A stretch of 64,000 nt of DNA, taken from positions 4,909,001 through 4,973,000 of the forward strand of contig NZ_CP101417.1 in assembly GCF_024339125.1 (NCBI RefSeq), read 5' to 3'. Positions within the stretch are counted from its first letter, which is position 1, and every line of letters begins with the position of its first letter. Position numbers and translations under genes: made by a program. Below the pieces are notes generated by a model that was not told where the DNA came from, made no database searches, and worked only from the letters and a program-made list of their open reading frames with translations. The stretch comes from Xanthomonas hortorum (GTDB taxonomy: Bacteria > Pseudomonadota > Gammaproteobacteria > Xanthomonadales > Xanthomonadaceae). Below, one piece after another: positions 1-64,000 of the stretch.

Positions 1-783
1 GCCGATCGCATCCATCGCCCAGGCGCTGAGGCAGAACAGCATCAGGATCACCGCCAACACGCCATTGCTCAGCGGCTGGTCCGCCACCACGTAATTCTCG
101 AGCCGCCGCAGCAGATGGCGGCCGACAAAAATCATGAACAACGCGTAGGCCACGCCACCGCCGATGGCCAGATACGCGCCCCCCCAACTGCCGCCGAAAC
201 TGGCCAACACGATCGCCAGAATGCACCACGCCGCCGCATCGTCGAACGCGCCGGCCGTCAACGCCAGCGTGCCCAACGGGCTATTGGTCAGACCGCGCTC
301 GTGGATGATGCGCGCCAGCATCGGGAAGGCGGTAATGGCAATCGCCGCGCCCAAAAACAGCGAAGCTTCCGTCAACTTGGCTTTTTCCGAAAACAAGCCA
401 TCCACGTTGATCAGCCACGGACACATAGCAAAGGCCAGCGCGAACGGCACCGCAATTCCGGCTAACGACACGCTCATCGCGCTGCGATAGCGCGCGCGGA
501 AATGATCGCTGCGGAAGTCGGTACCGACCAGGAACATGTACAGCCCCACGCCGAACTGGGCCAGCACGTAGAGCACGTCCAGCGTCTGCTTGGGAAACAG
601 CGCCGCCTGCACATCCGGCAGCAACATGCCGAACAACGAAGGGCCCAACGCCACGCCGGCAATCATCTCGCCCACCACTTGCGGCTGCCCCACCCGCTTG
701 GCCAACAAACCCACCAGACGGCAGATCAGCAAGATCACTGCAGCCTGCAAGAAGAAATACACCGACATCTGCGGAGTGGTCAT
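1..783 (-). CDS. CPA2-family cation:proton antiporter, 3' part beyond window
   Basis: The frame is open from an ATG at 783 to the window edge, giving 261 codons without a stop. The start reads MTTPQMSVYFFLQAAVILL and continues with hydrophobic helices containing AKRVGQPQVVGEMIAGVALGP, the conserved N-terminal signature of Na+/H+ (KefB-type) exchangers. A later segment with LTAGAFDDAAAW carries the paired Asp residues expected in the transport core of the CPA2 family. It should sit in the inner membrane and exchange Na+ or K+ for protons. The C-terminus is missing, so a regulatory TrkA-N domain cannot be assessed. The gene runs away from its neighbours as a single unit. Confidence 0.85.
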   Translation of the reverse strand, partial: MTTPQMSVYFFLQAAVILLICRLVGLLAKRVGQPQVVGEMIAGVALGPSLFGMLLPDVQAALFPKQTLDVLYVLAQFGVGLYMFLVGTDFRSDHFRARYRSAMSVSLAGIAVPFALAFAMCPWLINVDGLFSEKAKLTEASLFLGAAIAITAFPMLARIIHERGLTNSPLGTLALTAGAFDDAAAWCILAIVLASFGGSWGGAYLAIGGGVAYALFMIFVGRHLLRRLENYVVADQPLSNGVLAVILMLFCLSAWAMDAIG

Positions 784-1117
784 GCGCAAGGCAACATCGT
801 TGAGGGTGCGCGGATCATATCGAGCCGTGCCAGCGGGCGATAGCCATCGTGCAGCTGGCACGCAGGCATCGCCCAGGGTCGGCAAGGCTGTGCTGCACCG
901 GCAAGCCAAGCGACGTGGTGCAGGCGCGCCGAGCCCGGTTACCCGCACGCGCCGTGATCAATGCCTTGCTGACGCCCGTGCTGCAGAGCAGATGGTGATC
1001 CCGATGCGGTGCAGTCGTTTGGGGGGGAGCACTGGACGATGCGCCCAGGCTGCCGTGGCCGCCAGCCACTACACGCTCCGTGCAGTGACTGTGCCCGCCT
1101 TCGCAACCAACGGCGCA
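784..1117. other. Intergenic, no gene recognised
   Basis: This is 334 bases between the antiporter start and the 3' end of the serine hydrolase gene, both on the minus strand. It should hold the antiporter promoter, but I see no convincing promoter, hairpin terminator or conserved small reading frame. The short open frames here have no coding character. Confidence 0.5.
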
Positions 1118-2713
1118 TTACTTCTGCGTCGGCTGCCCTTCTGCAACCGGCGTCAACACCAGGTCCTGGAAATCGAAGCTGAAATCGGTCAACGGCGAGA
1201 TCGCCTCCATGCGCATTTCGCGCACCGCGCCATCCGGACTCAATGCGAAATTGACGAAGGCATCGGCATTCAAGCTGCGGTCGTCCCAGCGCACGATGAA
1301 GCTATCGTGCTGCCAGTGCTCCAGCGTGCCGATCAGCTGCGCGGTCTTGGAAAACTGCAGACGCAAGCGCTTGCCGTCCTGGCGAATCACCACATCGCCG
1401 TACCACGGGTCGCGATAGGTCGCTGCGTAACTGCGCAACGGCAACGACGGCGTGGAGCGCGCCGCGCGTGCGTCCAGATGCTTCTTCCAGCTGGTGTCGG
1501 CATCGCTGTCGGCCTTGTCCACCGCCTTGGCATAGGCAGCCGTCCAGTCGGTGGCCGGCACCTGCAAGAACGCATCCAGCACCTGCAAGGTCACCGCATT
1601 GAACGCGGCACCGACTTCCTGATTGGTCAGCACCACCACGCCCAGGTGTTGATCGGGCACCAGGGTCAGCCGCGACACCATGCCCGGCCAGCCACCGGTG
1701 TGCCACACCAGCCGATGCCCGCGATAATCGCTCAGGCTCCAGCCTTCACCGTAGCCGGCAAAATTGGGGCGCACCGCGGCCAGCTCCGGTACCGCCGGCT
1801 CGGCGATCGCAATCGGCGTGATCATCGACCACATGTCCTGCTGCCGCTTGGCACTGAACAACGCGGTGCCATCGGGCAACGCGCCCCCGGCCAGTTGCAG
1901 CTTCATCCACAGCGCCATGTCGTGCGCGCTGGAATAGACGCCGCCGGCACCGGAGTTATTGGACCAGGTCAACGGCGCGACCGTGCGCAGCTCGGTGAAG
2001 TCGTATTTGGCATGACCCACCGCCGCGTTGTCGCCGGGCTGCAGATGGTCGGCATTGAAGCGCGTACCACGCATGCCGACCGGCGCGAAGATGCGTTGCT
2101 GCAGAAACGCCGCATAGCTCTGCCCGGAAACTTGCTCGATCACCTTTTGCGCGACTGCGTAAAGAATGTTGTCGTAGGCGTAGCGGTCGCGAAAACCGCC
2201 TTTCAACGGCACCTTGGCCAGGCGCTGCACGACTTCTTCGGTGCTGTAGCTGGTGGTTGGCCAGAACAACAAATCGCCCGCGCCCAGGCTCAACCCACTG
2301 CGGTGCGCAAGCAGATCGCGCACGCGCATCTCGCCGCTGACATACGGGTCGGACATGCGAAACCACGGCAAATGCTCGATGACCTTGTCGTCGAGCGACA
2401 GCTTGCCCTCGTCGGCCAGCATCGACAACGAGGCCGCAGTGAACGCCTTGGTGTTGGATGCGATGGCGAACAAGGTATCGGCCTGCACCGGCGCGGGCTT
2501 GCCGATCTCGCGCACGCCGTAGCCGCGCTCCAGTACCACCTGTCCATCCTTGACGATGGCCACCGCAATCCCGGGCACATCGAACTGTTTGCGCACGCGC
2601 TCCATCTGCGCATCGAACTGTTGCATGCCGGCCGGAAGCTCGGCTGCCTGCGTTGTCGTCATCACGCCTGCCAGCATCAGCACGCCTCCACTCAGCCATC
2701 GGTTCAAGGTCAC
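1118..2713 (-). CDS. Beta-lactamase-fold serine hydrolase (class C / PBP4* type), secreted
   Basis: A GTG start at 2713 is chosen: it has GGGAA just upstream, lies 23 nt after the rraA stop, and gives an N-terminal hydrophobic signal peptide ending near TTTQA. Signature residues of the beta-lactamase/transpeptidase fold are present: S-N-T-K (nucleophile SxxK), a Tyr-Asp-Asn (YxN) and His-Thr-Gly (KTG equivalent). A separate C-terminal domain of about 100 residues resembles the DUF3471-type domain found on such hydrolases. At about 531 aa it fits the beta-lactamase family proteins annotated as esterases or peptidases in Xanthomonas. The substrate is not predictable, and a true beta-lactamase role is unlikely. 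It is probably co-transcribed with rraA. Confidence 0.88.
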   Translation of the reverse strand: MTLNRWLSGGVLMLAGVMTTTQAAELPAGMQQFDAQMERVRKQFDVPGIAVAIVKDGQVVLERGYGVREIGKPAPVQADTLFAIASNTKAFTAASLSMLADEGKLSLDDKVIEHLPWFRMSDPYVSGEMRVRDLLAHRSGLSLGAGDLLFWPTTSYSTEEVVQRLAKVPLKGGFRDRYAYDNILYAVAQKVIEQVSGQSYAAFLQQRIFAPVGMRGTRFNADHLQPGDNAAVGHAKYDFTELRTVAPLTWSNNSGAGGVYSSAHDMALWMKLQLAGGALPDGTALFSAKRQQDMWSMITPIAIAEPAVPELAAVRPNFAGYGEGWSLSDYRGHRLVWHTGGWPGMVSRLTLVPDQHLGVVVLTNQEVGAAFNAVTLQVLDAFLQVPATDWTAAYAKAVDKADSDADTSWKKHLDARAARSTPSLPLRSYAATYRDPWYGDVVIRQDGKRLRLQFSKTAQLIGTLEHWQHDSFIVRWDDRSLNADAFVNFALSPDGAVREMRMEAISPLTDFSFDFQDLVLTPVAEGQPTQK

Positions 2714-2736
2714 TGCTACGTTCCCATTGTTCTGAT

Positions 2737-3237
2737 TCAGATCGATCCGCTTGCACTGTCCAGCGACAGCGGCAGCGGTGCCACCAACACGCCGTTGGCA
2801 TCGGCGTACAGCCAATGCCCCGGCACGAATGCCACCCCGGCGAAATTCACCGGCACCTCCACATCGCCCAGATCGCGTCGCTCGGTGCGGCGTGGGCAGG
2901 CGCCCAACGCCAGCACGCCCAGCGGCAGCGTGGCGAGAATCTCCACATCGCGCACGCAGCCATGGATCAACACGCCGGCCCAGCCATTGGCCACCGCCTG
3001 CGCGGCGATCTGGTCGCCCAGCAACGCGTGCTTCAACGAGCCCTGCCCATCCACCACCAGCACCCGCCCATCGCCAGGCGTGGCGGCAAATTCGCGCACG
3101 CGCGAGTTGTCCTCGAAACAGCGCACCGTCGCAATTGGCCCGGAAAACGCCGCACGCCCACCGAAGTGGCGGAACAGCGGCTCGGCGACATGCACCTCGG
3201 GGAAGCGGTCACACAGATCGGGCGTGGTCCAGGTCAT
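2737..3237 (-). CDS. rraA: RraA family protein (RNase E regulator-like / HMG aldolase-like)
   Basis: The start ATG at 3237 gives [14 protein letters not shown], matching the N-terminus of RraA; the longer open frame upstream is not family-like. The 166-residue protein follows E. coli RraA closely ([36 protein letters not shown]). RraA trimers bind RNase E and restrain RNA decay. Unlike E. coli RraA, which as I recall has Arg-Gln at the equivalent site, this protein has Gly-Asp-Gln followed by Cys-Val-Arg-Asp. That arrangement is associated with 4-hydroxy-4-methyl-2-oxoglutarate aldolase or oxaloacetate decarboxylase activity. It is the first gene of a probable two-gene unit with the hydrolase. 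Confidence 0.88.
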
Positions 3238-3562
3238 CGGTGCGATCTCAAGCGGCGATATCCGATGGTAGCGGCATGGCAGCGTCCGTGTAAGCCGATG
3301 GTCGGCTGGAAGGCAGAAGGGTGTGTCTGCGGCGCTTACGCCTTGCAAGTGCGCGGCGCCGTTTTTTTGAATGGCCACAACGATGCATGACGTCACCCGA
3401 CCAACTTGATCACCCGTGCATGCCACATGCGCGCCCAACAGTCCCTGGCCGCAGCGGCCTTCATCCCTGCAAGCCCAGCGACGCTATCATCCAGCCAGGC
3501 ATGCCTCGATCTGCCCGCAGCTGGGCACACGTGGCTGTCATTACGCCACTGTGGAGCCCGCC
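3238..3562. other. Divergent promoter region, no gene recognised
   Basis: These 325 bases separate rraA (minus) from the DUF72 gene (plus), so both promoters should lie here. There is one run of seven T at about 3361, but no clear hairpin before it and no operator palindrome that I can support. Confidence 0.45.
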
Positions 3563-4396
3563 ATGACCGACCTATTTGACGCACCCCCGCCCGCGCTCGA
3601 TGGCATCCATGTCGGCATTGGCGGTTGGGTGTATGCGCCGTGGCGTGCCGGCATGTTCTATCCACAAGGGTTGGTGCAACGGCGCGAGCTGGAATACGCA
3701 AGCCGCCACGTCACTGCGATCGAAATCAACGGCACTTACTACGGCGCGCAAAAGCCGGCGACGTACGCGAAGTGGCGCGATGAGGTGCCGCCGGGATTCG
3801 TGTTCTCCGCAAAGGCCCCGCGCCGTATCACCCAATCGCGCAAGCTGGCGGGCACCAAGGCGCAGGTGGAAGACTTCATCGGTGGCATTGCCGAGCTTGG
3901 CGCCACGCTCGGCCCGTTGGTGTGGCAGTTCGAGCAGGGGCATCGCCTGCAGGCCGAGGATCTGGATGGTTTTCTGTCGCTGCTGCCCAAACGCGCCGGC
4001 AAGCGCGTGCTGCGGCATGTGCTGGAAATCCGCGATCACGACGCGGTGGACGCCTCGCTACTGGCATTGGTGCGCCGGCACGGCGTGGCCACGGTGTTCA
4101 CCGATTCGGAGGAGCATCCGTCCTTTGCCGACCTGTCCACCGATTTTGTCTATGCGCGCTTGATGCGCAGCCAGGCGCGTCTCACCACAGGTTATCCGGC
4201 GCCGGCGTTGGCGCGCTGGGCCGAGCGCATCCAGGCCTGGCGGCGTGGCGAGGATCCGGCGGATCTACCGCACATTGATGCCGAGTCTCAAGCCAAAGCC
4301 ACACCGCGCGAGGTGTTCGTGTTTTTCATCAGTGCTGCGAAGGAGCGCAATCCGGCTGCGGCAATGGCGTTGTTGCAGACGCTGGGTTCGCGCTAG
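3563..4396 (+). CDS. DUF72 domain-containing protein
   Basis: An ATG at 3563 gives MTDLFDAPPPALDGIHVGIG, placing the family's hallmark GxxGW segment (IGGWVYAPWRAGMFYP) near residue 22. Further DUF72 signatures are EINGTYYG and the FVFSAKAPRRITQ strand, so the protein is a TIM-barrel-like DUF72 (YecE family) member of 277 aa. No biochemical role is established for the family. The longer open frame beginning at 3416 has no homology-like sequence before this Met. It is probably monocistronic, since the next gene starts 109 nt downstream. Confidence 0.88.
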   Translation: MTDLFDAPPPALDGIHVGIGGWVYAPWRAGMFYPQGLVQRRELEYASRHVTAIEINGTYYGAQKPATYAKWRDEVPPGFVFSAKAPRRITQSRKLAGTKAQVEDFIGGIAELGATLGPLVWQFEQGHRLQAEDLDGFLSLLPKRAGKRVLRHVLEIRDHDAVDASLLALVRRHGVATVFTDSEEHPSFADLSTDFVYARLMRSQARLTTGYPAPALARWAERIQAWRRGEDPADLPHIDAESQAKATPREVFVFFISAAKERNPAAAMALLQTLGSR

Positions 4397-4505
4397 TCCC
4401 GCCAGCGCGTGCCGCCGTCAGCAACCCGCGTGCATGGCCGCTCGACGTGGTTGGCGCGCAAGCGGCGCGTGTTTGGCGGCATGACGAATTAGGCGACAAT
4501 GGCGC

Positions 4506-5453
4506 ATGCCCACGACCGATCTGCGCAAGGCGCAACTGCAAATCCATTTCTGCGTCCTGCTCTGGGGCATCACCGCGATCCTGGGCAAGCTGATCACGCT
4601 GCCGGCGTTGCCGTTGGTGTGGTGGCGGATGTTGATCGTGGTGGTGGCGCTGGCGCTGTTGCCGCGCGTCTGGCGCGGACTGCGCGGCCTGTCCGCGCGG
4701 GTGATCCTGGGCTATTGCGGCATCGGCGCGCTGGTGGCCTTGCACTGGCTGACCTTCTACGGCGCGATCAAGTTGGCCAATGCATCGGTGGCAGCGACCT
4801 GCATTGCGCTGGCGCCGGTGTTTACCGCAGTGATCGAGCCGTGGGTGACGCAGCGGCCGTTCCGCCCGCGCGAATTGCTGTTCGGGCTGGCGGTGTTGCC
4901 GGGCGTGGCGCTGGTGGTCGGCGGCGTGCCGGATGGCATGCGTGCCGGCGTGGTGGTTGGCGCGATTTCGGCGGTATTTGTCGGGTTATTCGGCTCGCTC
5001 AACAAGCGCATGGTGACGCATGCCGACCCGCTCACCGTCACTGCCTTGGAACTCGGCGCCGGCACGTTGACCTTGACCTTGCTGGCACCGGCAATGCCGC
5101 TGCTGTTGCCGTCGTTGCATGGCAATTTGCTGATTATTCCCAGCCTGCACGATGGCGTGCTGCTGCTCGTGCTGTCGCTGGCCTGCACCTTGCTGCCGTT
5201 TGCACTGGCACTGGTGGCCTTGCGCCATCTCAGCGCCTACTCGGTGCAGCTGGTGACCAACCTGGAACCGGTCTACGCCATCGTGCTGGCAATCGCGCTG
5301 CTGGGCGAACAGCGCGAGCTGACCCTGCAGTTCTATCTGGGCGTGGCCATCATTCTCGGCGCGGTGTTCCTGCATCCCATGCTGGAACGCCGGCGCAAGA
5401 TCGTGCACCCGGAACTGCTCGGCACCGCAGAAGCGAAGAACATCGTCGAGTGA
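4506..5453 (+). CDS. EamA/DMT-family transporter (RhaT/YdcZ-like exporter)
   Basis: The 315-residue protein consists of about ten hydrophobic helices in two EamA repeats. The first begins at LLWGITAILGKLI and the second at about residue 150 (GAISAVFVGLFGSLNKRM). The length and the glycine-rich helix starts are typical of drug/metabolite exporters of the inner membrane. The substrate is unknown; relatives export amino acids or metabolites. It stands alone between the DUF72 gene and a convergent signalling gene. Confidence 0.85.
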   Translation: MPTTDLRKAQLQIHFCVLLWGITAILGKLITLPALPLVWWRMLIVVVALALLPRVWRGLRGLSARVILGYCGIGALVALHWLTFYGAIKLANASVAATCIALAPVFTAVIEPWVTQRPFRPRELLFGLAVLPGVALVVGGVPDGMRAGVVVGAISAVFVGLFGSLNKRMVTHADPLTVTALELGAGTLTLTLLAPAMPLLLPSLHGNLLIIPSLHDGVLLLVLSLACTLLPFALALVALRHLSAYSVQLVTNLEPVYAIVLAIALLGEQRELTLQFYLGVAIILGAVFLHPMLERRRKIVHPELLGTAEAKNIVE

Positions 5454-5503
5454 CTGCGCAGCGCAGTGCATCCGAGCGTCGACAACTCCCATCGAACCCC
5501 ATC

Positions 5504-5526
5504 GTAGGAGCGGCCCAGGCCGCGAC
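5504..5526. repeat. Single REP-like palindrome
   Basis: The sequence begins gtaggagcgg and ends ggccgcgac, with the arms GCGGCC and GGCCGC around a short centre. This is the REP-type palindrome (GTAGGAGCGGCT...AGCCGCGAC) that I know to be common in Xanthomonadaceae and Pseudomonas intergenic DNA. It lies between two convergent genes, a typical REP position. Confidence 0.7.
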
Positions 5527-5570
5527 AGGCATTATCGATGAAGCATCGGCGCGCGCGCAGCAGCAGCGCC

Positions 5571-6641
5571 CTACCCCAACGCCACCACCTGATCGCGCCC
5601 GCCGCGCTTGGCCGCATACAAGGCCTGGTCGGCGCGCTTGATCACCGCTTCCACGTTTTCCTGCGGATGCAGCGTTGCCACGCCGATGCTTACCGTCACC
5701 GGCAGCGCGATCGTCATCACCGCCACGCTTTGGCGCAGATATTCGCATTGCACGCGCGCCTGCAGCAGATCCACATTGGGTAGCAGCAACACGAATTCCT
5801 CGCCGCCGTAACGGGCGATGGTGCCGGCACCGGCGACATGCGCGCGCAACAACGCCGAGAGCTCACGCAGCACCACATCGCCCTGGTCGTGCCCATGCAC
5901 GTCGTTGACGGTCTTGAAGTGGTCCACGTCCAGTAACGCCACCGACAACGGCTGGCCTGCCGCACGCGTCTGCTCGGTCGCCGCCGCCAATGCAGCCGCA
6001 AAGGCACGCCGGTTGGGCAAGCCGGTCAATGGATCGGTACGGGTCTGTTCGACCAGGTCCGCGTTCAACGCATCCATCTGCGCGTAATAACCGGCCATCT
6101 GCTGCTCGTACCATTCGCGCTCATGCAACTGCTGACGCAGGCGCTTGCCGGCCAGGCGCAACTCCAGCAGATACGAGGCCTGGCGCGATAACGCCTGCAA
6201 GGCGTTACGCTGCTCATCGCGCAGATGCGTCGGGCTCTGGTCGAAGACGCACAGAGAGCCCAGCGCCATCCCTTCGCTGGTCACCAACGGTGCACCGGCG
6301 TAGAAGCGCACCGCAGAAGTGCCGGTCACCATCGGGTTGTCGTGGAAGCGTGGGTCGAGCAAGGTGTCGTCGACCATCAACACTTCATCCGGGCGCAGGA
6401 TCGCGTGCGCACAAAACGAGATGTCGCGCGGCGCTTCGCCGCGTGGCGCGCCATGCGCAGACTTGAACCACTGGCGGTCTTCGTCCACCAACACCACGGC
6501 CGCCATCTGCGTCTCGCACAGCGTGGACGCGATCATGGTGAGATCGTCGAACGCGCGCTCAGGCGGCGAATCCAGCACCTCGTACTGGCGTAGCGCTGCG
6601 AGCCGCTCGGCCTCGTTGTCCGGCAATTCCGGTTTGATCAC
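5571..6641 (-). CDS. GAF-GGDEF diguanylate cyclase
   Basis: A GTG start at 6641 is preferred over the longer frame. It follows GGGGAG at seven bases' distance and yields an N-terminus (residue 10 onward NEAERLAALRQYEVLDSPPE) that starts exactly where GAF-type sensors usually start. Residues of about 15-155 form the GAF domain. A short coiled linker (about 160-190) leads to a GGDEF domain starting DPLTGLPNRRAF, with the active-site motif R-Y-G-G-E-E-F. It should be an active cytosolic cyclase making c-di-GMP in response to a ligand bound by GAF. No allosteric I-site (RxxD) stands out before the GGEEF. Confidence 0.9.
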   Translation of the reverse strand: MIKPELPDNEAERLAALRQYEVLDSPPERAFDDLTMIASTLCETQMAAVVLVDEDRQWFKSAHGAPRGEAPRDISFCAHAILRPDEVLMVDDTLLDPRFHDNPMVTGTSAVRFYAGAPLVTSEGMALGSLCVFDQSPTHLRDEQRNALQALSRQASYLLELRLAGKRLRQQLHEREWYEQQMAGYYAQMDALNADLVEQTRTDPLTGLPNRRAFAAALAAATEQTRAAGQPLSVALLDVDHFKTVNDVHGHDQGDVVLRELSALLRAHVAGAGTIARYGGEEFVLLLPNVDLLQARVQCEYLRQSVAVMTIALPVTVSIGVATLHPQENVEAVIKRADQALYAAKRGGRDQVVALG

Positions 6642-6765
6642 CTGCCCGCTCCCCAGCTGGCTATTTGCGGCGAAAGTATGACCGAGCGCGTCAAGCTCGA
6701 CTATCGGGGTGCGCCGGACTACCCGAGACACCGTGTCGCTTCCGTTCAGCCCATGCCTTGCGGCG

Positions 6766-7488
6766 TCACCACTCGGTGCGCTGCGGCAGCAAGCCGCGCA
6801 GTTCCGCATCGCTGAGGTTGCGCCACTGCCCCGGCTTGAGCGCAGCCAGCTTGATGTTGTCGATGCGCACCCGACGCAGCTGGGTGACGCGGTAGCCGAA
6901 TTCGGAGGCCATCAGGCGGATCTGCCGATTCAAGCCCTGCTCCAGCACGATGCGGAAGCCGAACTTGGCGATGCGCGCGGTGCGGCACGGCAACGTGGTC
7001 TCGTTGTGGATGCGCACGCCGCGTGCCATGCCACGCAGGAATTCGTCGGTGACCGGCTTGTTGACCGCCACCAGATATTCCTTCTGGTGACGATTTTCCG
7101 CACGCAGGATCTCGTTGACGATGTTGCCGTTACTGGTCATCAGGATCAGCCCCTCGGACTCCTTGTCGAGCCGGCCGACCGGGAAGATGCGCTGCTCGTG
7201 GCCGACGAATTCGACGATATTGCCCTTGACCGAGCTCTCGGTGGTGCAGGTGATGCCGACCGGCTTGTTGAGCGCGATATAGACATGCTTGCGGCCACCG
7301 GGCTTGCTGGCAGCGCGGGTGCGCAGCGGCTGGCCGTCCACCAGCACGCTGTCTTCCTCACCCACCACCGCACCGGTGCCGGCAGGCACGCCGTTGACGG
7401 TGACGCGGCGTTCGCCGATCAGCCGATCGGCCTCACGGCGGGAGCAGAAGCCGGTTTCGGCGATGTATTTGTTGAGTCGAGTTGTCAT
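6766..7488 (-). CDS. rluF: 23S rRNA pseudouridine synthase RluF-like
   Basis: The 240-residue protein has an N-terminal S4 RNA-binding domain (MTTRLNKYIAETGFCSRREA) and an RsuA/RluB/E/F-type catalytic domain. The catalytic Asp is in FPVGRLDKESEGL, followed by HQKEYLVAVNKPVTDEFL and LNRQIRLMASEFGY. The order and length match RluF, which isomerises U2604 of 23S rRNA in E. coli. Relatives such as RsuA share the folds, but the sequence around NRQIRLM and the overall size favour RluF. It is transcribed on the minus strand between two c-di-GMP genes; no functional link is implied. Confidence 0.88.
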   Translation of the reverse strand: MTTRLNKYIAETGFCSRREADRLIGERRVTVNGVPAGTGAVVGEEDSVLVDGQPLRTRAASKPGGRKHVYIALNKPVGITCTTESSVKGNIVEFVGHEQRIFPVGRLDKESEGLILMTSNGNIVNEILRAENRHQKEYLVAVNKPVTDEFLRGMARGVRIHNETTLPCRTARIAKFGFRIVLEQGLNRQIRLMASEFGYRVTQLRRVRIDNIKLAALKPGQWRNLSDAELRGLLPQRTEW

Positions 7489-7532
7489 CTGCCGATTATC
7501 GGCGATTTATCGGCAATCGTGAGCCGTTGCCG

Positions 7533-9947
7533 CTATCCGGGCACCGCCATCAACGGCATGGAGGCCTGCACCAGTTCGTCCAGCGGGCATGGGCGATGCA
7601 GGCTGAAACCCTGCACCTGGCCCACGCCGGCCTCGCGCAGGCCGGCGATATCGGCTTCCGACTCCACCCCTTCGGCCACCACTTCGATCCCCAGCGCCAG
7701 GCCGACCTGCGCGATCGAATGCACTGCGGCGCGATCCACCGCGTCGTGCGCGTAATTGCGCACGAAGCCGCAATCGATCTTGAGCACGTCCACGGTGAAC
7801 TGTTTGAGATAGCCGAACGAGGCCAGACCGCTGCCGAAATCGTCCAGCGCCACATGGCACCCATGCGCCCGCACGCTCTGCACGAAGCGCTGCGCCTGTT
7901 CCAGATTGCCGATGACTGCGGTCTCGGTGATCTCCATGCACAGCTTGGGCACCAGCGTGGGGTAGCGCTCGAACAGCGCGCACACGAAGTCGAGAAAATC
8001 CGGCTGCGCGATCGATTGCGCCGACAGATTCACATGGCACAGATCCAGTCTCGCCACATGCAGCGGGTTGGCCGCCAATTGTGCGCACAAGGTTTCCAGC
8101 ACATGCACATCGACCATGCGACCCAGGCCATAGCGCTCCACCGCAGGCAGAAATTCGCCTGGGCTCAGCACGCGGCCGTCGCGCGCGCGCATGCGTACCA
8201 GCACTTCGTACTGCAGGCGTCCCGGGTCGCTCAGCACCTGGATTTTCTGCGCATACAGCAGCAAACGCTGTTCGGCGATGGACTGCTGCACCGCGCTGAT
8301 CCAGCCACCGTCGTGGCGGCGCCGCGCCAGCGCCAGATCGTTTTCGTCGAAACAGCGAATGCGGTTGCGCCCTTCTTCCTTGGCCGCATAACAGGCCAGA
8401 TCGGCGGCGGTCATCAAGGCGTTGAGATCACTGGCGCCCTGGCGGATTTCCACCACGCCAAAGCTGCAACTGGGCGTCAACGGCTTGCCGCCCTGATGGC
8501 TCCACGGCTGCCCGAGCACACCGTGCATATGGGTAAGCAAGGCCTGCGCCTGCAGCAGATCGGTATTGGCCAGCAGGATAGCGAACTCGTCGCCGCCCAG
8601 CCGCCCCAGCCAATCGCCGGGCCGCAGCTGCATGGTGATCACGTCGGCGAAGTGGCACAGGAATTTGTCGCCGACCGCATGCCCGAAGGTGTCGTTGACC
8701 AGTTTGAAATGATCCAGGTCGACAAAGCACAGCGCGTGGCATAGCTGCGGCGATTGCGGTGGTTCGATCAGGCGCAGCAGCCGGCGTTCGATCTCATGGC
8801 GATTGATCAAGCCGGTCAAGGCATCGTGGCGCGCGTGGAAAGACACTTCGTCGGCCAGCTCGTGCGCATGCGAGACATCTTCGATCACCGCCAGCACCAG
8901 CGTCGGTTCTTCCGGGCCCGGCTCCACCAGCGAGGCGCTCCAGCGCCCCCACATCACCCCGCCGTCGGCGCGCAGAAAGCGCAGTTCGCCGGACTGCATC
9001 AATCTGGGCCAATCGATCATGCCGCGGCTGTCCAGCGCGATATCGTCCGGATGCATCACCTCGGCCAGCGTGCAGGCCTGCAGTTCTTCGGGCCGGTAGC
9101 GCAGGATATTGGCCATCGAGGTGTTTGCATCGAGCACGCGACCGCGCAGGTCGAACTTGACCATGCCCAGCGCCGCCTGCTGAAACGCAGTGCGGAAGCG
9201 GCCCTCATGCGAAAGCAGATAATCGCGGATGCGGCGCATCGCCAGCACGCAGGTGGTCAGCACCAGCAGCAAGGTGGCTACGCTGCAGAACACCATCACA
9301 TCGTGCAGCAGTCGCGCGCAGCGGATCAGCAAGGCCTGAAATTTTTCGGCATCGCCGCGCATGCGCGCATCCAGCAGATGCAGGTCCTCGCGCAGGTTCT
9401 GCAGCGCGCGCGGATCGGGCCGGCTGGTGGCTTGCGCCGATGCCGCCCTGTCGGCCAGTACGCTCAGCTGCAGGATGTCGGCGTCGGTGTGTTTCCACAG
9501 CGCGATCGCCTCGCTCAGATACGGAAACACCTGGCCGTAGCGGTACAGCCGTACCATTTGCGGCATGTCCTGGCGGGCATTACGCCCTGCGGCGAGACCG
9601 GCGTACACCGCGTCCCAGTCGATCACCGGCTGTTCGACCGCCTGACGCGCCGCACGATCGCCCAGCGGTACCTCCAGTGCGCGACAGGCGGCCTGCAGGT
9701 CGGCCGGATCACCGCTCACCAGATAGCGCTCCAACCAGTACACCGACTCCTGCTGGGCGTTGGACCAATGGCTTTGGCCGACGATCCAGGCGGTGGCGCC
9801 GGACTGGACCTCGATCATCAGCGCCGAGAGCATTGCCATGCCGACAGCCACACCGATCAGCAATGCCAAGGGAAGTGTCAGCCAGCCGCGCATCACGTGC
9901 ATGGTCCGACCACCGCTTTTGCCGCGTGCCGCCTGCGCCATCGCCAT
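7533..9947 (-). CDS. Membrane PAS-GGDEF-EAL c-di-GMP signalling protein
   Basis: An ATG at 9947 (MAMAQAARGK) is chosen because a GGGGGACGAGG stretch directly precedes it; the longer frame adds 36 unconvincing residues. The 804-aa protein has a transmembrane segment at about residues 20-45, a periplasmic sensor to about 210, a second membrane segment at about 215-238, a PAS domain (about 250-360), GGDEF (about 370-530; G-G-D-E-F at 451-455 intact) and an EAL domain (about 550-795). In the EAL domain the signature Glu is in E-V-L, with N-L-S, E-I-T, D-D-F and A-E-G-V-E all kept, so phosphodiesterase activity is plausible. It is a likely dual-domain regulator of motility or biofilm; the signal is unknown. 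Confidence 0.92.
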   Translation of the reverse strand: MAMAQAARGKSGGRTMHVMRGWLTLPLALLIGVAVGMAMLSALMIEVQSGATAWIVGQSHWSNAQQESVYWLERYLVSGDPADLQAACRALEVPLGDRAARQAVEQPVIDWDAVYAGLAAGRNARQDMPQMVRLYRYGQVFPYLSEAIALWKHTDADILQLSVLADRAASAQATSRPDPRALQNLREDLHLLDARMRGDAEKFQALLIRCARLLHDVMVFCSVATLLLVLTTCVLAMRRIRDYLLSHEGRFRTAFQQAALGMVKFDLRGRVLDANTSMANILRYRPEELQACTLAEVMHPDDIALDSRGMIDWPRLMQSGELRFLRADGGVMWGRWSASLVEPGPEEPTLVLAVIEDVSHAHELADEVSFHARHDALTGLINRHEIERRLLRLIEPPQSPQLCHALCFVDLDHFKLVNDTFGHAVGDKFLCHFADVITMQLRPGDWLGRLGGDEFAILLANTDLLQAQALLTHMHGVLGQPWSHQGGKPLTPSCSFGVVEIRQGASDLNALMTAADLACYAAKEEGRNRIRCFDENDLALARRRHDGGWISAVQQSIAEQRLLLYAQKIQVLSDPGRLQYEVLVRMRARDGRVLSPGEFLPAVERYGLGRMVDVHVLETLCAQLAANPLHVARLDLCHVNLSAQSIAQPDFLDFVCALFERYPTLVPKLCMEITETAVIGNLEQAQRFVQSVRAHGCHVALDDFGSGLASFGYLKQFTVDVLKIDCGFVRNYAHDAVDRAAVHSIAQVGLALGIEVVAEGVESEADIAGLREAGVGQVQGFSLHRPCPLDELVQASMPLMAVPG

Positions 9948-9975
9948 CCTCGTCCCCCGCCGCTGCCCAATGCGA

Positions 9976-10000
9976 TTCAGGCGCCCAGTGGGCGCCTGAA
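9976..10000 (-). other. Perfect 11-bp hairpin in leader of the GGDEF-EAL gene
   Basis: The arms ttcaggcgccc (9976-9986) and gggcgcctgaa (9990-10000) pair perfectly around a three-base loop. The hairpin lies 28 bases upstream of the chosen start at 9947 and is not followed by a T run on either strand, so it is not a standard terminator. It may shape the mRNA leader or bind a protein. Confidence 0.5.
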
Positions 10001-10215
10001 GGCAGTAGCGGCCGCAACGACCGAGTCTGTATGGCAATGCGCACCCGGCGAGCACAACTGCCTCACGGACTTAGCATGACTAACAAAGCATGGTTGGCGA
10101 TGGACGCTTATTGAAGAACAAGACGCGGGAATCGGTATGCGTCAATAAACATATCGACTCCAGACACCGACTGCGCGGGCCAAATGGCCACACGCAGCCG
10201 GTTTGTCAGCTGCGC

Positions 10216-12156
10216 TTACTCGCCGCGCGGCTTGGGCGGACCCTTGCGATGCGGCGCACCAGCACGGTCCATCGGACGGTTCGGCCCATTCGGGCGACCG
10301 GCCGGCTTGCCACTACGCGGGAAGCGCGGCTTGGATGGCGACGCCGCAGCCTCGCCCTCTTCCAGCTTGCGCATGTTGAGCTGCTGGCCGGACACCCAGA
10401 CCTTCTTCAGGTGCGTCAGCAATTCGCGCGGCATGTCGGCCGGCAGATCCAGAATCGAATAATCATCCTGGATGTCGATACGGCCGATGTAGCGGCTTTC
10501 CAGACCCGCTTCGTTGGCGATCGCGCCGACGATGTTGGCCGGCTTCACGCCGTGGGTGTGGCCCACTTCGATGCGGTAGCTCTCCATGCCGACCTCCGGC
10601 TCGCCACGCGGTGCGACCGGGTCGCGACGCGGACGCTCGGCGCCGGCGCCGTCACCGGCAAACGCAGGGCGCTCGGCACGCGGCGGACGCGCAGCGCGCT
10701 CGCCATCGGCACGCGGGCCACGTTCGAACTTCGGCTCGAAGCGTGGACGCTCGCCACGATCACCGCGATCACCGCGATCGGCACGCTCGTTGCGCTGCGG
10801 TGCGAATTCCTCGCGTGCGCCACGCACCGGCGGGGTCAGCAGGAACGGCGAATCGCCTTGCAGCAACTTGGCCATCGCCGCGGCGATATCGATCGCCGGC
10901 ACGTTGTTCTCGCTCTCGTAGCGCTGCAGCAGATCGCGATACATCTCGATCTGCCCGCCAGCCAAGGTCTCGGTGATGCGGGTCATGAAACGCGCCACGC
11001 GGGTATCGTTGACCGCATCCACGCTGGGCAGCTGCATTTCTTCGATCGGCTGGCGGGTCGCGCGCTCGATCGAACGCAGCATGCCCTTCTCGCGCGGGGT
11101 GACGAACAGGATCGCATCGCCGGTGCGGCCGGCACGGCCGGTACGGCCGATGCGGTGCACATAGCTTTCGGTGTCGTACGGGATGTCGTAGTTCAGCACG
11201 TGGCTGACGCGCTCCACGTCCAGGCCGCGTGCGGCCACGTCGGTGGCGACCAGGATGTCCAGCTTGCCGTCCTTGAGCTGGGCAATGGTCTTCTCACGCG
11301 CCGCCTGCTGCATGTCGCCGTTGATGGCGGCAGCGGCCAGACCGCGTGCCTGCAGCTTCTGCGCCAGCTCTTCGGTACCGGCCTTGGTGCGCGCGAAGAT
11401 GATCATGCCGTCGAACGGCTCGACCTCGAGAATGCGGGTCAGTGCATCCAGCTTGTGCAGGCCGCTCACCCACCAATAGCGCTGGCGGATGTTGGCCGAG
11501 GTGGTGGTCTTGGCCGCGATGGTGACTTCGGCCGGGTCCTTCAGATAGGTCTGCGCGATCCGGCGGATCGCCGGCGGCATGGTCGCAGAGAACAGCGCCA
11601 CCTGGCGCTTTTCCGGCAACTTCTTCAGCACCGCTTCGACGTCGTCGATGAAGCCCATGCGCAGCATTTCGTCGGCTTCGTCCAGCACCAGCGTCTTGAG
11701 CTGGGACAGATCCAGGGTGCCGCGATCCAGGTGATCGATCACGCGGCCGGGAGTGCCCACCACCACATGCACGCCGCGCTTGAGCGCGCTCAGCTGCTGG
11801 GCGTAGGGCTGGCCGCCGTACACGGGCAGCACGCGGAAGCCGGGAATGGCTTCTGCATATTTCTGGAAGGCCTCGGCGACCTGGATGGCCAGCTCGCGGG
11901 TCGGGGCCAGCACCAGCGCCTGCGGCTTGAGCTGGTTCAGATCGGCGTTGGACAGCACCGGCAGCGCGAACGCGGCGGTCTTGCCGGTACCGGTCTGCGC
12001 CTGGCCGAGGACGTCGCGGCCGGCAAGCAGCGCGGGAATGGTGGCAGCCTGGATCGGCGACGGCGACTCGTAGCCAACGTTGGCAACGGCTTTCATCACA
12101 GCGTCCGAGAGGCCGAGGTCTGCAAACAGCAGCGGCGCGGAAGATTCTTGGGTCAT
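10216..12156 (-). CDS. deaD: DEAD-box ATP-dependent RNA helicase (DeaD/CsdA type)
   Basis: The ATG at 12156 is preceded by GGAGTTACCA; the longer frame has no helicase sequence. It encodes 646 aa. The Q motif, Walker A T-G-T-G-K-T (55-60), P-T-R-E-L-A, D-E-A-D (159-162), S-A-T and H-R-I-G-R-T-G-R are intact. After the two RecA domains comes an Arg/Asp/Gly-rich linker with D-R-G-D repeats. A DbpA-type RNA-binding domain follows (around YRIEVGHTHGVKPANIVGAI), then a basic Pro/Gly/Lys tail. That architecture is CsdA/DeaD: ribosome assembly, mRNA unwinding and cold adaptation. It is monocistronic and divergent from the sigma factor gene. Confidence 0.92.
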   Translation of the reverse strand: MTQESSAPLLFADLGLSDAVMKAVANVGYESPSPIQAATIPALLAGRDVLGQAQTGTGKTAAFALPVLSNADLNQLKPQALVLAPTRELAIQVAEAFQKYAEAIPGFRVLPVYGGQPYAQQLSALKRGVHVVVGTPGRVIDHLDRGTLDLSQLKTLVLDEADEMLRMGFIDDVEAVLKKLPEKRQVALFSATMPPAIRRIAQTYLKDPAEVTIAAKTTTSANIRQRYWWVSGLHKLDALTRILEVEPFDGMIIFARTKAGTEELAQKLQARGLAAAAINGDMQQAAREKTIAQLKDGKLDILVATDVAARGLDVERVSHVLNYDIPYDTESYVHRIGRTGRAGRTGDAILFVTPREKGMLRSIERATRQPIEEMQLPSVDAVNDTRVARFMTRITETLAGGQIEMYRDLLQRYESENNVPAIDIAAAMAKLLQGDSPFLLTPPVRGAREEFAPQRNERADRGDRGDRGERPRFEPKFERGPRADGERAARPPRAERPAFAGDGAGAERPRRDPVAPRGEPEVGMESYRIEVGHTHGVKPANIVGAIANEAGLESRYIGRIDIQDDYSILDLPADMPRELLTHLKKVWVSGQQLNMRKLEEGEAAASPSKPRFPRSGKPAGRPNGPNRPMDRAGAPHRKGPPKPRGE

Positions 12157-12327
12157 TGGTAACTCCGGAGGCGCCGCACGGATCCGGCAAGCGCAAAGCA
12201 GCATAGTGTGCGCCTTCAGGCCCCCTGCTGTCGAAATTTTCATAACAGTCCGTTCAGGTTGTGAGGATTTGCCCTGTCTGGCGAATCATCTCTTCGAACC
12301 TTCTTATCCACTTGCGCGGCCGGAGCC

Positions 12328-12828
12328 ATGTCCCTGGAAACAGACCTGCACACCCGCTTCAACGCCTTGCTGCAGCATCACCGCGGCATCGTCGTGAAGG
12401 TCGCGGCCAGCTATTGCTGGAACCCGGACGACCGCGCCGAGCTGGCGCAAGACATCACCGTGCAGTTATGGCGCGCGTTTCCTGGCTATGACCCAAACCG
12501 GCGTTTTTCCACCTGGATGTATCGCATCGCATTGAACGTGGCGATCAGCGATCTGCGCGGCCGCAGCCGGGCTGCGCACGATCCGGTGCCGCTGGAGGCA
12601 GTAGCCGACAGCATCGCCGATCCACTGGCGCGCGACCCGGCGCACGAGCAGCAGATCGCCGCGCTCTACCGCTTCATCGCGCAACTGCCGCGGCTGGAGC
12701 GCGCACTGATGCTGCTGTACCTGGACGACCACAGCTACCGCGAGATCGGCGAGGTGCTCGGCATCAGCGAGACCAACGTCGCCACGAAACTCAGCCGTCT
12801 GAAAGCGCGCATCCGCGCCGAACTCTGA
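12328..12828 (+). CDS. ECF-type RNA polymerase sigma factor
   Basis: The 166-residue protein has sigma-70 region 2 (about 10-75; AELAQDITVQLWRAFPGYD and FSTWMYRIALNVAISDLR) and region 4 (about 110-160; LPRLERALMLLYLDDHSYRE, then an HTH ending VATKLSRLKARI). Only regions 2 and 4 are present, as in ECF sigma factors that steer RNA polymerase to stress promoters. The next gene begins 28 nt downstream and encodes a membrane protein, the usual place for an anti-sigma factor, although that protein lacks a recognisable anti-sigma motif. Confidence 0.9.
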   Translation: MSLETDLHTRFNALLQHHRGIVVKVAASYCWNPDDRAELAQDITVQLWRAFPGYDPNRRFSTWMYRIALNVAISDLRGRSRAAHDPVPLEAVADSIADPLARDPAHEQQIAALYRFIAQLPRLERALMLLYLDDHSYREIGEVLGISETNVATKLSRLKARIRAEL

Positions 12829-12856
12829 CTCACACGACCCGCAAGAGGAGCAGCAC

Positions 12857-13504
12857 ATGGAACTCGACGACATGCAACGCGCCTGGCACGCAGTGCACCA
12901 ACGCCTGGATCAGCAAACCGCACTTACCGGCCAACTGATCGGCGAGGTGCGCGGCCACGCAGCGCGCGCCAGTCTGCGCCCGCTATGGGCGAGCCAGATC
13001 GCGCAGTTGCTGTGCGCCGCCGCGCTGAACATCGTGATCGCACGCAGTTGGCTTGCCCACGCGGACCAGGCTGCAGCGATCATCGGCGGCGTGCTGCTGC
13101 AGGCGTGGAGTGTGGCGCTGGCAATCTCCGCACTACGCCAACTGCAATTGGTGTCGCAGCTGGATTTCGCCGGACCGCTGCTGCAGACACAGCAGGCGCT
13201 CGCGCAACTGCGGCGCTGGCGAACGCGGGTGGCGCCGTGGCTGGGCGTTGTGTTCTGGGTACTCTGGGTCGCAGTGGCCGATGGCCTCTGGCGCACGCTC
13301 ACCGGCATGACGCTGCCGCACAGCTGGCTGCTGATCAATGCGCTGGTGGGCGTGCTCGGCGCCATCGGCACCTGGCTCGGCTACCGGCGACTGCAACGTT
13401 CCCGACATCCCTGGCTGGAGCGCATCGACAACGCGCATGCCGGGCCTGGCGTCATCCGCGCCCAAAGCATGCTGGACGAAATTGCGCGCTTTCGACGCGA
13501 ATAA
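12857..13504 (+). CDS. Membrane protein paired with the ECF sigma factor
   Basis: This 215-residue protein has an RBS (aagaggagc) and begins MELDDMQRAWHAVHQRLDQQ. The soluble N-terminus is about 45 residues long. Four hydrophobic segments follow, at about 46-64, 72-92, 128-146 and 152-173, and the protein ends in a charged tail. I recognise no named domain. The position directly after the sigma gene suggests an inner-membrane regulator holding the sigma factor through its N-terminal helix. No zinc-binding HxxxCxxC motif is present, so a classical ZAS anti-sigma role is not supported by sequence. Confidence 0.75.
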   Translation: MELDDMQRAWHAVHQRLDQQTALTGQLIGEVRGHAARASLRPLWASQIAQLLCAAALNIVIARSWLAHADQAAAIIGGVLLQAWSVALAISALRQLQLVSQLDFAGPLLQTQQALAQLRRWRTRVAPWLGVVFWVLWVAVADGLWRTLTGMTLPHSWLLINALVGVLGAIGTWLGYRRLQRSRHPWLERIDNAHAGPGVIRAQSMLDEIARFRRE

Positions 13505-13659
13505 CCCACCGGCGCCACACGCGAATCGCAGCGCATTGGATGCTGCCAAAGCGCTTGCATGGTGACGTCTCGATCCAGCTGCCGCCCTTCACCTTGGCGC
13601 AGTGGTGTTGTCGCCTGCGACAGGCGGATAATCGCCGTCTTCCTGTTAGCGAGCGCACC

Positions 13660-13902
13660 ATGCAATTCCTGGAATTCGACCTGGACGGCGAGTACATCGA
13701 ACTCAACCAGCTACTCAAGCTGGCCGGCATTGCCGACAGCGGTGGCCAGGGCAAGGCGATCGTTGCCAGTGGTGCGGTCAGCGTGGATGGCGTGCAGGAA
13801 CTGCGCAAGACCGCCAAGATCCGCCCCGGCCAGCTGGTGCAATTGGACGATGTGGAAATCCGCGTGCTGGCGTTGGACCCCGATGCGGAGCCGGCAGAAT
13901 GA
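13660..13902 (+). CDS. S4 domain RNA-binding protein (YbcJ family)
   Basis: An 80-residue protein starting at ATG 13660 within a longer unrelated frame. It is essentially one S4 fold: IELNQLLKLAGIADSGGQGK, then VSVDGVQELRKTAKIRPGQ. This matches the small YbcJ family, proposed to act in ribosome or RNA metabolism; the exact RNA partner is unknown. Its stop overlaps the start of the next gene by four bases (ATGA), implying translational coupling. Confidence 0.85.
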   Translation: MQFLEFDLDGEYIELNQLLKLAGIADSGGQGKAIVASGAVSVDGVQELRKTAKIRPGQLVQLDDVEIRVLALDPDAEPAE

Positions 13903-14219
13903 AGGTGGTGCAGGTCAGCTGGCGCAATATCGCGCCCTCGGCAGAAGATCCGGACCACGATGTCTATATTTTTTCGATCGATGCCGATTCGGCGACGCCG
14001 TTCTGGTTCGAGCAGTCGATTCGTGGTGGCCACGCCGAGCGTGGCGGTTGCAGCATGCTGGCCTTGCACGAGCTGGAAGGCTGGCCTGGCGGCTGGCGCG
14101 CAGATGTGACCAAAGCCGGCTGCGCCTGGGTGATTCCCCTGCTGGAAGAAGCCTTGCGCAGTGGCGATGCGCGGACGGCGATCGATGCGATTCTTGCGCG
14201 GGTGGGCGCAGCTGCCTGA
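13899..14219 (+). CDS. Hypothetical protein coupled to the S4 protein
   Basis: The 106-residue protein is translationally coupled to the upstream S4 gene through an ATGA overlap. It is soluble, with no signal peptide and no membrane segment, and contains a Trp/Asp-rich stretch around WRNIAPSAEDPDHDVYIFSI. I do not recognise a family. Good coding composition and the overlap support a real gene. The context hints at a cytosolic accessory role, but no function can be assigned. Confidence 0.72.
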   Translation: MKVVQVSWRNIAPSAEDPDHDVYIFSIDADSATPFWFEQSIRGGHAERGGCSMLALHELEGWPGGWRADVTKAGCAWVIPLLEEALRSGDARTAIDAILARVGAAA

Positions 14220-14498
14220 TTGCAGTCTGTTTGGCGGCAGTGAGCATGAGTGCATCACGGGCAACCCCGAATGATCGGCCGATCATGGTGTCCGCTCACG
14301 AATTGCGAACCCTTGCAACGCAATCTCGCAGCGCGGTGCCCCCCTTGCGTAATGCGTGACGCCTACATAGCGACAGCCTGATGATCGCCTGACACCACTG
14401 TCCGATCACGCATTGAGAGGCATCGCAAAACAACCTCGCCCAGCGATGCACCAACGTGGCGCGGCAGGTTCTGCTTCCACCGCGATCACTTCAACGCA

Positions 14499-15677
14499 TC
14501 AAACGCTCCGCTGCGTCAAATGCGCCGCAATCGCCTGTTTGAACGGAGCCACCGCATGCGCCGCACGCAGTGCGCCGTGTCGCAACAAGCGTGCCGGCGC
14601 GCGATCGTCGGTGTAGAGCGCGGCCAGCACATTGGTCGCTTCGTACAGCGGTCGCGTTGCCAGCCGATGCGCACGTTCGTAGCCGTGCAACAGCGACGCA
14701 GCGCCGATATCGCGCCCGGCACCTGCGGCGGCACGCACGCGCTCGGCCAGGCGTGCCTGGCTATGCAAGCCGAAGTTGAACCCATGCGCAGTGACCGGGT
14801 GCATGCCCACTGCCGCATCGCCGATCAGTGCGGCACGCTCAGCCACAAAACGCTGCGCGTACGCCGCCACCAACGGATACGCATGCCGGCTGCCGTCCTG
14901 CTGCATCGGGCCAAGCCGATGTTCGAATGCCTCGGTCACCGCCGCGCTGAAGTCCGCCGCGTTCATCGCCAGCAAGGCTTCTATCTGGCGCGGCGGCAGC
15001 GTCAGCACTGCGCCGGCGCGATTGCCCTGCAGCGGCAACAGCGCAAGCGTCTTGCCATAGCCGAACCACTCCCATGCTGCCTGCCCATGCGGCAGCGCAT
15101 GCCGCATGCGGCACACCAGCATGCTCTTGCCGAAATCGCGCAGCTGCGCGCCGATACCAAGCAGGCGCCGGGTGCTGGAAAATCGACTGTCGGCTGCCAC
15201 CAACAGGCGCGCCGACAGCGTGTCCCCATCGGATAACTGCAGCACCACGCGGTCGCCACACTGCTGCACGGCCTGCAGCGTGCAATCGCAACGGATCTGC
15301 AGCGCAGGTTGTGCCTGCACGGCCTGCCAGGCGGCGCGACGGATCAGATCATTCGGCACCAGCCAACCCAGATCGCCAGCGCTGCGTGCGGAGGCCGCAA
15401 AGGTCAATGCGAACTGCGAATGCCCATCCATGACGCGTGCATCGCGCAGCGGCGAAATCGCGTCGCCGGGAAACTGCTGCCAGATCCCCAGTTGTTCCAG
15501 CAGCGCACGCGAGGCGTGCGTCAACGCGATCTCGCGCCCGTCGAATGCAGGATCGGCGAGCTGCGCGCGCGGTTGCTGGTCGATCAACACTACCGACAGG
15601 CCACTGCCGGCCAACGACCGCGCAAAACTCAGGCCCACCGGCCCCGCGCCAATGACCGCGATATCTACCGATTGCAT
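14499..15677 (-). CDS. UbiH/Coq6-family FAD monooxygenase (possible UbiM)
   Basis: The ATG at 15677 gives MQSVDIAVIGAGPVGLSFAR, so the Rossmann GxGxxG begins at residue 10 as in the family; the longer frame is discarded. At 392 aa the protein has the FAD-binding motif, a central DG-like region and the second FAD motif G-D-A-A-V-G-M-H-P-V-T-A-H-G-F-N. The MHPVTAHGFN form differs from the LHPIAGQGFN type of UbiH/UbiF and, from memory, resembles UbiM hydroxylases. The reaction would be hydroxylation of the ubiquinone precursor ring using O2 and NADPH. The neighbours give no further ubiquinone context. Confidence 0.8.
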   Translation of the reverse strand: MQSVDIAVIGAGPVGLSFARSLAGSGLSVVLIDQQPRAQLADPAFDGREIALTHASRALLEQLGIWQQFPGDAISPLRDARVMDGHSQFALTFAASARSAGDLGWLVPNDLIRRAAWQAVQAQPALQIRCDCTLQAVQQCGDRVVLQLSDGDTLSARLLVAADSRFSSTRRLLGIGAQLRDFGKSMLVCRMRHALPHGQAAWEWFGYGKTLALLPLQGNRAGAVLTLPPRQIEALLAMNAADFSAAVTEAFEHRLGPMQQDGSRHAYPLVAAYAQRFVAERAALIGDAAVGMHPVTAHGFNFGLHSQARLAERVRAAAGAGRDIGAASLLHGYERAHRLATRPLYEATNVLAALYTDDRAPARLLRHGALRAAHAVAPFKQAIAAHLTQRSV

Positions 15678-15850
15678 GTTGCGCTCCGCAACTACAGAGA
15701 CGCTTAGTTTAGCGATAGTGATGCGATGGGCCTTGATCAGGATCAAGCAGCAACGGGAACAAACCAAAAGCCGCCGTAGCAATCAAGCGATTGCTAGCTA
15801 CGTTTTATCGGCCACTCGTCAACTGTCTGCGCGAACCTAGACCAAGCACA

Positions 15851-16252
15851 TCACCAGCCCAACAGCGCCCGCACCAGCTTGACGATGCCCCAGAACGACA
15901 CCACCCAGATCGCACTACGCAGATAAGGGATGCCTGCTGCATACACCGGCACATAGGCCACGCGCGCCCATAAATACAGCTGCACAGCGAGCGCGGTCTC
16001 AGCGTTGGTGCGTCCGGCAACACTCACCGCCAGCACCGCAGCAGCGAAGATCGGAAAGGTTTCCTGATAGTTGCGGAACGCGCGGTCCAGCCGCGCCGCA
16101 ACACCGGTCAACGGCTTGGTCTCGCCATCGCGCGCGCTGGCGTTCCACTTGGTGCCGCGCTGGGCGGTCATGCTGGCCGAGGCGGCCAGCAATTGCACCA
16201 GGCCGAGCACCATCGCCCAGCCCAGCATCTTTAGTTCGATCGTCAGTTCCAC
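15851..16252 (-). CDS. MAPEG family membrane protein
   Basis: The 133-residue protein has four hydrophobic helices. The pattern is MELTIELKMLGWAMVLGL at the N-terminus, then a loop with RLDRAFRNYQETFPIFAAAV, then ARVAYVPVYAAGIPYLRSAI. The central RxxxN-x-x-E-x-x-P/F arrangement is the glutathione-binding signature of membrane-associated eicosanoid/glutathione metabolism (MAPEG) proteins. Bacterial members are small inner-membrane proteins of uncertain substrate. It lies 25 nt after the DUF4019 gene on the same strand and may share its transcript. Confidence 0.87.
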   Translation of the reverse strand: MELTIELKMLGWAMVLGLVQLLAASASMTAQRGTKWNASARDGETKPLTGVAARLDRAFRNYQETFPIFAAAVLAVSVAGRTNAETALAVQLYLWARVAYVPVYAAGIPYLRSAIWVVSFWGIVKLVRALLGW

Positions 16253-16277
16253 TCAGAGTCTCCAGTTGGCCGCGGCA

Positions 16278-16820
16278 TCACTTGATCGACGCGCGCAGGC
16301 TGTAGCCGGCAAGCCGCCAGGTCTTGTCCTCGTCCAGCCGGAACGACACCAGCTCGCGCACCGGCTGCTGCGCCTTGGCAAACCGGGTCGGGAAGCTGAC
16401 ATTGATGTACAAGCCTTCCGGCACCTGCGCGCCGGGACCGTACTTGACCCGTGTCACCGAGCCCTGCCCGCGGCCGACCACTGCGCCCAGGCGCGCGCGC
16501 TCGGCACCGATCTGGCTGACGAACACATCGCGCTTGACCGCCGTCTTGGCCACCGTGGAGGCGCCATCCCATAGCGGTGCGACCTGGTTGGTATCGACCA
16601 TCTGCGCCACACGCAATGCGGCCTGGGTCATCTCGGTGTTCTGCTTGACCAGCTGCGCTTGCTGCGCGGTAGTGGCGGCAGGCGTGCCTGCGGTTGTTCC
16701 GGCGGCGGTTGTTCCGCCGGCAACCGGTGCGGCGGCCGGGCGCGCGCCGGTCTGAGGTTGTTGTGCGAAGGCAAGCGACGGAGCCAACACCAGCACGGCA
16801 AGCAAACGGGGACGGAACAT
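16278..16820 (-). CDS. Secreted DUF4019 domain protein
   Basis: The ATG at 16820 (MFRPRLLAVLVLAPSLAFAQ) gives a textbook signal peptide cleaved after AFA; upstream residues of the longer frame are not signal-like. A low-complexity Ala/Thr/Pro/Gly linker (about residues 20-52) leads to a DUF4019-like domain of about 120 residues (LWDGASTVAKTAVKRDVF, then LYINVSFPTRFA, then WRLAGYSLR). It is periplasmic with unknown function. DUF4019 proteins resemble small NTF2-like folds, which is inference. It is followed by the MAPEG gene. Confidence 0.82.
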   Translation of the reverse strand: MFRPRLLAVLVLAPSLAFAQQPQTGARPAAAPVAGGTTAAGTTAGTPAATTAQQAQLVKQNTEMTQAALRVAQMVDTNQVAPLWDGASTVAKTAVKRDVFVSQIGAERARLGAVVGRGQGSVTRVKYGPGAQVPEGLYINVSFPTRFAKAQQPVRELVSFRLDEDKTWRLAGYSLRASIK

Positions 16821-16987
16821 TGAGTAGATGACCTTTGTGCGTATCGATGGAAAGAGAACCGTCGCACGCTGGGTGCGCCCGGAACGGCAGTCTAGTGCGT
16901 GTGGCATCTATGACGTTGAGCGAGCAGCGCCATGGCGCATCGACATCAGGCGTGCCGGCAACAAGTTTCACTGCATGACCGGCAGCG

Positions 16988-17236
16988 TCAGGCGTCTCCG
17001 CTCGGCGGGACCGTCGCAACGCTGCGCGGCCGCCATAGCCGCCAGCTGATCCACAGCGCGCGCGCCGTGGCTGCAATCAACGCGACCAGACTCAGCCAGA
17101 CCGCCAGCGTGGCCGGCCATTGCACTTGTTTGGCTGCGGCGATCATCTGCAGGAGCTCGGCAATCCCGAACCCGCCCAGCACCAGCAGGGCCGATGGCAG
17201 GTACGCCAGCATCACCCCTTTCGTTTTCCCGATCAT
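16988..17236 (-). CDS. Small two-helix membrane protein
   Basis: An 82-residue reading frame from ATG 17236, with GGGGGGC upstream as ribosome site, inside a longer non-coding-like frame. Hydrophobic segments at about 8-32 and 42-64 are followed by a basic end (WRLWRPRSVATVPPSGDA). No family is recognised. It lies 64 nt after the lipoprotein gene stop at 17301, so co-transcription is possible. Confidence 0.68.
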   Translation of the reverse strand: MIGKTKGVMLAYLPSALLVLGGFGIAELLQMIAAAKQVQWPATLAVWLSLVALIAATARALWISWRLWRPRSVATVPPSGDA

Positions 17237-17300
17237 GTTGCCCCCCGGCGCCGTTGTCTGCTGCGACGATAGGCAGCGGACGGTGCGGTGCGCGTGAAGC

Positions 17301-18488
17301 TCAGCCTTCGCTATGAACAGGGGCCGGCGCCGGCTCGGAGACCGATTCGGCAGCGGCCGGTGCCGGTGCCGGCGTGGCGAGCTGGGTGTCGCCCGCAGCC
17401 GCGTCCGCCGCCTCCGCTGGATCGGAAGTTGCAGGCAAGGCGGCAGCATCGGTTTCGGCCAGCGGGCTTTCTTCCGGGCAGGCCGCATCCGGGAAGCCGA
17501 AGCGCTGCTTCAAGGCCAGGCCGCAGGCGTTGACCGCCTCCAGATCGGCGCCCTCGCTCTTGCACTTCTGATCGAAGGCGACCAGAAACGCATCCTTGCG
17601 GCGCACGAAGGCATCGCCGCACTTGCGTATCTGGCGGATGCGCTCCAGATCGTCCTGCACCGCGTTGGTGCCATCCAGCCCGTACTCGCGCAGCTCGTCC
17701 ATCGTGAGCAGCCGCAGGCTGCGGTTGGGCACGGTCATCATCAGATCGGCCACTGCCACCGCCACGCCGTTGCGCTCCAGATAATCCTTGACGTTGCCGT
17801 AGACCTCGCGCAATTCGCGATTGAGTTCCGCGCGCGAGGTGGCCTTGGAACTGATCCGCATCATGCGATGGATGCCGATCTTGCCGGCCACCAACCGGTT
17901 GTCGCCGGCAGCCAGCACGAACACGCAGGCGCTGTGGCAGATCGAGCCTTCGCGCACCCAGATGGTCCAGTTGGATTCGCCGATCGTATCGCCGGCGCGG
18001 ATCGCCGCTTCCACCTGCCCGCCGCTGGAATCCAGATCCAGGATGCGATGCGGTAGCTGCAGTTGCTCGGCCACTGCCGCCAACCGCCACATCAGCGCAG
18101 CGAAACCGGCGTTGATCTTGCCGGCGTAACGCACCCGCAGCAGCCCGGTGTCGCGACACGGCGCCAGCGCCGCTTCCACACTGACCCGATCCAGCGCCGG
18201 CAGCAGCGTGCCGTCGCCGGCGGCGCTGCTGTAATCGGTGGCGCAGCTGATCCAGGCCTTGCCGGCTTCCAGTTCCGCCTGCGGCCACCCCGCTTCGCCA
18301 GTTTGCGCGCGCGGGCGCGGCGGCGGCGCCACCGGCTCGGGCGTATCCACCGAGACCATATGGTCGCCGTCGCCGGCCTGCCCCGCGCCGTTCTGCTGCG
18401 CACCCGCAGCATCGGCCGACGTGCCGGTGCGATCGCAACCAGACAGCGCCAGCACGCAGCAAAGAGAAAGGCAGAGCAGTTTCAGCAT
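17301..18488 (-). CDS. Lipoprotein with ClpP-like fold (periplasmic, COG3904-like)
   Basis: The ATG at 18488 gives MLKLLCLSLCCVLALSGC with a lipobox L-S-G-C (Cys18); a GTG at 18500 would add four residues. After a disordered Pro/Ala linker comes a region with three ClpP/SppA-like signatures in order: L-D-S-S-G-G-Q (about 153-159), C-H-S-A-C-V-F (candidate nucleophile Ser186) and G-I-H-R (candidate His207). A long C-terminal region with paired cysteines ends in an Ala/Pro/Glu-rich tail. The protein is 395 aa and probably anchored to the envelope. It may be a serine protease or an inactive relative; the substrate is unknown. Confidence 0.78.
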   Translation of the reverse strand: MLKLLCLSLCCVLALSGCDRTGTSADAAGAQQNGAGQAGDGDHMVSVDTPEPVAPPPRPRAQTGEAGWPQAELEAGKAWISCATDYSSAAGDGTLLPALDRVSVEAALAPCRDTGLLRVRYAGKINAGFAALMWRLAAVAEQLQLPHRILDLDSSGGQVEAAIRAGDTIGESNWTIWVREGSICHSACVFVLAAGDNRLVAGKIGIHRMMRISSKATSRAELNRELREVYGNVKDYLERNGVAVAVADLMMTVPNRSLRLLTMDELREYGLDGTNAVQDDLERIRQIRKCGDAFVRRKDAFLVAFDQKCKSEGADLEAVNACGLALKQRFGFPDAACPEESPLAETDAAALPATSDPAEAADAAAGDTQLATPAPAPAAAESVSEPAPAPVHSEG

Positions 18489-18635
18489 GAGGTAGGACAC
18501 AGACCGCGACGGAGATCACCCTCAGTCTATGGCTGAATGGGCCAACCGTTTGACCCTGCCATGAACACGCATGCCCTGCGCAGTGCTGTCCGAAAACGGC
18601 CAGCCGGGGTCCAGCCGAGCGCATAGACTGGCGCC

Positions 18636-20099
18636 ATGCAGACCGCCACGCCCGACCGAATTCAATGCGACCGCGCCCGCTTGGCGCGCGATGCACGCTT
18701 CGACGGGTTGTTCTTCACCGCCGTGCGCAGCACCGGTATCTACTGCCGGCCAGTATGTCCGGCGCCGCCGCCCAAGCCGGGCAATATCAGTTACTACGCA
18801 ACTGCGGCAGCGGCCAGTGCGGCCGGCTACCGGCCATGCCTGCGCTGCCGGCCGGAACTGTCGCCGCAAGCGCAGCAGCATCTGGGAGAAGAAAGCGTGC
18901 AGCGCGCGCTGGCAATGATTGTCGAAGGCGCCCTGCAGGAGCAGCCGGTGCAGACGTTGGCCGATGCGGTGGGCTTGAGTGCGCGCCAGTTGCAGCGGCA
19001 GTTCGTGCAGCAGCTCGGCGCCACGCCGATCCAGGTGCATGGCACGCGCCGGCTGCTGCTGGCCAAGCAACTGCTGACCGAAACCGCATTGCCGGTCACC
19101 GAGGTCGCACTGGCAGCCGGCTTCAACAGCCTGCGGCGCTTCAACGCGGCGTTTCTGGATGGCTGCGGCATGCCGCCATCGGCGTTGCGCAAGCAGCGTG
19201 CCGAGGTGCCGGGTGGCGAGCTGACCTTGCGACTCGGCTATCGGCCACCGCTGGATCTGCCGGCGATGCTGGCGTTTTTGCAGCGGCGTGCGATTCCCGG
19301 CATCGAGCAGGTCGACGCCAGCGGCTACCGACGCGTGATCGGCACGCCGGGCAACGCGACGCTGATCGACGTCAGCGCGGCGCCGCAGCGTACGGAATTG
19401 TTGCTGCGCATTGGTGCGACCGACCCGCGTCAGATTCCGCAGATCGTGCGCCGGGTGCGCCGGTTGTTCGATCTGGATGCGGATCTGCAGGCGGTGCACG
19501 CCACGCTGGCGTCCGAGCCGTTGCTGGCCGAGGCGATCGCGCGCCGCCCCGGCCTGCGCGTGCCGGGCGGCTGGGACGGCTTTGAAGTGGCGGTGCGCGC
19601 GGTACTGGGCCAGCAGATCAGCGTGGCCGGTGCGGCGACGCTGGCGGCGCGGCTGGTCGAGCGCCATGGCGGCCATCATGTCGACATGCCGCCGGGCCTG
19701 GATCGCATCTTTCCCACGCCGGAACAGCTGGCCGAGGCGCCGCTGGAGCAACTCGGCCTGCCGCGTGCACGTGCCGCCACGCTGCGTGCATTGGCATCGG
19801 CATGCGCACAAGGCCGGCTGCATTTTGGCGCCGGCCAGCGCCTGCCCGAGTTCGTCGCCGCCTGCACTGCGTTGCCCGGCATCGGGCCGTGGACCGCGCA
19901 GTACGTCGCCATGCGCGCGCTATCGCATCCGGATGCGTTTCCGGCCGGCGACCTGATCCTGCAACAAGTGCTCGGCACGCCCGAGCGCCTGAGCGAGCGT
20001 GCCACCGAAGCGCGCTCGCAGGCGTGGCGGCCGTGGCGCGCCTACGCCGTATTGCACCTGTGGCATCTCGCTGTCGATCGCAAGGACACCCGTTCATGA
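18636..20099 (+). CDS. alkA: Ada-AlkA fusion: DNA-3-methyladenine glycosylase
   Basis: The 487-residue protein has three parts. An Ada-type zinc domain (Cys37, Cys41, Cys68, Cys71) could take a methyl group from phosphotriesters. An AraC-type HTH occupies about 85-185 (TLADAVGLSARQLQRQFVQQ). An AlkA glycosylase fills the C-terminal 280 residues, with a helix-hairpin-helix (LPGIGPWTAQYVAMRAL) and a following catalytic-type Asp in FPAGD. It thus combines an adaptive-response activator with base-excision repair. Its stop overlaps the ogt start by ATGA, forming an alkylation-repair operon. Confidence 0.92.
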   Translation: MQTATPDRIQCDRARLARDARFDGLFFTAVRSTGIYCRPVCPAPPPKPGNISYYATAAAASAAGYRPCLRCRPELSPQAQQHLGEESVQRALAMIVEGALQEQPVQTLADAVGLSARQLQRQFVQQLGATPIQVHGTRRLLLAKQLLTETALPVTEVALAAGFNSLRRFNAAFLDGCGMPPSALRKQRAEVPGGELTLRLGYRPPLDLPAMLAFLQRRAIPGIEQVDASGYRRVIGTPGNATLIDVSAAPQRTELLLRIGATDPRQIPQIVRRVRRLFDLDADLQAVHATLASEPLLAEAIARRPGLRVPGGWDGFEVAVRAVLGQQISVAGAATLAARLVERHGGHHVDMPPGLDRIFPTPEQLAEAPLEQLGLPRARAATLRALASACAQGRLHFGAGQRLPEFVAACTALPGIGPWTAQYVAMRALSHPDAFPAGDLILQQVLGTPERLSERATEARSQAWRPWRAYAVLHLWHLAVDRKDTRS

Positions 20100-20641
20100 G
20101 CACGTTGTATTACGACACCTTCCCCTCGCCGATCGGCGCACTCAGCGTGGCCGCCGATCACGCCGGCGTGCACCACATCCTGTTCGCGCAGAATCGCTAC
20201 GACGCACTCGGCCGCGCGCGTTGGTTGCACGATCCCGATGCACCATTGGTGCGCGAGGCACGCGAGCAATTGCTCGACTATCTGTACGGCGGGCGGCGCA
20301 GTTTCGATCTGCCATTGGCACCAGCCGGCACACCATTTCAACTGCAGGTCTGGCACACGCTGGCGCAGATTCCGTTCGGGCAGACCTGGAGCTATGCGCA
20401 ACTTGCACAAGCAGTGGGACGGCCGGCCGCCAGCCGCGCAGTCGGTGCCGCCAATGGCCGCAATCCGCTGCCGATCGTGCTGCCCTGCCATCGCGTGATC
20501 GGCGCCAACGGTGCGTTGACCGGCTTCGGCGGCGGCCTGCCGACCAAGCAGGCGTTGTTGCAACTGGAAGGGTGGTCGCCGCGCCAGCGCGCACCTGCCG
20601 ACGATCTGTTCGCCGAACTCTCTGCAACCAAGGTGCGCTGA
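20096..20641 (+). CDS. ogt: Methylated-DNA--protein-cysteine methyltransferase
   Basis: The ATG at 20096 overlaps the alkA stop by four bases. The 181-residue protein has the active-site P-C-H-R with acceptor Cys131, the helix-turn-helix segment PFGQTWSYAQLAQAVGRP and the family end G-F-G-G-G-L-P-T-K. It removes alkyl groups from O6-alkylguanine by a suicide transfer to Cys131. Coupling to the Ada-AlkA gene means both repair activities are induced together. Confidence 0.95.
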   Translation: MSTLYYDTFPSPIGALSVAADHAGVHHILFAQNRYDALGRARWLHDPDAPLVREAREQLLDYLYGGRRSFDLPLAPAGTPFQLQVWHTLAQIPFGQTWSYAQLAQAVGRPAASRAVGAANGRNPLPIVLPCHRVIGANGALTGFGGGLPTKQALLQLEGWSPRQRAPADDLFAELSATKVR

Positions 20642-20677
20642 CTTCGCGAAGTCATTGCCGCGCCGTAAACTGGCGCG

Positions 20678-21976
20678 ATGATCGATCGACGTTTTGTGTT
20701 CGCCGCCACCGCGCTTGCGCTGCTCACGGCCTGTACCAGCACTCTGACGCGCAGCGCGCCACCGGCCGTCTCCAGCGAACCGGCATCGGCAGAAGCGCCA
20801 TCCAGCGACACGCCGCACACCTTGCTGCTGATTTCCATCGACGGCCTGCGTGCCGACATGCTCGATCGCGGCATCACGCCCAACCTGTCGCAGCTCGCGC
20901 ACGAAGGCGTGCGTGCGCGCTGGATGACCCCGTCGTATCCATCGCTGACCTTTCCCAATCACTACACGCTGGTCACCGGCCTGCGCCCGGACCACCACGG
21001 CATCGTGCACAACAGCATGCGCGACCCGGTGCTCGGCAGCTTCTGGCTGAGCAAGCCCGAGGCCGTGGGCGATGCGCGCTGGTGGGGCGGTGAACCGATC
21101 TGGGTGGGTGCCGAAAACAACGGTCTGCATGCAGCGACCTGGTCGTGGCCCGGCAGCGAGGCGGCGATTGCAGGCGTGCGCCCCACGCGCTGGCGCCACT
21201 ACGAAGAAGGCACCGGTCTGGACGCGCGCGTGGACGAGGTGCTGGGCTGGCTGGACGCATCAGGCGCTGCCACCAATCGCCTGGTCACGCTGTATTTCGA
21301 ACACGTGGACGAAGCCGGTCATGACCATGGCCCGGAGTCGCGCGAGTACGCCGACAGCGTGCGCGCGGTGGATGGCGCGATCGGCCGCCTGCTGGCCGGC
21401 ATGCAGCGCGACGGCACGCGCAGCCGCACCAACATCATCGTGGTCTCCGACCACGGCATGGCCGAGGTGCCGCCCGGGCATGCGCTCAGCGTGGAAGACC
21501 TGGCGCCGCCCACCATCGCCACTGCCATCACCGAGGGCCAGGTGATCAGCTTCGATCCCGCGCCCGGGCAGCAGGCGCGCGCCGAAGCCAGCCTGCTCGG
21601 TGCGCATGCGCAGTACGACTGCTGGCGCAAGGCAGCGATGCCCGCACGCTGGCAGTACGGCACGCACCCGCGCATTCCGCCGATCGTGTGCCAGATGCAC
21701 GAAGGCTGGGACGCACTGTTTCCGGACAAGCTGGCCAAGCGCGTGCCCGGTCAGATGCGCGGCTCGCACGGCTTCGATCCGGCGCTGCCGTCGATGCGCG
21801 CGGTGTTCCTGGCGCAAGGCCCGGATCTGGCGCAGGGCAAGACCTTGCCGGGTTTCGATAATGTCGATGTGTATTCCCTGATGACGCGGCTGTTGGGAAT
21901 TCCCGCCGCGCCCAACGATGGCAATCCCACCACCTTGTTGCCGGCCTTGCGCGTGCCGCCGGCCGACGCACGCTGA
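20678..21976 (+). CDS. Nucleotide pyrophosphatase/phosphodiesterase (NPP), secreted
   Basis: The 432-residue protein has a lipoprotein-like leader (MIDRRFVFAATALALLTAC). The alkaline-phosphatase superfamily core carries a metal Asp55 (LISIDG), a nucleophile Thr91 (SLTFPNHY), the D-E-A-G-H-D-H-G metal motif and V-S-D-H-G-M. From memory the X. citri NPP uses Thr90 and Asp54, so the residue spacing agrees with a one-residue offset. It hydrolyses phosphodiesters such as nucleotide pyrophosphates using two zinc ions. The gene stands alone between ogt and clcA on the same strand. Confidence 0.93.
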   Translation: MIDRRFVFAATALALLTACTSTLTRSAPPAVSSEPASAEAPSSDTPHTLLLISIDGLRADMLDRGITPNLSQLAHEGVRARWMTPSYPSLTFPNHYTLVTGLRPDHHGIVHNSMRDPVLGSFWLSKPEAVGDARWWGGEPIWVGAENNGLHAATWSWPGSEAAIAGVRPTRWRHYEEGTGLDARVDEVLGWLDASGAATNRLVTLYFEHVDEAGHDHGPESREYADSVRAVDGAIGRLLAGMQRDGTRSRTNIIVVSDHGMAEVPPGHALSVEDLAPPTIATAITEGQVISFDPAPGQQARAEASLLGAHAQYDCWRKAAMPARWQYGTHPRIPPIVCQMHEGWDALFPDKLAKRVPGQMRGSHGFDPALPSMRAVFLAQGPDLAQGKTLPGFDNVDVYSLMTRLLGIPAAPNDGNPTTLLPALRVPPADAR

Positions 21977-22019
21977 GTGACGCGTCGCGGCTACGGCGCG
22001 CCGATGCGACAATAGCGGC

Positions 22020-23363
22020 ATGTCTGCTTCTGATCCCTCGCCGCGCCGGCTTCGGCTGCGGCCGTTGTTATCCAGCGAAGGCTGGCGTCGCCGCGCTGCA
22101 CTGTGGGGTGGCGCCATTGCGGTGGCGCTGGTGGCGATCGTGTTCGCCAAGGCCAGCGACGCGGCCTTCCAGTTGTTTCAGCGCATCACCGCGCATTCGA
22201 TCTGGTGGGCGCTGCTGCTGACGCCGGGCATCTTCGCCTTGCTGGCCTGGCTCACCTCCGGCGCGATGCGACCCACGCGCGGTAGCGGCATCCCGCAGGT
22301 CATCGCCGCGCTGGAACATAACGATCCGGCGTTTCGCGAAACCAATCTGTCGTTGCGCGTGTCGATCGGCAAGCTCGCCTTGACCACCTTGTCGCTGTTC
22401 GGTGGCGCCTCGGTGGGCCGCGAAGGTCCCACCGTGCATGTCGGTGCCAGCCTGATGCATGTGTTCGGGCGTTGGTTCGGGTTTCACGATCCGCGCGAGC
22501 TCTCGCATTTTCTGCTTGCCGGCGGCGCGGCCGGTATCGCGGCGGCGTTCAACACGCCGTTGGCCGGCGTGGTGTTTGCGATCGAAGAATTGAGCGGGCG
22601 CTTCGAGCACCGCTTCTCCGGCACCCTGCTCACGGCCGTGATCGTCGGTGGCGTGGTGTCGCTGGGCCTGTTGGGCAACTACACCTATTTCGGCAAGGTG
22701 GCGGTGGCGTTGCCGCTGGGCCAGGCGTGGTTGGCGATCGCGCTGTGCGGCGGCGTGGCCGGTCTGCTCGGCGGGGTGTTTGCGCGCTTGGTGCTGGCCA
22801 GCGTCAGTGGCAAGCCGCGCTGGCTGGCAACGCTGCGCCAGCGCCATCCGGTGCTGCTGGCCGCGCTGTGCGGCGTGGCCCTGGTCGGCCTGGCGCTGGT
22901 GTTCGGGCAAGGCGCGTTCGGCACCGGCTACGAGCAGGCGCGCAGTCTGGTGCAGGGGCATGCGGTGGTCGGCCACGAATTCGGGCTGATGAAGCTGGTG
23001 GCCAATCTGGTCTCGTACCTGGCAGGCATCCCGGGCGGCTTGTTCTCGCCGGCGCTGGCGGTAGGCGCCGGCATCGGCCACAACCTGTCGGTGCTGATGC
23101 CGGGCGTGGACCCGCGCACCTTCGTGCTGCTGGGCATGTGCGCCTATTTGACCGGCGTGACCCAGGCACCGCTGACCTCGGCGGTGATCTCGCTGGAACT
23201 CACCGACACCAGCCAGATGCTGCTGCCGATCCTGGCTACCGTGCTGATTGCGCGTGCGGTGTCCGGGCTGGTCTGCAAGACGCCGATCTATCGCGGACTG
23301 GCCGAACAGTTGCTGGCGCCGGCGGCGGCCAGCCAACCGCCGGCTGCGGAAACGACGCGCTAG
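22020..23363 (+). CDS. clcA: ClcA-type H+/Cl- exchange transporter
   Basis: The 447-residue polytopic protein has the CLC selectivity motifs GSGIPQ and G-R-E-G-P, and an A-I-E-E segment. Keeping both the gating Glu (GREGP) and the inner Glu of IEE is the pattern of proton-coupled exchangers rather than channels. There is no cytoplasmic CBS domain; the protein ends soon after the last helix. It would work in the inner membrane, probably in acid resistance. Confidence 0.92.
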   Translation: MSASDPSPRRLRLRPLLSSEGWRRRAALWGGAIAVALVAIVFAKASDAAFQLFQRITAHSIWWALLLTPGIFALLAWLTSGAMRPTRGSGIPQVIAALEHNDPAFRETNLSLRVSIGKLALTTLSLFGGASVGREGPTVHVGASLMHVFGRWFGFHDPRELSHFLLAGGAAGIAAAFNTPLAGVVFAIEELSGRFEHRFSGTLLTAVIVGGVVSLGLLGNYTYFGKVAVALPLGQAWLAIALCGGVAGLLGGVFARLVLASVSGKPRWLATLRQRHPVLLAALCGVALVGLALVFGQGAFGTGYEQARSLVQGHAVVGHEFGLMKLVANLVSYLAGIPGGLFSPALAVGAGIGHNLSVLMPGVDPRTFVLLGMCAYLTGVTQAPLTSAVISLELTDTSQMLLPILATVLIARAVSGLVCKTPIYRGLAEQLLAPAAASQPPAAETTR

Positions 23364-23400
23364 CAACAACGCGCACGCGTTCGCGCCGATGTCGGACATA

Positions 23401-23427
23401 AAAAAAACGCGGCGCAAGCGCCGCGTT
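23401..23427 (-). terminator. Rho-independent terminator after thx
   Basis: Read on the minus strand, the arms aacgcggcgc and gcgccgcgtt form a ten-base-pair stem, closed effectively as a four-base loop. A run of seven T follows (the A run at 23401-23407). It lies 26 nt beyond the thx stop. The same stem could also stop convergent clcA transcripts, though without a U tract in that direction. Confidence 0.85.
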
Positions 23428-23452
23428 CTAGTATCGCGAAGCGGGCTAGGAA

Positions 23453-23635
23453 TCAGCCGGCCTTGGCGACGGTCTTCTTGGCTACAGCCTTCTTGGCCGG
23501 GGCCTTGACCACGCCCTTCTTGGCAACCGGGGAAGCTGCACCCACGACAACCTTGCTCACCGCGTGCGAACGCGAATTGCCGTAGCTGGAATTGTAGCGC
23601 TTGCCCTTGGCGGTCTTGCGGTCACCCTTACCCAT
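23453..23635 (-). CDS. 30S ribosomal protein Thx with basic tail
   Basis: The 60-residue protein starts MGKGDRKTAKGKRYNSSYGN, matching the MGKGD+KT++GK start of Thx, the tiny 30S head protein first seen in Thermus. Classic Thx is about 25-30 residues. Here a tail with repeated A-K-K and V-A-K units roughly doubles the length and resembles histone-H1-like basic tails. Its own terminator lies 26 nt downstream. Confidence 0.83.
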   Translation of the reverse strand: MGKGDRKTAKGKRYNSSYGNSRSHAVSKVVVGAASPVAKKGVVKAPAKKAVAKKTVAKAG

Positions 23636-23771
23636 GTTCGTCGACTCCTGAATGTGAATACTGAATACAAAATCCCCGCGCTGAACACGGGTCTGGCGAG
23701 GTTTACGCCGGCGGCGCCCTCGCGCAAGGCCGGCAAGCCTACCACGACGGCCCCGGCCCGCGCAGCCTGGG

Positions 23772-24188
23772 CTAGTGCGCGCAGCTGGCGTCGTGGACGT
23801 GGGCGTGCCCGTGGTTCAGACGCAGATTGACCAGATGGGCGATACCGACCAGCGCACCGCCCAGCGTCATCACCACTGCATGCGGGATCGCCGAATGGTG
23901 CAGCGGGTCGTACAGCAGGCCGGCCCACAGCAGCAGCAAACCCGGCAGCAGCAGCGCCAGCGCATGCAGCGCCTTGTGCCGGCGATAGCCCAATACCAGG
24001 CTGAAAAGGCCCAGCAGGCTCACGAACACCACGATCGCCAGCTCGACGCCATCGCCCAGCCAGAACGACAGGCCTAACGACGGCGCCAGCGCCAGCACCA
24101 AGGGCAGCACGGCGCAATGTACGGCACACAGCAGCGAACCGGTCGCACCGAAGCGGTCGAGCACATGGCGAAGGGACGGTAGAGGCAT
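23772..24188 (-). CDS. MerC-like membrane protein, Zur-linked
   Basis: The 138-residue protein has four hydrophobic helices. A Cys-Ala-Val-His-Cys pair sits in the first helix (LLCAVHCAVLPLVLAL), the thiol pair seen in MerC mercury/metal transporters. The C-terminus is His-rich with a Cys (NHGHAHVHDASCAH), suitable for binding Zn2+. It is divergent from a ZnuD-like receptor, and a Zur-box-like palindrome lies 27 nt upstream. No other mer genes are present. I therefore infer a zinc-linked role in the inner membrane rather than mercury resistance. Confidence 0.82.
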   Translation of the reverse strand: MPLPSLRHVLDRFGATGSLLCAVHCAVLPLVLALAPSLGLSFWLGDGVELAIVVFVSLLGLFSLVLGYRRHKALHALALLLPGLLLLWAGLLYDPLHHSAIPHAVVMTLGGALVGIAHLVNLRLNHGHAHVHDASCAH

Positions 24189-24215
24189 GACTTCCAGCAG
24201 GTGTTCGCGGCGACG

Positions 24216-24230
24216 TGGAATAATATAACA
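24216..24230 (-). promoter_or_regulatory. Candidate Zur box for the MerC-like gene
   Basis: On the minus strand the site reads TGTTATATTATTCCA. It matches the E. coli-type Zur consensus TGTTATANTATAACA at 12 of 14 defined positions. It lies 27 nt upstream of the MerC-like start, so repressor binding would block that promoter when zinc is plentiful. Confidence 0.65.
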
Positions 24231-24331
24231 TCTTGCTTGTTCCAGAGCTTACTCGCTCCCGGATCCGCGCCACTGCACTGTGCAGCCGCAGATCTCGCCG
24301 TCGGCCCAGCAGCCAAGCTGCGCCTTATCAT

Positions 24332-24346
24332 TGATATAAAGTAACA
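24332..24346 (+). promoter_or_regulatory. Candidate Zur box for the TonB receptor
   Basis: The reverse complement of this stretch is TGTTACTTTATATCA, about 11 of 14 defined positions of TGTTATANTATAACA. It is centred 28 nt before the receptor ATG. It is weaker than the box at 24216, but the pairing of the two supports shared zinc control. Confidence 0.5.
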
Positions 24347-24366
24347 ACCACAGAGTCCGGCCCGCC

Positions 24367-26433
24367 ATGCATCCTCGCCTCGCTTCCTCGTTTCGCCGCT
24401 CCACGCTCACGCTGGCCCTGACCAGCCTGCTGACCCCCGCCCTGGCCATGGCCGAGGACGCGCCGGCCCCGGCCGACCCGCAGACCCCGCCCAGTTCGGA
24501 CACGCGCCACGACGCCACCCCTTCCAGCGGCCGCCATATCAAGGACCTGGACAAGGTGGTCGTCACCGCCAGCCCGCTGCGCGATGCGGCCGGCGAATTG
24601 AGCCGCCCGGTCGAAGTGCTGGCCGGCGAGCGTCTGGACGAAGTGCGTAGCGAGAGCCTGGGCGAAACCGTGTCCAGCCTGCCCGGCGTGCAGAGTTCCA
24701 ACTTCGGCCCCGGCGTCGGCCGGCCGATCATCCGTGGCCTGGACGGCCCGCGCGTGGCGGTGCTGCGCGATGGCCTGTCCACTCAGGACGTGTCCACGGT
24801 CAGCCAGGATCACTCGCCGGCGATCGAGCCATTCCTGGCCAACCAGATCGAAGTGCTGAAGGGTCCCTCCACCCTGCTGTACGGCTCCGGCGCGATCGGC
24901 GGCGTGGTCAACGTGGTCGACGGACGCATTGCCGAAACCCCGGTGGACGGCTTCAGCGGCCGCGCCGAAGTGCGCTTCGACGGCGGCGACAAGGACGGCA
25001 ACACCGACATGTTCCGCGTCGATGCCGGCAATGGCAGCGGGCTGTCGATCCATGCCGACGGCGTGTACCGCAACCAGAACGATTACGACACCCCGCAAGG
25101 TCGCCAGGCCAATTCCTGGATCGACTCCAAGGTGGGCTCGATCGGCGCGTCGCTGTCGGGCGATTGGGGCTTTGTCGGCCTGTCGGCGTCGCGCTTCCGC
25201 GACAACTACGGCAATCCCGGCGAGCCGGGCGATCTGTCGATCGGCGAGCGCGGCGTGTCGTTGAAGCTGCAGCAGGACCGCTACGACCTCAAGGGCGGGC
25301 TGACCGATCCGTGGGGCGAAGGCAGCGCGTTGCGCTACAGCTTCGGCCACACCGATTACGCGCACACCGAGTTCGAAGGCGAAGAAGTCGGCACCGTGTT
25401 CACCAAGCGGGCAAACGAAGGCCGCATGGAAGCCTCCTTCACCTTCAGCGGCGGCTGGCAGACCGCGTTCGGCCTGCAGGGCAGCGATACCACCTTCCAG
25501 GCCGTGGGCGAAGAATCCTTCGTGCCCAAGACCGACACCCGTTCGCTCGGCGTGTTCGGCGTTGCGCGCAACAGCTGGGACCGCGTCACTGCTGAACTCG
25601 GCGCACGCGTGGACAAGGTCAAGTACCAGACCGACATCGGCGTGGACCGCGACTTCACCCCGACCAGTTTCTCGCTCAGCGGCGGTTTCCGCTTCAACGA
25701 ACAATGGCGTTTGACCGCCAACCTCGACCACGCCGAACGCGCGCCCGCCGAAGAAGAGCTGTTCGCCAACGGCCCGCATATCGCAACGCTGGCCTTCGAG
25801 ATCGGTGATGCGAATCTGAAGACCGAGAAGGCCAACCAGGCCGAGCTGGGCCTGAACTTCCAGAACGAATGGGTGGATGCCAAGGTCGCCGCGTACTACA
25901 ACCGCTACAACGACTTCGTCTACATCGTCGACACCGGCAACCAGTGGTTCAACGCCGAAGACAACGACTTCCTGCCGATCCGCCAGTGGACCCAGGCCGA
26001 TGCGATCTTCCACGGTTTCGAAGGCGAGGCCACCTTCCATCTGGCCAACAACGACACCGGCGCCTGGGATCTGCGCGTGTTCGGCGACACCGTGCGCGCG
26101 CGCCTGAACGATGGCGGCAACCTGCCGCGTATCGCCCCGGGCCGCGTCGGCGCGCAGATGCGCTGGAATGCCGACCAGTGGCGCGCTTCGCTCGGTGCAA
26201 CCCGCACCATGAAGCAGGACAAGATCGCCGTGAACGAAACCGCGACCGACGGCTATACGTTCGTCGATGCGCATCTGGCCTACCACGTGGACCGTGGCAG
26301 CAATGCGTGGGAAGTGTTTCTGGATGGCAACAACCTGACCAATCAGGATGCACGCGTGCACACCTCCTTCCTCAAGGACGATGTGATGCTTCCTGGCCGC
26401 AGCGCTTCGTTCGGCGTGCGGATGTTCTTCTGA
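24367..26433 (+). CDS. TonB-dependent receptor, ZnuD-like
   Basis: The 688-residue outer-membrane receptor has a signal peptide ending near LAMA, a TonB-box-like segment LDKVVVTASP, and a plug domain (about 60-180; IRGLDGPRVAVLRDGLST, then IEVLKGPSTLLYGSGAIGG). A 22-strand barrel ends in an aromatic residue (SFGVRMFF). The plug sequence and size fit the ZnuD/zinc-receptor branch of TonB receptors, not siderophore types. Zinc is inferred from the Zur-like box upstream and the MerC-like partner opposite. It is followed by a strong terminator. Confidence 0.87.
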   Translation: MHPRLASSFRRSTLTLALTSLLTPALAMAEDAPAPADPQTPPSSDTRHDATPSSGRHIKDLDKVVVTASPLRDAAGELSRPVEVLAGERLDEVRSESLGETVSSLPGVQSSNFGPGVGRPIIRGLDGPRVAVLRDGLSTQDVSTVSQDHSPAIEPFLANQIEVLKGPSTLLYGSGAIGGVVNVVDGRIAETPVDGFSGRAEVRFDGGDKDGNTDMFRVDAGNGSGLSIHADGVYRNQNDYDTPQGRQANSWIDSKVGSIGASLSGDWGFVGLSASRFRDNYGNPGEPGDLSIGERGVSLKLQQDRYDLKGGLTDPWGEGSALRYSFGHTDYAHTEFEGEEVGTVFTKRANEGRMEASFTFSGGWQTAFGLQGSDTTFQAVGEESFVPKTDTRSLGVFGVARNSWDRVTAELGARVDKVKYQTDIGVDRDFTPTSFSLSGGFRFNEQWRLTANLDHAERAPAEEELFANGPHIATLAFEIGDANLKTEKANQAELGLNFQNEWVDAKVAAYYNRYNDFVYIVDTGNQWFNAEDNDFLPIRQWTQADAIFHGFEGEATFHLANNDTGAWDLRVFGDTVRARLNDGGNLPRIAPGRVGAQMRWNADQWRASLGATRTMKQDKIAVNETATDGYTFVDAHLAYHVDRGSNAWEVFLDGNNLTNQDARVHTSFLKDDVMLPGRSASFGVRMFF

Positions 26434-26461
26434 CGGTACCCTCTCTCCCGCCGTCATAAGC

Positions 26462-26491
26462 GAGGCCGCCTTCGGGCGGCCTCTTTATTTT
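26462..26491 (+). terminator. Rho-independent terminator after the TonB receptor
   Basis: The arms gaggccgcc and ggcggcctc pair over nine bases with a UUCG tetraloop and are followed by ctttatttt. It lies 29 nt after the stop codon, a textbook intrinsic terminator for the receptor transcript. Confidence 0.92.
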
Positions 26492-26787
26492 GCGTTGTCC
26501 AGGTGATCGCTGCGCCAGCGCTGCATCGCGTACCGGAAGGCGCATCGTGCCGGTGCGACCTGCTCAGCGGCCGAGGCTGGCCCGCTTTGCAGGCTCGACT
26601 GTCAGGCGAATGCACTGCCCGCGGCACAGCGACTCTCACGCACAACCAAGCGACACGGCTGGAGATCGCAAGCTATCGACAGCGGCCACCGTTCGCATGG
26701 ATGGCGACAGCATCCTGGGAATCTCCAACTAAAACTTGCCAATAGGTGCATATACACGCATTCTGCCTGTCACTGTGGAGGCATCCC
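26492..26787. promoter_or_regulatory. Promoter region upstream of the marR-MFS pair
   Basis: The 296 bases between the terminator and the MarR start contain no plausible gene. A near-palindrome GTGCATATACAC at 26746-26757 (10 of 12 symmetric) lies 30 nt before the start codon and could be the MarR operator. No clear -35/-10 pair is seen. Confidence 0.35.
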
Positions 26788-27210
26788 ATGTCCAAGCTCA
26801 GCGGCTGTACCTGCTTTCATCTGCGCCGTGCTGCGCGGCGTACCTCCCAGCTGTACGACCGCGCGTTGGCGCCGGTGGGTCTGAGCCTCAACGAGTACTC
26901 GATCCTGCGCCGGCTGGATGCGGCGCAATCGCTGGGCGCGCTGGCACACACGTTGGGCATGGACCGCACCACCCTCACCCGCAACCTCAAACCGCTGCTG
27001 GCGGCCGGATGGATCAAGACCCAGCGCGGCGAGGATGCCCGGCAGAAATGGCTGGTCCTGAGCCGCAGCGGCCGTGGGTTGCTGGTGCGCGCACGACCGT
27101 ACTGGCTGGCGGCGCAGGAACAGCTCGAGGCGCTGTTCGGTGCGGCACCGACCGCACAGTTGCATGCAACGCTGGAACGCCTGGATGGATTGCTGGAGAC
27201 GGCCGCATGA
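26788..27210 (+). CDS. MarR-family transcriptional regulator
   Basis: The ATG at 26788 has GTGGAGG as RBS; the upstream extension is poor. The 140-residue protein begins MSKLSGCTCFHLRRAARR and carries a winged HTH (LAHTLGMDRTTLTRNLKPLL, then a wing with RGEDARQKWLVLSRSGR). The N-terminal Cys-Thr-Cys pair might sense oxidants, which is inference. Its stop overlaps the start of the MFS gene (ATGA), so it probably controls that transporter. Confidence 0.88.
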   Translation: MSKLSGCTCFHLRRAARRTSQLYDRALAPVGLSLNEYSILRRLDAAQSLGALAHTLGMDRTTLTRNLKPLLAAGWIKTQRGEDARQKWLVLSRSGRGLLVRARPYWLAAQEQLEALFGAAPTAQLHATLERLDGLLETAA

Positions 27211-28430
27211 GCGCCCCGGTGACAGCGCGTGCGAGCGCGCATTGGGGATTGCTGCTCACCGCCTCGGCGATGCTGATGCTGACGATGGGCGCGCGCCAGA
27301 CCACCGGCTTGTTCGTGGAGCCGATCCATCGGCAGACCGGGATCGGCATCGCGTCGATCAGCTTCGCGCTGGCGGTGGGGCAATTGGTCTGGGGCGCGGT
27401 GCAACCGGTGTTCGGGGCGATTGCCGACGAGCGCGGCCCGTTGCCGGTGCTGCTGTTCGGCGGCGTATTGTTATCGCTGGGCTTGGGGCTGAGCCCGTGG
27501 ATGGCCAGCGAATGGGGGCTGATCGTCTCGCTCGGCATCCTGGCTGCCGCCGGTGCGGGCGCAGGCAGTTTTTCGGTGCTGATCGGTGCCACCGCCGGTC
27601 GTATTGCGCCGGAGCGGCGTTCGTTCGCGGCCGGGCTGATCAATGCCGGCGGCTCGCTCGGGCAGTTCGTGTTTGCGCCGCTGGTGCAGTTGATGATCGG
27701 TGCAGCCGGTTGGGCCAGGGCGATGACCGGGCTGGCAGTGATCTCGTTGTTGACCTTGCCGCTGGCCTGGCCGCTGCGACGCCGATCATCGCCGCCAGGC
27801 ACGCGCAGTACGGTCGCAAACGACGACATCGGTTTGCGTGCGCAGTTGCGCCTGGCAGTACGCGATCGCAGTTACTGGTGCCTGCATCTGGGCTTTTTTA
27901 CCTGCGGGGTACACATCTCATTCCTGGTCACGCACCTGCCCGGCGAAATCGCACTGTGCGGCCTGCCTGCCAGCGTGTCGGCGGTGTCGATCGCGCTGAT
28001 CGGCTTGTTCAACGTGGCCGGCAGCCTGGTCGCCGGCAAACTGGGCGAACGCATCCGCATGAAGTGGTTGCTGTGCGCCTTGTACGCCAGCCGTGCGGTG
28101 TTGATCGGCCTGTATCTGATTGCGCCGCCAACGCCACTGACCTTCTACCTGTTCGCCGCGGCACTGGGCTTTACCTGGCTGGGCACGGTGCCACCGACGG
28201 CAGGATTGATCGGCAAATTGTTCGGCCCGCGTTATCTGGGAACGTTGTTCGGCCTGACCTTGTTGTCGCATCAGGTGGGCGGTTTCTTCGGCGCGTGGCT
28301 GGGTGGGCTGGCGCTGGAGCGCTTCGGCGATTACAGCTGGATGTGGTACGCCGACATGGCGCTGGCAGTGGTCGCCGCACTGATCAATCTGCCGATTCGG
28401 GAAGCGGCACCGGTACGCGCCGCGGCGTGA
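27207..28430 (+). CDS. MFS transporter controlled by MarR neighbour
   Basis: The ATG at 27207 overlaps the marR stop by four bases. The 407-residue protein has about 12 membrane helices in two halves; SFALAVGQLVWGAVQPVFGA and GALADERGP-like loop 2-3 signatures (here AIADERGPLPVLLF) are major-facilitator features. It resembles the oxalate/formate-antiporter-like MFS branch. The substrate is unknown, but coupling to MarR suggests an organic acid or aromatic compound. Confidence 0.87.
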   Translation: MSAPVTARASAHWGLLLTASAMLMLTMGARQTTGLFVEPIHRQTGIGIASISFALAVGQLVWGAVQPVFGAIADERGPLPVLLFGGVLLSLGLGLSPWMASEWGLIVSLGILAAAGAGAGSFSVLIGATAGRIAPERRSFAAGLINAGGSLGQFVFAPLVQLMIGAAGWARAMTGLAVISLLTLPLAWPLRRRSSPPGTRSTVANDDIGLRAQLRLAVRDRSYWCLHLGFFTCGVHISFLVTHLPGEIALCGLPASVSAVSIALIGLFNVAGSLVAGKLGERIRMKWLLCALYASRAVLIGLYLIAPPTPLTFYLFAAALGFTWLGTVPPTAGLIGKLFGPRYLGTLFGLTLLSHQVGGFFGAWLGGLALERFGDYSWMWYADMALAVVAALINLPIREAAPVRAAA

Positions 28431-28627
28431 AGCGCGGCAAGCGCGCGCGGGCATGGGTTGACGCGGCGCACAACAGCTTTTGCTGGCAACTCCGTTAGAA
28501 CAGCAACGCAACGTGTGTTACCGCGTTGCGCTACCGGCGCTGTGATGTGCTGCCGGTCACTTTGTTGGCAGAGCGCGCGCGACTGCACGCATCGCTGCCA
28601 GTTGCGACGCTTCTAAGGAGAGCTTTC

Positions 28628-31003
28628 ATGTCGTCATCGATGCCCCGCTATGCCTTGTCCCTTGCCATTGGCGCCCTGCTTGCGCCCGCTGTGCATGCGC
28701 AAACCTCGACAGCAGAACCGCGCACCGACGCCACCACATTGGATGCGGTGATCGTCAGCGGCACAGCGCGCTTCAAGGGCCTGGCCAAGCGCGATGCCAG
28801 CTTTTCGATCACCACCGCCAGCGCAGAACAGATTCAGCAGGCGGTGCCGCAGAGCACCGCGGACCTGTTGAAGATCGTGCCGGGCGTGTGGGCCGAGCCC
28901 AGTGGCGGTGGCACCGGTGCCAACATCTTCGTGCGCGGCATGCCCTCCGAAGGCGACGCACCGTTCGTGACGATGCAACTGGATGGCTCGCCGTTGTTTC
29001 CGCCACCGACCTTGTCGTTTCTGGAAAACTCCACCTTGTTCCGCGTCGACGACACGGTCGAGCGCATGGAAGTGTTGCGTGGTGGTTCCAGCCCGATCTT
29101 CTCCAACGGGCAGCCGGGACTGACAGTCAATTTCATCCAGAAAAAAGGCCAGGACGAACCCGAAGGCAGCGTGCGCCTGACCGGCGGCAACAACGACCTG
29201 CGCCGCATCGACGTATTCAACAGCGGGCCGATGGGCAACGGTTGGTATTACAGCGTGGGCGGTTTTTTCCGCGAGACCGATGGCGTGCGCGACCCGCAGT
29301 TTTCCGCCGACAAGGGCGGCCAGTTCAGCGCCACCTTGAGCAAGCGCTGGGACAGCGGCGAAGTGTCGTTGTACGCGCGGCATACCGACGACAACAACGC
29401 CTTCTATACCGCCATTCCACTGCTATCGCGCAACAACGGCAACGACCTGTCCAGCTTCCCCGGCTTGAATGCGCAGACCGGCACCCTGCTCGGCCGCGAC
29501 TTCCGCAATGTCGATCTGCTGGTCGGGCCGAATGGACAGACCATCCGACGCGATCTGGCCGACGGACGCGGCGTCAACATCGATGTGTTCGGCGGCGAAT
29601 TGAATTGGGAAACTGGCGCCTGGACCATCGCCGATCGCTTCAACGTGATGAGCGGCAGCGCGCCGACCTATGCGCTGTTCACTGGCGACGCACCGCAGCG
29701 CTTGAGCGACTTCATCGCCAGCTACGGCACCACCGGCAGCGGCAGTTTCACCAACGGCGGTGGTGCGGTCGACCCGAATCAGCAGGTGCTCGAAGCCGGC
29801 TGGTGGTCGGTGGACAAGCGCCTGAACTCCTTCACCAACGACTTGCGCCTGAGCCGCGAACTGTTTGCCGGCAATACGCTCACCGTGGGCGCCTACTACG
29901 CCAAGTACTCCTCGGCCGACACCTGGTATCTGGGCAACACCATGTTGCTCACCGCGCAGAACAACGCGCGGCGTATCGATCTCGCTCTGGACAATGGGCA
30001 ACAAGCCACGCGTCAGGGTTTCACCAGCACCGCATTCTTCAACCTGCAAGCGAACTACGACGGCGAGAACATCGCCGCCTTCGTTGCCGACGAATGGGAA
30101 CTCAACGAGCGCTTGCGCCTGGACCTGGGTGCCCGTTACGAACGCCAGAGCGTGACCGGCGACGTGCACGATACCGCCAGCGTCGATCTGGACGGCAATC
30201 CGGCCACGTTGTACGACAACGCCACCTCGCTGGCACTGGCCAGCACCCGCCGCATCGATCAGGACGACGAAGCGTTTTCGTGGACTGCGGGCTTGAACTT
30301 CACGCTCGATCAGCACAACAGCCTGTTCGCGCGCGTCAACTCCGGGGTGAAGTTTCCCGGCTTCGACAATCTGCGCGATGGCCAGAATCGCGTACAGGAA
30401 GTGGATCAGTACGAACTCGGCCTCAAGTCCGGCGCCAGCAACTACGATCTATACCTGACCGCGTTCTACAACACCTTCAAGAACTCGCCGTTTCAAGCGT
30501 TCCTGGCCGATGGCACCAACTTCACTGCAGTCGGCGATTCGCGCGCCTACGGCATGGAAGTGGAAGCGGCAGTCCGCCCGTTCGGCGGTTTCGAGCTGGC
30601 CGGTACCGGCGTCTGGCTGGATGCCAAGTACCGGGATTATCAGAACTTCACCGGCAACCAGGTGATGCGCCAGCCCAAGCGCCAGTTCCGCATCACGCCT
30701 AGCTATTACTGGATGTTGCCGTTCGGCGATCTCAAGCTGTTTGCCACCTATTCCTACGTGGGCGAGCGCTTCGCGGACCTGGCCAATAGCCAGCGCTTGC
30801 CCTCCTACGACATGGTGGATATCGGCGCCAACCTGCATGTGGGCGAGCATTGGGAGGTGACTGCCAGCGGCAGCAATATCACCGACACGCTGGGCCTGAC
30901 CGAAGGCAATGTGCGCGTGCAGGGCGCGGCGACCGGCGGCGTGTTCATGGGCCGGCCGATTGCCGGGCGGCAGTACCAGATGTCGGTGGCGTATCGCTGG
31001 TAG
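28628..31003 (+). CDS. TonB-dependent siderophore-type receptor
   Basis: The ATG at 28628 follows AAGGAGAGCTTTC; the 34 residues of the longer frame are discarded. At 791 aa it has a signal peptide ending AVHA, the Xanthomonas-style TonB box TTLDAVIVSG, a plug domain to about 190 (IFVRGMPSEGDAPFVTMQLD, then RMEVLRGGSSPIFSNGQPG) and a large barrel ending in an aromatic residue (QMSVAYRW). The family (FhuE/FecA-like plug) takes up ferric siderophores or other large ligands. The ligand is unknown, and no Fur box was noticed upstream. Confidence 0.9.
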   Translation: MSSSMPRYALSLAIGALLAPAVHAQTSTAEPRTDATTLDAVIVSGTARFKGLAKRDASFSITTASAEQIQQAVPQSTADLLKIVPGVWAEPSGGGTGANIFVRGMPSEGDAPFVTMQLDGSPLFPPPTLSFLENSTLFRVDDTVERMEVLRGGSSPIFSNGQPGLTVNFIQKKGQDEPEGSVRLTGGNNDLRRIDVFNSGPMGNGWYYSVGGFFRETDGVRDPQFSADKGGQFSATLSKRWDSGEVSLYARHTDDNNAFYTAIPLLSRNNGNDLSSFPGLNAQTGTLLGRDFRNVDLLVGPNGQTIRRDLADGRGVNIDVFGGELNWETGAWTIADRFNVMSGSAPTYALFTGDAPQRLSDFIASYGTTGSGSFTNGGGAVDPNQQVLEAGWWSVDKRLNSFTNDLRLSRELFAGNTLTVGAYYAKYSSADTWYLGNTMLLTAQNNARRIDLALDNGQQATRQGFTSTAFFNLQANYDGENIAAFVADEWELNERLRLDLGARYERQSVTGDVHDTASVDLDGNPATLYDNATSLALASTRRIDQDDEAFSWTAGLNFTLDQHNSLFARVNSGVKFPGFDNLRDGQNRVQEVDQYELGLKSGASNYDLYLTAFYNTFKNSPFQAFLADGTNFTAVGDSRAYGMEVEAAVRPFGGFELAGTGVWLDAKYRDYQNFTGNQVMRQPKRQFRITPSYYWMLPFGDLKLFATYSYVGERFADLANSQRLPSYDMVDIGANLHVGEHWEVTASGSNITDTLGLTEGNVRVQGAATGGVFMGRPIAGRQYQMSVAYRW

Positions 31004-31891
31004 GTGGTGCAATCGAGAAGTGCAGGCGCTGACGCCTCGCCACGCGCGGCATCCGCGCCTGCGTTCGTCCTGCTGGCAACTGACGTTGTCACGTTGGAGG
31101 TGCGTGCACGTGCGCAGCGCTGAACGGTGCCTGATGCATGCATGGCGGCGCAGGTAACAGCGGCCGTTCTTCATAAAGCACGACAGCAGCGACGCAGCTG
31201 ATGCGTGCATGCTGCGACCAGGGCGCATTACCTTCGCGATCGGCGTAGCGCATCAATCCAAATGCGAAGCAGATTCGCGCATCGTGATGCTTTCTATCAA
31301 TAGATTCCGGATAGATCGCAAAATATAGCGGCCAATCTCGTGCCGAAAACTTCGCATTGCGCGCGTGAGTCGGCATGCCTTGCATAAACTGCGCAGCGGG
31401 TCACGTGCATCTCACCTGGTGGCTGGCTTGCGAACAAGGATTGGCCAGTCTTTAATCGGATCGCTGCCGGTGCACGCGCATCGCCAGCGTCGGTTGCGCG
31501 GACGCGCACAGGGGAGCCGACGGACGACCTGGTCGCATCCATCCAGCGTTTCGGACGGATGCGTTTCACTGGCTCTTTCGGGATACACGGACATGGACCC
31601 TGTTGCTGCCTGTTGGCATTCTTCCTTTTGCACGCTGCATTCAACTCGACCTGGTACTGACGACTTGCCCGTACTGCCAGGCACGTGCCTCCGGCGTTGC
31701 CTGATCGGGTTTCCTCAACGCGGCCATTGCCGCGTGAATTCACTTTTCAACGTCTACTGATTCTGCCGATTCGGGCTCGATAGGCACGGCCCGAATGTGT
31801 TGAAGCAATTGCACTGGCCGATCGCCTGATCGACCGGACGGGGAACTCTGTCGCTTTGACCGTGCCTACCCTTTGACCGGAATCAAACGGA
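31004..31891. other. Long intergenic region, no gene recognised
   Basis: These 888 bases lie between the receptor and the first S8 protease gene. Small open frames on both strands (for example minus 31089-31385 and 31297-31743) lack family features and I do not call them. Parts near 31290-31340 are more AT-rich than the surroundings, so the protease promoter may lie further upstream than usual. No strong hairpin was found. Confidence 0.5.
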
Positions 31892-33673
31892 ATGAACCTT
31901 TTTCACAGGCGACACCTCGCACTGCTGATCGGCGCCGTGCTGATCGGCAGCCCACCAATCGCTGCGTTTGCCGCACAGCCGGCGACCGCTGCCCGGGCCA
32001 ACGCAGGCGACCCGCTGCTGCGTTATCAATGGCACATCTCCAACCAGGGACAGGCCGTGATCGGCGACAGCCGCCCGGTCCCTGGCGTGGATATGGATGT
32101 GGATCTCCTGCACGCCATCGACATTCGCGGCCGCGGCGTGCGGGTTGGCGTGGTGGATGACGGTCTGGAACTGCGCCACGAAGATCTGACCGACAATATC
32201 CTGCCGAATGGCTCGCACAACTTCGAAGACGGATCGCACGACACAACTCCCATCGATCCCGAGAAAGCGCATGGCACGTTGGTGGCCGGCATCATCGGTG
32301 CGGTCGGCTGGAACGGCCGCGGTGGGCGCGGCGTCGCACCGGAAGCACTGCTTGCCGGCTTCGATTTGTTCGGGCGGGCGTCGTCCACCTCCGATGCCAG
32401 CGTGCGCTATGCGTGGGGCGATGGACCCGAGGCGCGCAACATCGATGTGTTCAACAATAGCTGGGGAATGGTCGCGCCGATCTACTTCGATTTTCCGGTG
32501 GAGGATCAGCAGTCCTGGGAAGCCTTGATGCGATCGACCCGCGGCGGTCTTGGCGGCATCTACGTCAAGTCTGCGGGCAACAGCTTCAGGCGCCTGCGCG
32601 TGCCGGACCAGACCGGAACGCCCGTCAACATCTGCAGTGCGCTATCGCGCACATTGAATGTCGGCTGCGCTCTGGCCAACATCGATCCGCTGGCCAACCT
32701 GCCGGGCACCATTGTCGTTGCCAGCGTCAATGCCAAGGGACAACGCGCCTCGTATTCGTCGTCGGGCTCTGCGTTATGGGTATCCGGTCTGGGTGGCGAG
32801 TTCGGGCGACAACGCAAGTTCTATCCCAACGCAGCGCAGATCTTTCCGGCGGATACCGCGCCGTTCGCTTACGACCCGGCGATCGTCTCCACCGATCTGA
32901 GCGGCTGCCAGGCAGGCTACAACGTCGACAATCCCGCGGCGGTATTGAACGCGCTGGACGGTAGAGCTTCCAAGATCGATGCATCGTGCAATTACAGCGA
33001 CATCATGAATGGCACCTCGGCAGCGGCGCCTACCGTCTCCGGTGTGGCCGCGTTGATCCTCAGTGCCAATTCCAGCCTGAGCGCGCGCGACGTCAAGTAC
33101 ATCCTGGCCACCACCGCGCGGCAGATCGATCCGTGGCAACCACGTGTGGCCTATCAGGGCAGCGTGATCGATCCGGGCTGGATCACCAATGCCGCCGGGC
33201 ATCGCTTCAGTAACTGGTATGGCTTCGGGTTGGCCGATGCGGCGGCGGCCGTTTACAAGGCCAGCAACTTCACGCCATTGCCGCCGATGCGCGACACACG
33301 CTGGGTCAAGTCCGGCAATGCAGGTAGCCAGATCGGTGGGCCGGCGCGGCCGGCCATGCAGCGGATTCGCATCAAGCAGGCAATGAAGGTCGAATCGGTG
33401 CAACTGTCGCTGGAAACCGCGCATCTGACGCCCAGCAACCTGCGGGTGGTGCTGGTATCGCCCAGTGGCACACGCAGCTATGTGCTCACGCCGTTCTCGG
33501 CGCTGGATGCCGATGTCTATGCCAAGACCGGGTTCTATATCGACCTTACTTCCAGCAACGCGTTTCTGGACGAAACCTCGCAGGGCGTGTGGACGCTGGA
33601 AGTCACCGACATGAGCGAGCCCAGGACCACTGCTGCACTCAAGACGTTCAAACTTCGCATCGTGGGGCACTGA
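31892..33673 (+). CDS. Kexin-like S8 serine protease with P domain (copy 1)
   Basis: The 593-residue protein has a signal peptide ending AAFA, then DPLLRYQWHISNQGQ typical of proprotein-convertase-like subtilases. The catalytic triad is Asp89 (GVVDDG), His127 (AHGTLVAG) and Ser376 (NGTSAAAP), with Asn230 in S-A-G-N as oxyanion residue. Residues of about 480-593 form a P-proprotein domain (LRVVLVSPSGTRS, then GVWTLEVTDMSE). It is secreted or surface-exposed. One base separates its stop from a small secreted partner gene, and the same pair is duplicated next door. Confidence 0.93.
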   Translation: MNLFHRRHLALLIGAVLIGSPPIAAFAAQPATAARANAGDPLLRYQWHISNQGQAVIGDSRPVPGVDMDVDLLHAIDIRGRGVRVGVVDDGLELRHEDLTDNILPNGSHNFEDGSHDTTPIDPEKAHGTLVAGIIGAVGWNGRGGRGVAPEALLAGFDLFGRASSTSDASVRYAWGDGPEARNIDVFNNSWGMVAPIYFDFPVEDQQSWEALMRSTRGGLGGIYVKSAGNSFRRLRVPDQTGTPVNICSALSRTLNVGCALANIDPLANLPGTIVVASVNAKGQRASYSSSGSALWVSGLGGEFGRQRKFYPNAAQIFPADTAPFAYDPAIVSTDLSGCQAGYNVDNPAAVLNALDGRASKIDASCNYSDIMNGTSAAAPTVSGVAALILSANSSLSARDVKYILATTARQIDPWQPRVAYQGSVIDPGWITNAAGHRFSNWYGFGLADAAAAVYKASNFTPLPPMRDTRWVKSGNAGSQIGGPARPAMQRIRIKQAMKVESVQLSLETAHLTPSNLRVVLVSPSGTRSYVLTPFSALDADVYAKTGFYIDLTSSNAFLDETSQGVWTLEVTDMSEPRTTAALKTFKLRIVGH

Positions 33674-33674
33674 C

Positions 33675-34289
33675 ATGAAGAACACACTTGTTGTTTCGTT
33701 GTTGCTCGGTTGCGTTGCAGTGTCCGGCCTGGCGCAAGCCGCGCAATACATGGATGCCAATACGCTCAGCGCCGCGGCCACCGGCGAGCGTTTCAAATCC
33801 GGAGCCGACATGTTCCGCATGCTGCCAGGCTCGGTGGTTGCCGAGACCCTGCCGGCTGACGATGCGGAACGATCAGCGCCCTTGTCCGGCAAGGCGCGCA
33901 CAAGTGCTACTTCTTCAGTAGCCACAGGCAAGGTTGCCGCACGCATCGGCCCGTATGCCGTAGTGCTGGACACCACCGCTGGCGCTGCGCGCAACGCTGG
34001 CGTCTCCGGCACCGAACGCACGTTGGCAGCGGCAGTGAACGAGCGCACCGGACGCGTGGTGCTGGTCAGGCCGCAACTGAAATTGACCGGCACCACGCCA
34101 GCCACCGCGACCTCGCTGGCAGGCAGCTCCGGCGGAACCATCGCCTATGCCTCCGAGGTGGATGGCAGCGCGGTGATCACCTATGCATCCATCGAACAGG
34201 CGCAACGCGCGCTGCCAACCGTGCAAGGCAGCAGCGGCATCGCGCAGGTATCGCTGGTGGTGATGCAGGCTGTCATGCAACCGATGTGA
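33675..34289 (+). CDS. Small secreted partner of S8 protease (copy 1)
   Basis: The 204-residue protein has a clear signal peptide (ending AQA) and starts one base after the protease stop. There is no recognised family. It is paralogous to the product at 36210-36803: both have A-A-A-T-G near residue 33, a phi-R-phi-P-G-x-V-V segment, and a C-terminal S-G-G-T/T-G-G-T-L-V-Y-A-S-x-D-G-S-A motif. Pairing with a P-domain protease recalls Aeromonas ASP, whose gene is followed by a dedicated chaperone (ORF2). An analogous folding or inhibitor role is inference only. Confidence 0.85.
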   Translation: MKNTLVVSLLLGCVAVSGLAQAAQYMDANTLSAAATGERFKSGADMFRMLPGSVVAETLPADDAERSAPLSGKARTSATSSVATGKVAARIGPYAVVLDTTAGAARNAGVSGTERTLAAAVNERTGRVVLVRPQLKLTGTTPATATSLAGSSGGTIAYASEVDGSAVITYASIEQAQRALPTVQGSSGIAQVSLVVMQAVMQPM

Positions 34290-34387
34290 GTGCCACGGCC
34301 GCAGGCAAACGCCTGCGGCCTGGTTGCATGACGGCGCTGTCCGCGGTGTCGGCGCCGCATCCTCCCTTCCCCTTCCGATGAGACCTC

Positions 34388-36208
34388 ATGATGACTCCCG
34401 CTTCCAGGCGATCCGCGCTGTGCTCGGCTGTGGCATTGGCGCTGTGTCTCTGCGCAGGTACCGCCACCGCCGTGGCGCAGCCGGCTACCACTACCCCGCC
34501 CTCTCCCAAGGCGAAACAGGGCGACGACCCGCTGTTCCGTTATCAATGGCATCTGCGCAATCAAGGCCAGCCGGTGTTCGGCGATGGCAGGCCGGTCGCG
34601 GGCGTAGATCTGGATGTCGACATCCTGCACGCGCTGGGCATCCGCGGCGCAGGCGTCAAGGTTGCGGTGATCGATGGCGGCCTGGAGATCGCACACCCGG
34701 ACCTGGTCGACAATATTGTCGCCAACGGCTCGCGCAATTTCCTGACCGGCTCCAACGACCCGACGCCACCAGCGAGCGAGATCGATAGCGACCATGGCAC
34801 CGCCGTGGCGGGCATCATTGCCGAGCGCGGGTGGAACGGGATCGGCGGACGTGGCGTTGCGCCGGAGGCCAAGCTGGCTGGCTTCAATGCAATTGCAGAG
34901 ACGGATGGCAGCAAGCAGTACGTCGACATTCGCTACGCCTGGGGCGACGGGCCGGAAGGGCGCGCCATGGAGGTGTTCAACAACAGTTGGGCCGGTGCGT
35001 CGCGCGCGTATCCCTACACCGAAGTCGACGAACAACAGTCGCTCGAAAGACTGATGCAGGCGCAGCGCGGCGGGAAAGGCGGGGTGTATGTCAAAGGCGC
35101 CGGCAATGACTTCTTTGCCCTTATCGAGAACGATGCACAAGGCAATCCGGTGGATCGCTGCGCAGACCAGACCCGCAAACTCGGTGTCGGCTGCGCACTG
35201 GCCAACACCGACCAGTTCAACAACCTGATGACCACGATCGTGGCCGGTGCCGTCAACGCCGATGGCGTGCGGGCGTCGTACTCATCTCCAGGCTCTGCGC
35301 TGTGGGTCTCCGGGCTGGGTGGCGAGTATGGGTTTCAGCGCGCCTTCGATCCGCACCCGGAAACGGCCCGGCCCTCTTATGGGCTCACCAACCTTCTGCC
35401 GCTGCGGCGCTTCTATAAGGCCGCAATCGTCACCACCGACCTCAGCGGCTGTGCAGCGGGCAACAACCGTGACCGTACCCGTCAGATGCAGAACGCGCTC
35501 GACAGCAGCCGCTCCAAGATCGATGCATCGTGTAATTACACCGCGCGCATGAGCGGCACCTCGGCGGCATCGCCCACCGTGGCGGGCGTGGCGGCGTTGA
35601 TGTTGGGCGCCAATCCGCAACTGACCCTGCGCGATGTCAAATACATCCTGGCCACCACCGCGACTCAGGTCGACCCGGCTCAACCCAAGGCCGTCTACAA
35701 CGGCACCGTGATCGACCCGGGTTGGGTCACCAATGCGGCGGGCCATCGTTTCAGCAACTGGTATGGCTTCGGGCTGGTCGACGCCGCTGCGGCTGTAGAA
35801 CGTGCAATGCACTTCACCTCGCTGCCCGCCCAGCAGGACACCAGCTGGAAAGCGTATGAAGGCAACAGCAGCACCATCGGGGGTGTCGCGGCACCGGCCA
35901 GGTTGTCACTCAACATCACCCAATCCTTCAAGGTGGAAGGCGTGCAACTGTATTTCTCGGCCACCCATAAGGACCCCAGTCACCTGCGCGTGGTGCTGGT
36001 GTCGCCCAGCGGCACGCGCAGCACGGTGATGACGCCGTTTTCCACACTCGATCAGGCCCCCGATGGAACCGTGGTCTGGCTGACATCGAGCAACGCCTTC
36101 CTGGACGAACCCTCGGCCGGGCGCTGGACCCTGGAGGTCGACGACATGCTCGCCGACAAGGGCAAGGAACAACTGGAGGAATTCGAAATGCGCGTGGTGG
36201 GTCACTGA
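34388..36208 (+). CDS. Kexin-like S8 serine protease with P domain (copy 2)
   Basis: The 606-residue paralogue of the product at 31892 is alignable along its whole length. The triad is Asp96 (AVIDGG), His136 (SDHGTAVAG) and Ser393 (SGTSAASP), with a G-A-G-N oxyanion Asn. It has a signal peptide, subtilase domain and C-terminal P domain (LRVVLVSPSGTRST, GRWTLEVDDM). As in copy 1, its stop is one base from a small secreted partner gene. Divergence between the copies is highest in the N-terminal leader and the loop after the oxyanion Asn, suggesting different substrates. Confidence 0.93.
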   Translation: MMTPASRRSALCSAVALALCLCAGTATAVAQPATTTPPSPKAKQGDDPLFRYQWHLRNQGQPVFGDGRPVAGVDLDVDILHALGIRGAGVKVAVIDGGLEIAHPDLVDNIVANGSRNFLTGSNDPTPPASEIDSDHGTAVAGIIAERGWNGIGGRGVAPEAKLAGFNAIAETDGSKQYVDIRYAWGDGPEGRAMEVFNNSWAGASRAYPYTEVDEQQSLERLMQAQRGGKGGVYVKGAGNDFFALIENDAQGNPVDRCADQTRKLGVGCALANTDQFNNLMTTIVAGAVNADGVRASYSSPGSALWVSGLGGEYGFQRAFDPHPETARPSYGLTNLLPLRRFYKAAIVTTDLSGCAAGNNRDRTRQMQNALDSSRSKIDASCNYTARMSGTSAASPTVAGVAALMLGANPQLTLRDVKYILATTATQVDPAQPKAVYNGTVIDPGWVTNAAGHRFSNWYGFGLVDAAAAVERAMHFTSLPAQQDTSWKAYEGNSSTIGGVAAPARLSLNITQSFKVEGVQLYFSATHKDPSHLRVVLVSPSGTRSTVMTPFSTLDQAPDGTVVWLTSSNAFLDEPSAGRWTLEVDDMLADKGKEQLEEFEMRVVGH

Positions 36209-36209
36209 C

Positions 36210-36803
36210 ATGAAGACATCCTTGCTCACTCTGTTCGTTGTCGTTGCAGCCGGCGTCTGCGCTCCCGCATCGGCGCAGCTGGTCGACAGCAAACGCCTGC
36301 ACGCTGCGGCGACCGGGCCGACCATCGCTGCAGGACGTACCAGCTTCCGGCTGATTCCCGGCGCAGTGGTCAGGCTGGCCGATGGCGCGCCTGCAACGAC
36401 CGCCGCACGTGCGGTGCCGGCGTCGCAAACCACCACAGACGCCCCGGTTGCACGCTTCGACCGCTACGCGATCTATCTCGATGCCGGCACGGCCGCACGC
36501 ACGGCCGCCGCGGTTCCGGCCGGGCAAGCCCCGCGCGTGGCCGCAGCGCTCGAAACCCGCAGCGGCCAACTGATCTTGCTAGGCTCCTCAATCAAACTGT
36601 TCAATACCACGCCCGCTATCGCCGGTGCATTGGCCACACGTACCGGTGGCACACTGGTCTATGCCTCGGCCATCGATGGCAGCGCGATGATCGGCTACGA
36701 CTCGGTGGCTACCGCGCTGAACAACTGCAGGCAGCTGCAGGGCAGCAAGGGCGTGGGAGCGATCATGCCCGAGGTGATTCCGCGGGCGGCACGGCCGTTG
36801 TAA
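36210..36803 (+). CDS. Small secreted partner of S8 protease (copy 2)
   Basis: The 197-residue protein has a signal peptide ending in A-S-A. It is the second member of the family described at 33675. Shared landmarks are H-A-A-A-T-G, F-R-L-I-P-G-A-V-V and T-G-G-T-L-V-Y-A-S-A-I-D-G-S-A. It is more Ala/Arg-rich than copy 1 and ends differently. Its fixed place directly after the protease stop in both modules implies a function tied to that protease. Confidence 0.85.
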   Translation: MKTSLLTLFVVVAAGVCAPASAQLVDSKRLHAAATGPTIAAGRTSFRLIPGAVVRLADGAPATTAARAVPASQTTTDAPVARFDRYAIYLDAGTAARTAAAVPAGQAPRVAAALETRSGQLILLGSSIKLFNTTPAIAGALATRTGGTLVYASAIDGSAMIGYDSVATALNNCRQLQGSKGVGAIMPEVIPRAARPL

Positions 36804-36900
36804 TGCGTCATTTATGATGCGGCCGTTATGAAGCGGCTGTGGTGACGCAGGCCACGCTGCAGCGATCGGGTTGCAGCGTGGTGCAATGGCGCAGCCCGGG

Positions 36901-37927
36901 TTACACCGGCAGCGGGCTGCGTTCGGCAAAGTGCCCGCGCCAATAGGGGTAGTACGGATACGGCGGTTCCACCGCACTCACCGCATCCAGGCGCGCACGC
37001 TGCTCCTGTGTCAGCGACCAACCGACCGCGCCCAGGTTCTGGCGCAGCTGCGCCTCGTCGCGCGCACCGATCAGCACCGTGCTCACGGTCGGCCGTTGCA
37101 GCAGCCAATTGATGGCAAGTTGCGGCACGCTGCGGCCGGTTTCTTCGGCAATGGCGTCGAGCACATCGACGATATCGAACAGGCGTTCGTCGCTGATCGC
37201 CGGGCCAGCGGCGGCAGTGGCATGGGCTGTGTTCCGGTAGCGGTTGGCCGCGGCGCAGTTTGCCGGTCAGCCGGCCCCAGCCCAGCGGGCTCCACACCAC
37301 CGCACCGATGCCCTGGTCGATGCCCAGCGGCATCAGCTCCCATTCGTAATCGCGCCCGGCCAGCGAGTAATAGGTCTGATTGGCGACGAAGCGGTTCCAG
37401 CCCTGCGCATCGGCCACCGCCAACGACTTCATCAGCTGCCAGCCGGCATAGTTGGACGCGCCCAGATAACGCACCTTGCCGGCGCGCACCAGCGCATCAA
37501 GCGTGGACAGGGTCTCTTCCATCGGCGTCATCGCATCGAAGGCATGCAGCTGCAGCAGGTCGATATAGTCGGTGCGCAGGCGTCGCAATGAAGCATCCAC
37601 TGCACGCAACAACCGGAAGCGCGAAGCGCCTGCATCGTTGGGCCCATCGCCTAACCGCAAACCGGTCTTGGTGGAGATGATCACCTGATCGCGGCGGCCC
37701 TGCAGTGCCTGACCGAGGATGTCCTCAGAAGCACCATCGGAATACACATCGGCGGTGTCGAACAGGTTAATGCCTGCCTCCAGACACAGATCGATCATGC
37801 GCCGTGCCTGCGCCACATCGGTGTCGCCCCATGCGGAAAACAGCGGCCCCTTGCCGCCAAAAGTGCCGGCACCCAGGCCAAGCACCGGCACCTTGAAACC
37901 GGAACGGCCGAGAAAACGTGTGTCCAT
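36901..37927 (-). pseudogene. Aldo/keto reductase, frameshifted
   Basis: The 5' two thirds encode a normal AKR (Asp57, Tyr62, Lys87, His128 as the catalytic tetrad) up to QPLPEHS at residue 234. Then the frame is lost: the continuation (HATAAAGPAISDERLFDIVD, then IGARDEAQLRQN) lies in another frame and ends at a TAA at 36901. The join at about 37220-37229 reads agcccatgcc. Relative to a typical AKR sequence, about five bases appear missing there. In the original frame translation runs on to 36812 with non-AKR sequence. It is probably a recent inactivation or a sequencing error, downstream of the MFS gene on the same strand. Confidence 0.85.
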
Positions 37928-37985
37928 TACATGCTCCTGGAAATCGAAAGAAACGCGCGCAGTGCCGGTCTATCGAAGGAGCGAA

Positions 37986-39197
37986 TCAACCCGCCTGCAC
38001 GCAAGCGGCTGGCGCGTTCGCCTGACGACGCTGCAGATGCACGCTCCACAACGCGATGCCCAAGCCGACGGCGGTGAGCAATGCGGCAACCCACGGCGTC
38101 GCCACCAGCCCGGCGCGCGTGGCGATGACCAGCCCGCCCAGCCACGCACCCAGTGCATTGCCCAGATTGAACGCGGCGATATTGAGGCTGGAGGCCAGGT
38201 TCTGGCCGGCGCCGCGCGCATGCTCCAGCACACGCAACTGCAGCGGCGCCACGGTGGCGAACGCGGCCACGCCCAACAGGCCGACGAACATCACCATGGC
38301 GATCTTGCTGTGCAGGAAAAAGCCCATCGCACCGAGCACCACCACCAAAGCGGCCAGGCTGCCCAGCAAGGTCGCGGTGGGGCGCCGATCGGCCAGGCGA
38401 CCGCCCAGCAGATTGCCGACGATCATGCCCATGCCGAACACCAACAACACCGGCGACACCGCCGCCTGCGCGAAGCCGGTGACATCCACCAGCAGTGGCT
38501 GGATATAGGTAAACACCGCAAACACACCGGCATAGCCGATCACCGTCATCGCCAATGCCAGCAGCACCTGACCGCGTGCCAGCACCGCCACTTCCTGCCG
38601 CCACGGCACCGGCACGGCAGCGCCCGCAGCCGCCGGCACCCACAGCGCCACCGCAGCCGTGGCCAACACGCCGATCACCGTCACTGCCCAAAACGTCGCG
38701 CGCCAGCCCAACTGCAGCCCCAGCCACGCGCCAGCCGGCACGCCCAGCAAGGTGGCGACGGTGAGACCGGCAAACATCAGCGAAATCGCCGAGGCGCGGC
38801 GGTCGGCCGGCACCAGCGAGGTCGCCACCACCGCGCCCACGCCGAAGAAGGTGCCGTGGGCGAGCGAGGTCAGCACGCGTGCGGCCATCAGACTGGCGTA
38901 ATCGGGCGCCAGCGCGCAGGCCACGTTGCCCAGGGTGAAGATCGCCATCAGCCCGACCAGCACCGCCTTGCGCGGTAGCCGCGCACTGGCCAGGGTCAGC
39001 ACCGGCGCGCCGACGAACACGCCCAGCGCGTATCCGCTGATCAACAGGCCGGCGGCGGTCAGCGACACATTCAGATCGGTGGCCACCTGCTGCAGCAAGC
39101 CCATGATCACGAACTCGGTGGTGCCGATGCCGAACGCACCGATGGTCAGCGCGAGCAGCGCCGGAGGAAAACGGGAAGAACGCATGGAAGCGGACAT
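37986..39197 (-). CDS. MFS exporter (AraJ/YdhP-type DHA1)
   Basis: The 403-residue protein (ATG at 39197 preferred; 39185 or 39224 possible) has 12 hydrophobic helices. The DHA1 pattern begins LALTIGAFGIGTTEFVIMGL, a signature of arabinose/purine-nucleoside efflux proteins (AraJ, NepI, YdhP). Loop 2-3 motif A is present as R-L-P-R-K-A-V-L. It precedes the broken AKR gene by 58 nt and is divergent from a LysR gene that probably regulates both. Confidence 0.88.
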   Translation of the reverse strand: MSASMRSSRFPPALLALTIGAFGIGTTEFVIMGLLQQVATDLNVSLTAAGLLISGYALGVFVGAPVLTLASARLPRKAVLVGLMAIFTLGNVACALAPDYASLMAARVLTSLAHGTFFGVGAVVATSLVPADRRASAISLMFAGLTVATLLGVPAGAWLGLQLGWRATFWAVTVIGVLATAAVALWVPAAAGAAVPVPWRQEVAVLARGQVLLALAMTVIGYAGVFAVFTYIQPLLVDVTGFAQAAVSPVLLVFGMGMIVGNLLGGRLADRRPTATLLGSLAALVVVLGAMGFFLHSKIAMVMFVGLLGVAAFATVAPLQLRVLEHARGAGQNLASSLNIAAFNLGNALGAWLGGLVIATRAGLVATPWVAALLTAVGLGIALWSVHLQRRQANAPAACVQAG

Positions 39198-39297
39198 GGG
39201 GGTGGGCCAAGGAGGACTGCGCACAGCCTGCGCCGCTGCGTCTTTCTTAAAAACCCCTACTATCTAGATTCACTATCAACGCAACATTGAGAATCGT
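39198..39297. promoter_or_regulatory. MFS/LysR divergent promoter region
   Basis: The 100 bases separate the MFS start from the LysR start. Two copies of ACTATC, 13 bases apart, occur at about 39258-39278 around tctaga, an arrangement compatible with LysR dimers. This is candidate operator evidence only. Confidence 0.35.
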
Positions 39298-40212
39298 ATG
39301 GACCGTCTCGGCGACATCGCCCTGTTCCTGCGCGTGCTCGACGCCGGCTCGATCACCGCCGGCGCGCGAAGCCTGGATCTGTCCGTGGCCGTGGCCAGCC
39401 AGCGCCTCAAACGGCTCGAACGCGATCTGGGCGTGCGCCTGCTGCACCGGACCACGCGCCGCCTGCACCCCACCGCAGAAGGCCAGCAACTGGCCGAACG
39501 CGGCCGCGTGCTGGTGGAAGATCTGGATGCGCTGGCCGACGATCTGCGCGAGAGTGCGCACGATGTCGGCGGCACCTTGCGGGTGACGCTGTCGGCCTCG
39601 TTCGGTCGGCAATACGTCTCGCCGTTGCTGCCGGAGTTCCAGGCCCGCCATCCACGGGTGCGCATCAGTGCGCACCTGAGCGACGATCTGGTGGATCTGG
39701 TCAAGCAAGGCTTCGATCTGGCGATCCGCATCGGGACGTTGGACGACTCCGGGCTGGTGGCGCGGCGCATCGCCGACAACCGCCGCACCCTCGCCGCCTC
39801 GCCGGACTATCTGCGCCGCCACGGTACCCCGCGCACGCCGGACGATCTCGCCGGGCATGCCGGCGTGCTGTTGATGGGCCGCGACGGCCGCCAGGACGTC
39901 TGGACGCTGCAGACGCCCGAAGGCGGCCTGGTGCGGGTGCGCATGCAGAGCCGCTTCGAGAGCAACTTCGGCGAGCTGATCCGCGATGCGGTGCTCGCCG
40001 GCCAGGGCATCGCGCTGCATTCGTACTGGCATATCGCCGATGAGCTGCGCGCCGGCAGCCTGGTCGCAGTGATGCCGGATTACCCACCGCCCACCTCGCA
40101 GATCAGCGCGGTGATGCCGGCACGCCAGCTGCAACCGCCGCGCGTGCGCGCGTTCGTGGAGTTTCTGCTGGAGCGCCTGGGCGAGGTGCCGCCGTGGGAG
40201 ACAGGTGGTTGA
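39298..40212 (+). CDS. LysR-type regulator of the MFS/AKR unit
   Basis: The 304-residue protein has an N-terminal HTH (ALFLRVLDAGSITAGARSLD, then SVAVASQRLKRLERDLGVRL) and a substrate-binding domain (LRVTLSASFGRQYVSPLLPE onward). It belongs to the AaeR/CrgA-like LysR subset. It is divergent from the MFS gene, so it likely activates or represses that operon. A composite palindromic element starts 136 bases after its stop. Confidence 0.9.
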   Translation: MDRLGDIALFLRVLDAGSITAGARSLDLSVAVASQRLKRLERDLGVRLLHRTTRRLHPTAEGQQLAERGRVLVEDLDALADDLRESAHDVGGTLRVTLSASFGRQYVSPLLPEFQARHPRVRISAHLSDDLVDLVKQGFDLAIRIGTLDDSGLVARRIADNRRTLAASPDYLRRHGTPRTPDDLAGHAGVLLMGRDGRQDVWTLQTPEGGLVRVRMQSRFESNFGELIRDAVLAGQGIALHSYWHIADELRAGSLVAVMPDYPPPTSQISAVMPARQLQPPRVRAFVEFLLERLGEVPPWETGG

Positions 40213-40371
40213 ACGCGAGCGCCGCGGCCGCCTGGCCAATGCTGGCTGCGTGCGGATCGATGTGTGCTGGCAGGGCCGAATGCATTCCAACAATCGCAGC
40301 CTTGCACTCGCCTTGGGAGGTGATCGAACGGTGTGGATTGGTTGGTTGTAGAGCGGCTGATTTGCGGGTTT

Positions 40372-40551
40372 GCTGCAGGGCCCTTGCCCGTCCACCATCG
40401 CGGGACACGCCGCAAGTACGTTCTTGTACGGCATCAATGCCGCATGATGATCTGTGGCCTGGCTGCAGAGCCCTTGCCCGCCTACCATCGCGGGACACGC
40501 CGCAAGTACGTTCTTGTACGGCATCAATGCCGCATGATGATCTGTGGCCTA
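40372..40551. repeat. Two 90-bp tandem direct repeats within element 1
   Basis: Each unit runs from gctgcag (40372; 40462) to the next, with only a few base differences. The units resemble the left half of module A up to the conserved core cgccgcaagtacgt, then switch to a short hairpin ggcatcaatgcc and a spacer gatgatctgtggcct. A third start at 40552 continues into the intact A module. Confidence 0.9.
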
Positions 40552-40558
40552 GCTGCAG

Positions 40559-40666
40559 GGCCCTTGCCCGCCCACCATCGCGGGACACGCCGCAAGTACG
40601 TCCATGTAGGCTCTTACGCGGCATCCATGCCGCGTAAGGTCCCGCGACGGTGGGCGGGCAAGGACC
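40559..40666. repeat. Palindromic module A, element 1
   Basis: This is a 108-bp hairpin module. Outer arms cccttgcccgcccaccatcg (40561-40580) and cggtgggcgggcaagg pair nearly perfectly. The inner stem is cttacgcggcat/atgccgcgtaag (40613-40638). An unpaired-looking core cgccgcaagtacgtccatg lies on one side only, so the structure is asymmetrical. Confidence 0.85.
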
Positions 40667-40718
40667 AGTCGAGATGGTCGGTGTGCATGTTTTCAAGCGG
40701 CAGCAAACTGTCTGGTGC

Positions 40719-40817
40719 GGTGTCCTCGCCGATTGCGGGACCGTGTGGCGGCATGGATGCCGCCACCGAGCCTACATGGACGTACTTGCGGCGTGTCCCG
40801 CGAGCGGCGAGGACACC
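40719..40817. repeat. Palindromic module B, element 1
   Basis: This is a 99-bp hairpin module with outer arms ggtgtcctcgcc and ggcgaggacacc and inner stem gtggcggcat/atgccgccac. The one-sided core tacatggacgtacttgcgg is the reverse complement of the core in module A. The inner architecture is therefore shared while the outer arms are unrelated. Confidence 0.85.
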
Positions 40818-40996
40818 GCGCACTCGACCAACCAAGCTTTTGATCGCAGCTAAAACGGCGCCGCGACTTAAAACCTCTGTACTTGATCTCTGCACTTCAT
40901 TCGTCAACATCTCTGCACTTCATTCGTCAACAAAGGCGAGTGTGCCCAGCATTCGCGGCCATCGATGCAGCGTGCCAGAGGCCTGACTAGCCGCTC

Positions 40997-41200
40997 TTAG
41001 CGGCCGGCACGCAACAGACGCTTGTGCAATCCGCGCCGCTGCGCGTCGCTGAGCAGATGCCCATGGGTGGTCAACAATCCCAGGATCTGCTGATGCGCCT
41101 GTTCGGTGCGTCGGGCCAGTTCAGCGCTGGCGGCAGCTTCGATCGCCTTCCAGTCGGCGGGACTCGTTGGCGCGGGGATGGTCGAACGTTGTGCGGGCAT
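40997..41200 (-). CDS. Small hypothetical protein, stop codon within repeat end
   Basis: The 67-residue reading frame from ATG 41200 (a GTG at 41215 is the alternative) encodes a helical, charged protein: WKAIEAAASAELARRTEQAH, then GLLTTHGHLLSDAQRRGLHK. No family is recognised. The TAA stop at 40997-40999 is part of the terminal repeat of element 1, so the natural C-terminus may have been set by that element. Confidence 0.55.
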   Translation of the reverse strand: MPAQRSTIPAPTSPADWKAIEAAASAELARRTEQAHQQILGLLTTHGHLLSDAQRRGLHKRLLRAGR

Positions 41201-41467
41201 GGGCGACACGATCACGGAAACAGGCGCTCATGATACGGCGAGTGCGTGAGCGCTCTATCAGCGCCGGCGGCCCTGCCCTTCAGCGGCGCGCGCACTCGGG
41301 GCCGGACAGCAGGTGTGGGACACGCCAACTGAAAGGATGCCGCGTTGCGGCTCGCGAGGTCTGCGCGATCGACCACGCAAGAGCGGCGTGCTCGCGTCGC
41401 TTGCAATGCGAACTGCTGTACCACCTGATGGCCGATCAGGCCGATGCGCTGGTGGGTCAGATAGCCA

Positions 41468-41842
41468 TCACCGATGTGGCGCCGGTTCACCGATAGAAAG
41501 GAAGCAATCGAGCGTGTGTTCCAGCTCCGCGAAGGTGCACACCGTGCTGGACGCCACCATCGCACTGCGATCGCGGCAATTGAGCATCGCCACCACCTGC
41601 GCCGGTCGGTGATCACCCGGATACTTCCGTAGCGTCAGCTCGACTGCAACATCGCTGTGCCAGTGCGCCGTCTCCAACGACCAGCACGGATTGTCGAACC
41701 TCAGCAGCACCGTGCCAGCGCGTACATCGACGATCTGCGGGGTTTCCACCCACAGCGACATCCGCGCTTCCCATGCTGTGACCTCGATGCGGTAGCTGCC
41801 CAACGGCGATTGTCGCCAGGCCGTGGCATCGCCGACCGTCAC
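41468..41842 (-). CDS. Hypothetical protein downstream of cupin gene
   Basis: The 124-residue reading frame with GTG start at 41842 lies one base after the cupin stop. Trp/His-rich sequence such as [16 protein letters not shown] and [20 protein letters not shown] looks like a folded cytosolic protein. There is no signal peptide and I do not recognise the family. The tight spacing suggests co-expression with the cupin protein. Confidence 0.65.
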
Positions 41843-41843
41843 C

Positions 41844-42317
41844 TCACTGCGCCGCGTACTGCGCGTCGCTGACCTGTTCCAGCCAGGTCACCGGCGAGCC
41901 GTCCTGTGCCTCGGCGATGGCGATATGCGACATCGCCACCGTCGCGTTGGCGCCGTGCCAGTGCTTGACGCCCGGCGGAATCCACACGATGTCGCCGGGG
42001 CGGATCTCCTGCGCCGGCTTTCCCCACTCCTGCACACGCCCGGCACCGGCGGTGACGATCAGCGTCTGACCCAACGGATGGGTGTGCCAGGCAGTACGCG
42101 CGCCCGGCTCGAAGGTCACCGTGGCACCGCCCACCCGCGCTGGCGCATCGGTCTGGAATGGCGCATCGATACGCACCTTGCCGGTGAAATACTCGGCCGG
42201 GCCGACTGCAGAGGCCACGCCACCGGCCTTGCTCACCCTGATTGCTTGTTGCTCTTCACCACCGGGCGTGACGGCGGCCATCATCGACAGCGACATCGCA
42301 GTTGCGAACAGATTCAT
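41844..42317 (-). CDS. Secreted cupin-fold protein
   Basis: The ATG at 42317 follows AAGGAGCACTGCA. The 157-residue product has a short signal-like leader ([16 protein letters not shown]) and a single cupin barrel. Cupin motif 1 is [16 protein letters not shown] and motif 2 is [15 protein letters not shown], keeping the His-His-Glu/Gln and His metal ligands. It resembles the carboxymuconolactone-associated and quercetin-dioxygenase-like cupins of periplasmic redox loci. It is divergent from a LysR gene, its likely regulator. Confidence 0.87.
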
Positions 42318-42505
42318 TGCAGTGCTCCTTGATCCAGTGCCTGAACTGTAGCGCGCATGCGTACACCGACTACTCACCCGATTGCGCATGCACCTAGAAA
42401 CACAGCGCATCAATGCGGGCAATGCACTCGGATTTGAAGCCATCACGTACCATCACGCATGATGCAGCCGCATGAATGGCATGCCTGACGTCGGCATTCG
42501 CATCG

Positions 42506-43405
42506 ATGGCGCGTGAAAATCTCAACGATCTGCAGGTCTTCGTCACCGTGGCACGCGAAGGCAGCTTCACCCGTGCCGCCGCGCAACTGGGCGTCTCGCA
42601 GTCGGCGTTGAGCCATACCGTGCGCGCATTGGAAACGCGGCTTGGCATTCGTCTATTAACCCGCACCACACGCAGCGTGTCGATGACCGAAGCCGGCGCG
42701 CGTCTATTCGAGACCGTGGCACCGCGGCTGGAAGAAATCGACGACGAACTCTCGGCGCTCACCGAATTTCGCGACAAACCGGCCGGCACCATCCGCATCA
42801 CCACCGCCGGCCATGCCGCCGATGCCTACATCTGGCCGGCGCTATCGAAGGTGCTGCCCGACTATCCCGATCTCAAGATCGAGGTCACGGTCGATTATGG
42901 GCTAGCCGATATCGTCGCCGAGCGCTACGACATCGGCATCCGACTCGGCGACCAGGTGGCCAAGGACATGATCGCGGTGCCGATCAGCCCGATGCAGCGC
43001 ATGGCGGTGGTGGCGGTGCCGAGCTACTTCGTGCATCACACCATCCCGGCGGTGCCGGCCGAGCTGGCGCAGCACAATTGCATCGGCTTGCGCCTGCCCA
43101 CGCACGGCGGCCTGCTGCCCTGGGACTTCGAAAAGGACGGACGCGAAGTCAAGGTGCGGGTGGACGGGCAATGGACCTTCAACGGCAGCAGCGCGATCCT
43201 GCGCGCCGCATTGGCTGGCGGTGGACTGGCGTTTCTGCCGGAAACCATGGTGCTGGAACATATCGCCGCCGGCCGGCTGCGCCGCGTGCTGGACGACTGG
43301 TGCGACCCGTTCGACGGCTATTACGCCTATTACCCCAGCCGCCGCCAATCCTCCAGCGCACTCAAGGTGGTGATCGATGCGCTGCGGCACGATCTGGTGC
43401 GTTGA
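42506..43405 (+). CDS. LysR-type regulator divergent from cupin gene
   Basis: Starting at ATG 42506 (an ATG at 42476 is less likely), the 299-residue protein has an HTH (FVTVAREGSFTRAAAQLGVS, then QSALSHTVRALETRLGIRLL) and a periplasmic-binding-like effector domain. The motif GDQVAKDMIAVPIS and its position fit LysR regulators of the CrgA/PA2220-like type that control oxidoreductase genes. Its stop lies 46 bases before a degenerate palindromic fragment. Confidence 0.9.
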   Translation: MARENLNDLQVFVTVAREGSFTRAAAQLGVSQSALSHTVRALETRLGIRLLTRTTRSVSMTEAGARLFETVAPRLEEIDDELSALTEFRDKPAGTIRITTAGHAADAYIWPALSKVLPDYPDLKIEVTVDYGLADIVAERYDIGIRLGDQVAKDMIAVPISPMQRMAVVAVPSYFVHHTIPAVPAELAQHNCIGLRLPTHGGLLPWDFEKDGREVKVRVDGQWTFNGSSAILRAALAGGGLAFLPETMVLEHIAAGRLRRVLDDWCDPFDGYYAYYPSRRQSSSALKVVIDALRHDLVR

Positions 43406-43450
43406 CGCGGGCATTGGGGAGGGGTGCTATGGATGCCGCCCTGGAGACAA

Positions 43451-43524
43451 GGACGTACTTACTGCGTGTCCTGCGATGGTGCGCAGGCATGACTCTGCAG
43501 CCACGCCGCAGATCAGCCGCTCTA
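43451..43524. repeat. Degenerate module A right end
   Basis: It carries the core ggacgtacttactgcgtgtcc and the right boundary cgcagatcagccgctcta, which ends in a terminal-repeat copy (43513-43524). The left half and inner stem are missing, so this is a decayed copy lying beside element 2. Confidence 0.75.
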
Positions 43525-43609
43525 CACCTGATTTATCCGCACTGCTCAATCATTCCAAGACAACCGAGACTTCGCGTCGTCGCGTCGTTTGGATGTAGCC
43601 GAATACTCA

Positions 43610-43927
43610 ACAGCCTGGTTAGTCGAGCGCGCGGTGCCCTCGCCGCTCGCGGGACACGCCGCAAGTACGTCCATGTAGGCTCGGTGGCGGCATCCATGCC
43701 GCCACACGGTCCCGCAAGCGGCGAGGACACCGCACCAGACAGTTAATATGTTGCCTTGTTCAAAAGCATGCGCACCGACCATCTCGACTGGTCCTTGCCC
43801 GCCTACCATCGCGGGACCTTACGCGGCATGGATGCCGCGTAAGAGCCTACACGGACGTACTTGCGGCGTGTCCCGCGATGGTGGGCGGGCAAGGACCCTG
43901 CAGCCAAGAAGCAGATCAGCCGCTCTA
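43610..43927. repeat. Composite palindromic element 2 (B+A)
   Basis: The order is B (43633-43731), linker ending gcgcaccgaccatctcgact, then A (43790-43897), then the right terminus cagatcagccgctcta ending at 43927. The left terminus lacks the tagagcggc repeat and starts at about gttagtcgagcgcgcg. It fills the space between the LysR gene (ends 43405) and the convergent AKR gene, whose stop codon is at 43928-43930. Confidence 0.82.
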
Positions 43928-44914
<987 letters not shown>

Positions 44915-45153
44915 TTACTCCCGCGGCACACGGCCGCATTGGATGAGTCGGCCGCAGGCGGCAACACCGCTGCAGCACCGATGCCACACGATAATCCTGC
45001 GCCACGCGCACATTGCACAGCGGCTGGCGATAACGGTTATGAGCGCGCTTCATCAACGCAGTGGTCGGCATGCGTGTCATGAAGCGAGTGATGGGCGCAT
45101 ACAAACGCGACAGACACATGCAAACAGACCCCGCAAGCGCGGTTCCATCGCGC

Positions 45154-45846
45154 CTAGAACCCGCTCGGCACTTCGCGCTTGGTTGTGCCAACCGTGCGCG
45201 CAACATCCGGCCGATACGCACGCAAGAACAGCGCAACCGCACCGCTCACATAGCGCTCCTGCTGCACAAAATCCGCATCCACGCCATCGCCACGCATCGC
45301 AGCATTTGCAGGCAAGCCGGTCATCAAGCCGAAAAAATGCACCGAGGCATCGGGCAGATTGTCGATGACCAAGCTGCCCCGCTCCACCTCGCGCGCCAAC
45401 AGCGCGCGCATCATGCTGTCGTAGCGCTCGAAGGACAGCGTCCACATCTCTTCGCGCATCTGGCTGGGTAACAACGGCGGCCGCACCAGGCCATACGCCG
45501 CATCGTCCAGCGCGCCGCTGGTGGAGATCCGCAGCAGCGCCTTGGCGACCGCCGCCAGGCGCTGCTCCAACGGCGCCTGCATCTCCAATAACGCGTCCCA
45601 TCGGTTGGGCGATGCATGCGCCAGCGCTTCCAGCGTAGTGCGGAACAGCACCTCCTTGGACGCGAAATGCGCATACACCGTGGCCTTGGACACCATCGCA
45701 CGCTCGGCGATGGTGTCCATGCTGGTCCTGTCGAAACCTAGCTGCGGAAACAGCTGCCGCGCCGCCGCCAGAATCGCGCCACGTTTGTCGTGTGGCGCGC
45801 GCCTGGGCGGGCGGGCAGGCGCGGCATCAACGTCCGCCTCAGCCAT
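45154..45846 (-). CDS. TetR-family regulator, last gene of the efflux operon
   Basis: The 230-residue protein has an N-terminal HTH ([20 protein letters not shown], then [20 protein letters not shown]) and a longer C-terminal ligand domain. Its start (ATG 45846) overlaps the outer-membrane efflux gene stop by eight bases, so it is translationally coupled to the efflux genes. A second TetR gene lies at the other end of the operon. Confidence 0.88.
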
Positions 45847-47356
45847 TGGGCTGACCTGTCGCGGTGGTGGCCACAGTGGGCTCGGCCGATTGCAGCCAGC
45901 CGCCGCCCATCGCCTTGTAGAACGTCGCCAGATTGGTGAAGCGCGACAGCTGCGTGGTGATCAGGGTTTGCTGCGCGCTGTACAGCGAACGCTGCGCATC
46001 CAGCGCCTGCAGATAGCTGTCCACGCCGCGTTCGAAGCGCGCCTGCGACAGCCGGTAGCTGTCGGCAGTGGCATCCACCAGCGCCTGTTGCGCCTGCAAT
46101 TGCCGGCCCAGCGTCTCGCGCTGCGCCAGCGCATCGGACACTTCGCGGAATGCGCTCTGGATCGCCTTTTCGTACTGCGCCACTTCGATGGCGCGATTGG
46201 CCTTGGCCATGTCCAGATTGGCGCGGTTACGCCCGGCGTTGAAGATCGGCAACGTCAGCGTGGGCACAAAACTCCAGGCGCGGGTACCGGAATCGAACAG
46301 GTTGGACAGACTGCTGGTGGACGAGCCCTGCGATGCGGTCAGGCTGATGCTGGGAAAGAACGCCGCGCGCGCCGCACCGATATTGGCATTGGCCGCACGC
46401 AAGTTGCGCTCGGCTTCCAGGATGTCCGGGCGACGTTGCAGCAACTGCGACGGCAACCCGGCCGGCACGCTGGCCAGCACGTTGCCGTCCACGCTGGCGC
46501 CATCGGGCAACGCACGTGGCAACAGCTCCACCGGCACCTGCGTGCCCACCAGCAGCACCAGGGCATTACGATCCTGCGCCACCTGCGCGGTATAACGCTC
46601 CACATCCACGCGCGCGGTTTCCACCGTGGTCTGCGCCTGGCGCAAGGTGAGCTGCGAGGCCACGCCCAACTCGAAGCTGCGTTGCTGCAAGCGATAACTG
46701 TCGCTCTGGCTGCTCAAGGTGGACTGCGCCAACTGCAGCAACTGCTGATCCGCTGCCAGCGTCAGATAGGCGGTGGCCACTTCGGCCACCAGGCTGATGT
46801 GCGTGCTGCGGCGGGCCTCGGCGGTGGACAGAAACTGCTGAAGTGCCTGTTCCTTCAGGCTGCGCACACGCCCGAACAGATCCAGCTCGTACGCACTGAC
46901 GCCGATGTTGGCGCTGTAGGTCCGGAACACCTGCGGCTGGCCGGGAATGGCCAGCTCCGACGGTGTGCGCGCGTTGTTGGAGCTGCCGGTGCCTTGTATC
47001 GAGGGCAGCAACGCAGCGCGCTCCACCCGGTACTGCGCACGTGCCACCTCGATGTTGAGCGCGGCCACGCGCAGATCGCGATTGTTCTCCAACGCCAACG
47101 CGATCACCTGCTGTAGCGCGGGGTCGGTGAACACCTGCCGCCAGCCGATGTTGGCGATGTCCGTCGCCTCGTGGGTGCCGGTGCTGTTGGCGACGGTGTT
47201 GGCGGCGTCGGTGGCGTTCGAAGCAATCGTGCTGTCGGTGCCGGCAAAACGCTCCGGCACTGGCGCGTCGGGCCGCGCATAGCGCGGCATCAGCGTGCAA
47301 CCGGACAGCACGCTGGCCACCGCGATCGCGGTCAATGTCATGCGAATCGGGGTCAT
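45839..47356 (-). CDS. RND efflux outer membrane factor (NodT type)
   Basis: The 505-residue outer-membrane lipoprotein has a lipobox (VLSGC, Cys20). Two OEP repeats of alternating long helices and beta segments are visible; the second starts near [20 protein letters not shown]. It is the TolC-like exit duct of a tripartite pump. Its stop lies in the start region of the tetR gene, and it follows the RND pump gene with almost no gap. Confidence 0.92.
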
Positions 47357-47357
47357 C

Positions 47358-50300
47358 TCAGTGTCCTGTCGGTTGCGGGGCGGATGAAGTGGGCTGTGGT
47401 CGGCGCTTGAACAGGCCCATCACCAACACGAAGAACAACGGTACGAACAAGATCGCCAGGATCGTGCCGGACAACATGCCGCCGATCACGGCGGTGCCCA
47501 ACGCATGCTGCGCGCCTGCACCGGCACCACTGCCGAGCACCAACGGCACCACGCCCAGGATGAAGGCTAGCGATGTCATCAAGATTGGCCGCAAGCGCAT
47601 GCGCGCCGCTTCCAATGCCGAGTCGATCAGACTCTTGCCGCTTTCATGCAGCTCCTTGGCGAACTCCACGATCAGGATCGCGTTTTTCGATGCCAGACCA
47701 ATCGTGGTGAGCAGCCCCACCTGGAAGTACACATCGTTCATTTTCCAGGTCAGCATCGCGCCCAGCAGCGTGCCGAACACGCCCAACGGCACCACCAGAA
47801 TCACCGAGAACGGAATCGCCCAGCTTTCGTACAACGCGGCCAGACACAGGAACACGATCAGGATCGACAGGCCGTACAACAGGCCGGTCTGACCGGTCGA
47901 GGACTTTTCCTGCCTCGACAAACCAGTCCACTCGAAGCCGATGCCCGGCGGCAATTTGGCCGCCGCCGCTTCCACGATCTGCATCGCTTCGCCACTGGAT
48001 GCCGCGCCGGGCAGCGCCATGCCCAGGATTTCCACCGATGGCACGCTGTTGTAACGCTCCAACCGCGGCGAGCCCGATTGCCAGCTGGCGGTGGCGAAGG
48101 CGTTGAACGGCACCATGGTGCCGACGCTGTTGCGCACGAACCAGCGGTCGATGTCCTGCGGATTCATGCGGTACACCGCATCGGCCTGCAGCATCACCTT
48201 CTTGACGCGTCCCTTGTCGATGAAGTCGTTGACGTAGGTACTGCCCCATGCGCTGGAGAAGGTGTTGTTGATGTCGGCAATCGACACGCCCATGGCCTGC
48301 GCCTTGTGCGAATCGATCTCCAGCTTGAACTCGGGCGTGTCTTCCTGCCCGTTCGGACGTACCGCCACCAGGCGCTTGTCCTGCGACAGCTCGCCCAACA
48401 ATTGATTGCGCGCCTGCATCAAGGCCTCATGACCGAGATTGGCGCGGTCTTGCAGCATCAGGTCGAAACCGGTGGCATTGCCCAACTCGGACACCGCCGG
48501 CGGTGCGAACGCGAACACCCTGGCATCGCGGATGCCGGCGAAAAAGGCACCGGCCTTGGCCGCAACATCGGTGACGCTCTGCCCCTTGCCGGTGCGCTTG
48601 TCCCACGGCCGCAGCTTGACGAACGCCAGGCCGGTATTCTGGCCGCTACCGGCAAAACTGAAACCAGAGACGGCGAACACGCCAGCGACCGAATCCTTCT
48701 GGTCCACCAGAAAGTGATGCTCCACCTGCTTGAGCACCTCACCGGTGCGCGCATCGGTGGCACCGGGCGGCAACTGCACCAGCACGAACAGCGTGCCCTG
48801 GTCTTCGTCCGGCAAAAAGCCCACCGGCAACTTCATAAAGCCGAACACCACCAACGCCAGCAGCGCGGCATAGGCAAGCATGTACCCCCAGCCCTTGCCC
48901 AGCATGTGCCGCACCACGCCCTGGTAGCGGTTGTTGCCACGATCGAACACGCGGTTGAACCAACCGAAGAAACCGGTAGTGGCCAGGCCATGGCCTTTTT
49001 CCACCGGCTTGAGCAAGGTGGCGCACAGGGCCGGAGTCAGGATCATCGCCACTAGCACCGACAAGGTCATGGCCGAGACAATCGTGATCGAGAACTGCCG
49101 ATAGATCACACCGGTGGAGCCACCGAAGAACGCCATCGGCACAAACACCGCCGCCAGCACCAACGCCACGCCCACCAGCGCACCAGAGATCTGATCCATC
49201 GATTTACGCGTGGCTTCCTTGGGCGACAGGTGTTCTTCACCCATCACGCGCTCGACGTTTTCCACCACCACGATCGCATCGTCCACCAGCAAACCGATCG
49301 CCAGCACCATCGCGAACATGGTCAGCGTATTGAGGGTGAAACCGAACACCGCCAGCACCCCGAACGTGCCCAGCAACACCACCGGCACCGCAATGGTGGG
49401 GATCAAGGTCGCGCGGAAGTTCTGCAGAAACAGATACATCACCAGGAACACCAGCACCACCGCTTCGATCAGCGTGTGCACCACCTGCTCGATGGAGATC
49501 CGCACGAACGGGGTGGTGTCGTACGGCTTTTGCACCTTCATGCCGGGCGGGAAGAACTTCTCCTGCTCTTCCAGGCTTTTGTCGATGGCGCGCACGGTAT
49601 CCAGTGCGTTCGCACCGGTGGCCAGCTTGATCGCCAGACCGGCCGCCGGCTTGCCGTTGTAGCGGCCCACCGTGTTGTAACTCTCGCTGCCCAGTTCGAT
49701 GCGCGCCACATCGCGCAGCCGCACCTGCGCGCCATCGGACTGCGTGCGCAGCAGGATGTTTTCGAACTGCTCGGCCGTCTTGAGCCGGGTTTGCGCAGTG
49801 ATGGTGGCATTGAGTTGCTGATTGGCCACCGCCGGCAACGCACCCAGCTGGCCCGCCGAGACCTGCGCATTCTGCGCCTGGATCGCGGTGCGGACATCCA
49901 CCGGGGTCAGGCTGAAATTATTCAACTTGTTGGGGTCCATCCACACCCGCATGGCGTACTGCGAGCCGAACAAGGTGGTGTCGCCCACGCCTTCGACGCG
50001 GCTGATGGTTTCCTGCACGTTGGCCGCCACGTAATCGGACAGGTCCGAATCGCTCATGCTGCCGTCTTCGGAAGTGAAGGCCAGCACGTTGAGGAAGTTG
50101 GTGGCCGACTTGGTCACCGTCACGCCCTGCTGCTGCACTTCCTGCGGCAGCAACGGGGTGGCCAGCGACAACTTGTTCTGCACCTGCACCTGCGCGGTGT
50201 CCGGATCGGTGCCGTTGTCGAAGGTCAGGGTGATGGTCACCGCACCGCTGGATTCGCTTGTGGAGGCCATGTAGCTGAGGTGGTCCAGCCCCTTCATCTT

Positions 50301-50501
50301 CTGCTCGATGACCTGGGTGACGGTGTCTTCCAGGGTCTGTGCCGAAGCGCCCGGGTAGTTTGCGGTGATGGCGACGGCGGGCGGTGCGATGCTGGGGTAC
50401 TGCGCAATCGGCAGTGTGGCGATGGACAGGATGCCGGCCAGCATCACGATGATGGCCAACACCCAGGCGAAGATCGGACGATCGATAAAGAAACGTGCCA
50501 T
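47358..50501 (-). CDS. RND inner membrane efflux pump (AcrB/MexB type)
   Basis: The start ATG at 50501 gives the canonical [20 protein letters not shown]; the longer frame is discarded. At 1047 aa it has 12 transmembrane helices, two large periplasmic loops and the proton-relay Asp-Asp in [13 protein letters not shown]. The length and N-terminus match hydrophobe/amphiphile efflux pumps. It forms the pump with the adjacent adaptor and outer-membrane factor; exported drugs or plant compounds are likely. Confidence 0.95.
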
Positions 50502-50517
50502 GACGTGTGATCCCGCC

Positions 50518-51765
50518 TCAGTTGGCCGCACGCGGTGCGGTCGGGGCGGAAGGGGTGCCGGCTGCGTGACCACCAGCAGTCGCGGGCTTGCCCTTGGGCT
50601 GCCACGGCACGGTCTTGACCTCGATGCCGTCGCGGGCGCGCGAGACGCCTTCGACCACCACCTGCTCGCCGGTCTTCAGGCCGCTGCGCACCAGCCACTG
50701 GTCGCCGACTTCGCGGTCGGTGTCCAGTACACGCAATTGCAGCTTGTGATCGGCACCGACCACGAACGCGGTCGGCTTGCCGGCGCCGTTGCGCGAGACC
50801 GCCTGCTGCGGCACCAGCACGCCCTGCTCCTTGATGCCCTCCTGCAGCACCGCGCGCACGTACATTCCCGGCAACAACTCCGCATTCGGGTTCGGGAACA
50901 CCGCGCGCAAGGTGATCGAGCCGGTGTTCTGGTCGACGGTGACATCGGAGAACGCCAGCTGGCCCTGCAGCGGATAGGTGCTGCCGTCTTCCAGCAGCAG
51001 CGACACCTTGGCGGCGTCGTCGCCGGCCTTTTCCAGATCGCCGCGCGCCATCGCCTGCCTGAGCCGCAATAACGCCGCGCTGGGCTGGGTGACGTCGATA
51101 TAGATCGGGTCCAGCTGCTGGATGGTGGTCAGCGCGGTGGCCTGGTTGGCGGTCACCAACGCACCGGGGGTCACGCTGGAGCGGCCGATGCGACCGGAGA
51201 TCGGTGCATCCATGCGCGCGAACGCCAGGTTGATGCGCGCGGTCTCCACGCTGGCCTTGCCGGCCGCCACATCGGCCTCGGCCTGACCCAGCGCAGCATC
51301 GGTGTCGTCGCCCTCCTGCTGGCTGACCGCCTTGATCTGCACCAGCTCGGTATAGCGCTGGGCCTTGAGTCTGGCGGTGCGCAGATTGGCCTGCGCCTTG
51401 GCCAGGGTGGCCTGGGCGCTGGCGTAACTTGCGCGATAGGTCGCCGGGTCGATCTGGTACAGCGTCTGCCCGGCCTTGACGTCGCCGCCCTCGGTGAACT
51501 GGCGCGTCTGCACGATTCCGCCCACTTGCGGGCGAACTTCGGCGATCAGGTAGGGAACGGTGCGTCCGGGCAGCTCGGTAGTGAGCGTCACCGGCTGCGG
51601 TTTGACGGTCAGCACGCCCATCTCGGGCATGCCCTCGGCCGGCGGCGGACCTCCCGGCGGGCTGCCGCAGGCACTCAGCAGAACGGTGGCGGCAACGGCA
51701 GCGGCAAGCACAGGCAGGCGAAACGAAGCATGAGGACGCACGAGAAGGTCTCCGACGGGACGCAT
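50518..51765 (-). CDS. RND periplasmic adaptor lipoprotein (AcrA/MexA type)
   Basis: The 415-residue membrane-fusion protein has a lipobox (VLLSAC). The lipoyl halves flank a coiled-coil hairpin (about 100-175; [20 protein letters not shown]). It ends in a Pro/Ala-rich tail. The first gene of the efflux operon, it bridges pump and duct. The ATG at 51765 ([20 protein letters not shown]) is used, though a start a few residues later is possible. Confidence 0.92.
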
Positions 51766-51778
51766 GAGGATTAAATCT

Positions 51779-51792
51779 AAACGGTACGGTTT
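51779..51792. promoter_or_regulatory. Candidate TetR operator between efflux operon and tetR
   Basis: aaacggtacggttt is a 14-base imperfect palindrome (12 of 14 symmetric positions). It lies between the divergent efflux adaptor and tetR starts, close to the adaptor ATG. The symmetrical GTAC centre and AT-rich flanks fit operators of AcrR/SmeT-like repressors. Confidence 0.5.
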
Positions 51793-51873
51793 GGTATCCT
51801 AATAAGCTCATCCGTAGCCGTCAAGCATTCCTGCCCAGTCGGTATACTTAAAGTTCAAAAGTGGAGTGATTGG

Positions 51874-52494
51874 ATGCGGGTCAGAACCGAAGAAAAACGC
51901 GACGCCATCGTGCAGGCGGCCAGCGAGGTCTTCCTCGAGCTGGGCTTTGAAGGTGCCTCGATGTCGCAGATCGCCGCCCGCGTGGGCGGCTCCAAGCGCA
52001 CGTTGTACGGCTACTTCCCGTCCAAGGAAGAGCTGTTCGTGGCGTTTGCCAAGGACATGTCCGACCGTTATTTCGACCCGCTGCTGAGTGCGCTTTCGCA
52101 AAGCAGCGGCCCCGTTGCCGAGGCCCTGCAACGGTTCGGCGAGGACGTGCTCACCTTCTTGTGCGCAACGCCCAACATCACCAGTTGGCAGACCATCATC
52201 GGGGTATCCGGCAGATCAGACGTCGGCGCGCTGTTTTTCAGCGCCGGTCAACAAGAAGGCATGCAGCGCTTCGCCGAATACCTGCAGACACAAGTGGACT
52301 GCGGCCTGCTCCGCTGCGACGACACCCTGCTGGCCGCCCACCAGTTCGCCGCCCTGCTCGAAGCCGAAACCCTGATGCCCTGCCTGTTCGGCGCGCTCAA
52401 GGATCCCTCGCCCGAGTATCTACGCGACGCGACGCAGCGCGCAGTGGAGCTGTTTCTGGCGGGCTATGGATGCAAGAACACCGCTGCGGCGTGA
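51874..52494 (+). CDS. TetR/AcrR-type repressor divergent from efflux operon
   Basis: The 206-residue protein has the TetR HTH (IVQAASEVFLELGFEGASMS, then VGGSKRTLYGYFPSKEELFV) and a ligand-binding domain with an AefR-like tail. It is divergent from the RND operon with a palindrome between them, and so is the likely local repressor that releases the pump when a drug binds. A palindromic composite element starts 36 nt after its stop. Confidence 0.9.
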   Translation: MRVRTEEKRDAIVQAASEVFLELGFEGASMSQIAARVGGSKRTLYGYFPSKEELFVAFAKDMSDRYFDPLLSALSQSSGPVAEALQRFGEDVLTFLCATPNITSWQTIIGVSGRSDVGALFFSAGQQEGMQRFAEYLQTQVDCGLLRCDDTLLAAHQFAALLEAETLMPCLFGALKDPSPEYLRDATQRAVELFLAGYGCKNTAAA

Positions 52495-52530
52495 TGCGCG
52501 GCAGTGCTGCGTCTGCGCACTGCCTGCAAC

Positions 52531-52987
52531 TAAGAGCGGCTAACAAAACTACTTCACGCCAGCCTACTGCACAGGCCGACGGATCTGCGGCCTGGCTGCA
52601 GGGCCCTTGCCCGCCCACCGTCGCGGGACACGCCGCAAGTACGTCCATGTAGGCTCTTACGCGGCATCCATGCCGCGTAAGGTCCCGCGACGGTGGGCGG
52701 GCAAGGACCTGTCGAGTTGATCGGTGCGCATGGCTTTCAATAAAACAGCCGACCAACTTTCTGGTGCGGTGTCCTCACCGCTTGCGGGACCGTGTGGCGG
52801 CATGGATGCCGCAACCGAGCCCACATGGACGTACTTGCGGCGTGTCCCGCAAGCGGTGAGGGCACCGCGCACTCGACCCACGCAGCGTTTGATCTGGACC
52901 TCTGACTGCATCCACCAAGAGACCGCCGACAAAACCACTGCACTCACTGACAGGCGCTCGCTCGCCAGGTTTTTGTTAGCCGCTCTA
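52531..52987. repeat. Composite palindromic element 3 (A+B, intact TIRs)
   Basis: This is the best-preserved copy. taagagcggctaacaaaa at the left and ttttgttagccgctcta at the right share a perfect 16-base inverted repeat (AGAGCGGCTAACAAAA). Module A occupies 52602-52709, then the linker gtcgagttgatcggtgcgca, then module B at 52768-52866. It is located between the convergent tetR and zur genes. Confidence 0.88.
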
Positions 52988-53018
52988 AGTGAACCGTCCT
53001 GCGTTTGCCTGGCGATCC

Positions 53019-53513
53019 TTACTCGGCCACCGCGCACTTGGCGCACAAGCCATGCACTTCCAGCGTCTGCGCCTGCGGCTGAAAACCCAGTGCCTTGGCG
53101 CGGGCTTCCAGTTGCGAGACCACGTCGCGGTCTTCCAGCTCCACCGCGCTATGGCAGCGGTCGCAGATCAGGAACGGCACCGAGTGCTGGGCGCTGTTGG
53201 GGTGGTGGCAGGCGACGAAGGCGTTGACCGATTCGAGCTTGTGCACGAAGCCATTGGCCATCAGAAAATCCAGCGCGCGGTACACCGTGGGCGGCGCGTC
53301 GGCGCCGACGCCCTTGCCTTCGCGCACCCAGTCCAGCAGCTCATAGGCCTTGACCGGCTTACCGGCATCGGCGATCAGCCGCAGCACATTGGCGCGGATC
53401 GGCGTCAGCCGCAGGCCGCGCTCGGTGCAGGCGCGCTCCACCGCGCGCACGAAGCCGTTGGCGTCGTCGACGTGGTGATGCGGTGCAGTGCAGGCGTGTT
53501 CGTTGGTTTTCAT
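53019..53513 (-). CDS. zur: Zinc uptake regulator Zur (Fur family)
   Basis: The 164-residue Fur-family protein has a winged helix (RLTPIRANVLRLIADAGKPV), H-H-P-N at the metal hinge, and two C-x-x-C pairs (CDRC and CAKC) for structural zinc. The leader MKTNEHACTAPHHHVDD matches Zur more than Fur. Its start (ATG 53513; GTG at 53516 also possible) lies 15 nt after the gltX stop. It would repress zinc uptake genes such as those at 24.2 kb. Confidence 0.9.
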   Translation of the reverse strand: MKTNEHACTAPHHHVDDANGFVRAVERACTERGLRLTPIRANVLRLIADAGKPVKAYELLDWVREGKGVGADAPPTVYRALDFLMANGFVHKLESVNAFVACHHPNSAQHSVPFLICDRCHSAVELEDRDVVSQLEARAKALGFQPQAQTLEVHGLCAKCAVAE

Positions 53514-53528
53514 CACAGGCTCCGGCGG

Positions 53529-54932
53529 TCAGCCCGCTCCTATCTTGATGAGTGCCGCATCGATGCGTTTCAAGGCGCCCTCGCGGCCGGCCAGGTACAC
53601 CGTCTGCGAAATATCCGGGCTGACCTGGGTGCCGGTGATGGCCACGCGCAGGGGCTGGGCGACCTTGCCCATGCCCAGCTCCAGCGCGGCCGCCGCATCG
53701 TGCAGCGCGGCCGAAACGTTTTCCACACTCCATTCGCTGACGCCGGCCAGCAGTTCGCGTGCCTTGCCCAGCGGTACTTCGGCGCCCAGCTTCAGGTGCT
53801 TGATCACTGCGGCTTCGTCATAGGTTTCCAGCGGCTGGTACCAGACCACGGCTTTTTCGGCCATTTCCTTCAAGGTCTGCACGCGCTCGCGCAGCGCCAC
53901 CACCACATCGGCGGCGGCCGGGCCGGCAGCGACATCGATGCCGAGCTTGGCCAGCTGGTATTCCAGCTGCGGGGCGATGCTGGCCGGGTCGTCGGTCTTG
54001 AGGTAATGCTGATTGACCCAGCCGAGCTTGGCCATGTCCAGCCGCGCAGCCTTGGAATTGACGTCCTTGACGTCGAACAGGTCGAGCAATTCCTGCTGGG
54101 TGAACAACTCCTGGTCGCCGTGCGACCAGCCCAGACGTGCCAGATAATTGATCAACGCATGCGGCAGATAGCCGGCATCCCTGTACTGCATCACGTCGGC
54201 CGCGCCGGTGCGCTTGGACAGCTTGGCGCCCTGCTCGTCCAGGATCATCGGCATATGCGCGAACTTGGGCACCGGCGCGCCCAGCGCTTCGTAGATGTTG
54301 ATCTGGCGCGGGGTGTTGTTGATGTGGTCGTCGCCGCGAATCACCTCGGTGATGCCCATGTCCCAGTCGTCCACCACCACCGCGAAGTTGTAGGTGGGGA
54401 AGCCGTCCGGGCGGAAGATCACCATGTCGTCGAGCTCGCTGTTGGCGATCTCGATGACGCCCTTGATCAGGTCGTCGAACACCACCGTGCCGGCTTGCGG
54501 ATTTTTGAAGCGGATCACCCGGTTGGGGTCGTCGCGGTACGGCAGGTTCTGCTCGCGGGCGGCGCCGTTGTAGCGCGGCTTTTCCTGTTTGGCCATCGCG
54601 GCTTCGCGCATGGCGTCGAGCTCGGCGCGGGTTTCGTAGGCGTAGTACGCCTTGCCCTGCGCCAGCAGCTGCTCGGCGACCTCCTGATAGCGGGCCACGC
54701 GCTGGGTCTGGTAGATCGGGCCTTCGTCGTAGTCCAGGCCCAGCCACTCCATCGCCTCCAGGATGGCGTCGATCGCCTCCTGGGTGCTGCGCTCACGGTC
54801 GGTGTCTTCGATGCGCAGCACGAACTGCCCGCCGCGGTGGCGTGCCTCCAGCCAGCAATACAGGGCGGTGCGGGCGCCGCCGATGTGCAGGTAACCGGTG
54901 GGGCTGGGGGCAAAACGGGTGCGGCAGGTCAT
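53529..54932 (-). CDS. gltX: Glutamyl-tRNA synthetase
   Basis: The ATG at 54932 gives [20 protein letters not shown], with the class I HIGH-type motif H-I-G-G and the KMSKS equivalent K-L-S-K-R. The 467-residue length fits bacterial GluRS. The anticodon-binding region ends near [12 protein letters not shown]. It charges tRNA-Glu. The longer frame upstream lacks family sequence. Confidence 0.95.
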
Positions 54933-54999
54933 GGAGCGCTCGGCGAAACGGGTGTCGGCCGATTTTACCTTGCGCAGCGCAGACCTGCCCGCTTGCGGC

Positions 55000-56091
55000 T
55001 CAGCGGTTGCGCAGCAGGTCGCCGTAGACCACGCAATCGCCACCGCTGCGCGCCGGGCCCGGCGCGTCGTACAGCACCAGCCAGCTGGGCGTGTCGCCGG
55101 CGAGATGTTTGGGCAGGTTGCAGATCGCCTCGGCACGGTCGCTGTCGGTGCCATGCGGCAACACCGCCGATTCCAGCAGGTCGTGCTGAAAACGCACCGG
55201 CGCCTGGTTGGCGGCCAGCACAGCACGCGCGTCCGGCCATTTGAACAGGCGGATTTCGCCGTTCAGCACCATGGTCGGCCCGGCCAACAGGTACAGGTCG
55301 TCGCCGGAATAATGCAGGTCGCGGATGCCCAGCCCGCCCAGTTGCAGGAAGTGCTTGCGCAACAGCGTGCCGTCTTCGTCCAGCGGCGCCAGGCGTAGGT
55401 GATCACCATGCGCCTCGACCCGGATTTCCAGCATTGCCGACCAGCCGCGCAGCACCGGCCCACGCAGGCCCAGCAGCAGCCGTTGGCCGTCCACCACGAT
55501 GCCTTCGATATCGAAGCCGTTGTCCTTGCCCGGGATCTTCAGAAACGGGCCGAAATGCGGGTCGTCGGCCAGCAGGTCGGTGAGCTGGCTGTGCTTGGCA
55601 TCGCCCTTGAGTCGCAGCGCGCGACGGCCGTCGGCGGCTTCGCGCACCAACCGTGGCGTGCCGTCGTCGTCGCGCTCGATCGGCAGACAGGCCAGCAGGC
55701 GACGGTTGGCATCGAGTTTGAGCTTGGTCAGGCGCTTGGCGTTTTCGGCATCGTCGCGGCTGCGTTTGGCATTTTTGCGCTTGAGGCCATGCGAGCCGAT
55801 CACCCACAGAAATCCATCCGACAGCGCAATGCCTTCCAGATCCGCCTCCTCGGCCGCCTCGCCCGGCAGATCCAGCAACTCGGCCAGCGCAAAGCTCTGC
55901 CCTTGGCCGAAGCGCAGCGTCTCGCGCTGCACGGGATCGAGCTTGCGCAGCCGATCCACCGCGCAGGCTTCGTCGCCGGCCACCCACAGCCAGTCGTCGG
56001 TGAAGGCCGCGCCGGACAGATTGCTGTGCACCAACGCGCCGGGCGCGAATTCGAGCCGGACGCTGTGCGGAATCAGAGTTTTCTTGGCCAT
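55000..56091 (-). CDS. DUF3616 domain-containing protein
   Basis: The 363-residue protein has repeated blade-like strands such as [20 protein letters not shown] and [20 protein letters not shown], features of DUF3616 proteins. There is no signal peptide or membrane helix. Many Leu-Gly-Leu and Trp-rich strands suggest a beta-propeller-like fold, which is inference. It lies between the gltX and nitrilase genes on the same strand. Confidence 0.82.
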
Positions 56092-56112
56092 GGGAACCTG
56101 GTGGGTGGTGGG

Positions 56113-56997
56113 TCAGTCGAACGCGGCCAGCTTGGCACGCGCTACGTGAGCGGCCAACTGCCCGTGCCAATCGCGGTCGTTGGCGACCTGCGCGTGTGCG
56201 CGGCTGGCTTCGAAGGCGTCGAAGTCCAGCTCCGCATAGGCCCACACCGCATCGCCGTGCGTCTGCGCCAGCACGCCATCGGCCGGGAAGCCGACATCCA
56301 TCGGCGCGAACACCGCCGCCTCGCCAGTATTGACGTCCAGCACCGGGCTCCACGGCGCCTCGCCGGCGGTGACCGATTGCGCAACGAACACACGATTTTC
56401 CAGCGCGCGCGCCAGGCAGCCGATGCGCACCCGCATCGCGCCGGCGGCGGTGTCGGTGCAGCTGGGCACGATCAACAGCCGCGCACCGGCTTCGTACTGC
56501 GCACGCACCGGCAGCGGAAATTCGCTGTCGTAGCAGATCGCAATCGCTGCGCGCACGCCATCGAGCTCGAACACCTTCAGCGCATCGCCGGGATCGATCA
56601 GCCCGGTGGCCTTTTCGAAGCCGGTGAGTTGCAGTTTGTCTTGCCAACCGTGCCGGCCCTCGGGCGTAAACCAGTCGCTGCGATTACGGTAGCGGCCCTG
56701 GCCCAGGTCCAGCAGAAAGCTGCCGGCAATCAGATGCACCTGATGCTGGCACGCCAATCCGGAAAACAGCTCCAGCCACGGCGCACGCAGCGCCTGGATC
56801 GCCGCCAGCGACTCCGGCAAACCGGCAGAAACCTGCGTGCCGAAGGTTGCGCCAAGCTCCAGCGCCAGATACTCCGGCAGTACCAGCACACGTGCGCCGG
56901 CAGCGGCGGCTTCACTCACCAACGCGGATTGACGCGCGGCGAACGCAGCGAAATCGGCGGGTTTGCCGATCGGATATTTGGCGACGGCGATTTTCAT
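56113..56997 (-). CDS. Carbon-nitrogen hydrolase (nitrilase superfamily)
   Basis: The ATG at 56997 gives MKIAVAKYPIGKPADFAAFA. The 294-residue protein has the nitrilase triad Glu42 (LPEY), Lys121 (GWQDK) and Cys155 (IAICYDSEF). It belongs to the amidase/omega-amidase-like side of the superfamily, hydrolysing C-N bonds of amides or nitriles. The substrate is not evident. It is followed 21 nt later by the DUF3616 gene. Confidence 0.9.
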   Translation of the reverse strand: MKIAVAKYPIGKPADFAAFAARQSALVSEAAAAGARVLVLPEYLALELGATFGTQVSAGLPESLAAIQALRAPWLELFSGLACQHQVHLIAGSFLLDLGQGRYRNRSDWFTPEGRHGWQDKLQLTGFEKATGLIDPGDALKVFELDGVRAAIAICYDSEFPLPVRAQYEAGARLLIVPSCTDTAAGAMRVRIGCLARALENRVFVAQSVTAGEAPWSPVLDVNTGEAAVFAPMDVGFPADGVLAQTHGDAVWAYAELDFDAFEASRAHAQVANDRDWHGQLAAHVARAKLAAFD

Positions 56998-57055
56998 CTG
57001 GTGGCCTTGTTGCGATTGATCGGAAGGTGCGACGTGGCGAGGCGCTCGTTGGCAA

Positions 57056-57658
57056 TCATGACGACACCGCACGCGTCCACACGCTCAAGCTGTGGTCGAT
57101 CTCGCCGTGTTGCAACTCCGCCCATGCCAACTGCACGCGCATCTGCGGTTGCGGCGCATAGCCACGCTTGCGCCAGAACACATCGTTGGGTCGGTAGTCG
57201 GCCGGCTTGCGCGGATCGTCGAGTGCGCGCTCCACGGAGCAAAATGCAGTGAGCGCGAATCGGCCCATAGTGCGTGCATGTGCTTCACGTCGGTCGAAAA
57301 ATGCGTGACCGATCCCCTGCCCGCGATACGCCGGCAGCAACACCGATTCGCCGAAATAGAACACGCTGGCCGGGTCGATGCCGGCCACGCGAAATGGCAC
57401 GTGGAAGGCCTCGCTGTCGTCGAGCAACGGCAAACCGGTAGAGGCACCGATCACCGCATCGCCATCGCGTGCCAGCACGAACACGCTGTCTGGCGAGGCC
57501 GCATACGCAGCCAGATAACCGCGTTCGTAATCGGCATCGCCCTCGTACAGATACGGCCATGCGCGGAACACCGCGATGCGCAGCTGCGCTACCGCATCCA
57601 GATGCGGCAACACGTCCGTGCCGCGCACCGTTTCGACGATCAGGGAGGAACCAGTCAT
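57056..57658 (-). CDS. GNAT family N-acetyltransferase
   Basis: From ATG 57658 the 200-residue protein has the acetyl-CoA loop R-G-Q-G-I-G with preceding VFYFGESVLLPAY, and other GNAT landmarks. It likely acetylates a small molecule or protein amino group; no substrate is evident. Fifty-eight nt separate its stop from the nitrilase gene. Confidence 0.85.
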   Translation of the reverse strand: MTGSSLIVETVRGTDVLPHLDAVAQLRIAVFRAWPYLYEGDADYERGYLAAYAASPDSVFVLARDGDAVIGASTGLPLLDDSEAFHVPFRVAGIDPASVFYFGESVLLPAYRGQGIGHAFFDRREAHARTMGRFALTAFCSVERALDDPRKPADYRPNDVFWRKRGYAPQPQMRVQLAWAELQHGEIDHSLSVWTRAVSS

Positions 57659-57701
57659 GCCTGCATGGTAAGCGAGCCTGACCCGCCTGCCACATCGCGC
57701 C

Positions 57702-58124
57702 TCACCGCAGCCAACGGCCGTTGCCCGGACCCGCCGCATCGGGTTGCTGCCATAGCAGCCACACCGCCGCTTCTTCGGCGGCCAGCAGCACCCCGAGCAG
57801 TGCATCGGTACTGCGCGTCCAATAGCTGCCGTTGTTCAGCCGCTGCCATGGCCCGTAGCTGCGCGTCGGCGCCGTGCCAGGCGGCGCTTTGTGCTGCTGC
57901 GCCGCCTGCAAAAAAACGGCTCCGCCCGTACACAGCGCCTGTGCGGTCGCTGCATGCAGGCGCAGGCCGACCACCCCGCCGCGCCCCTCACGGCCGAGCG
58001 GCAACGCCGACAACGGCGAACATTCCCAACGTTGCAGTGGCGCTGCGGGAAGCAGCGCCACCGTGTCGATCCCGGCGGGCAGCAAACGCTGCGCCCGCCG
58101 GTGTACCTGTGCGTGAGCGAGCAT
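57702..58124 (-). CDS. Hypothetical protein downstream of creD
   Basis: The 140-residue reading frame from ATG 58124 lies seven bases after the creD stop and is probably translated from the same mRNA. It is Ala/Leu-rich, with WERSPLSALPLG-like and WQRLNNGSYWTRSTDALLGV segments; no signal or family is recognised. The creD context suggests an envelope role only indirectly. Confidence 0.65.
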   Translation of the reverse strand: MLAHAQVHRRAQRLLPAGIDTVALLPAAPLQRWECSPLSALPLGREGRGGVVGLRLHAATAQALCTGGAVFLQAAQQHKAPPGTAPTRSYGPWQRLNNGSYWTRSTDALLGVLLAAEEAAVWLLWQQPDAAGPGNGRWLR

Positions 58125-58131
58125 GCCGGCC

Positions 58132-59451
58132 TCAGCGCAGGCTGTTGCCAAGCTCGTACCAATCGAGCTTGCGGGTGACCCACATGATGCTGGCCAGGAT
58201 GCCGAACAGCAGCAACGATCCCATCAGCAGCGCGTTGTCTTCGGAGACCAGCAGGCTGTAGAGCACGCCATACAACGCGGTGAGCATCACCGAGAACCCC
58301 GCCGCGCGTGCCCAGCTGCGCAATACCCCGGACAGATAGAAGAACTGCAGACCGATACACGCAGCGGCCGACACCAGATACGCCTGCCAGAACGCGATGT
58401 GCTCGGAAAGGCTCAACAGCAGCAGGAAGAAGATCGCCAGCGCCAGACCCACCAGCAGGTACTGCAAGGGATGGATCGGCAAGCGCTTGATCAACTCGAA
58501 CAGCACGAACGCCACAAACGTCAGCACCACGAACAGGATGCCGTACTTGCTGGCGCGGTCGGCCTGGGTATACACGTCCACCGGGTCGACCAGGCGCACT
58601 TCCAGCGTATCCAGCGACGATTGGCTGGACTGCAACTGGGTCTGCGCACCGGTGGCCAGCGACGACAGCGACCAGCTGGCATCGAAGCCCTTCGGCCCGA
58701 TGCTCGGCGCGTTCGGCAGGAAGCGGCCGCCGAAGGACGGGTATTGCCAGCTGGAGCGCAAGGCGATCTCGTTGTTGTCGGCGATCGGTGCGATGGCAAG
58801 CCGGCGCGTGCCGTCCAGCACGAACTGCATATCCACCACGTTGCCGTCCTGCACGCGGCCGGCGACCGGGTCGGCCAGCGGGCTCAGTTGGGCATGGATC
58901 CCTGCCGAGCGATCGGCCAATGCGCCTGCGCCGCTTTCCAGTGCCAGCGTGCGTCCATCCACCTGCAGGCGCGGTGTGCCCACCAGCCCGCGCACATCGG
59001 AAATGCCCACCGCCAGGTGCGGCTGGCCATACACGCGGGTCGGCGCGGCGACGTAGTCAAACGGTGCGTACTCGGCATGCAGGGTCGCTTTCCAGGAATA
59101 CACCTGCACGCGATACAGGCCCACTTCGCGCACCGAGGGCACCATCTCGCCGCTGAGTTTCAGGCTGCGCGGGGTCTGCAGCAGCGCGCCTTCGCGCTTG
59201 CGCCACACCTTGCGCTGGTTGCCCTGCTCGTCCGGCTCGGTGACCTGCACGTCTTCGGTATACGGCAGCACCCGCACCGGCGCGATGAACTGCTGCTCGC
59301 CGGCCTTGCTCTGCGCCACCCGCTCCACCGCCTCGTCGCGGTAGCGGGCGCGGTCCTGCACGGCGCCGCGGATCAACAGCAATGGAATCAGCAGCAGCAG
59401 GATCAGCCCGCCGATGGTGGCGAACCGCAACAACAGTTTCAGGGATTTCAT
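58132..59451 (-). CDS. creD: Inner membrane protein CreD
   Basis: The 439-residue protein starts MKSLKLLLRFATIGGLILLL (one TM). A long periplasmic domain follows (VRVLPYTEDVQVTEPDEQGN to WSLSSLATGAQTQ). A four-to-five-helix C-terminal membrane domain contains LPIHPLQYLLVGLALAIFFL, the CreD signature. CreD is the target of CreBC and affects envelope and beta-lactam phenotypes. Palindromic DNA separates it from creC, so it probably has its own promoter with a Cre-tag-like repeat. Confidence 0.92.
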   Translation of the reverse strand: MKSLKLLLRFATIGGLILLLLIPLLLIRGAVQDRARYRDEAVERVAQSKAGEQQFIAPVRVLPYTEDVQVTEPDEQGNQRKVWRKREGALLQTPRSLKLSGEMVPSVREVGLYRVQVYSWKATLHAEYAPFDYVAAPTRVYGQPHLAVGISDVRGLVGTPRLQVDGRTLALESGAGALADRSAGIHAQLSPLADPVAGRVQDGNVVDMQFVLDGTRRLAIAPIADNNEIALRSSWQYPSFGGRFLPNAPSIGPKGFDASWSLSSLATGAQTQLQSSQSSLDTLEVRLVDPVDVYTQADRASKYGILFVVLTFVAFVLFELIKRLPIHPLQYLLVGLALAIFFLLLLSLSEHIAFWQAYLVSAAACIGLQFFYLSGVLRSWARAAGFSVMLTALYGVLYSLLVSEDNALLMGSLLLFGILASIMWVTRKLDWYELGNSLR

Positions 59452-59505
59452 CGGCCATCCTCATTCTTGGAGGTGGCCAGGGTGCGATGTGCCGGTGTGG
59501 AGGGT

Positions 59506-59532
59506 TTGAGGCGAATTTGAAGCGAATGTGAA
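59506..59532 (-). promoter_or_regulatory. Cre-tag-like direct repeat upstream of creD
   Basis: On the minus strand the stretch reads TTCAC-ATTCGC-TTCAA and continues ATTCGC-CTCAA. This gives half-sites spaced 11 bases apart, matching the E. coli Cre tag TTCAC-N6-TTCAC except for the last base of the second half. It lies 66-81 nt upstream of the creD ATG, consistent with CreB activating a creD promoter there. Confidence 0.6.
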
Positions 59533-59572
59533 GTGGGCAATCAGCTGGCGAATCGTCGTGCCTTGCTGCAAT

Positions 59573-60330
59573 TAGAGGGGCTAACAAAAACTGGCAAGCG
59601 CTCGCCTGGGTCGAGGGCGCGGTGCCCTCGCCGATCGCGGGACACGCCGTGAACCCATCCCTGGGGGCTCGGTGGCGGCATCCATGCCGCCACACAGTCC
59701 CGCAATCGGCGAGGACACCGCACCAGACAGGTTGCTGATTGCTTTATTGAGAACAGGACACGGCGCCAGCCAGTTTGCTGGATGCTTTGTTGAAAGCCAT
59801 GACCACCGACCATCTCGACTGGTCCTTGCCCGCCCACCGTCGCGGGACCTTACGCGGCATGGATGCCGCGTAAGAGCTTACAAGGACGTACTTGCAGCGT
59901 GTCCCGCGATGGTGGGCGGGCAAGGCCCTGCAGCAAACCCGCAGCATCGAGGGCGCGGTGCCCTCACCGCTCGCGGGACACGCCGCAAGTACGTCCATGT
60001 AGGCTCGGTGGCGGCATCCATGCCGCCACACGGTCCCGCAATCGGTGAGGACACCGCGCCAGAGAGTTCGTCGGTAGTTTGATGAAAGCCTACCTGTTGA
60101 TCGCGTTGCGTTTTGCGTTGCGAAGCTGATGGGCCGCAGCGTTGTCCAAATAACACACCATGCTTTGCTTGCAACCATGCGCACCGACCATCTCCACTGG
60201 TCCTTGCCCGCCCACCGTCGCGGGACCTTACGCGGCATGGATGCCGCGTAAGAGCTTACAAGGACGTACTTGCAGCGTGTCCCGCGACGGTGGGCGGGCA
60301 AGGGCCCTGCAGCCAGGCCGCAGATCAGCC
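59573..60330. repeat. Composite palindromic element 4 (B-A-B-A)
   Basis: This double copy has B1 (59621-59719; core altered to gtgaacccatccctgggg), A1 (59821-59927), B2 (59957-60055) and A2 (60199-60306). The left terminus tagaggggctaacaaaaa starts at 59573. The right terminus cagatcagcc overlaps the creC stop codon at 60325-60327. It occupies the whole creC-creD gap and so splits what is a contiguous operon in other bacteria. Confidence 0.85.
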
Positions 60331-61773
60331 AGCTGGCAGCCGCAACGTCGCCACCGCGCCGCCGCCCTCGCGATTGCCCAGCGCTACTTCGCCGCCATGC
60401 AGGCGCGCAACTTCCCGCACGAACGGCAAGCCAAGCCCGGAACTGCGTTGACCGGTCTGCGGGCGGGCCAGCGAGTAGAAGCGTTCGAACACCCGCTCAA
60501 GCGCGTAATCCGGCACTCCGCTGCCGCGGTCTTGCACCGACACCTGCAATTTTTCAGCGTGCAATTGCGTGCAAAAGTGCACGGTGCTGCCTTCCGGCGA
60601 AAACGCGATGGCGTTTTCCAGCAGATTGATCAGCGCCTGGCGCAGCAGAAACCCGTCGCCGAGCACGTAGTACTCGCGCGCTGCATCAGATGCGACATCG
60701 ATTTCCACCCGCACGCCGGCCGCTGTCGCGCGTGGCAGCACGGCATCCACTGCTGCCTGCAGCAAGCCAGCCACCGCGATGCGCTCGCGCTTTTGCAACC
60801 AACCGTGCTGCTCCACCTCGGCCAGTGCCAGCAGCTTGTCGATGGTCTCGGTCAGCCGCAGCTCCTGCGCGCGGATGCTGGCGACGAAGTGCTGGCGATC
60901 GGCTTCCGGCAATGGCTCGGCCAACAGCTCGGACGCACCACGGATTGCCGCCAGCGGGCTCTTCATCTCGTGCGTCAGCGACTGCACGTACTGCTCCACG
61001 TAGGCCTTGCCTTCCAGCTTGCGACGCATGCTTTCCAGCGCCTGGCCCAGGTCGCCGATTTCATCGCCGCGCGGTTTGGGCGGCGGCACCGGAATGCCCG
61101 CACTCACCGCCTGCGCGTAGCGATTGAGCCGGCCAATGCCGCGCATCAGCCACCAGGTCATCAAGATGCCGATCAATGCGGAAATGCCGATCAACCAGGC
61201 CCCGCGCTGCAAAATATTGCGCTGGCTGGCCTCGATAAACGGGTCGATGCTGCGATTGGGCTGGGCCAGCGTCAGTACGCCGATCAATTGGTTCGCATCG
61301 TTCGGTGCGTAGATCGGCGCAGCCACATGCATCACCGTGGCGGTCGGGTCGCCATCGACCTCGGGGCTGGAGCGCGCGCCGTATTCGCCGCGCAAGGTGC
61401 GATAGACATCGTTCCAGCGCGAGTTGTCGCGGCCCACGTCGCGACCCAGCGAATCGAACACCACCACGCCGCGTGCATCGGTCACGGTGACGCGGTACGC
61501 CACGTCGTTCTTGCGGAACCGCCATACCCAGGCCTTGGGATCGCGCTGCTGCGCCTGTGCCACGTTGCGCGCAAAGCTGCCGGTGGCGATGGTGCCGTCG
61601 GCCAATTCGCCGCTGGCCATTTCCGCCAGCACATTGGCCGCATCCACCAGCGTGGATTCCATCGCCTGGCGCACGCCCGGTTTGACCTCGTTGACGAACA
61701 CCCGCATCACGAAGAACGCGGCCAACCCGACGATCAGAAAGAAGCCCAGGAACAGCTTGAGACCGAGCCGCAT
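60325..61773 (-). CDS. creC: Sensor histidine kinase CreC
   Basis: The 482-residue kinase has two membrane helices (about 5-28 and 190-210), a periplasmic sensor between them, a HAMP-like segment (RGIGRLNRYAQAVSAG), an H-box with His268 (SLTHEMKSPLAAIRGA), and N/G boxes (LLENAIAF, DRGSGVPD, SGLGLPFV). It matches CreC, the inner-membrane sensor of the CreBC system. Its TGA stop lies within the terminus of palindromic element 4. Confidence 0.92.
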   Translation of the reverse strand: MRLGLKLFLGFFLIVGLAAFFVMRVFVNEVKPGVRQAMESTLVDAANVLAEMASGELADGTIATGSFARNVAQAQQRDPKAWVWRFRKNDVAYRVTVTDARGVVVFDSLGRDVGRDNSRWNDVYRTLRGEYGARSSPEVDGDPTATVMHVAAPIYAPNDANQLIGVLTLAQPNRSIDPFIEASQRNILQRGAWLIGISALIGILMTWWLMRGIGRLNRYAQAVSAGIPVPPPKPRGDEIGDLGQALESMRRKLEGKAYVEQYVQSLTHEMKSPLAAIRGASELLAEPLPEADRQHFVASIRAQELRLTETIDKLLALAEVEQHGWLQKRERIAVAGLLQAAVDAVLPRATAAGVRVEIDVASDAAREYYVLGDGFLLRQALINLLENAIAFSPEGSTVHFCTQLHAEKLQVSVQDRGSGVPDYALERVFERFYSLARPQTGQRSSGLGLPFVREVARLHGGEVALGNREGGGAVATLRLPAG

Positions 61774-61821
61774 GTCAGGCCTTGGTTGGGATAAGAACGC
61801 GACGCATGCACTCGGCCATGG

Positions 61822-62514
61822 CTACAGCTCCAGCGCGTAGCCAAGGCCACGGTGGGTGCGGATCGGGTCGGCCGGCACGCCGGCCTGGCGCAGCTTGCCG
61901 CGCAGCGTCTTGATATGGGTATCGACGGTGCGGTCGGCGCTGTCGGCGCTGGCATCCCAGCCGCGGTCCATCAGTTGCGCGCGGCTGAGGATCGCGCCGG
62001 GGCGCTGCAACAATGCCGACAGCAGCGCGTATTCGTAGCGGGTCAGCGGCAGCAGCGCCTCGCCGTAGCGGATGCGGCTGCCCTCGCGATCGATCGCAAA
62101 CGCGCCGTGCGGCTGCCAGCCCGCCTCCGCGACTGCGGCCACGTTGCGGCGACGCAGCCGCGCGCGCACCCGCGCCACCAGCTCGCGCGGAGAGAACGGC
62201 TTGGCCATGTAGTCGTCGGCGCCCAGCTCGAAGCCGAGCACGCGGTCGATCTCGTCGTTGCGCGCGGTCAAAAAGATCACCGGCACGTCGCTGAAACTGC
62301 GCAGCGCGCGGCACACTTCGAAGCCGTTGATGTCCGGCAGGCCCACGTCCAGCACCACCACATCGGCCGGGTCGGCGCGCAGGCGCGCCAACGCGTCGCG
62401 GCCCAGCAGGCAATGCTCGGGCGCATAGCCTTCGCTGCGCAGCGCGTACAGCACGGTATCGGCAATGGCGGCTTCGTCTTCGACGACGAGCACGCGGGCG
62501 GGGGACTCGGACAT
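61822..62514 (-). CDS. creB: Response regulator CreB
   Basis: From ATG 62514 (MSESPARVLVVEDEAAIADT) the 230-residue regulator has a receiver domain with phospho-acceptor Asp56 and signalling Lys105 (MAKPF). The OmpR-type winged helix follows (LTRYEYALLSALLQRPGAIL, then THRGLGYALEL). It likely binds Cre-tag sequences and activates creD. The creC start is 48 nt downstream on the same strand. Confidence 0.92.
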   Translation of the reverse strand: MSESPARVLVVEDEAAIADTVLYALRSEGYAPEHCLLGRDALARLRADPADVVVLDVGLPDINGFEVCRALRSFSDVPVIFLTARNDEIDRVLGFELGADDYMAKPFSPRELVARVRARLRRRNVAAVAEAGWQPHGAFAIDREGSRIRYGEALLPLTRYEYALLSALLQRPGAILSRAQLMDRGWDASADSADRTVDTHIKTLRGKLRQAGVPADPIRTHRGLGYALEL

Positions 62515-62560
62515 GGCGCGCAGCATAGCCGCATGCTGGCGCGGCCCGTACACTGCCGCG

Positions 62561-63469
62561 ATGAACTATCGCCACGCCTTCCATGCCGGCAACCATGCCG
62601 ACGTGCTCAAGCACATCGCCTTGCTGGCGCTGATCGACACCCTCAAGCGCAAGGACACCCCGTTCTTCGTGCTCGATACCCACGCCGGGCGCGGGCGCTA
62701 CCAGCTCGGTGGCGAAGAGAGCCGCAAGACCAACGAGGCCGATGCCGGGGTGATGCGGCTGATGGCCGAGTCGACCCTGCCCGAGGTGGTCGAGCGCTAT
62801 CTGCGCGCGGTGCAGGCCGACAACCAGACCGTCGCCCGCCCGTCCACACCCGGCCAGAAACCGGCGCGGCCCACCGCCGGCATCCAGATCAACCACTACC
62901 CCGGCTCGCCATTGCTGGCCGCGCAAGCGCTGCGCGAGCAGGACCGCATGGCGTTCTGCGAGTTGCAACCGGAAGAGGCCGAGGCGCTCAAGCGCCTGTT
63001 CGCCAAGGACAGCCGCGTGCGCGTGCATGCCGGCGATGGCTATGAGGCGATTCGCGCCTTCGTGCCGCCACGCGCGGGCGAGACCAAGATCGGCCGCGGG
63101 CTGGTGCTGATCGACCCGCCGTACGAGTCACAGGAGGCCGAGTACCCGCAGGTCATCCACAGCGTGCGCGAAACCCTGGCGCGCTGGCCGCAGGCGATGT
63201 GCATGGTGTGGTACCCGATCAAACTGCGCCGCAGCCTGCAGCCGTTCATGCGCAAGGCCGCCACGCTGCCGGCCAAGTCGGTACTGGTGGCCGAGCTGCA
63301 GGTGCGCCCGGACGACTCGCCGCTGCGCCTGACCGGCAGCGGGCTGCTGATCGTCAACGCGCCGTGGCAGTTCGACCAGGTGCTGGCGCCTGCGCTGCCG
63401 GTGCTGAAGAAGCACCTCGGCGAGGCCGGTGCCTCGACCCGGCTGGAATGGCTGCGCCAGGACGCCTGA
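62561..63469 (+). CDS. rlmJ: 23S rRNA (adenine-N6) methyltransferase RlmJ
   Basis: From ATG 62561 the 302-residue protein begins [20 protein letters not shown], the RlmJ hallmark, and has the N6-methyltransferase motif D-P-P-Y (LVLIDPPYE) and a SAM motif ([15 protein letters not shown]). RlmJ methylates A2030 of 23S rRNA. It is divergent from creB. Confidence 0.94.
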
Positions 63470-63661
63470 GTCATCGGGGCCGGGCGCCCTACGCGCCGGC
63501 AACCGCAGCTGCATACTCACGACTGGATCACGGTATCGCTCGGTACAGTGATGTGGGAAGCACTGCCACCCTCCAAACGGCCCCCAGCGGCGCACCGGAT
63601 TCATTCACGGTTGTGCGCTGGGCTGGTGCCAGAATCTTCCGATCTTTAAGGAACACCGGTC

Positions 63662-64000
63662 ATGGCCATTCGCAATCGCATGCCTCCCTGGCATGAAAAC
63701 TTCAGTCTGCCCAATGGCCGCACCCTTCTGCTCCGACCGATCCGTCCCGAGGACGGTCCGCCGCTGCAGGGGGCTTTCAGCCTGTTGGGACCGGAGGAAA
63801 TCCGCGAGCGCTTCGTGCGCTCCTCCGCCGAAATCACGCCGGAGATGGTGCAGCGCCTGACCCATCCCAATCCCAAGAGCGAGATCGTGCTGGTCGCCGC
63901 CGAGCAGTTGCCGCCGGGCGAGGCGCTGGTTGGGGCAGTCGCGCGCGCAGCGCTGGTGCCGGGCACCCGCCAGGCCGAGTACACCATTCTGGTCAGCAGC
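63662..64000 (+). CDS. GNAT acetyltransferase, 3' part beyond window
   Basis: The open frame runs from ATG 63662 (after ctttaaggaacaccggtc) to the window edge, 113 codons. NFSLPNGRTLLLRPIRPEDG and FVRSSAEITPEMVQRLTHP resemble the C-terminal GNAT domain of acetyl-CoA synthetase-linked protein acetyltransferases (Pat-like). The catalytic loop lies beyond the window. Confidence 0.75.
   Translation, partial: MAIRNRMPPWHENFSLPNGRTLLLRPIRPEDGPPLQGAFSLLGPEEIRERFVRSSAEITPEMVQRLTHPNPKSEIVLVAAEQLPPGEALVGAVARAALVPGTRQAEYTILVSS

Follow-up and report, generated by a model that had tools for sequence, protein, structure and literature searches.

The window, a stretch of 64,000 nucleotides from the genome of Xanthomonas hortorum, contains four loci (elements 1 to 4) built of modules of two types, A and B, which have one core in common and, throughout the window, are oriented opposite to each other. 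A sequence-only reading had described modules of constant length at these loci, and direct reading combined with a repeat search confirmed it. All full A modules are 108 bp long, as that reading had it; all full B modules are 103 bp long instead of the 99 bp given. The four loci contain five full B modules, as counted earlier, and five full A modules plus three A fragments, where "five A units or fragments" had been claimed (Table 1). The core loop of the two truncated A units in element 1 has lost its TCC/GGA.

Table 1. Modules and shell ends of the four elements (window coordinates)
Element	Feature	Position	Strand	Remarks
1	two truncated tandem A units	40379..40537 (~40379-40447, ~40469-40537)	+	90-bp spacing; repeat search
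1	full A	40559..40666	+	core 40587-40613 on +; GGA-loop RNA would be - strand
1	full B	40717..40819	-	core 40768-40794 on -
2	A fragment	43447..43489	-	86% to 43849-43891, repeat search
2	full B	43631..43733	+	core 43656-43682
2	full A	43790..43897	-	core 43843-43869 on -
3	left TAA duplication (52531-52533) and left shell terminal inverted repeat	52531..52548	+	
3	full A	52602..52709	+	core 52630-52656
3	full B	52766..52868	-	core 52817-52843 on -
3	right TAA duplication (52986-52988) and right shell terminal inverted repeat	52971..52988	-	
4	left shell end	59574..59589	+	one mismatch vs 16-mer
4	full B	59619..59721	+	core 59644-59670; hp1 stem variant CCC/GGG
4	full A	59821..59928	-	core 59874-59900 on -; GCC/GGC -> GCT/AGC
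4	full B	59955..60057	+	core 59980-60006
4	full A	60199..60306	-	core 60252-60278 on -

The strong hairpin formation proposed for the modules was borne out by folding. Six folds, from four modules of which two were folded on both strands, gave z-scores of -3.2 to -11.8, and for each fold none of 200 shuffles was as stable. The loci were said to carry no coding region or transposase, in agreement with the lack of any Pfam match for the 19 mechanical ORFs of at least 100 amino acids that overlap them, a set that leaves out the flanking histidine kinase gene, which overlaps element 4 by 6 bases. The 64-kb window has no Rfam 15 match at or above the gathering cut-off, and the 13 Rfam matches around element 3 at E values up to 5 all lie below their gathering scores. 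As the sequence-only reading had supposed, no match to a named REP, MITE or BIME family was found. The Xanthomonas REPs published in Table 1 of PMC2817692 (GTAGGAGCGC...) are absent from the elements, their scan of the window at up to 4 mismatches giving one match, at 5504, outside them. No description of the core or of such a repeat was found in the open-licence PubMed Central literature.

In each module a conserved 27-nt strand and a second hairpin form the tip of a long outer stem, which is free in sequence and in most modules measures 25-35 bp. On the strand opposite the core the consensus reads 5'-GAGCCUACANGGAYGUAYUYRCGGCGU-3', and on this strand the CsrA/RsmA consensus CANGGANG, with a free loop N, is present in each of the two apical loops. 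Among 197 fuzzy cores of the own genome (up to 5 mismatches) the loop region has C in 194, A in 196, then the free N (U 91, C 54, G 34, A 18), followed by G in 197, G in 197, A in 196, Y in 193 and G in 196; the 105 cores of genome G283 show the same loop pattern. Three pairs covary copy by copy over the same 197 cores: C-G (171) with U-A (21), U-A (180) with C-G (15) and A-U (159) with C-G (36), leaving 5, 2 and 2 exceptions, respectively.

The outer-stem sequence is fully replaced between lineages while its pairing is kept. Over 31 representatives (picked with L143 from Pseudoxanthomonas, L150 from Luteimonas, L152 from Stenotrophomonas and L161 from a MAG labelled Xanthomonas) 577 of 620 cells are Watson-Crick, compared with a shuffle mean of 330 and a maximum of 362; counts of outer-stem pairs are circular in part, as the offset that fitted best was used. 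Pairs of hp1, the hairpin proposed in the conserved strand, and of the GCC/GGC helix were counted at fixed positions; those of hp1 were U-A or C-G in 19 and 11 representatives and A-U or C-G in 19 and 12. Where the stem departs from Watson-Crick pairing, the pairs are mostly of a kind that gives G·U on the opposite strand to that of the core. On the core strand, A-C outnumbers G-T in the outer stem by 405:17 in the own genome, 516:34 in other Xanthomonas and 154:33 in the rest, with 11 groups showing this excess, 2 the opposite and 7 a tie. The modules of the earlier two-module architecture are real, but they represent a single dispersed REP-like module of conserved structure, of which A and B are stem variants.

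The own genome has 141 exact copies of the 27-nt core, for which a reversed control gave 0 matches; the other own-genome counts are a sample, taken from 100 of these 141 core places. A search of other genomes, proposed in the sequence-only reading, found the core in 16 of 274 genomes of the class (own included) and in 15 of 222 genera, also in families other than its own, so that the module is not specific to Xanthomonas. Neighbouring A and B modules are convergent in 69 pairs and arranged in the other order in 16, most pairs being spaced by 207-215 or 287-307 bp.

The earlier description merged two different things, a MITE-like shell and the A/B module. The shell consists of GAGCGGCTAACAAAA ends and a 3-bp TWA target duplication, which in element 3 is TAA/TAA. 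The perfect 16-base inverted ends claimed for element 3 are present (52533-52548 and 52971-52986), and 20 bases match at 95%. Allowing up to 3 mismatches, the 16-mer matches the window 3 times where 0.29 matches are expected, and 0 of 100 shuffles reached this number. Clean 16-base ends are confined to element 3; element 4 has a single, imperfect left end, and in elements 1 and 2 the outer ends have a sequence of their own that is related to the 16-mer (AGAGCGGCTGAT type on the A side). The inverted ends bound the composite in element 3 but are no general boundary of it: of 83 sampled A/B arrays, 51 lack the 16-base end (up to 3 mismatches) altogether, 23 have it at one side and 9 at both. A looser search with an 11-base end gave 88 side matches, 38 of which represent one constant end that lies 57 bp away from the outermost core.

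The target-site duplications that had been proposed as a check were observed for end pairs of the shell, and the figures do not extend to A/B arrays without it. Equal 3-bp duplications flank 11 of 19 end pairs in the own genome, a pair being absent from 9 of the 28 loci. In other genomes they flank 12 of 16 short end pairs, found with a pattern in which TAA was preset at one of the two sides. These duplications, and contents that differ between species at one orthologous site, would be expected if A and B were the passive cargo of an ordinary MITE that has GAGCGGCTAACAAAA ends and duplicates TWA. Such an origin of the modules is nevertheless improbable, given that 51 of the 83 arrays have no shell end, that ends of identical type also enclose unrelated contents of 67 bp and ~141 bp, and that the core is present in other families of the class. 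As a general explanation of A/B a MITE is refuted; for the shell it holds. MITEs of the IS5/IS1031 type have ends that start with GAG and a 3-bp TNA duplication. The shell resembles this group in both features, but the likeness is limited to the shell, and no autonomous partner bearing these ends was identified. Two shell end pairs enclose transposase ORFs, one IS5-type and one IS110, neither of which could be tied to the ends as their owner. A PCR primer listed in PMC2893596 for a 'putative transposase' carries the shell end.

The loops of the module resemble binding sites of CsrA/RsmA, a likeness noticed post hoc. Passages in PMC6692469 and PMC7652899 give the consensus as (A/U)CANGGANG(U/A) and the SELEX sequence as RUACARGGAUGU, and PMC7652899 gives a spacing range of 10-63 nt with a bridging optimum above 18 nt. 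In the modules, sequence and covariation place CANGGANG in a hairpin loop, and at least two sites lie within this range: among the 426 modules (of 433) whose GGA-GGA distance was measurable, 384 have 23 nt and all have 21-24 nt. The loop of the second hairpin contains GGA in 423 of 433 modules, a set without weak stems (score <12) and biased for loci found with a hairpin-containing pattern; the searches that yielded the own, G283 and class loci used the 27-mer or element 3. A csrA gene match is present in 15 of the 16 core-bearing genomes, a count that covers core-bearing genomes only; the exception is G230, which has 3 exact cores.

On balance, the modules are probably REPIN-like dispersed hairpins encoding a predicted double CsrA/RsmA-binding site, which the inverted A-B pair would present on either strand. 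The unit would mostly be transcribed when transcription of a flanking gene reads through into it, its transcript would form a double site fit for one dimer, and the inverted pair would yield one such site from transcription of either side; the many copies could then titrate the regulator or recruit it locally. A minority of copies sit in the separate shell, some with 3-bp TWA duplications, and these the shell may move. A wider proposal is tentative: a selfish or domesticated repeat of scattered Gammaproteobacteria may encode the candidate double-binding hairpin and, in Xanthomonas, as an orientation-independent inverted pair at many gene ends, may serve a global post-transcriptional regulator as a dispersed sponge or relay.

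The same hairpins could instead be REP/REPIN-like selfish DNA, the core and hairpins being the site at which an unidentified nuclease or transposase acts on single-stranded DNA, with a coincidental likeness to CsrA sites and a G-T tolerance that reflects one folded DNA strand. This is somewhat unlikely, although several observations accord with it: the high copy number and patchy distribution, the inverted A-B heterodimers with two main spacings, and a conservation of the core beyond what GGA sites need, which includes the GCC/GGC helix and a 5-nt YUYRC bulge. Genomes with single modules also show no bias of transcription sense, the adjacent gene reading into the GGA strand 48 times and into the core strand 60 times in 102 arrays. 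Free folding of the GGA strand of four window modules produced the second hairpin, GGA being in the loop, in three and hp1 in none, which slightly lowers the CsrA/RsmA reading and raises that of a DNA hairpin. The missing sense bias, the wide conservation of the core, the missing U-run after the stem and the lack of a CsrA match in G230 likewise count against the CsrA/RsmA reading. A DNA hairpin does not predict a free N beside fixed C, A, G, G, A and G in the loop, and the replichore signal in G283 is weak (26 vs 15, tallied over the 15 stretches out of 20 whose GC skew is clear). A lagging-strand insertion bias in G283 was dropped, as minus copies do occur beyond 0.93 Mb. Nor is a RAYT transposase associated: 44 PF01797 matches occur in 11 of 13 genomes, and the core is near none of the 30 Y1/RAYT loci fetched with ~1.5 kb per side or to the contig end, while the only RAYT-like gene found in the own genome has Xcam-type REPs alongside instead. 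A RAYT-driven REP was therefore rejected.

The modules share with the REP, BIME and REPIN elements of RAYTs (GTAG superfamily; Xaxo, Xcam) the high-copy intergenic palindromes, inverted dimers and lineage-specific stems. Unlike these, they are 103-108 bp and not 20-40 bp long, have a conserved asymmetric 27-nt strand, and carry GTAGG, CTGGGGG or CTGGAGG in place of the defined GTAG head. The CGTC-tagged REPs of PMC3733652 are likewise palindromic, often form heterodimers and have no known dedicated transposase, but their stems are 8-9 bp and their loops 4-5 nt; the main text of that article has no occurrence of 'Xanthomon'.

A role between convergent genes, as bidirectional terminators or stabilisers of mRNA 3' ends, is very improbable. 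Such a role would suit the very stable stems and the position of the own arrays, 25 of which lie between convergent and 2 between divergent genes (n=56 arrays with usable neighbours on both sides out of 83 sampled, using a simple ORF finder). But in G283 the corresponding numbers are 20 and 16, and the conserved 27-nt strand would be unnecessary. No U-run follows the stem on either strand (T fractions 0.256 and 0.264), for which reason an intrinsic terminator was rejected.

The predicted double CsrA/RsmA-binding site invites comparison with the sequestering sRNAs CsrB/C, RsmX/Y/Z and RsmU of X. campestris, which also have GGA in the loops of short hairpins, CANGGANG and several sites per RNA. 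Unlike these RNAs, the modules combine two sites and a long stem in each unit, occur as 141 exact cores scattered through one genome and have no dedicated gene that could be seen. RsmU itself is not the module, which is present in none of 30 comEA 3' flanks (300 bp downstream, up to 5 mismatches). For this known Xanthomonas RsmA-binding sRNA, altering all four predicted GGA motifs is reported in PMC7694677 to have eliminated neither binding nor function.

Dispersed intergenic hairpins are commonly classed as DNA debris of REP transposition. A structure-conserved family whose regulator-binding loops are paired at a constant distance would tie repeat proliferation to global regulation. If transcribed and bound by RsmA/CsrA, the modules would furnish the genome with a large dispersed decoy set for a global regulator, and Xanthomonas with candidate RsmA antagonists in addition to RsmU.

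The site of element 3 has some match in 26 of 35 genomes, and 22 loci were compared, leaving out the weak L406-L409. No clean empty site was found in the test for such sites suggested earlier. A-B occupies the site in 5 of the 22 (the own genome, G021, G022, G023 and, with a shortened A, G031), A only in 2 (G003, G018) and a right-end stub in 2 (G001, G016); 13 have no element match, the right flank not being found in 2 of these (L400, L401). Element 3 had no match in the plasmid collection. Two stretches of viral contigs carry the exact core.

The four loci assembled from A and B modules that were described in the sequence-only reading are confirmed by sequence reading and a repeat search. 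In the window, unit A is 108 bp and unit B, by the ends used here, 103 bp long. The loci contain five complete A and five complete B modules plus three A fragments, and A is oriented opposite to B throughout the window. The elements lack a coding region, as had been claimed: none of the 19 overlapping mechanical ORFs of at least 100 aa, a set that leaves out the histidine kinase gene flanking the loci, has a Pfam match.

Positions of the elements and of associated features
Feature	Sequence	Positions	Context or content
Element 1	window	40349-40999	
Exact 23-bp tandem duplication	window	40886-40931	ATCTCTGCACTTCATTCGTCAAC
Element 2	window	43451-43927	between ends of LysR-type gene and aldo/keto reductase gene
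Element 3	window	52531-52987	between ends of TetR-type gene and Fur-type gene (minus strand)
Element 4	window	59573-60330	between histidine kinase gene and creD, both minus strand
C and D modules	own genome	87950-88299	second composite
C and D modules	own genome	236917-237275	second composite
C and D modules	own genome	3117734-3118196	second composite
Shell ends	L009	599-2293	around A-B element and IS5-type transposase ORF
Shell ends	L010	619-2234	around IS110 transposase ORF
Core	L414 (IMG/VR contig)	6228-6254	
Core	L415 (IMG/VR contig)	2555-2581	

The two modules have in common a 27-nt strand, ACGCCGYRARYMCRTCCMTGKRGGCTC, referred to here as the core. Exact copies number 73 + 68 in the 5.44-Mb genome of this strain. 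Across the class, 16 of 274 genomes, including this one, and 15 of 222 genera carry it, with a maximum of 237 copies in G283; the core read backwards, used as a control, is found neither in this genome nor in any of the 274. The matches listed in a scan of named genomes are mostly to Xanthomonas, with others in Luteimonas, Lysobacter, Stenotrophomonas, Pseudoxanthomonas, Parahaliea and a MAG. A second composite in this genome, made of C and D modules, has the same core and other outer stems. The core is also present in two IMG/VR contigs, lying inside a palindrome in the one that was read.

The strand opposite the core (the GGA strand) can be drawn as two neighbouring hairpins carried on an outer stem. 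The hairpin in the core region, hp1, reads UACANGGAYGUA, which may be compared with the SELEX consensus of CsrA/RsmA, RUACARGGAUGU, and with the consensus in the RsmE complex, (A/U)CANGGANG(U/A), given in PMC6692469 and PMC7652899. In 197 copies from this genome, collected allowing up to five mismatches, six positions of CANGGANG (C, A, G, G, A, G) are each retained in 194-197, whereas the N is U in 91, C in 54, G in 34 and A in 18; copies in G283 have the same pattern of conservation. The second hairpin has a different stem; its loop contains GGA in 423 of the 433 modules. Where both GGAs could be placed (426 modules), they are 23 nt apart in 384 and 21-24 nt apart in all. Each of the ten full window modules has exactly two CANGGANG octamers, 23 nt apart on one strand, and 21 of the 55 octamers in the 64 kb fall within the four elements. 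PMC7652899 gives 10-63 nt as the range of distances between sites that a single dimer can span, with an optimum above 18 nt.

The outer stems are unrelated in sequence between lineages, and their pairing is mostly kept. Of 620 cells scored in 31 representatives, 577 are Watson-Crick, where shuffles average 330 and reach at most 362. Two fixed-position pairs of hp1 change from U-A to C-G (19/11) and from A-U to C-G (19/12) across these representatives, with one failure in 62 cells. Copy by copy, three pairs covary in the 197 cores: C-G 171 and U-A 21 (five exceptions), U-A 180 and C-G 15 (two), and A-U 159 and C-G 36 (two). Free folds of the GGA strand of four window modules give the second hairpin with GGA in its loop in three and hp1 in none; it is thus covariation, and not folding energy, that supports hp1. 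Among outer-stem mismatches read on the core strand, A-C outnumbers G-T by 405:17 in this genome, 516:34 in other Xanthomonas and 154:33 elsewhere; the stem finder gave the two kinds equal scores. A count by genome or genus group (A-C excess in 11 groups versus 2, with 7 ties) is fairer, because many Xanthomonas mismatches are common by descent. A-C on the core strand is G-U on the opposite one, and the simplest reading is selection on the GGA strand, acting either on RNA or on folded DNA that tolerates G-T; strand-biased deamination could contribute to the skew. A YUYRC bulge and a GCC/GGC helix are also conserved, for neither of which the GGA-site reading gives a reason.

Judged from sequence, transcripts running past a gene end would include the double hairpin and be bound by RsmA/CsrA, which would titrate the regulator or mark the mRNA end. 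Neighbouring A and B modules in this genome are convergent in 69 pairs (38 + 31) versus 16 in the other order, so that in most pairs transcription from either side yields one GGA-strand module; a further 15 neighbours are of one type on one strand. Of 56 arrays, 25 are flanked by convergent genes and 2 by divergent ones. Against the proposal, the 102 arrays of single-module genomes show no orientation bias (the adjacent gene reads into the GGA strand in 48 cases and into the core strand in 60), and no U-run follows the stem. CsrA is present in 15 of the 16 core-bearing genomes, which, as only such genomes were searched, lends the proposal little weight.

No Rfam model matches the window at gathering score, and no report of such a repeat was found in the open-licence literature. 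In kind the modules are REPIN-like dispersed hairpins; their content is unrecorded for such repeats within the literature searched. As far as the tests go, the modules do not belong to a RAYT family: Y1_Tnp matches number 44 in 11 of 13 genomes searched, and the core is absent from the flanks of all 30 loci fetched. The sole Y1_Tnp-type gene found in this genome is flanked by Xcam REPs. RsmU, an sRNA from X. campestris that binds RsmA, is an RNA distinct from the module, as none of 30 comEA 3' flanks in the genus holds one; according to PMC7694677, its binding and function were not abolished when its GGA motifs were altered. The inverted ends proposed as part of the composite are perfect in element 3, where they belong to a MITE-like shell, GAGCGGCTAACAAAA...TTTTGTTAGCCGCTC, flanked by a TAA or TTA duplication of 3 bp, but are missing from 51 of 83 sampled A/B arrays (16-base end, up to 3 mismatches; both sides 9, one side 23). 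The shell therefore accounts for some copies, not for the whole family. A looser 11-base search of these arrays gives ends on both sides in 18, left only in 28, right only in 24 and neither in 13, with any match in 10 of 83 for displaced control windows and in 12 of 83 for the wrong orientation. The search yields 88 side matches; in 38 of them the distance to the outermost core is fixed at 57 bp and the sequence resembles TGCAGAGCGGCTGATCTGC, the end on the A side. In this genome that end, at the same distance outside the A core, resembles the shell end and could self-pair (GCAGA/TCTGC).

Equal 3-bp duplications flank 11 of 19 shell end pairs in this genome (28 loci, 9 without an end pair). 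Elsewhere in the genus they flank 12 of 16 short pairs, found with a search pattern that fixed TAA on one side. Shell ends also enclose unrelated sequences of 67 bp and about 141 bp and, twice, a transposase ORF, of the IS5-type DDE_Tnp_1 and IS110 kinds. G020, a 4.1-Mb genome of the same genus, has 49 + 46 exact shell ends, and in seven of the pairs listed the ends bound an interior of about 142 bp and have TAA on either side; its shell is likely an active MITE family.

Among 22 loci at the element-3 site, five have A-B (one with a shortened A), two A only and two a right-end stub, while the other 13 have no element match, some being too diverged for close alignment. Module number thus differs from locus to locus, and the composite is no fixed unit. 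At one locus of this site (L385, in G021), the A-side sequence has expanded to a short tandem run of units resembling GATCTGCTGCCTGGCT.
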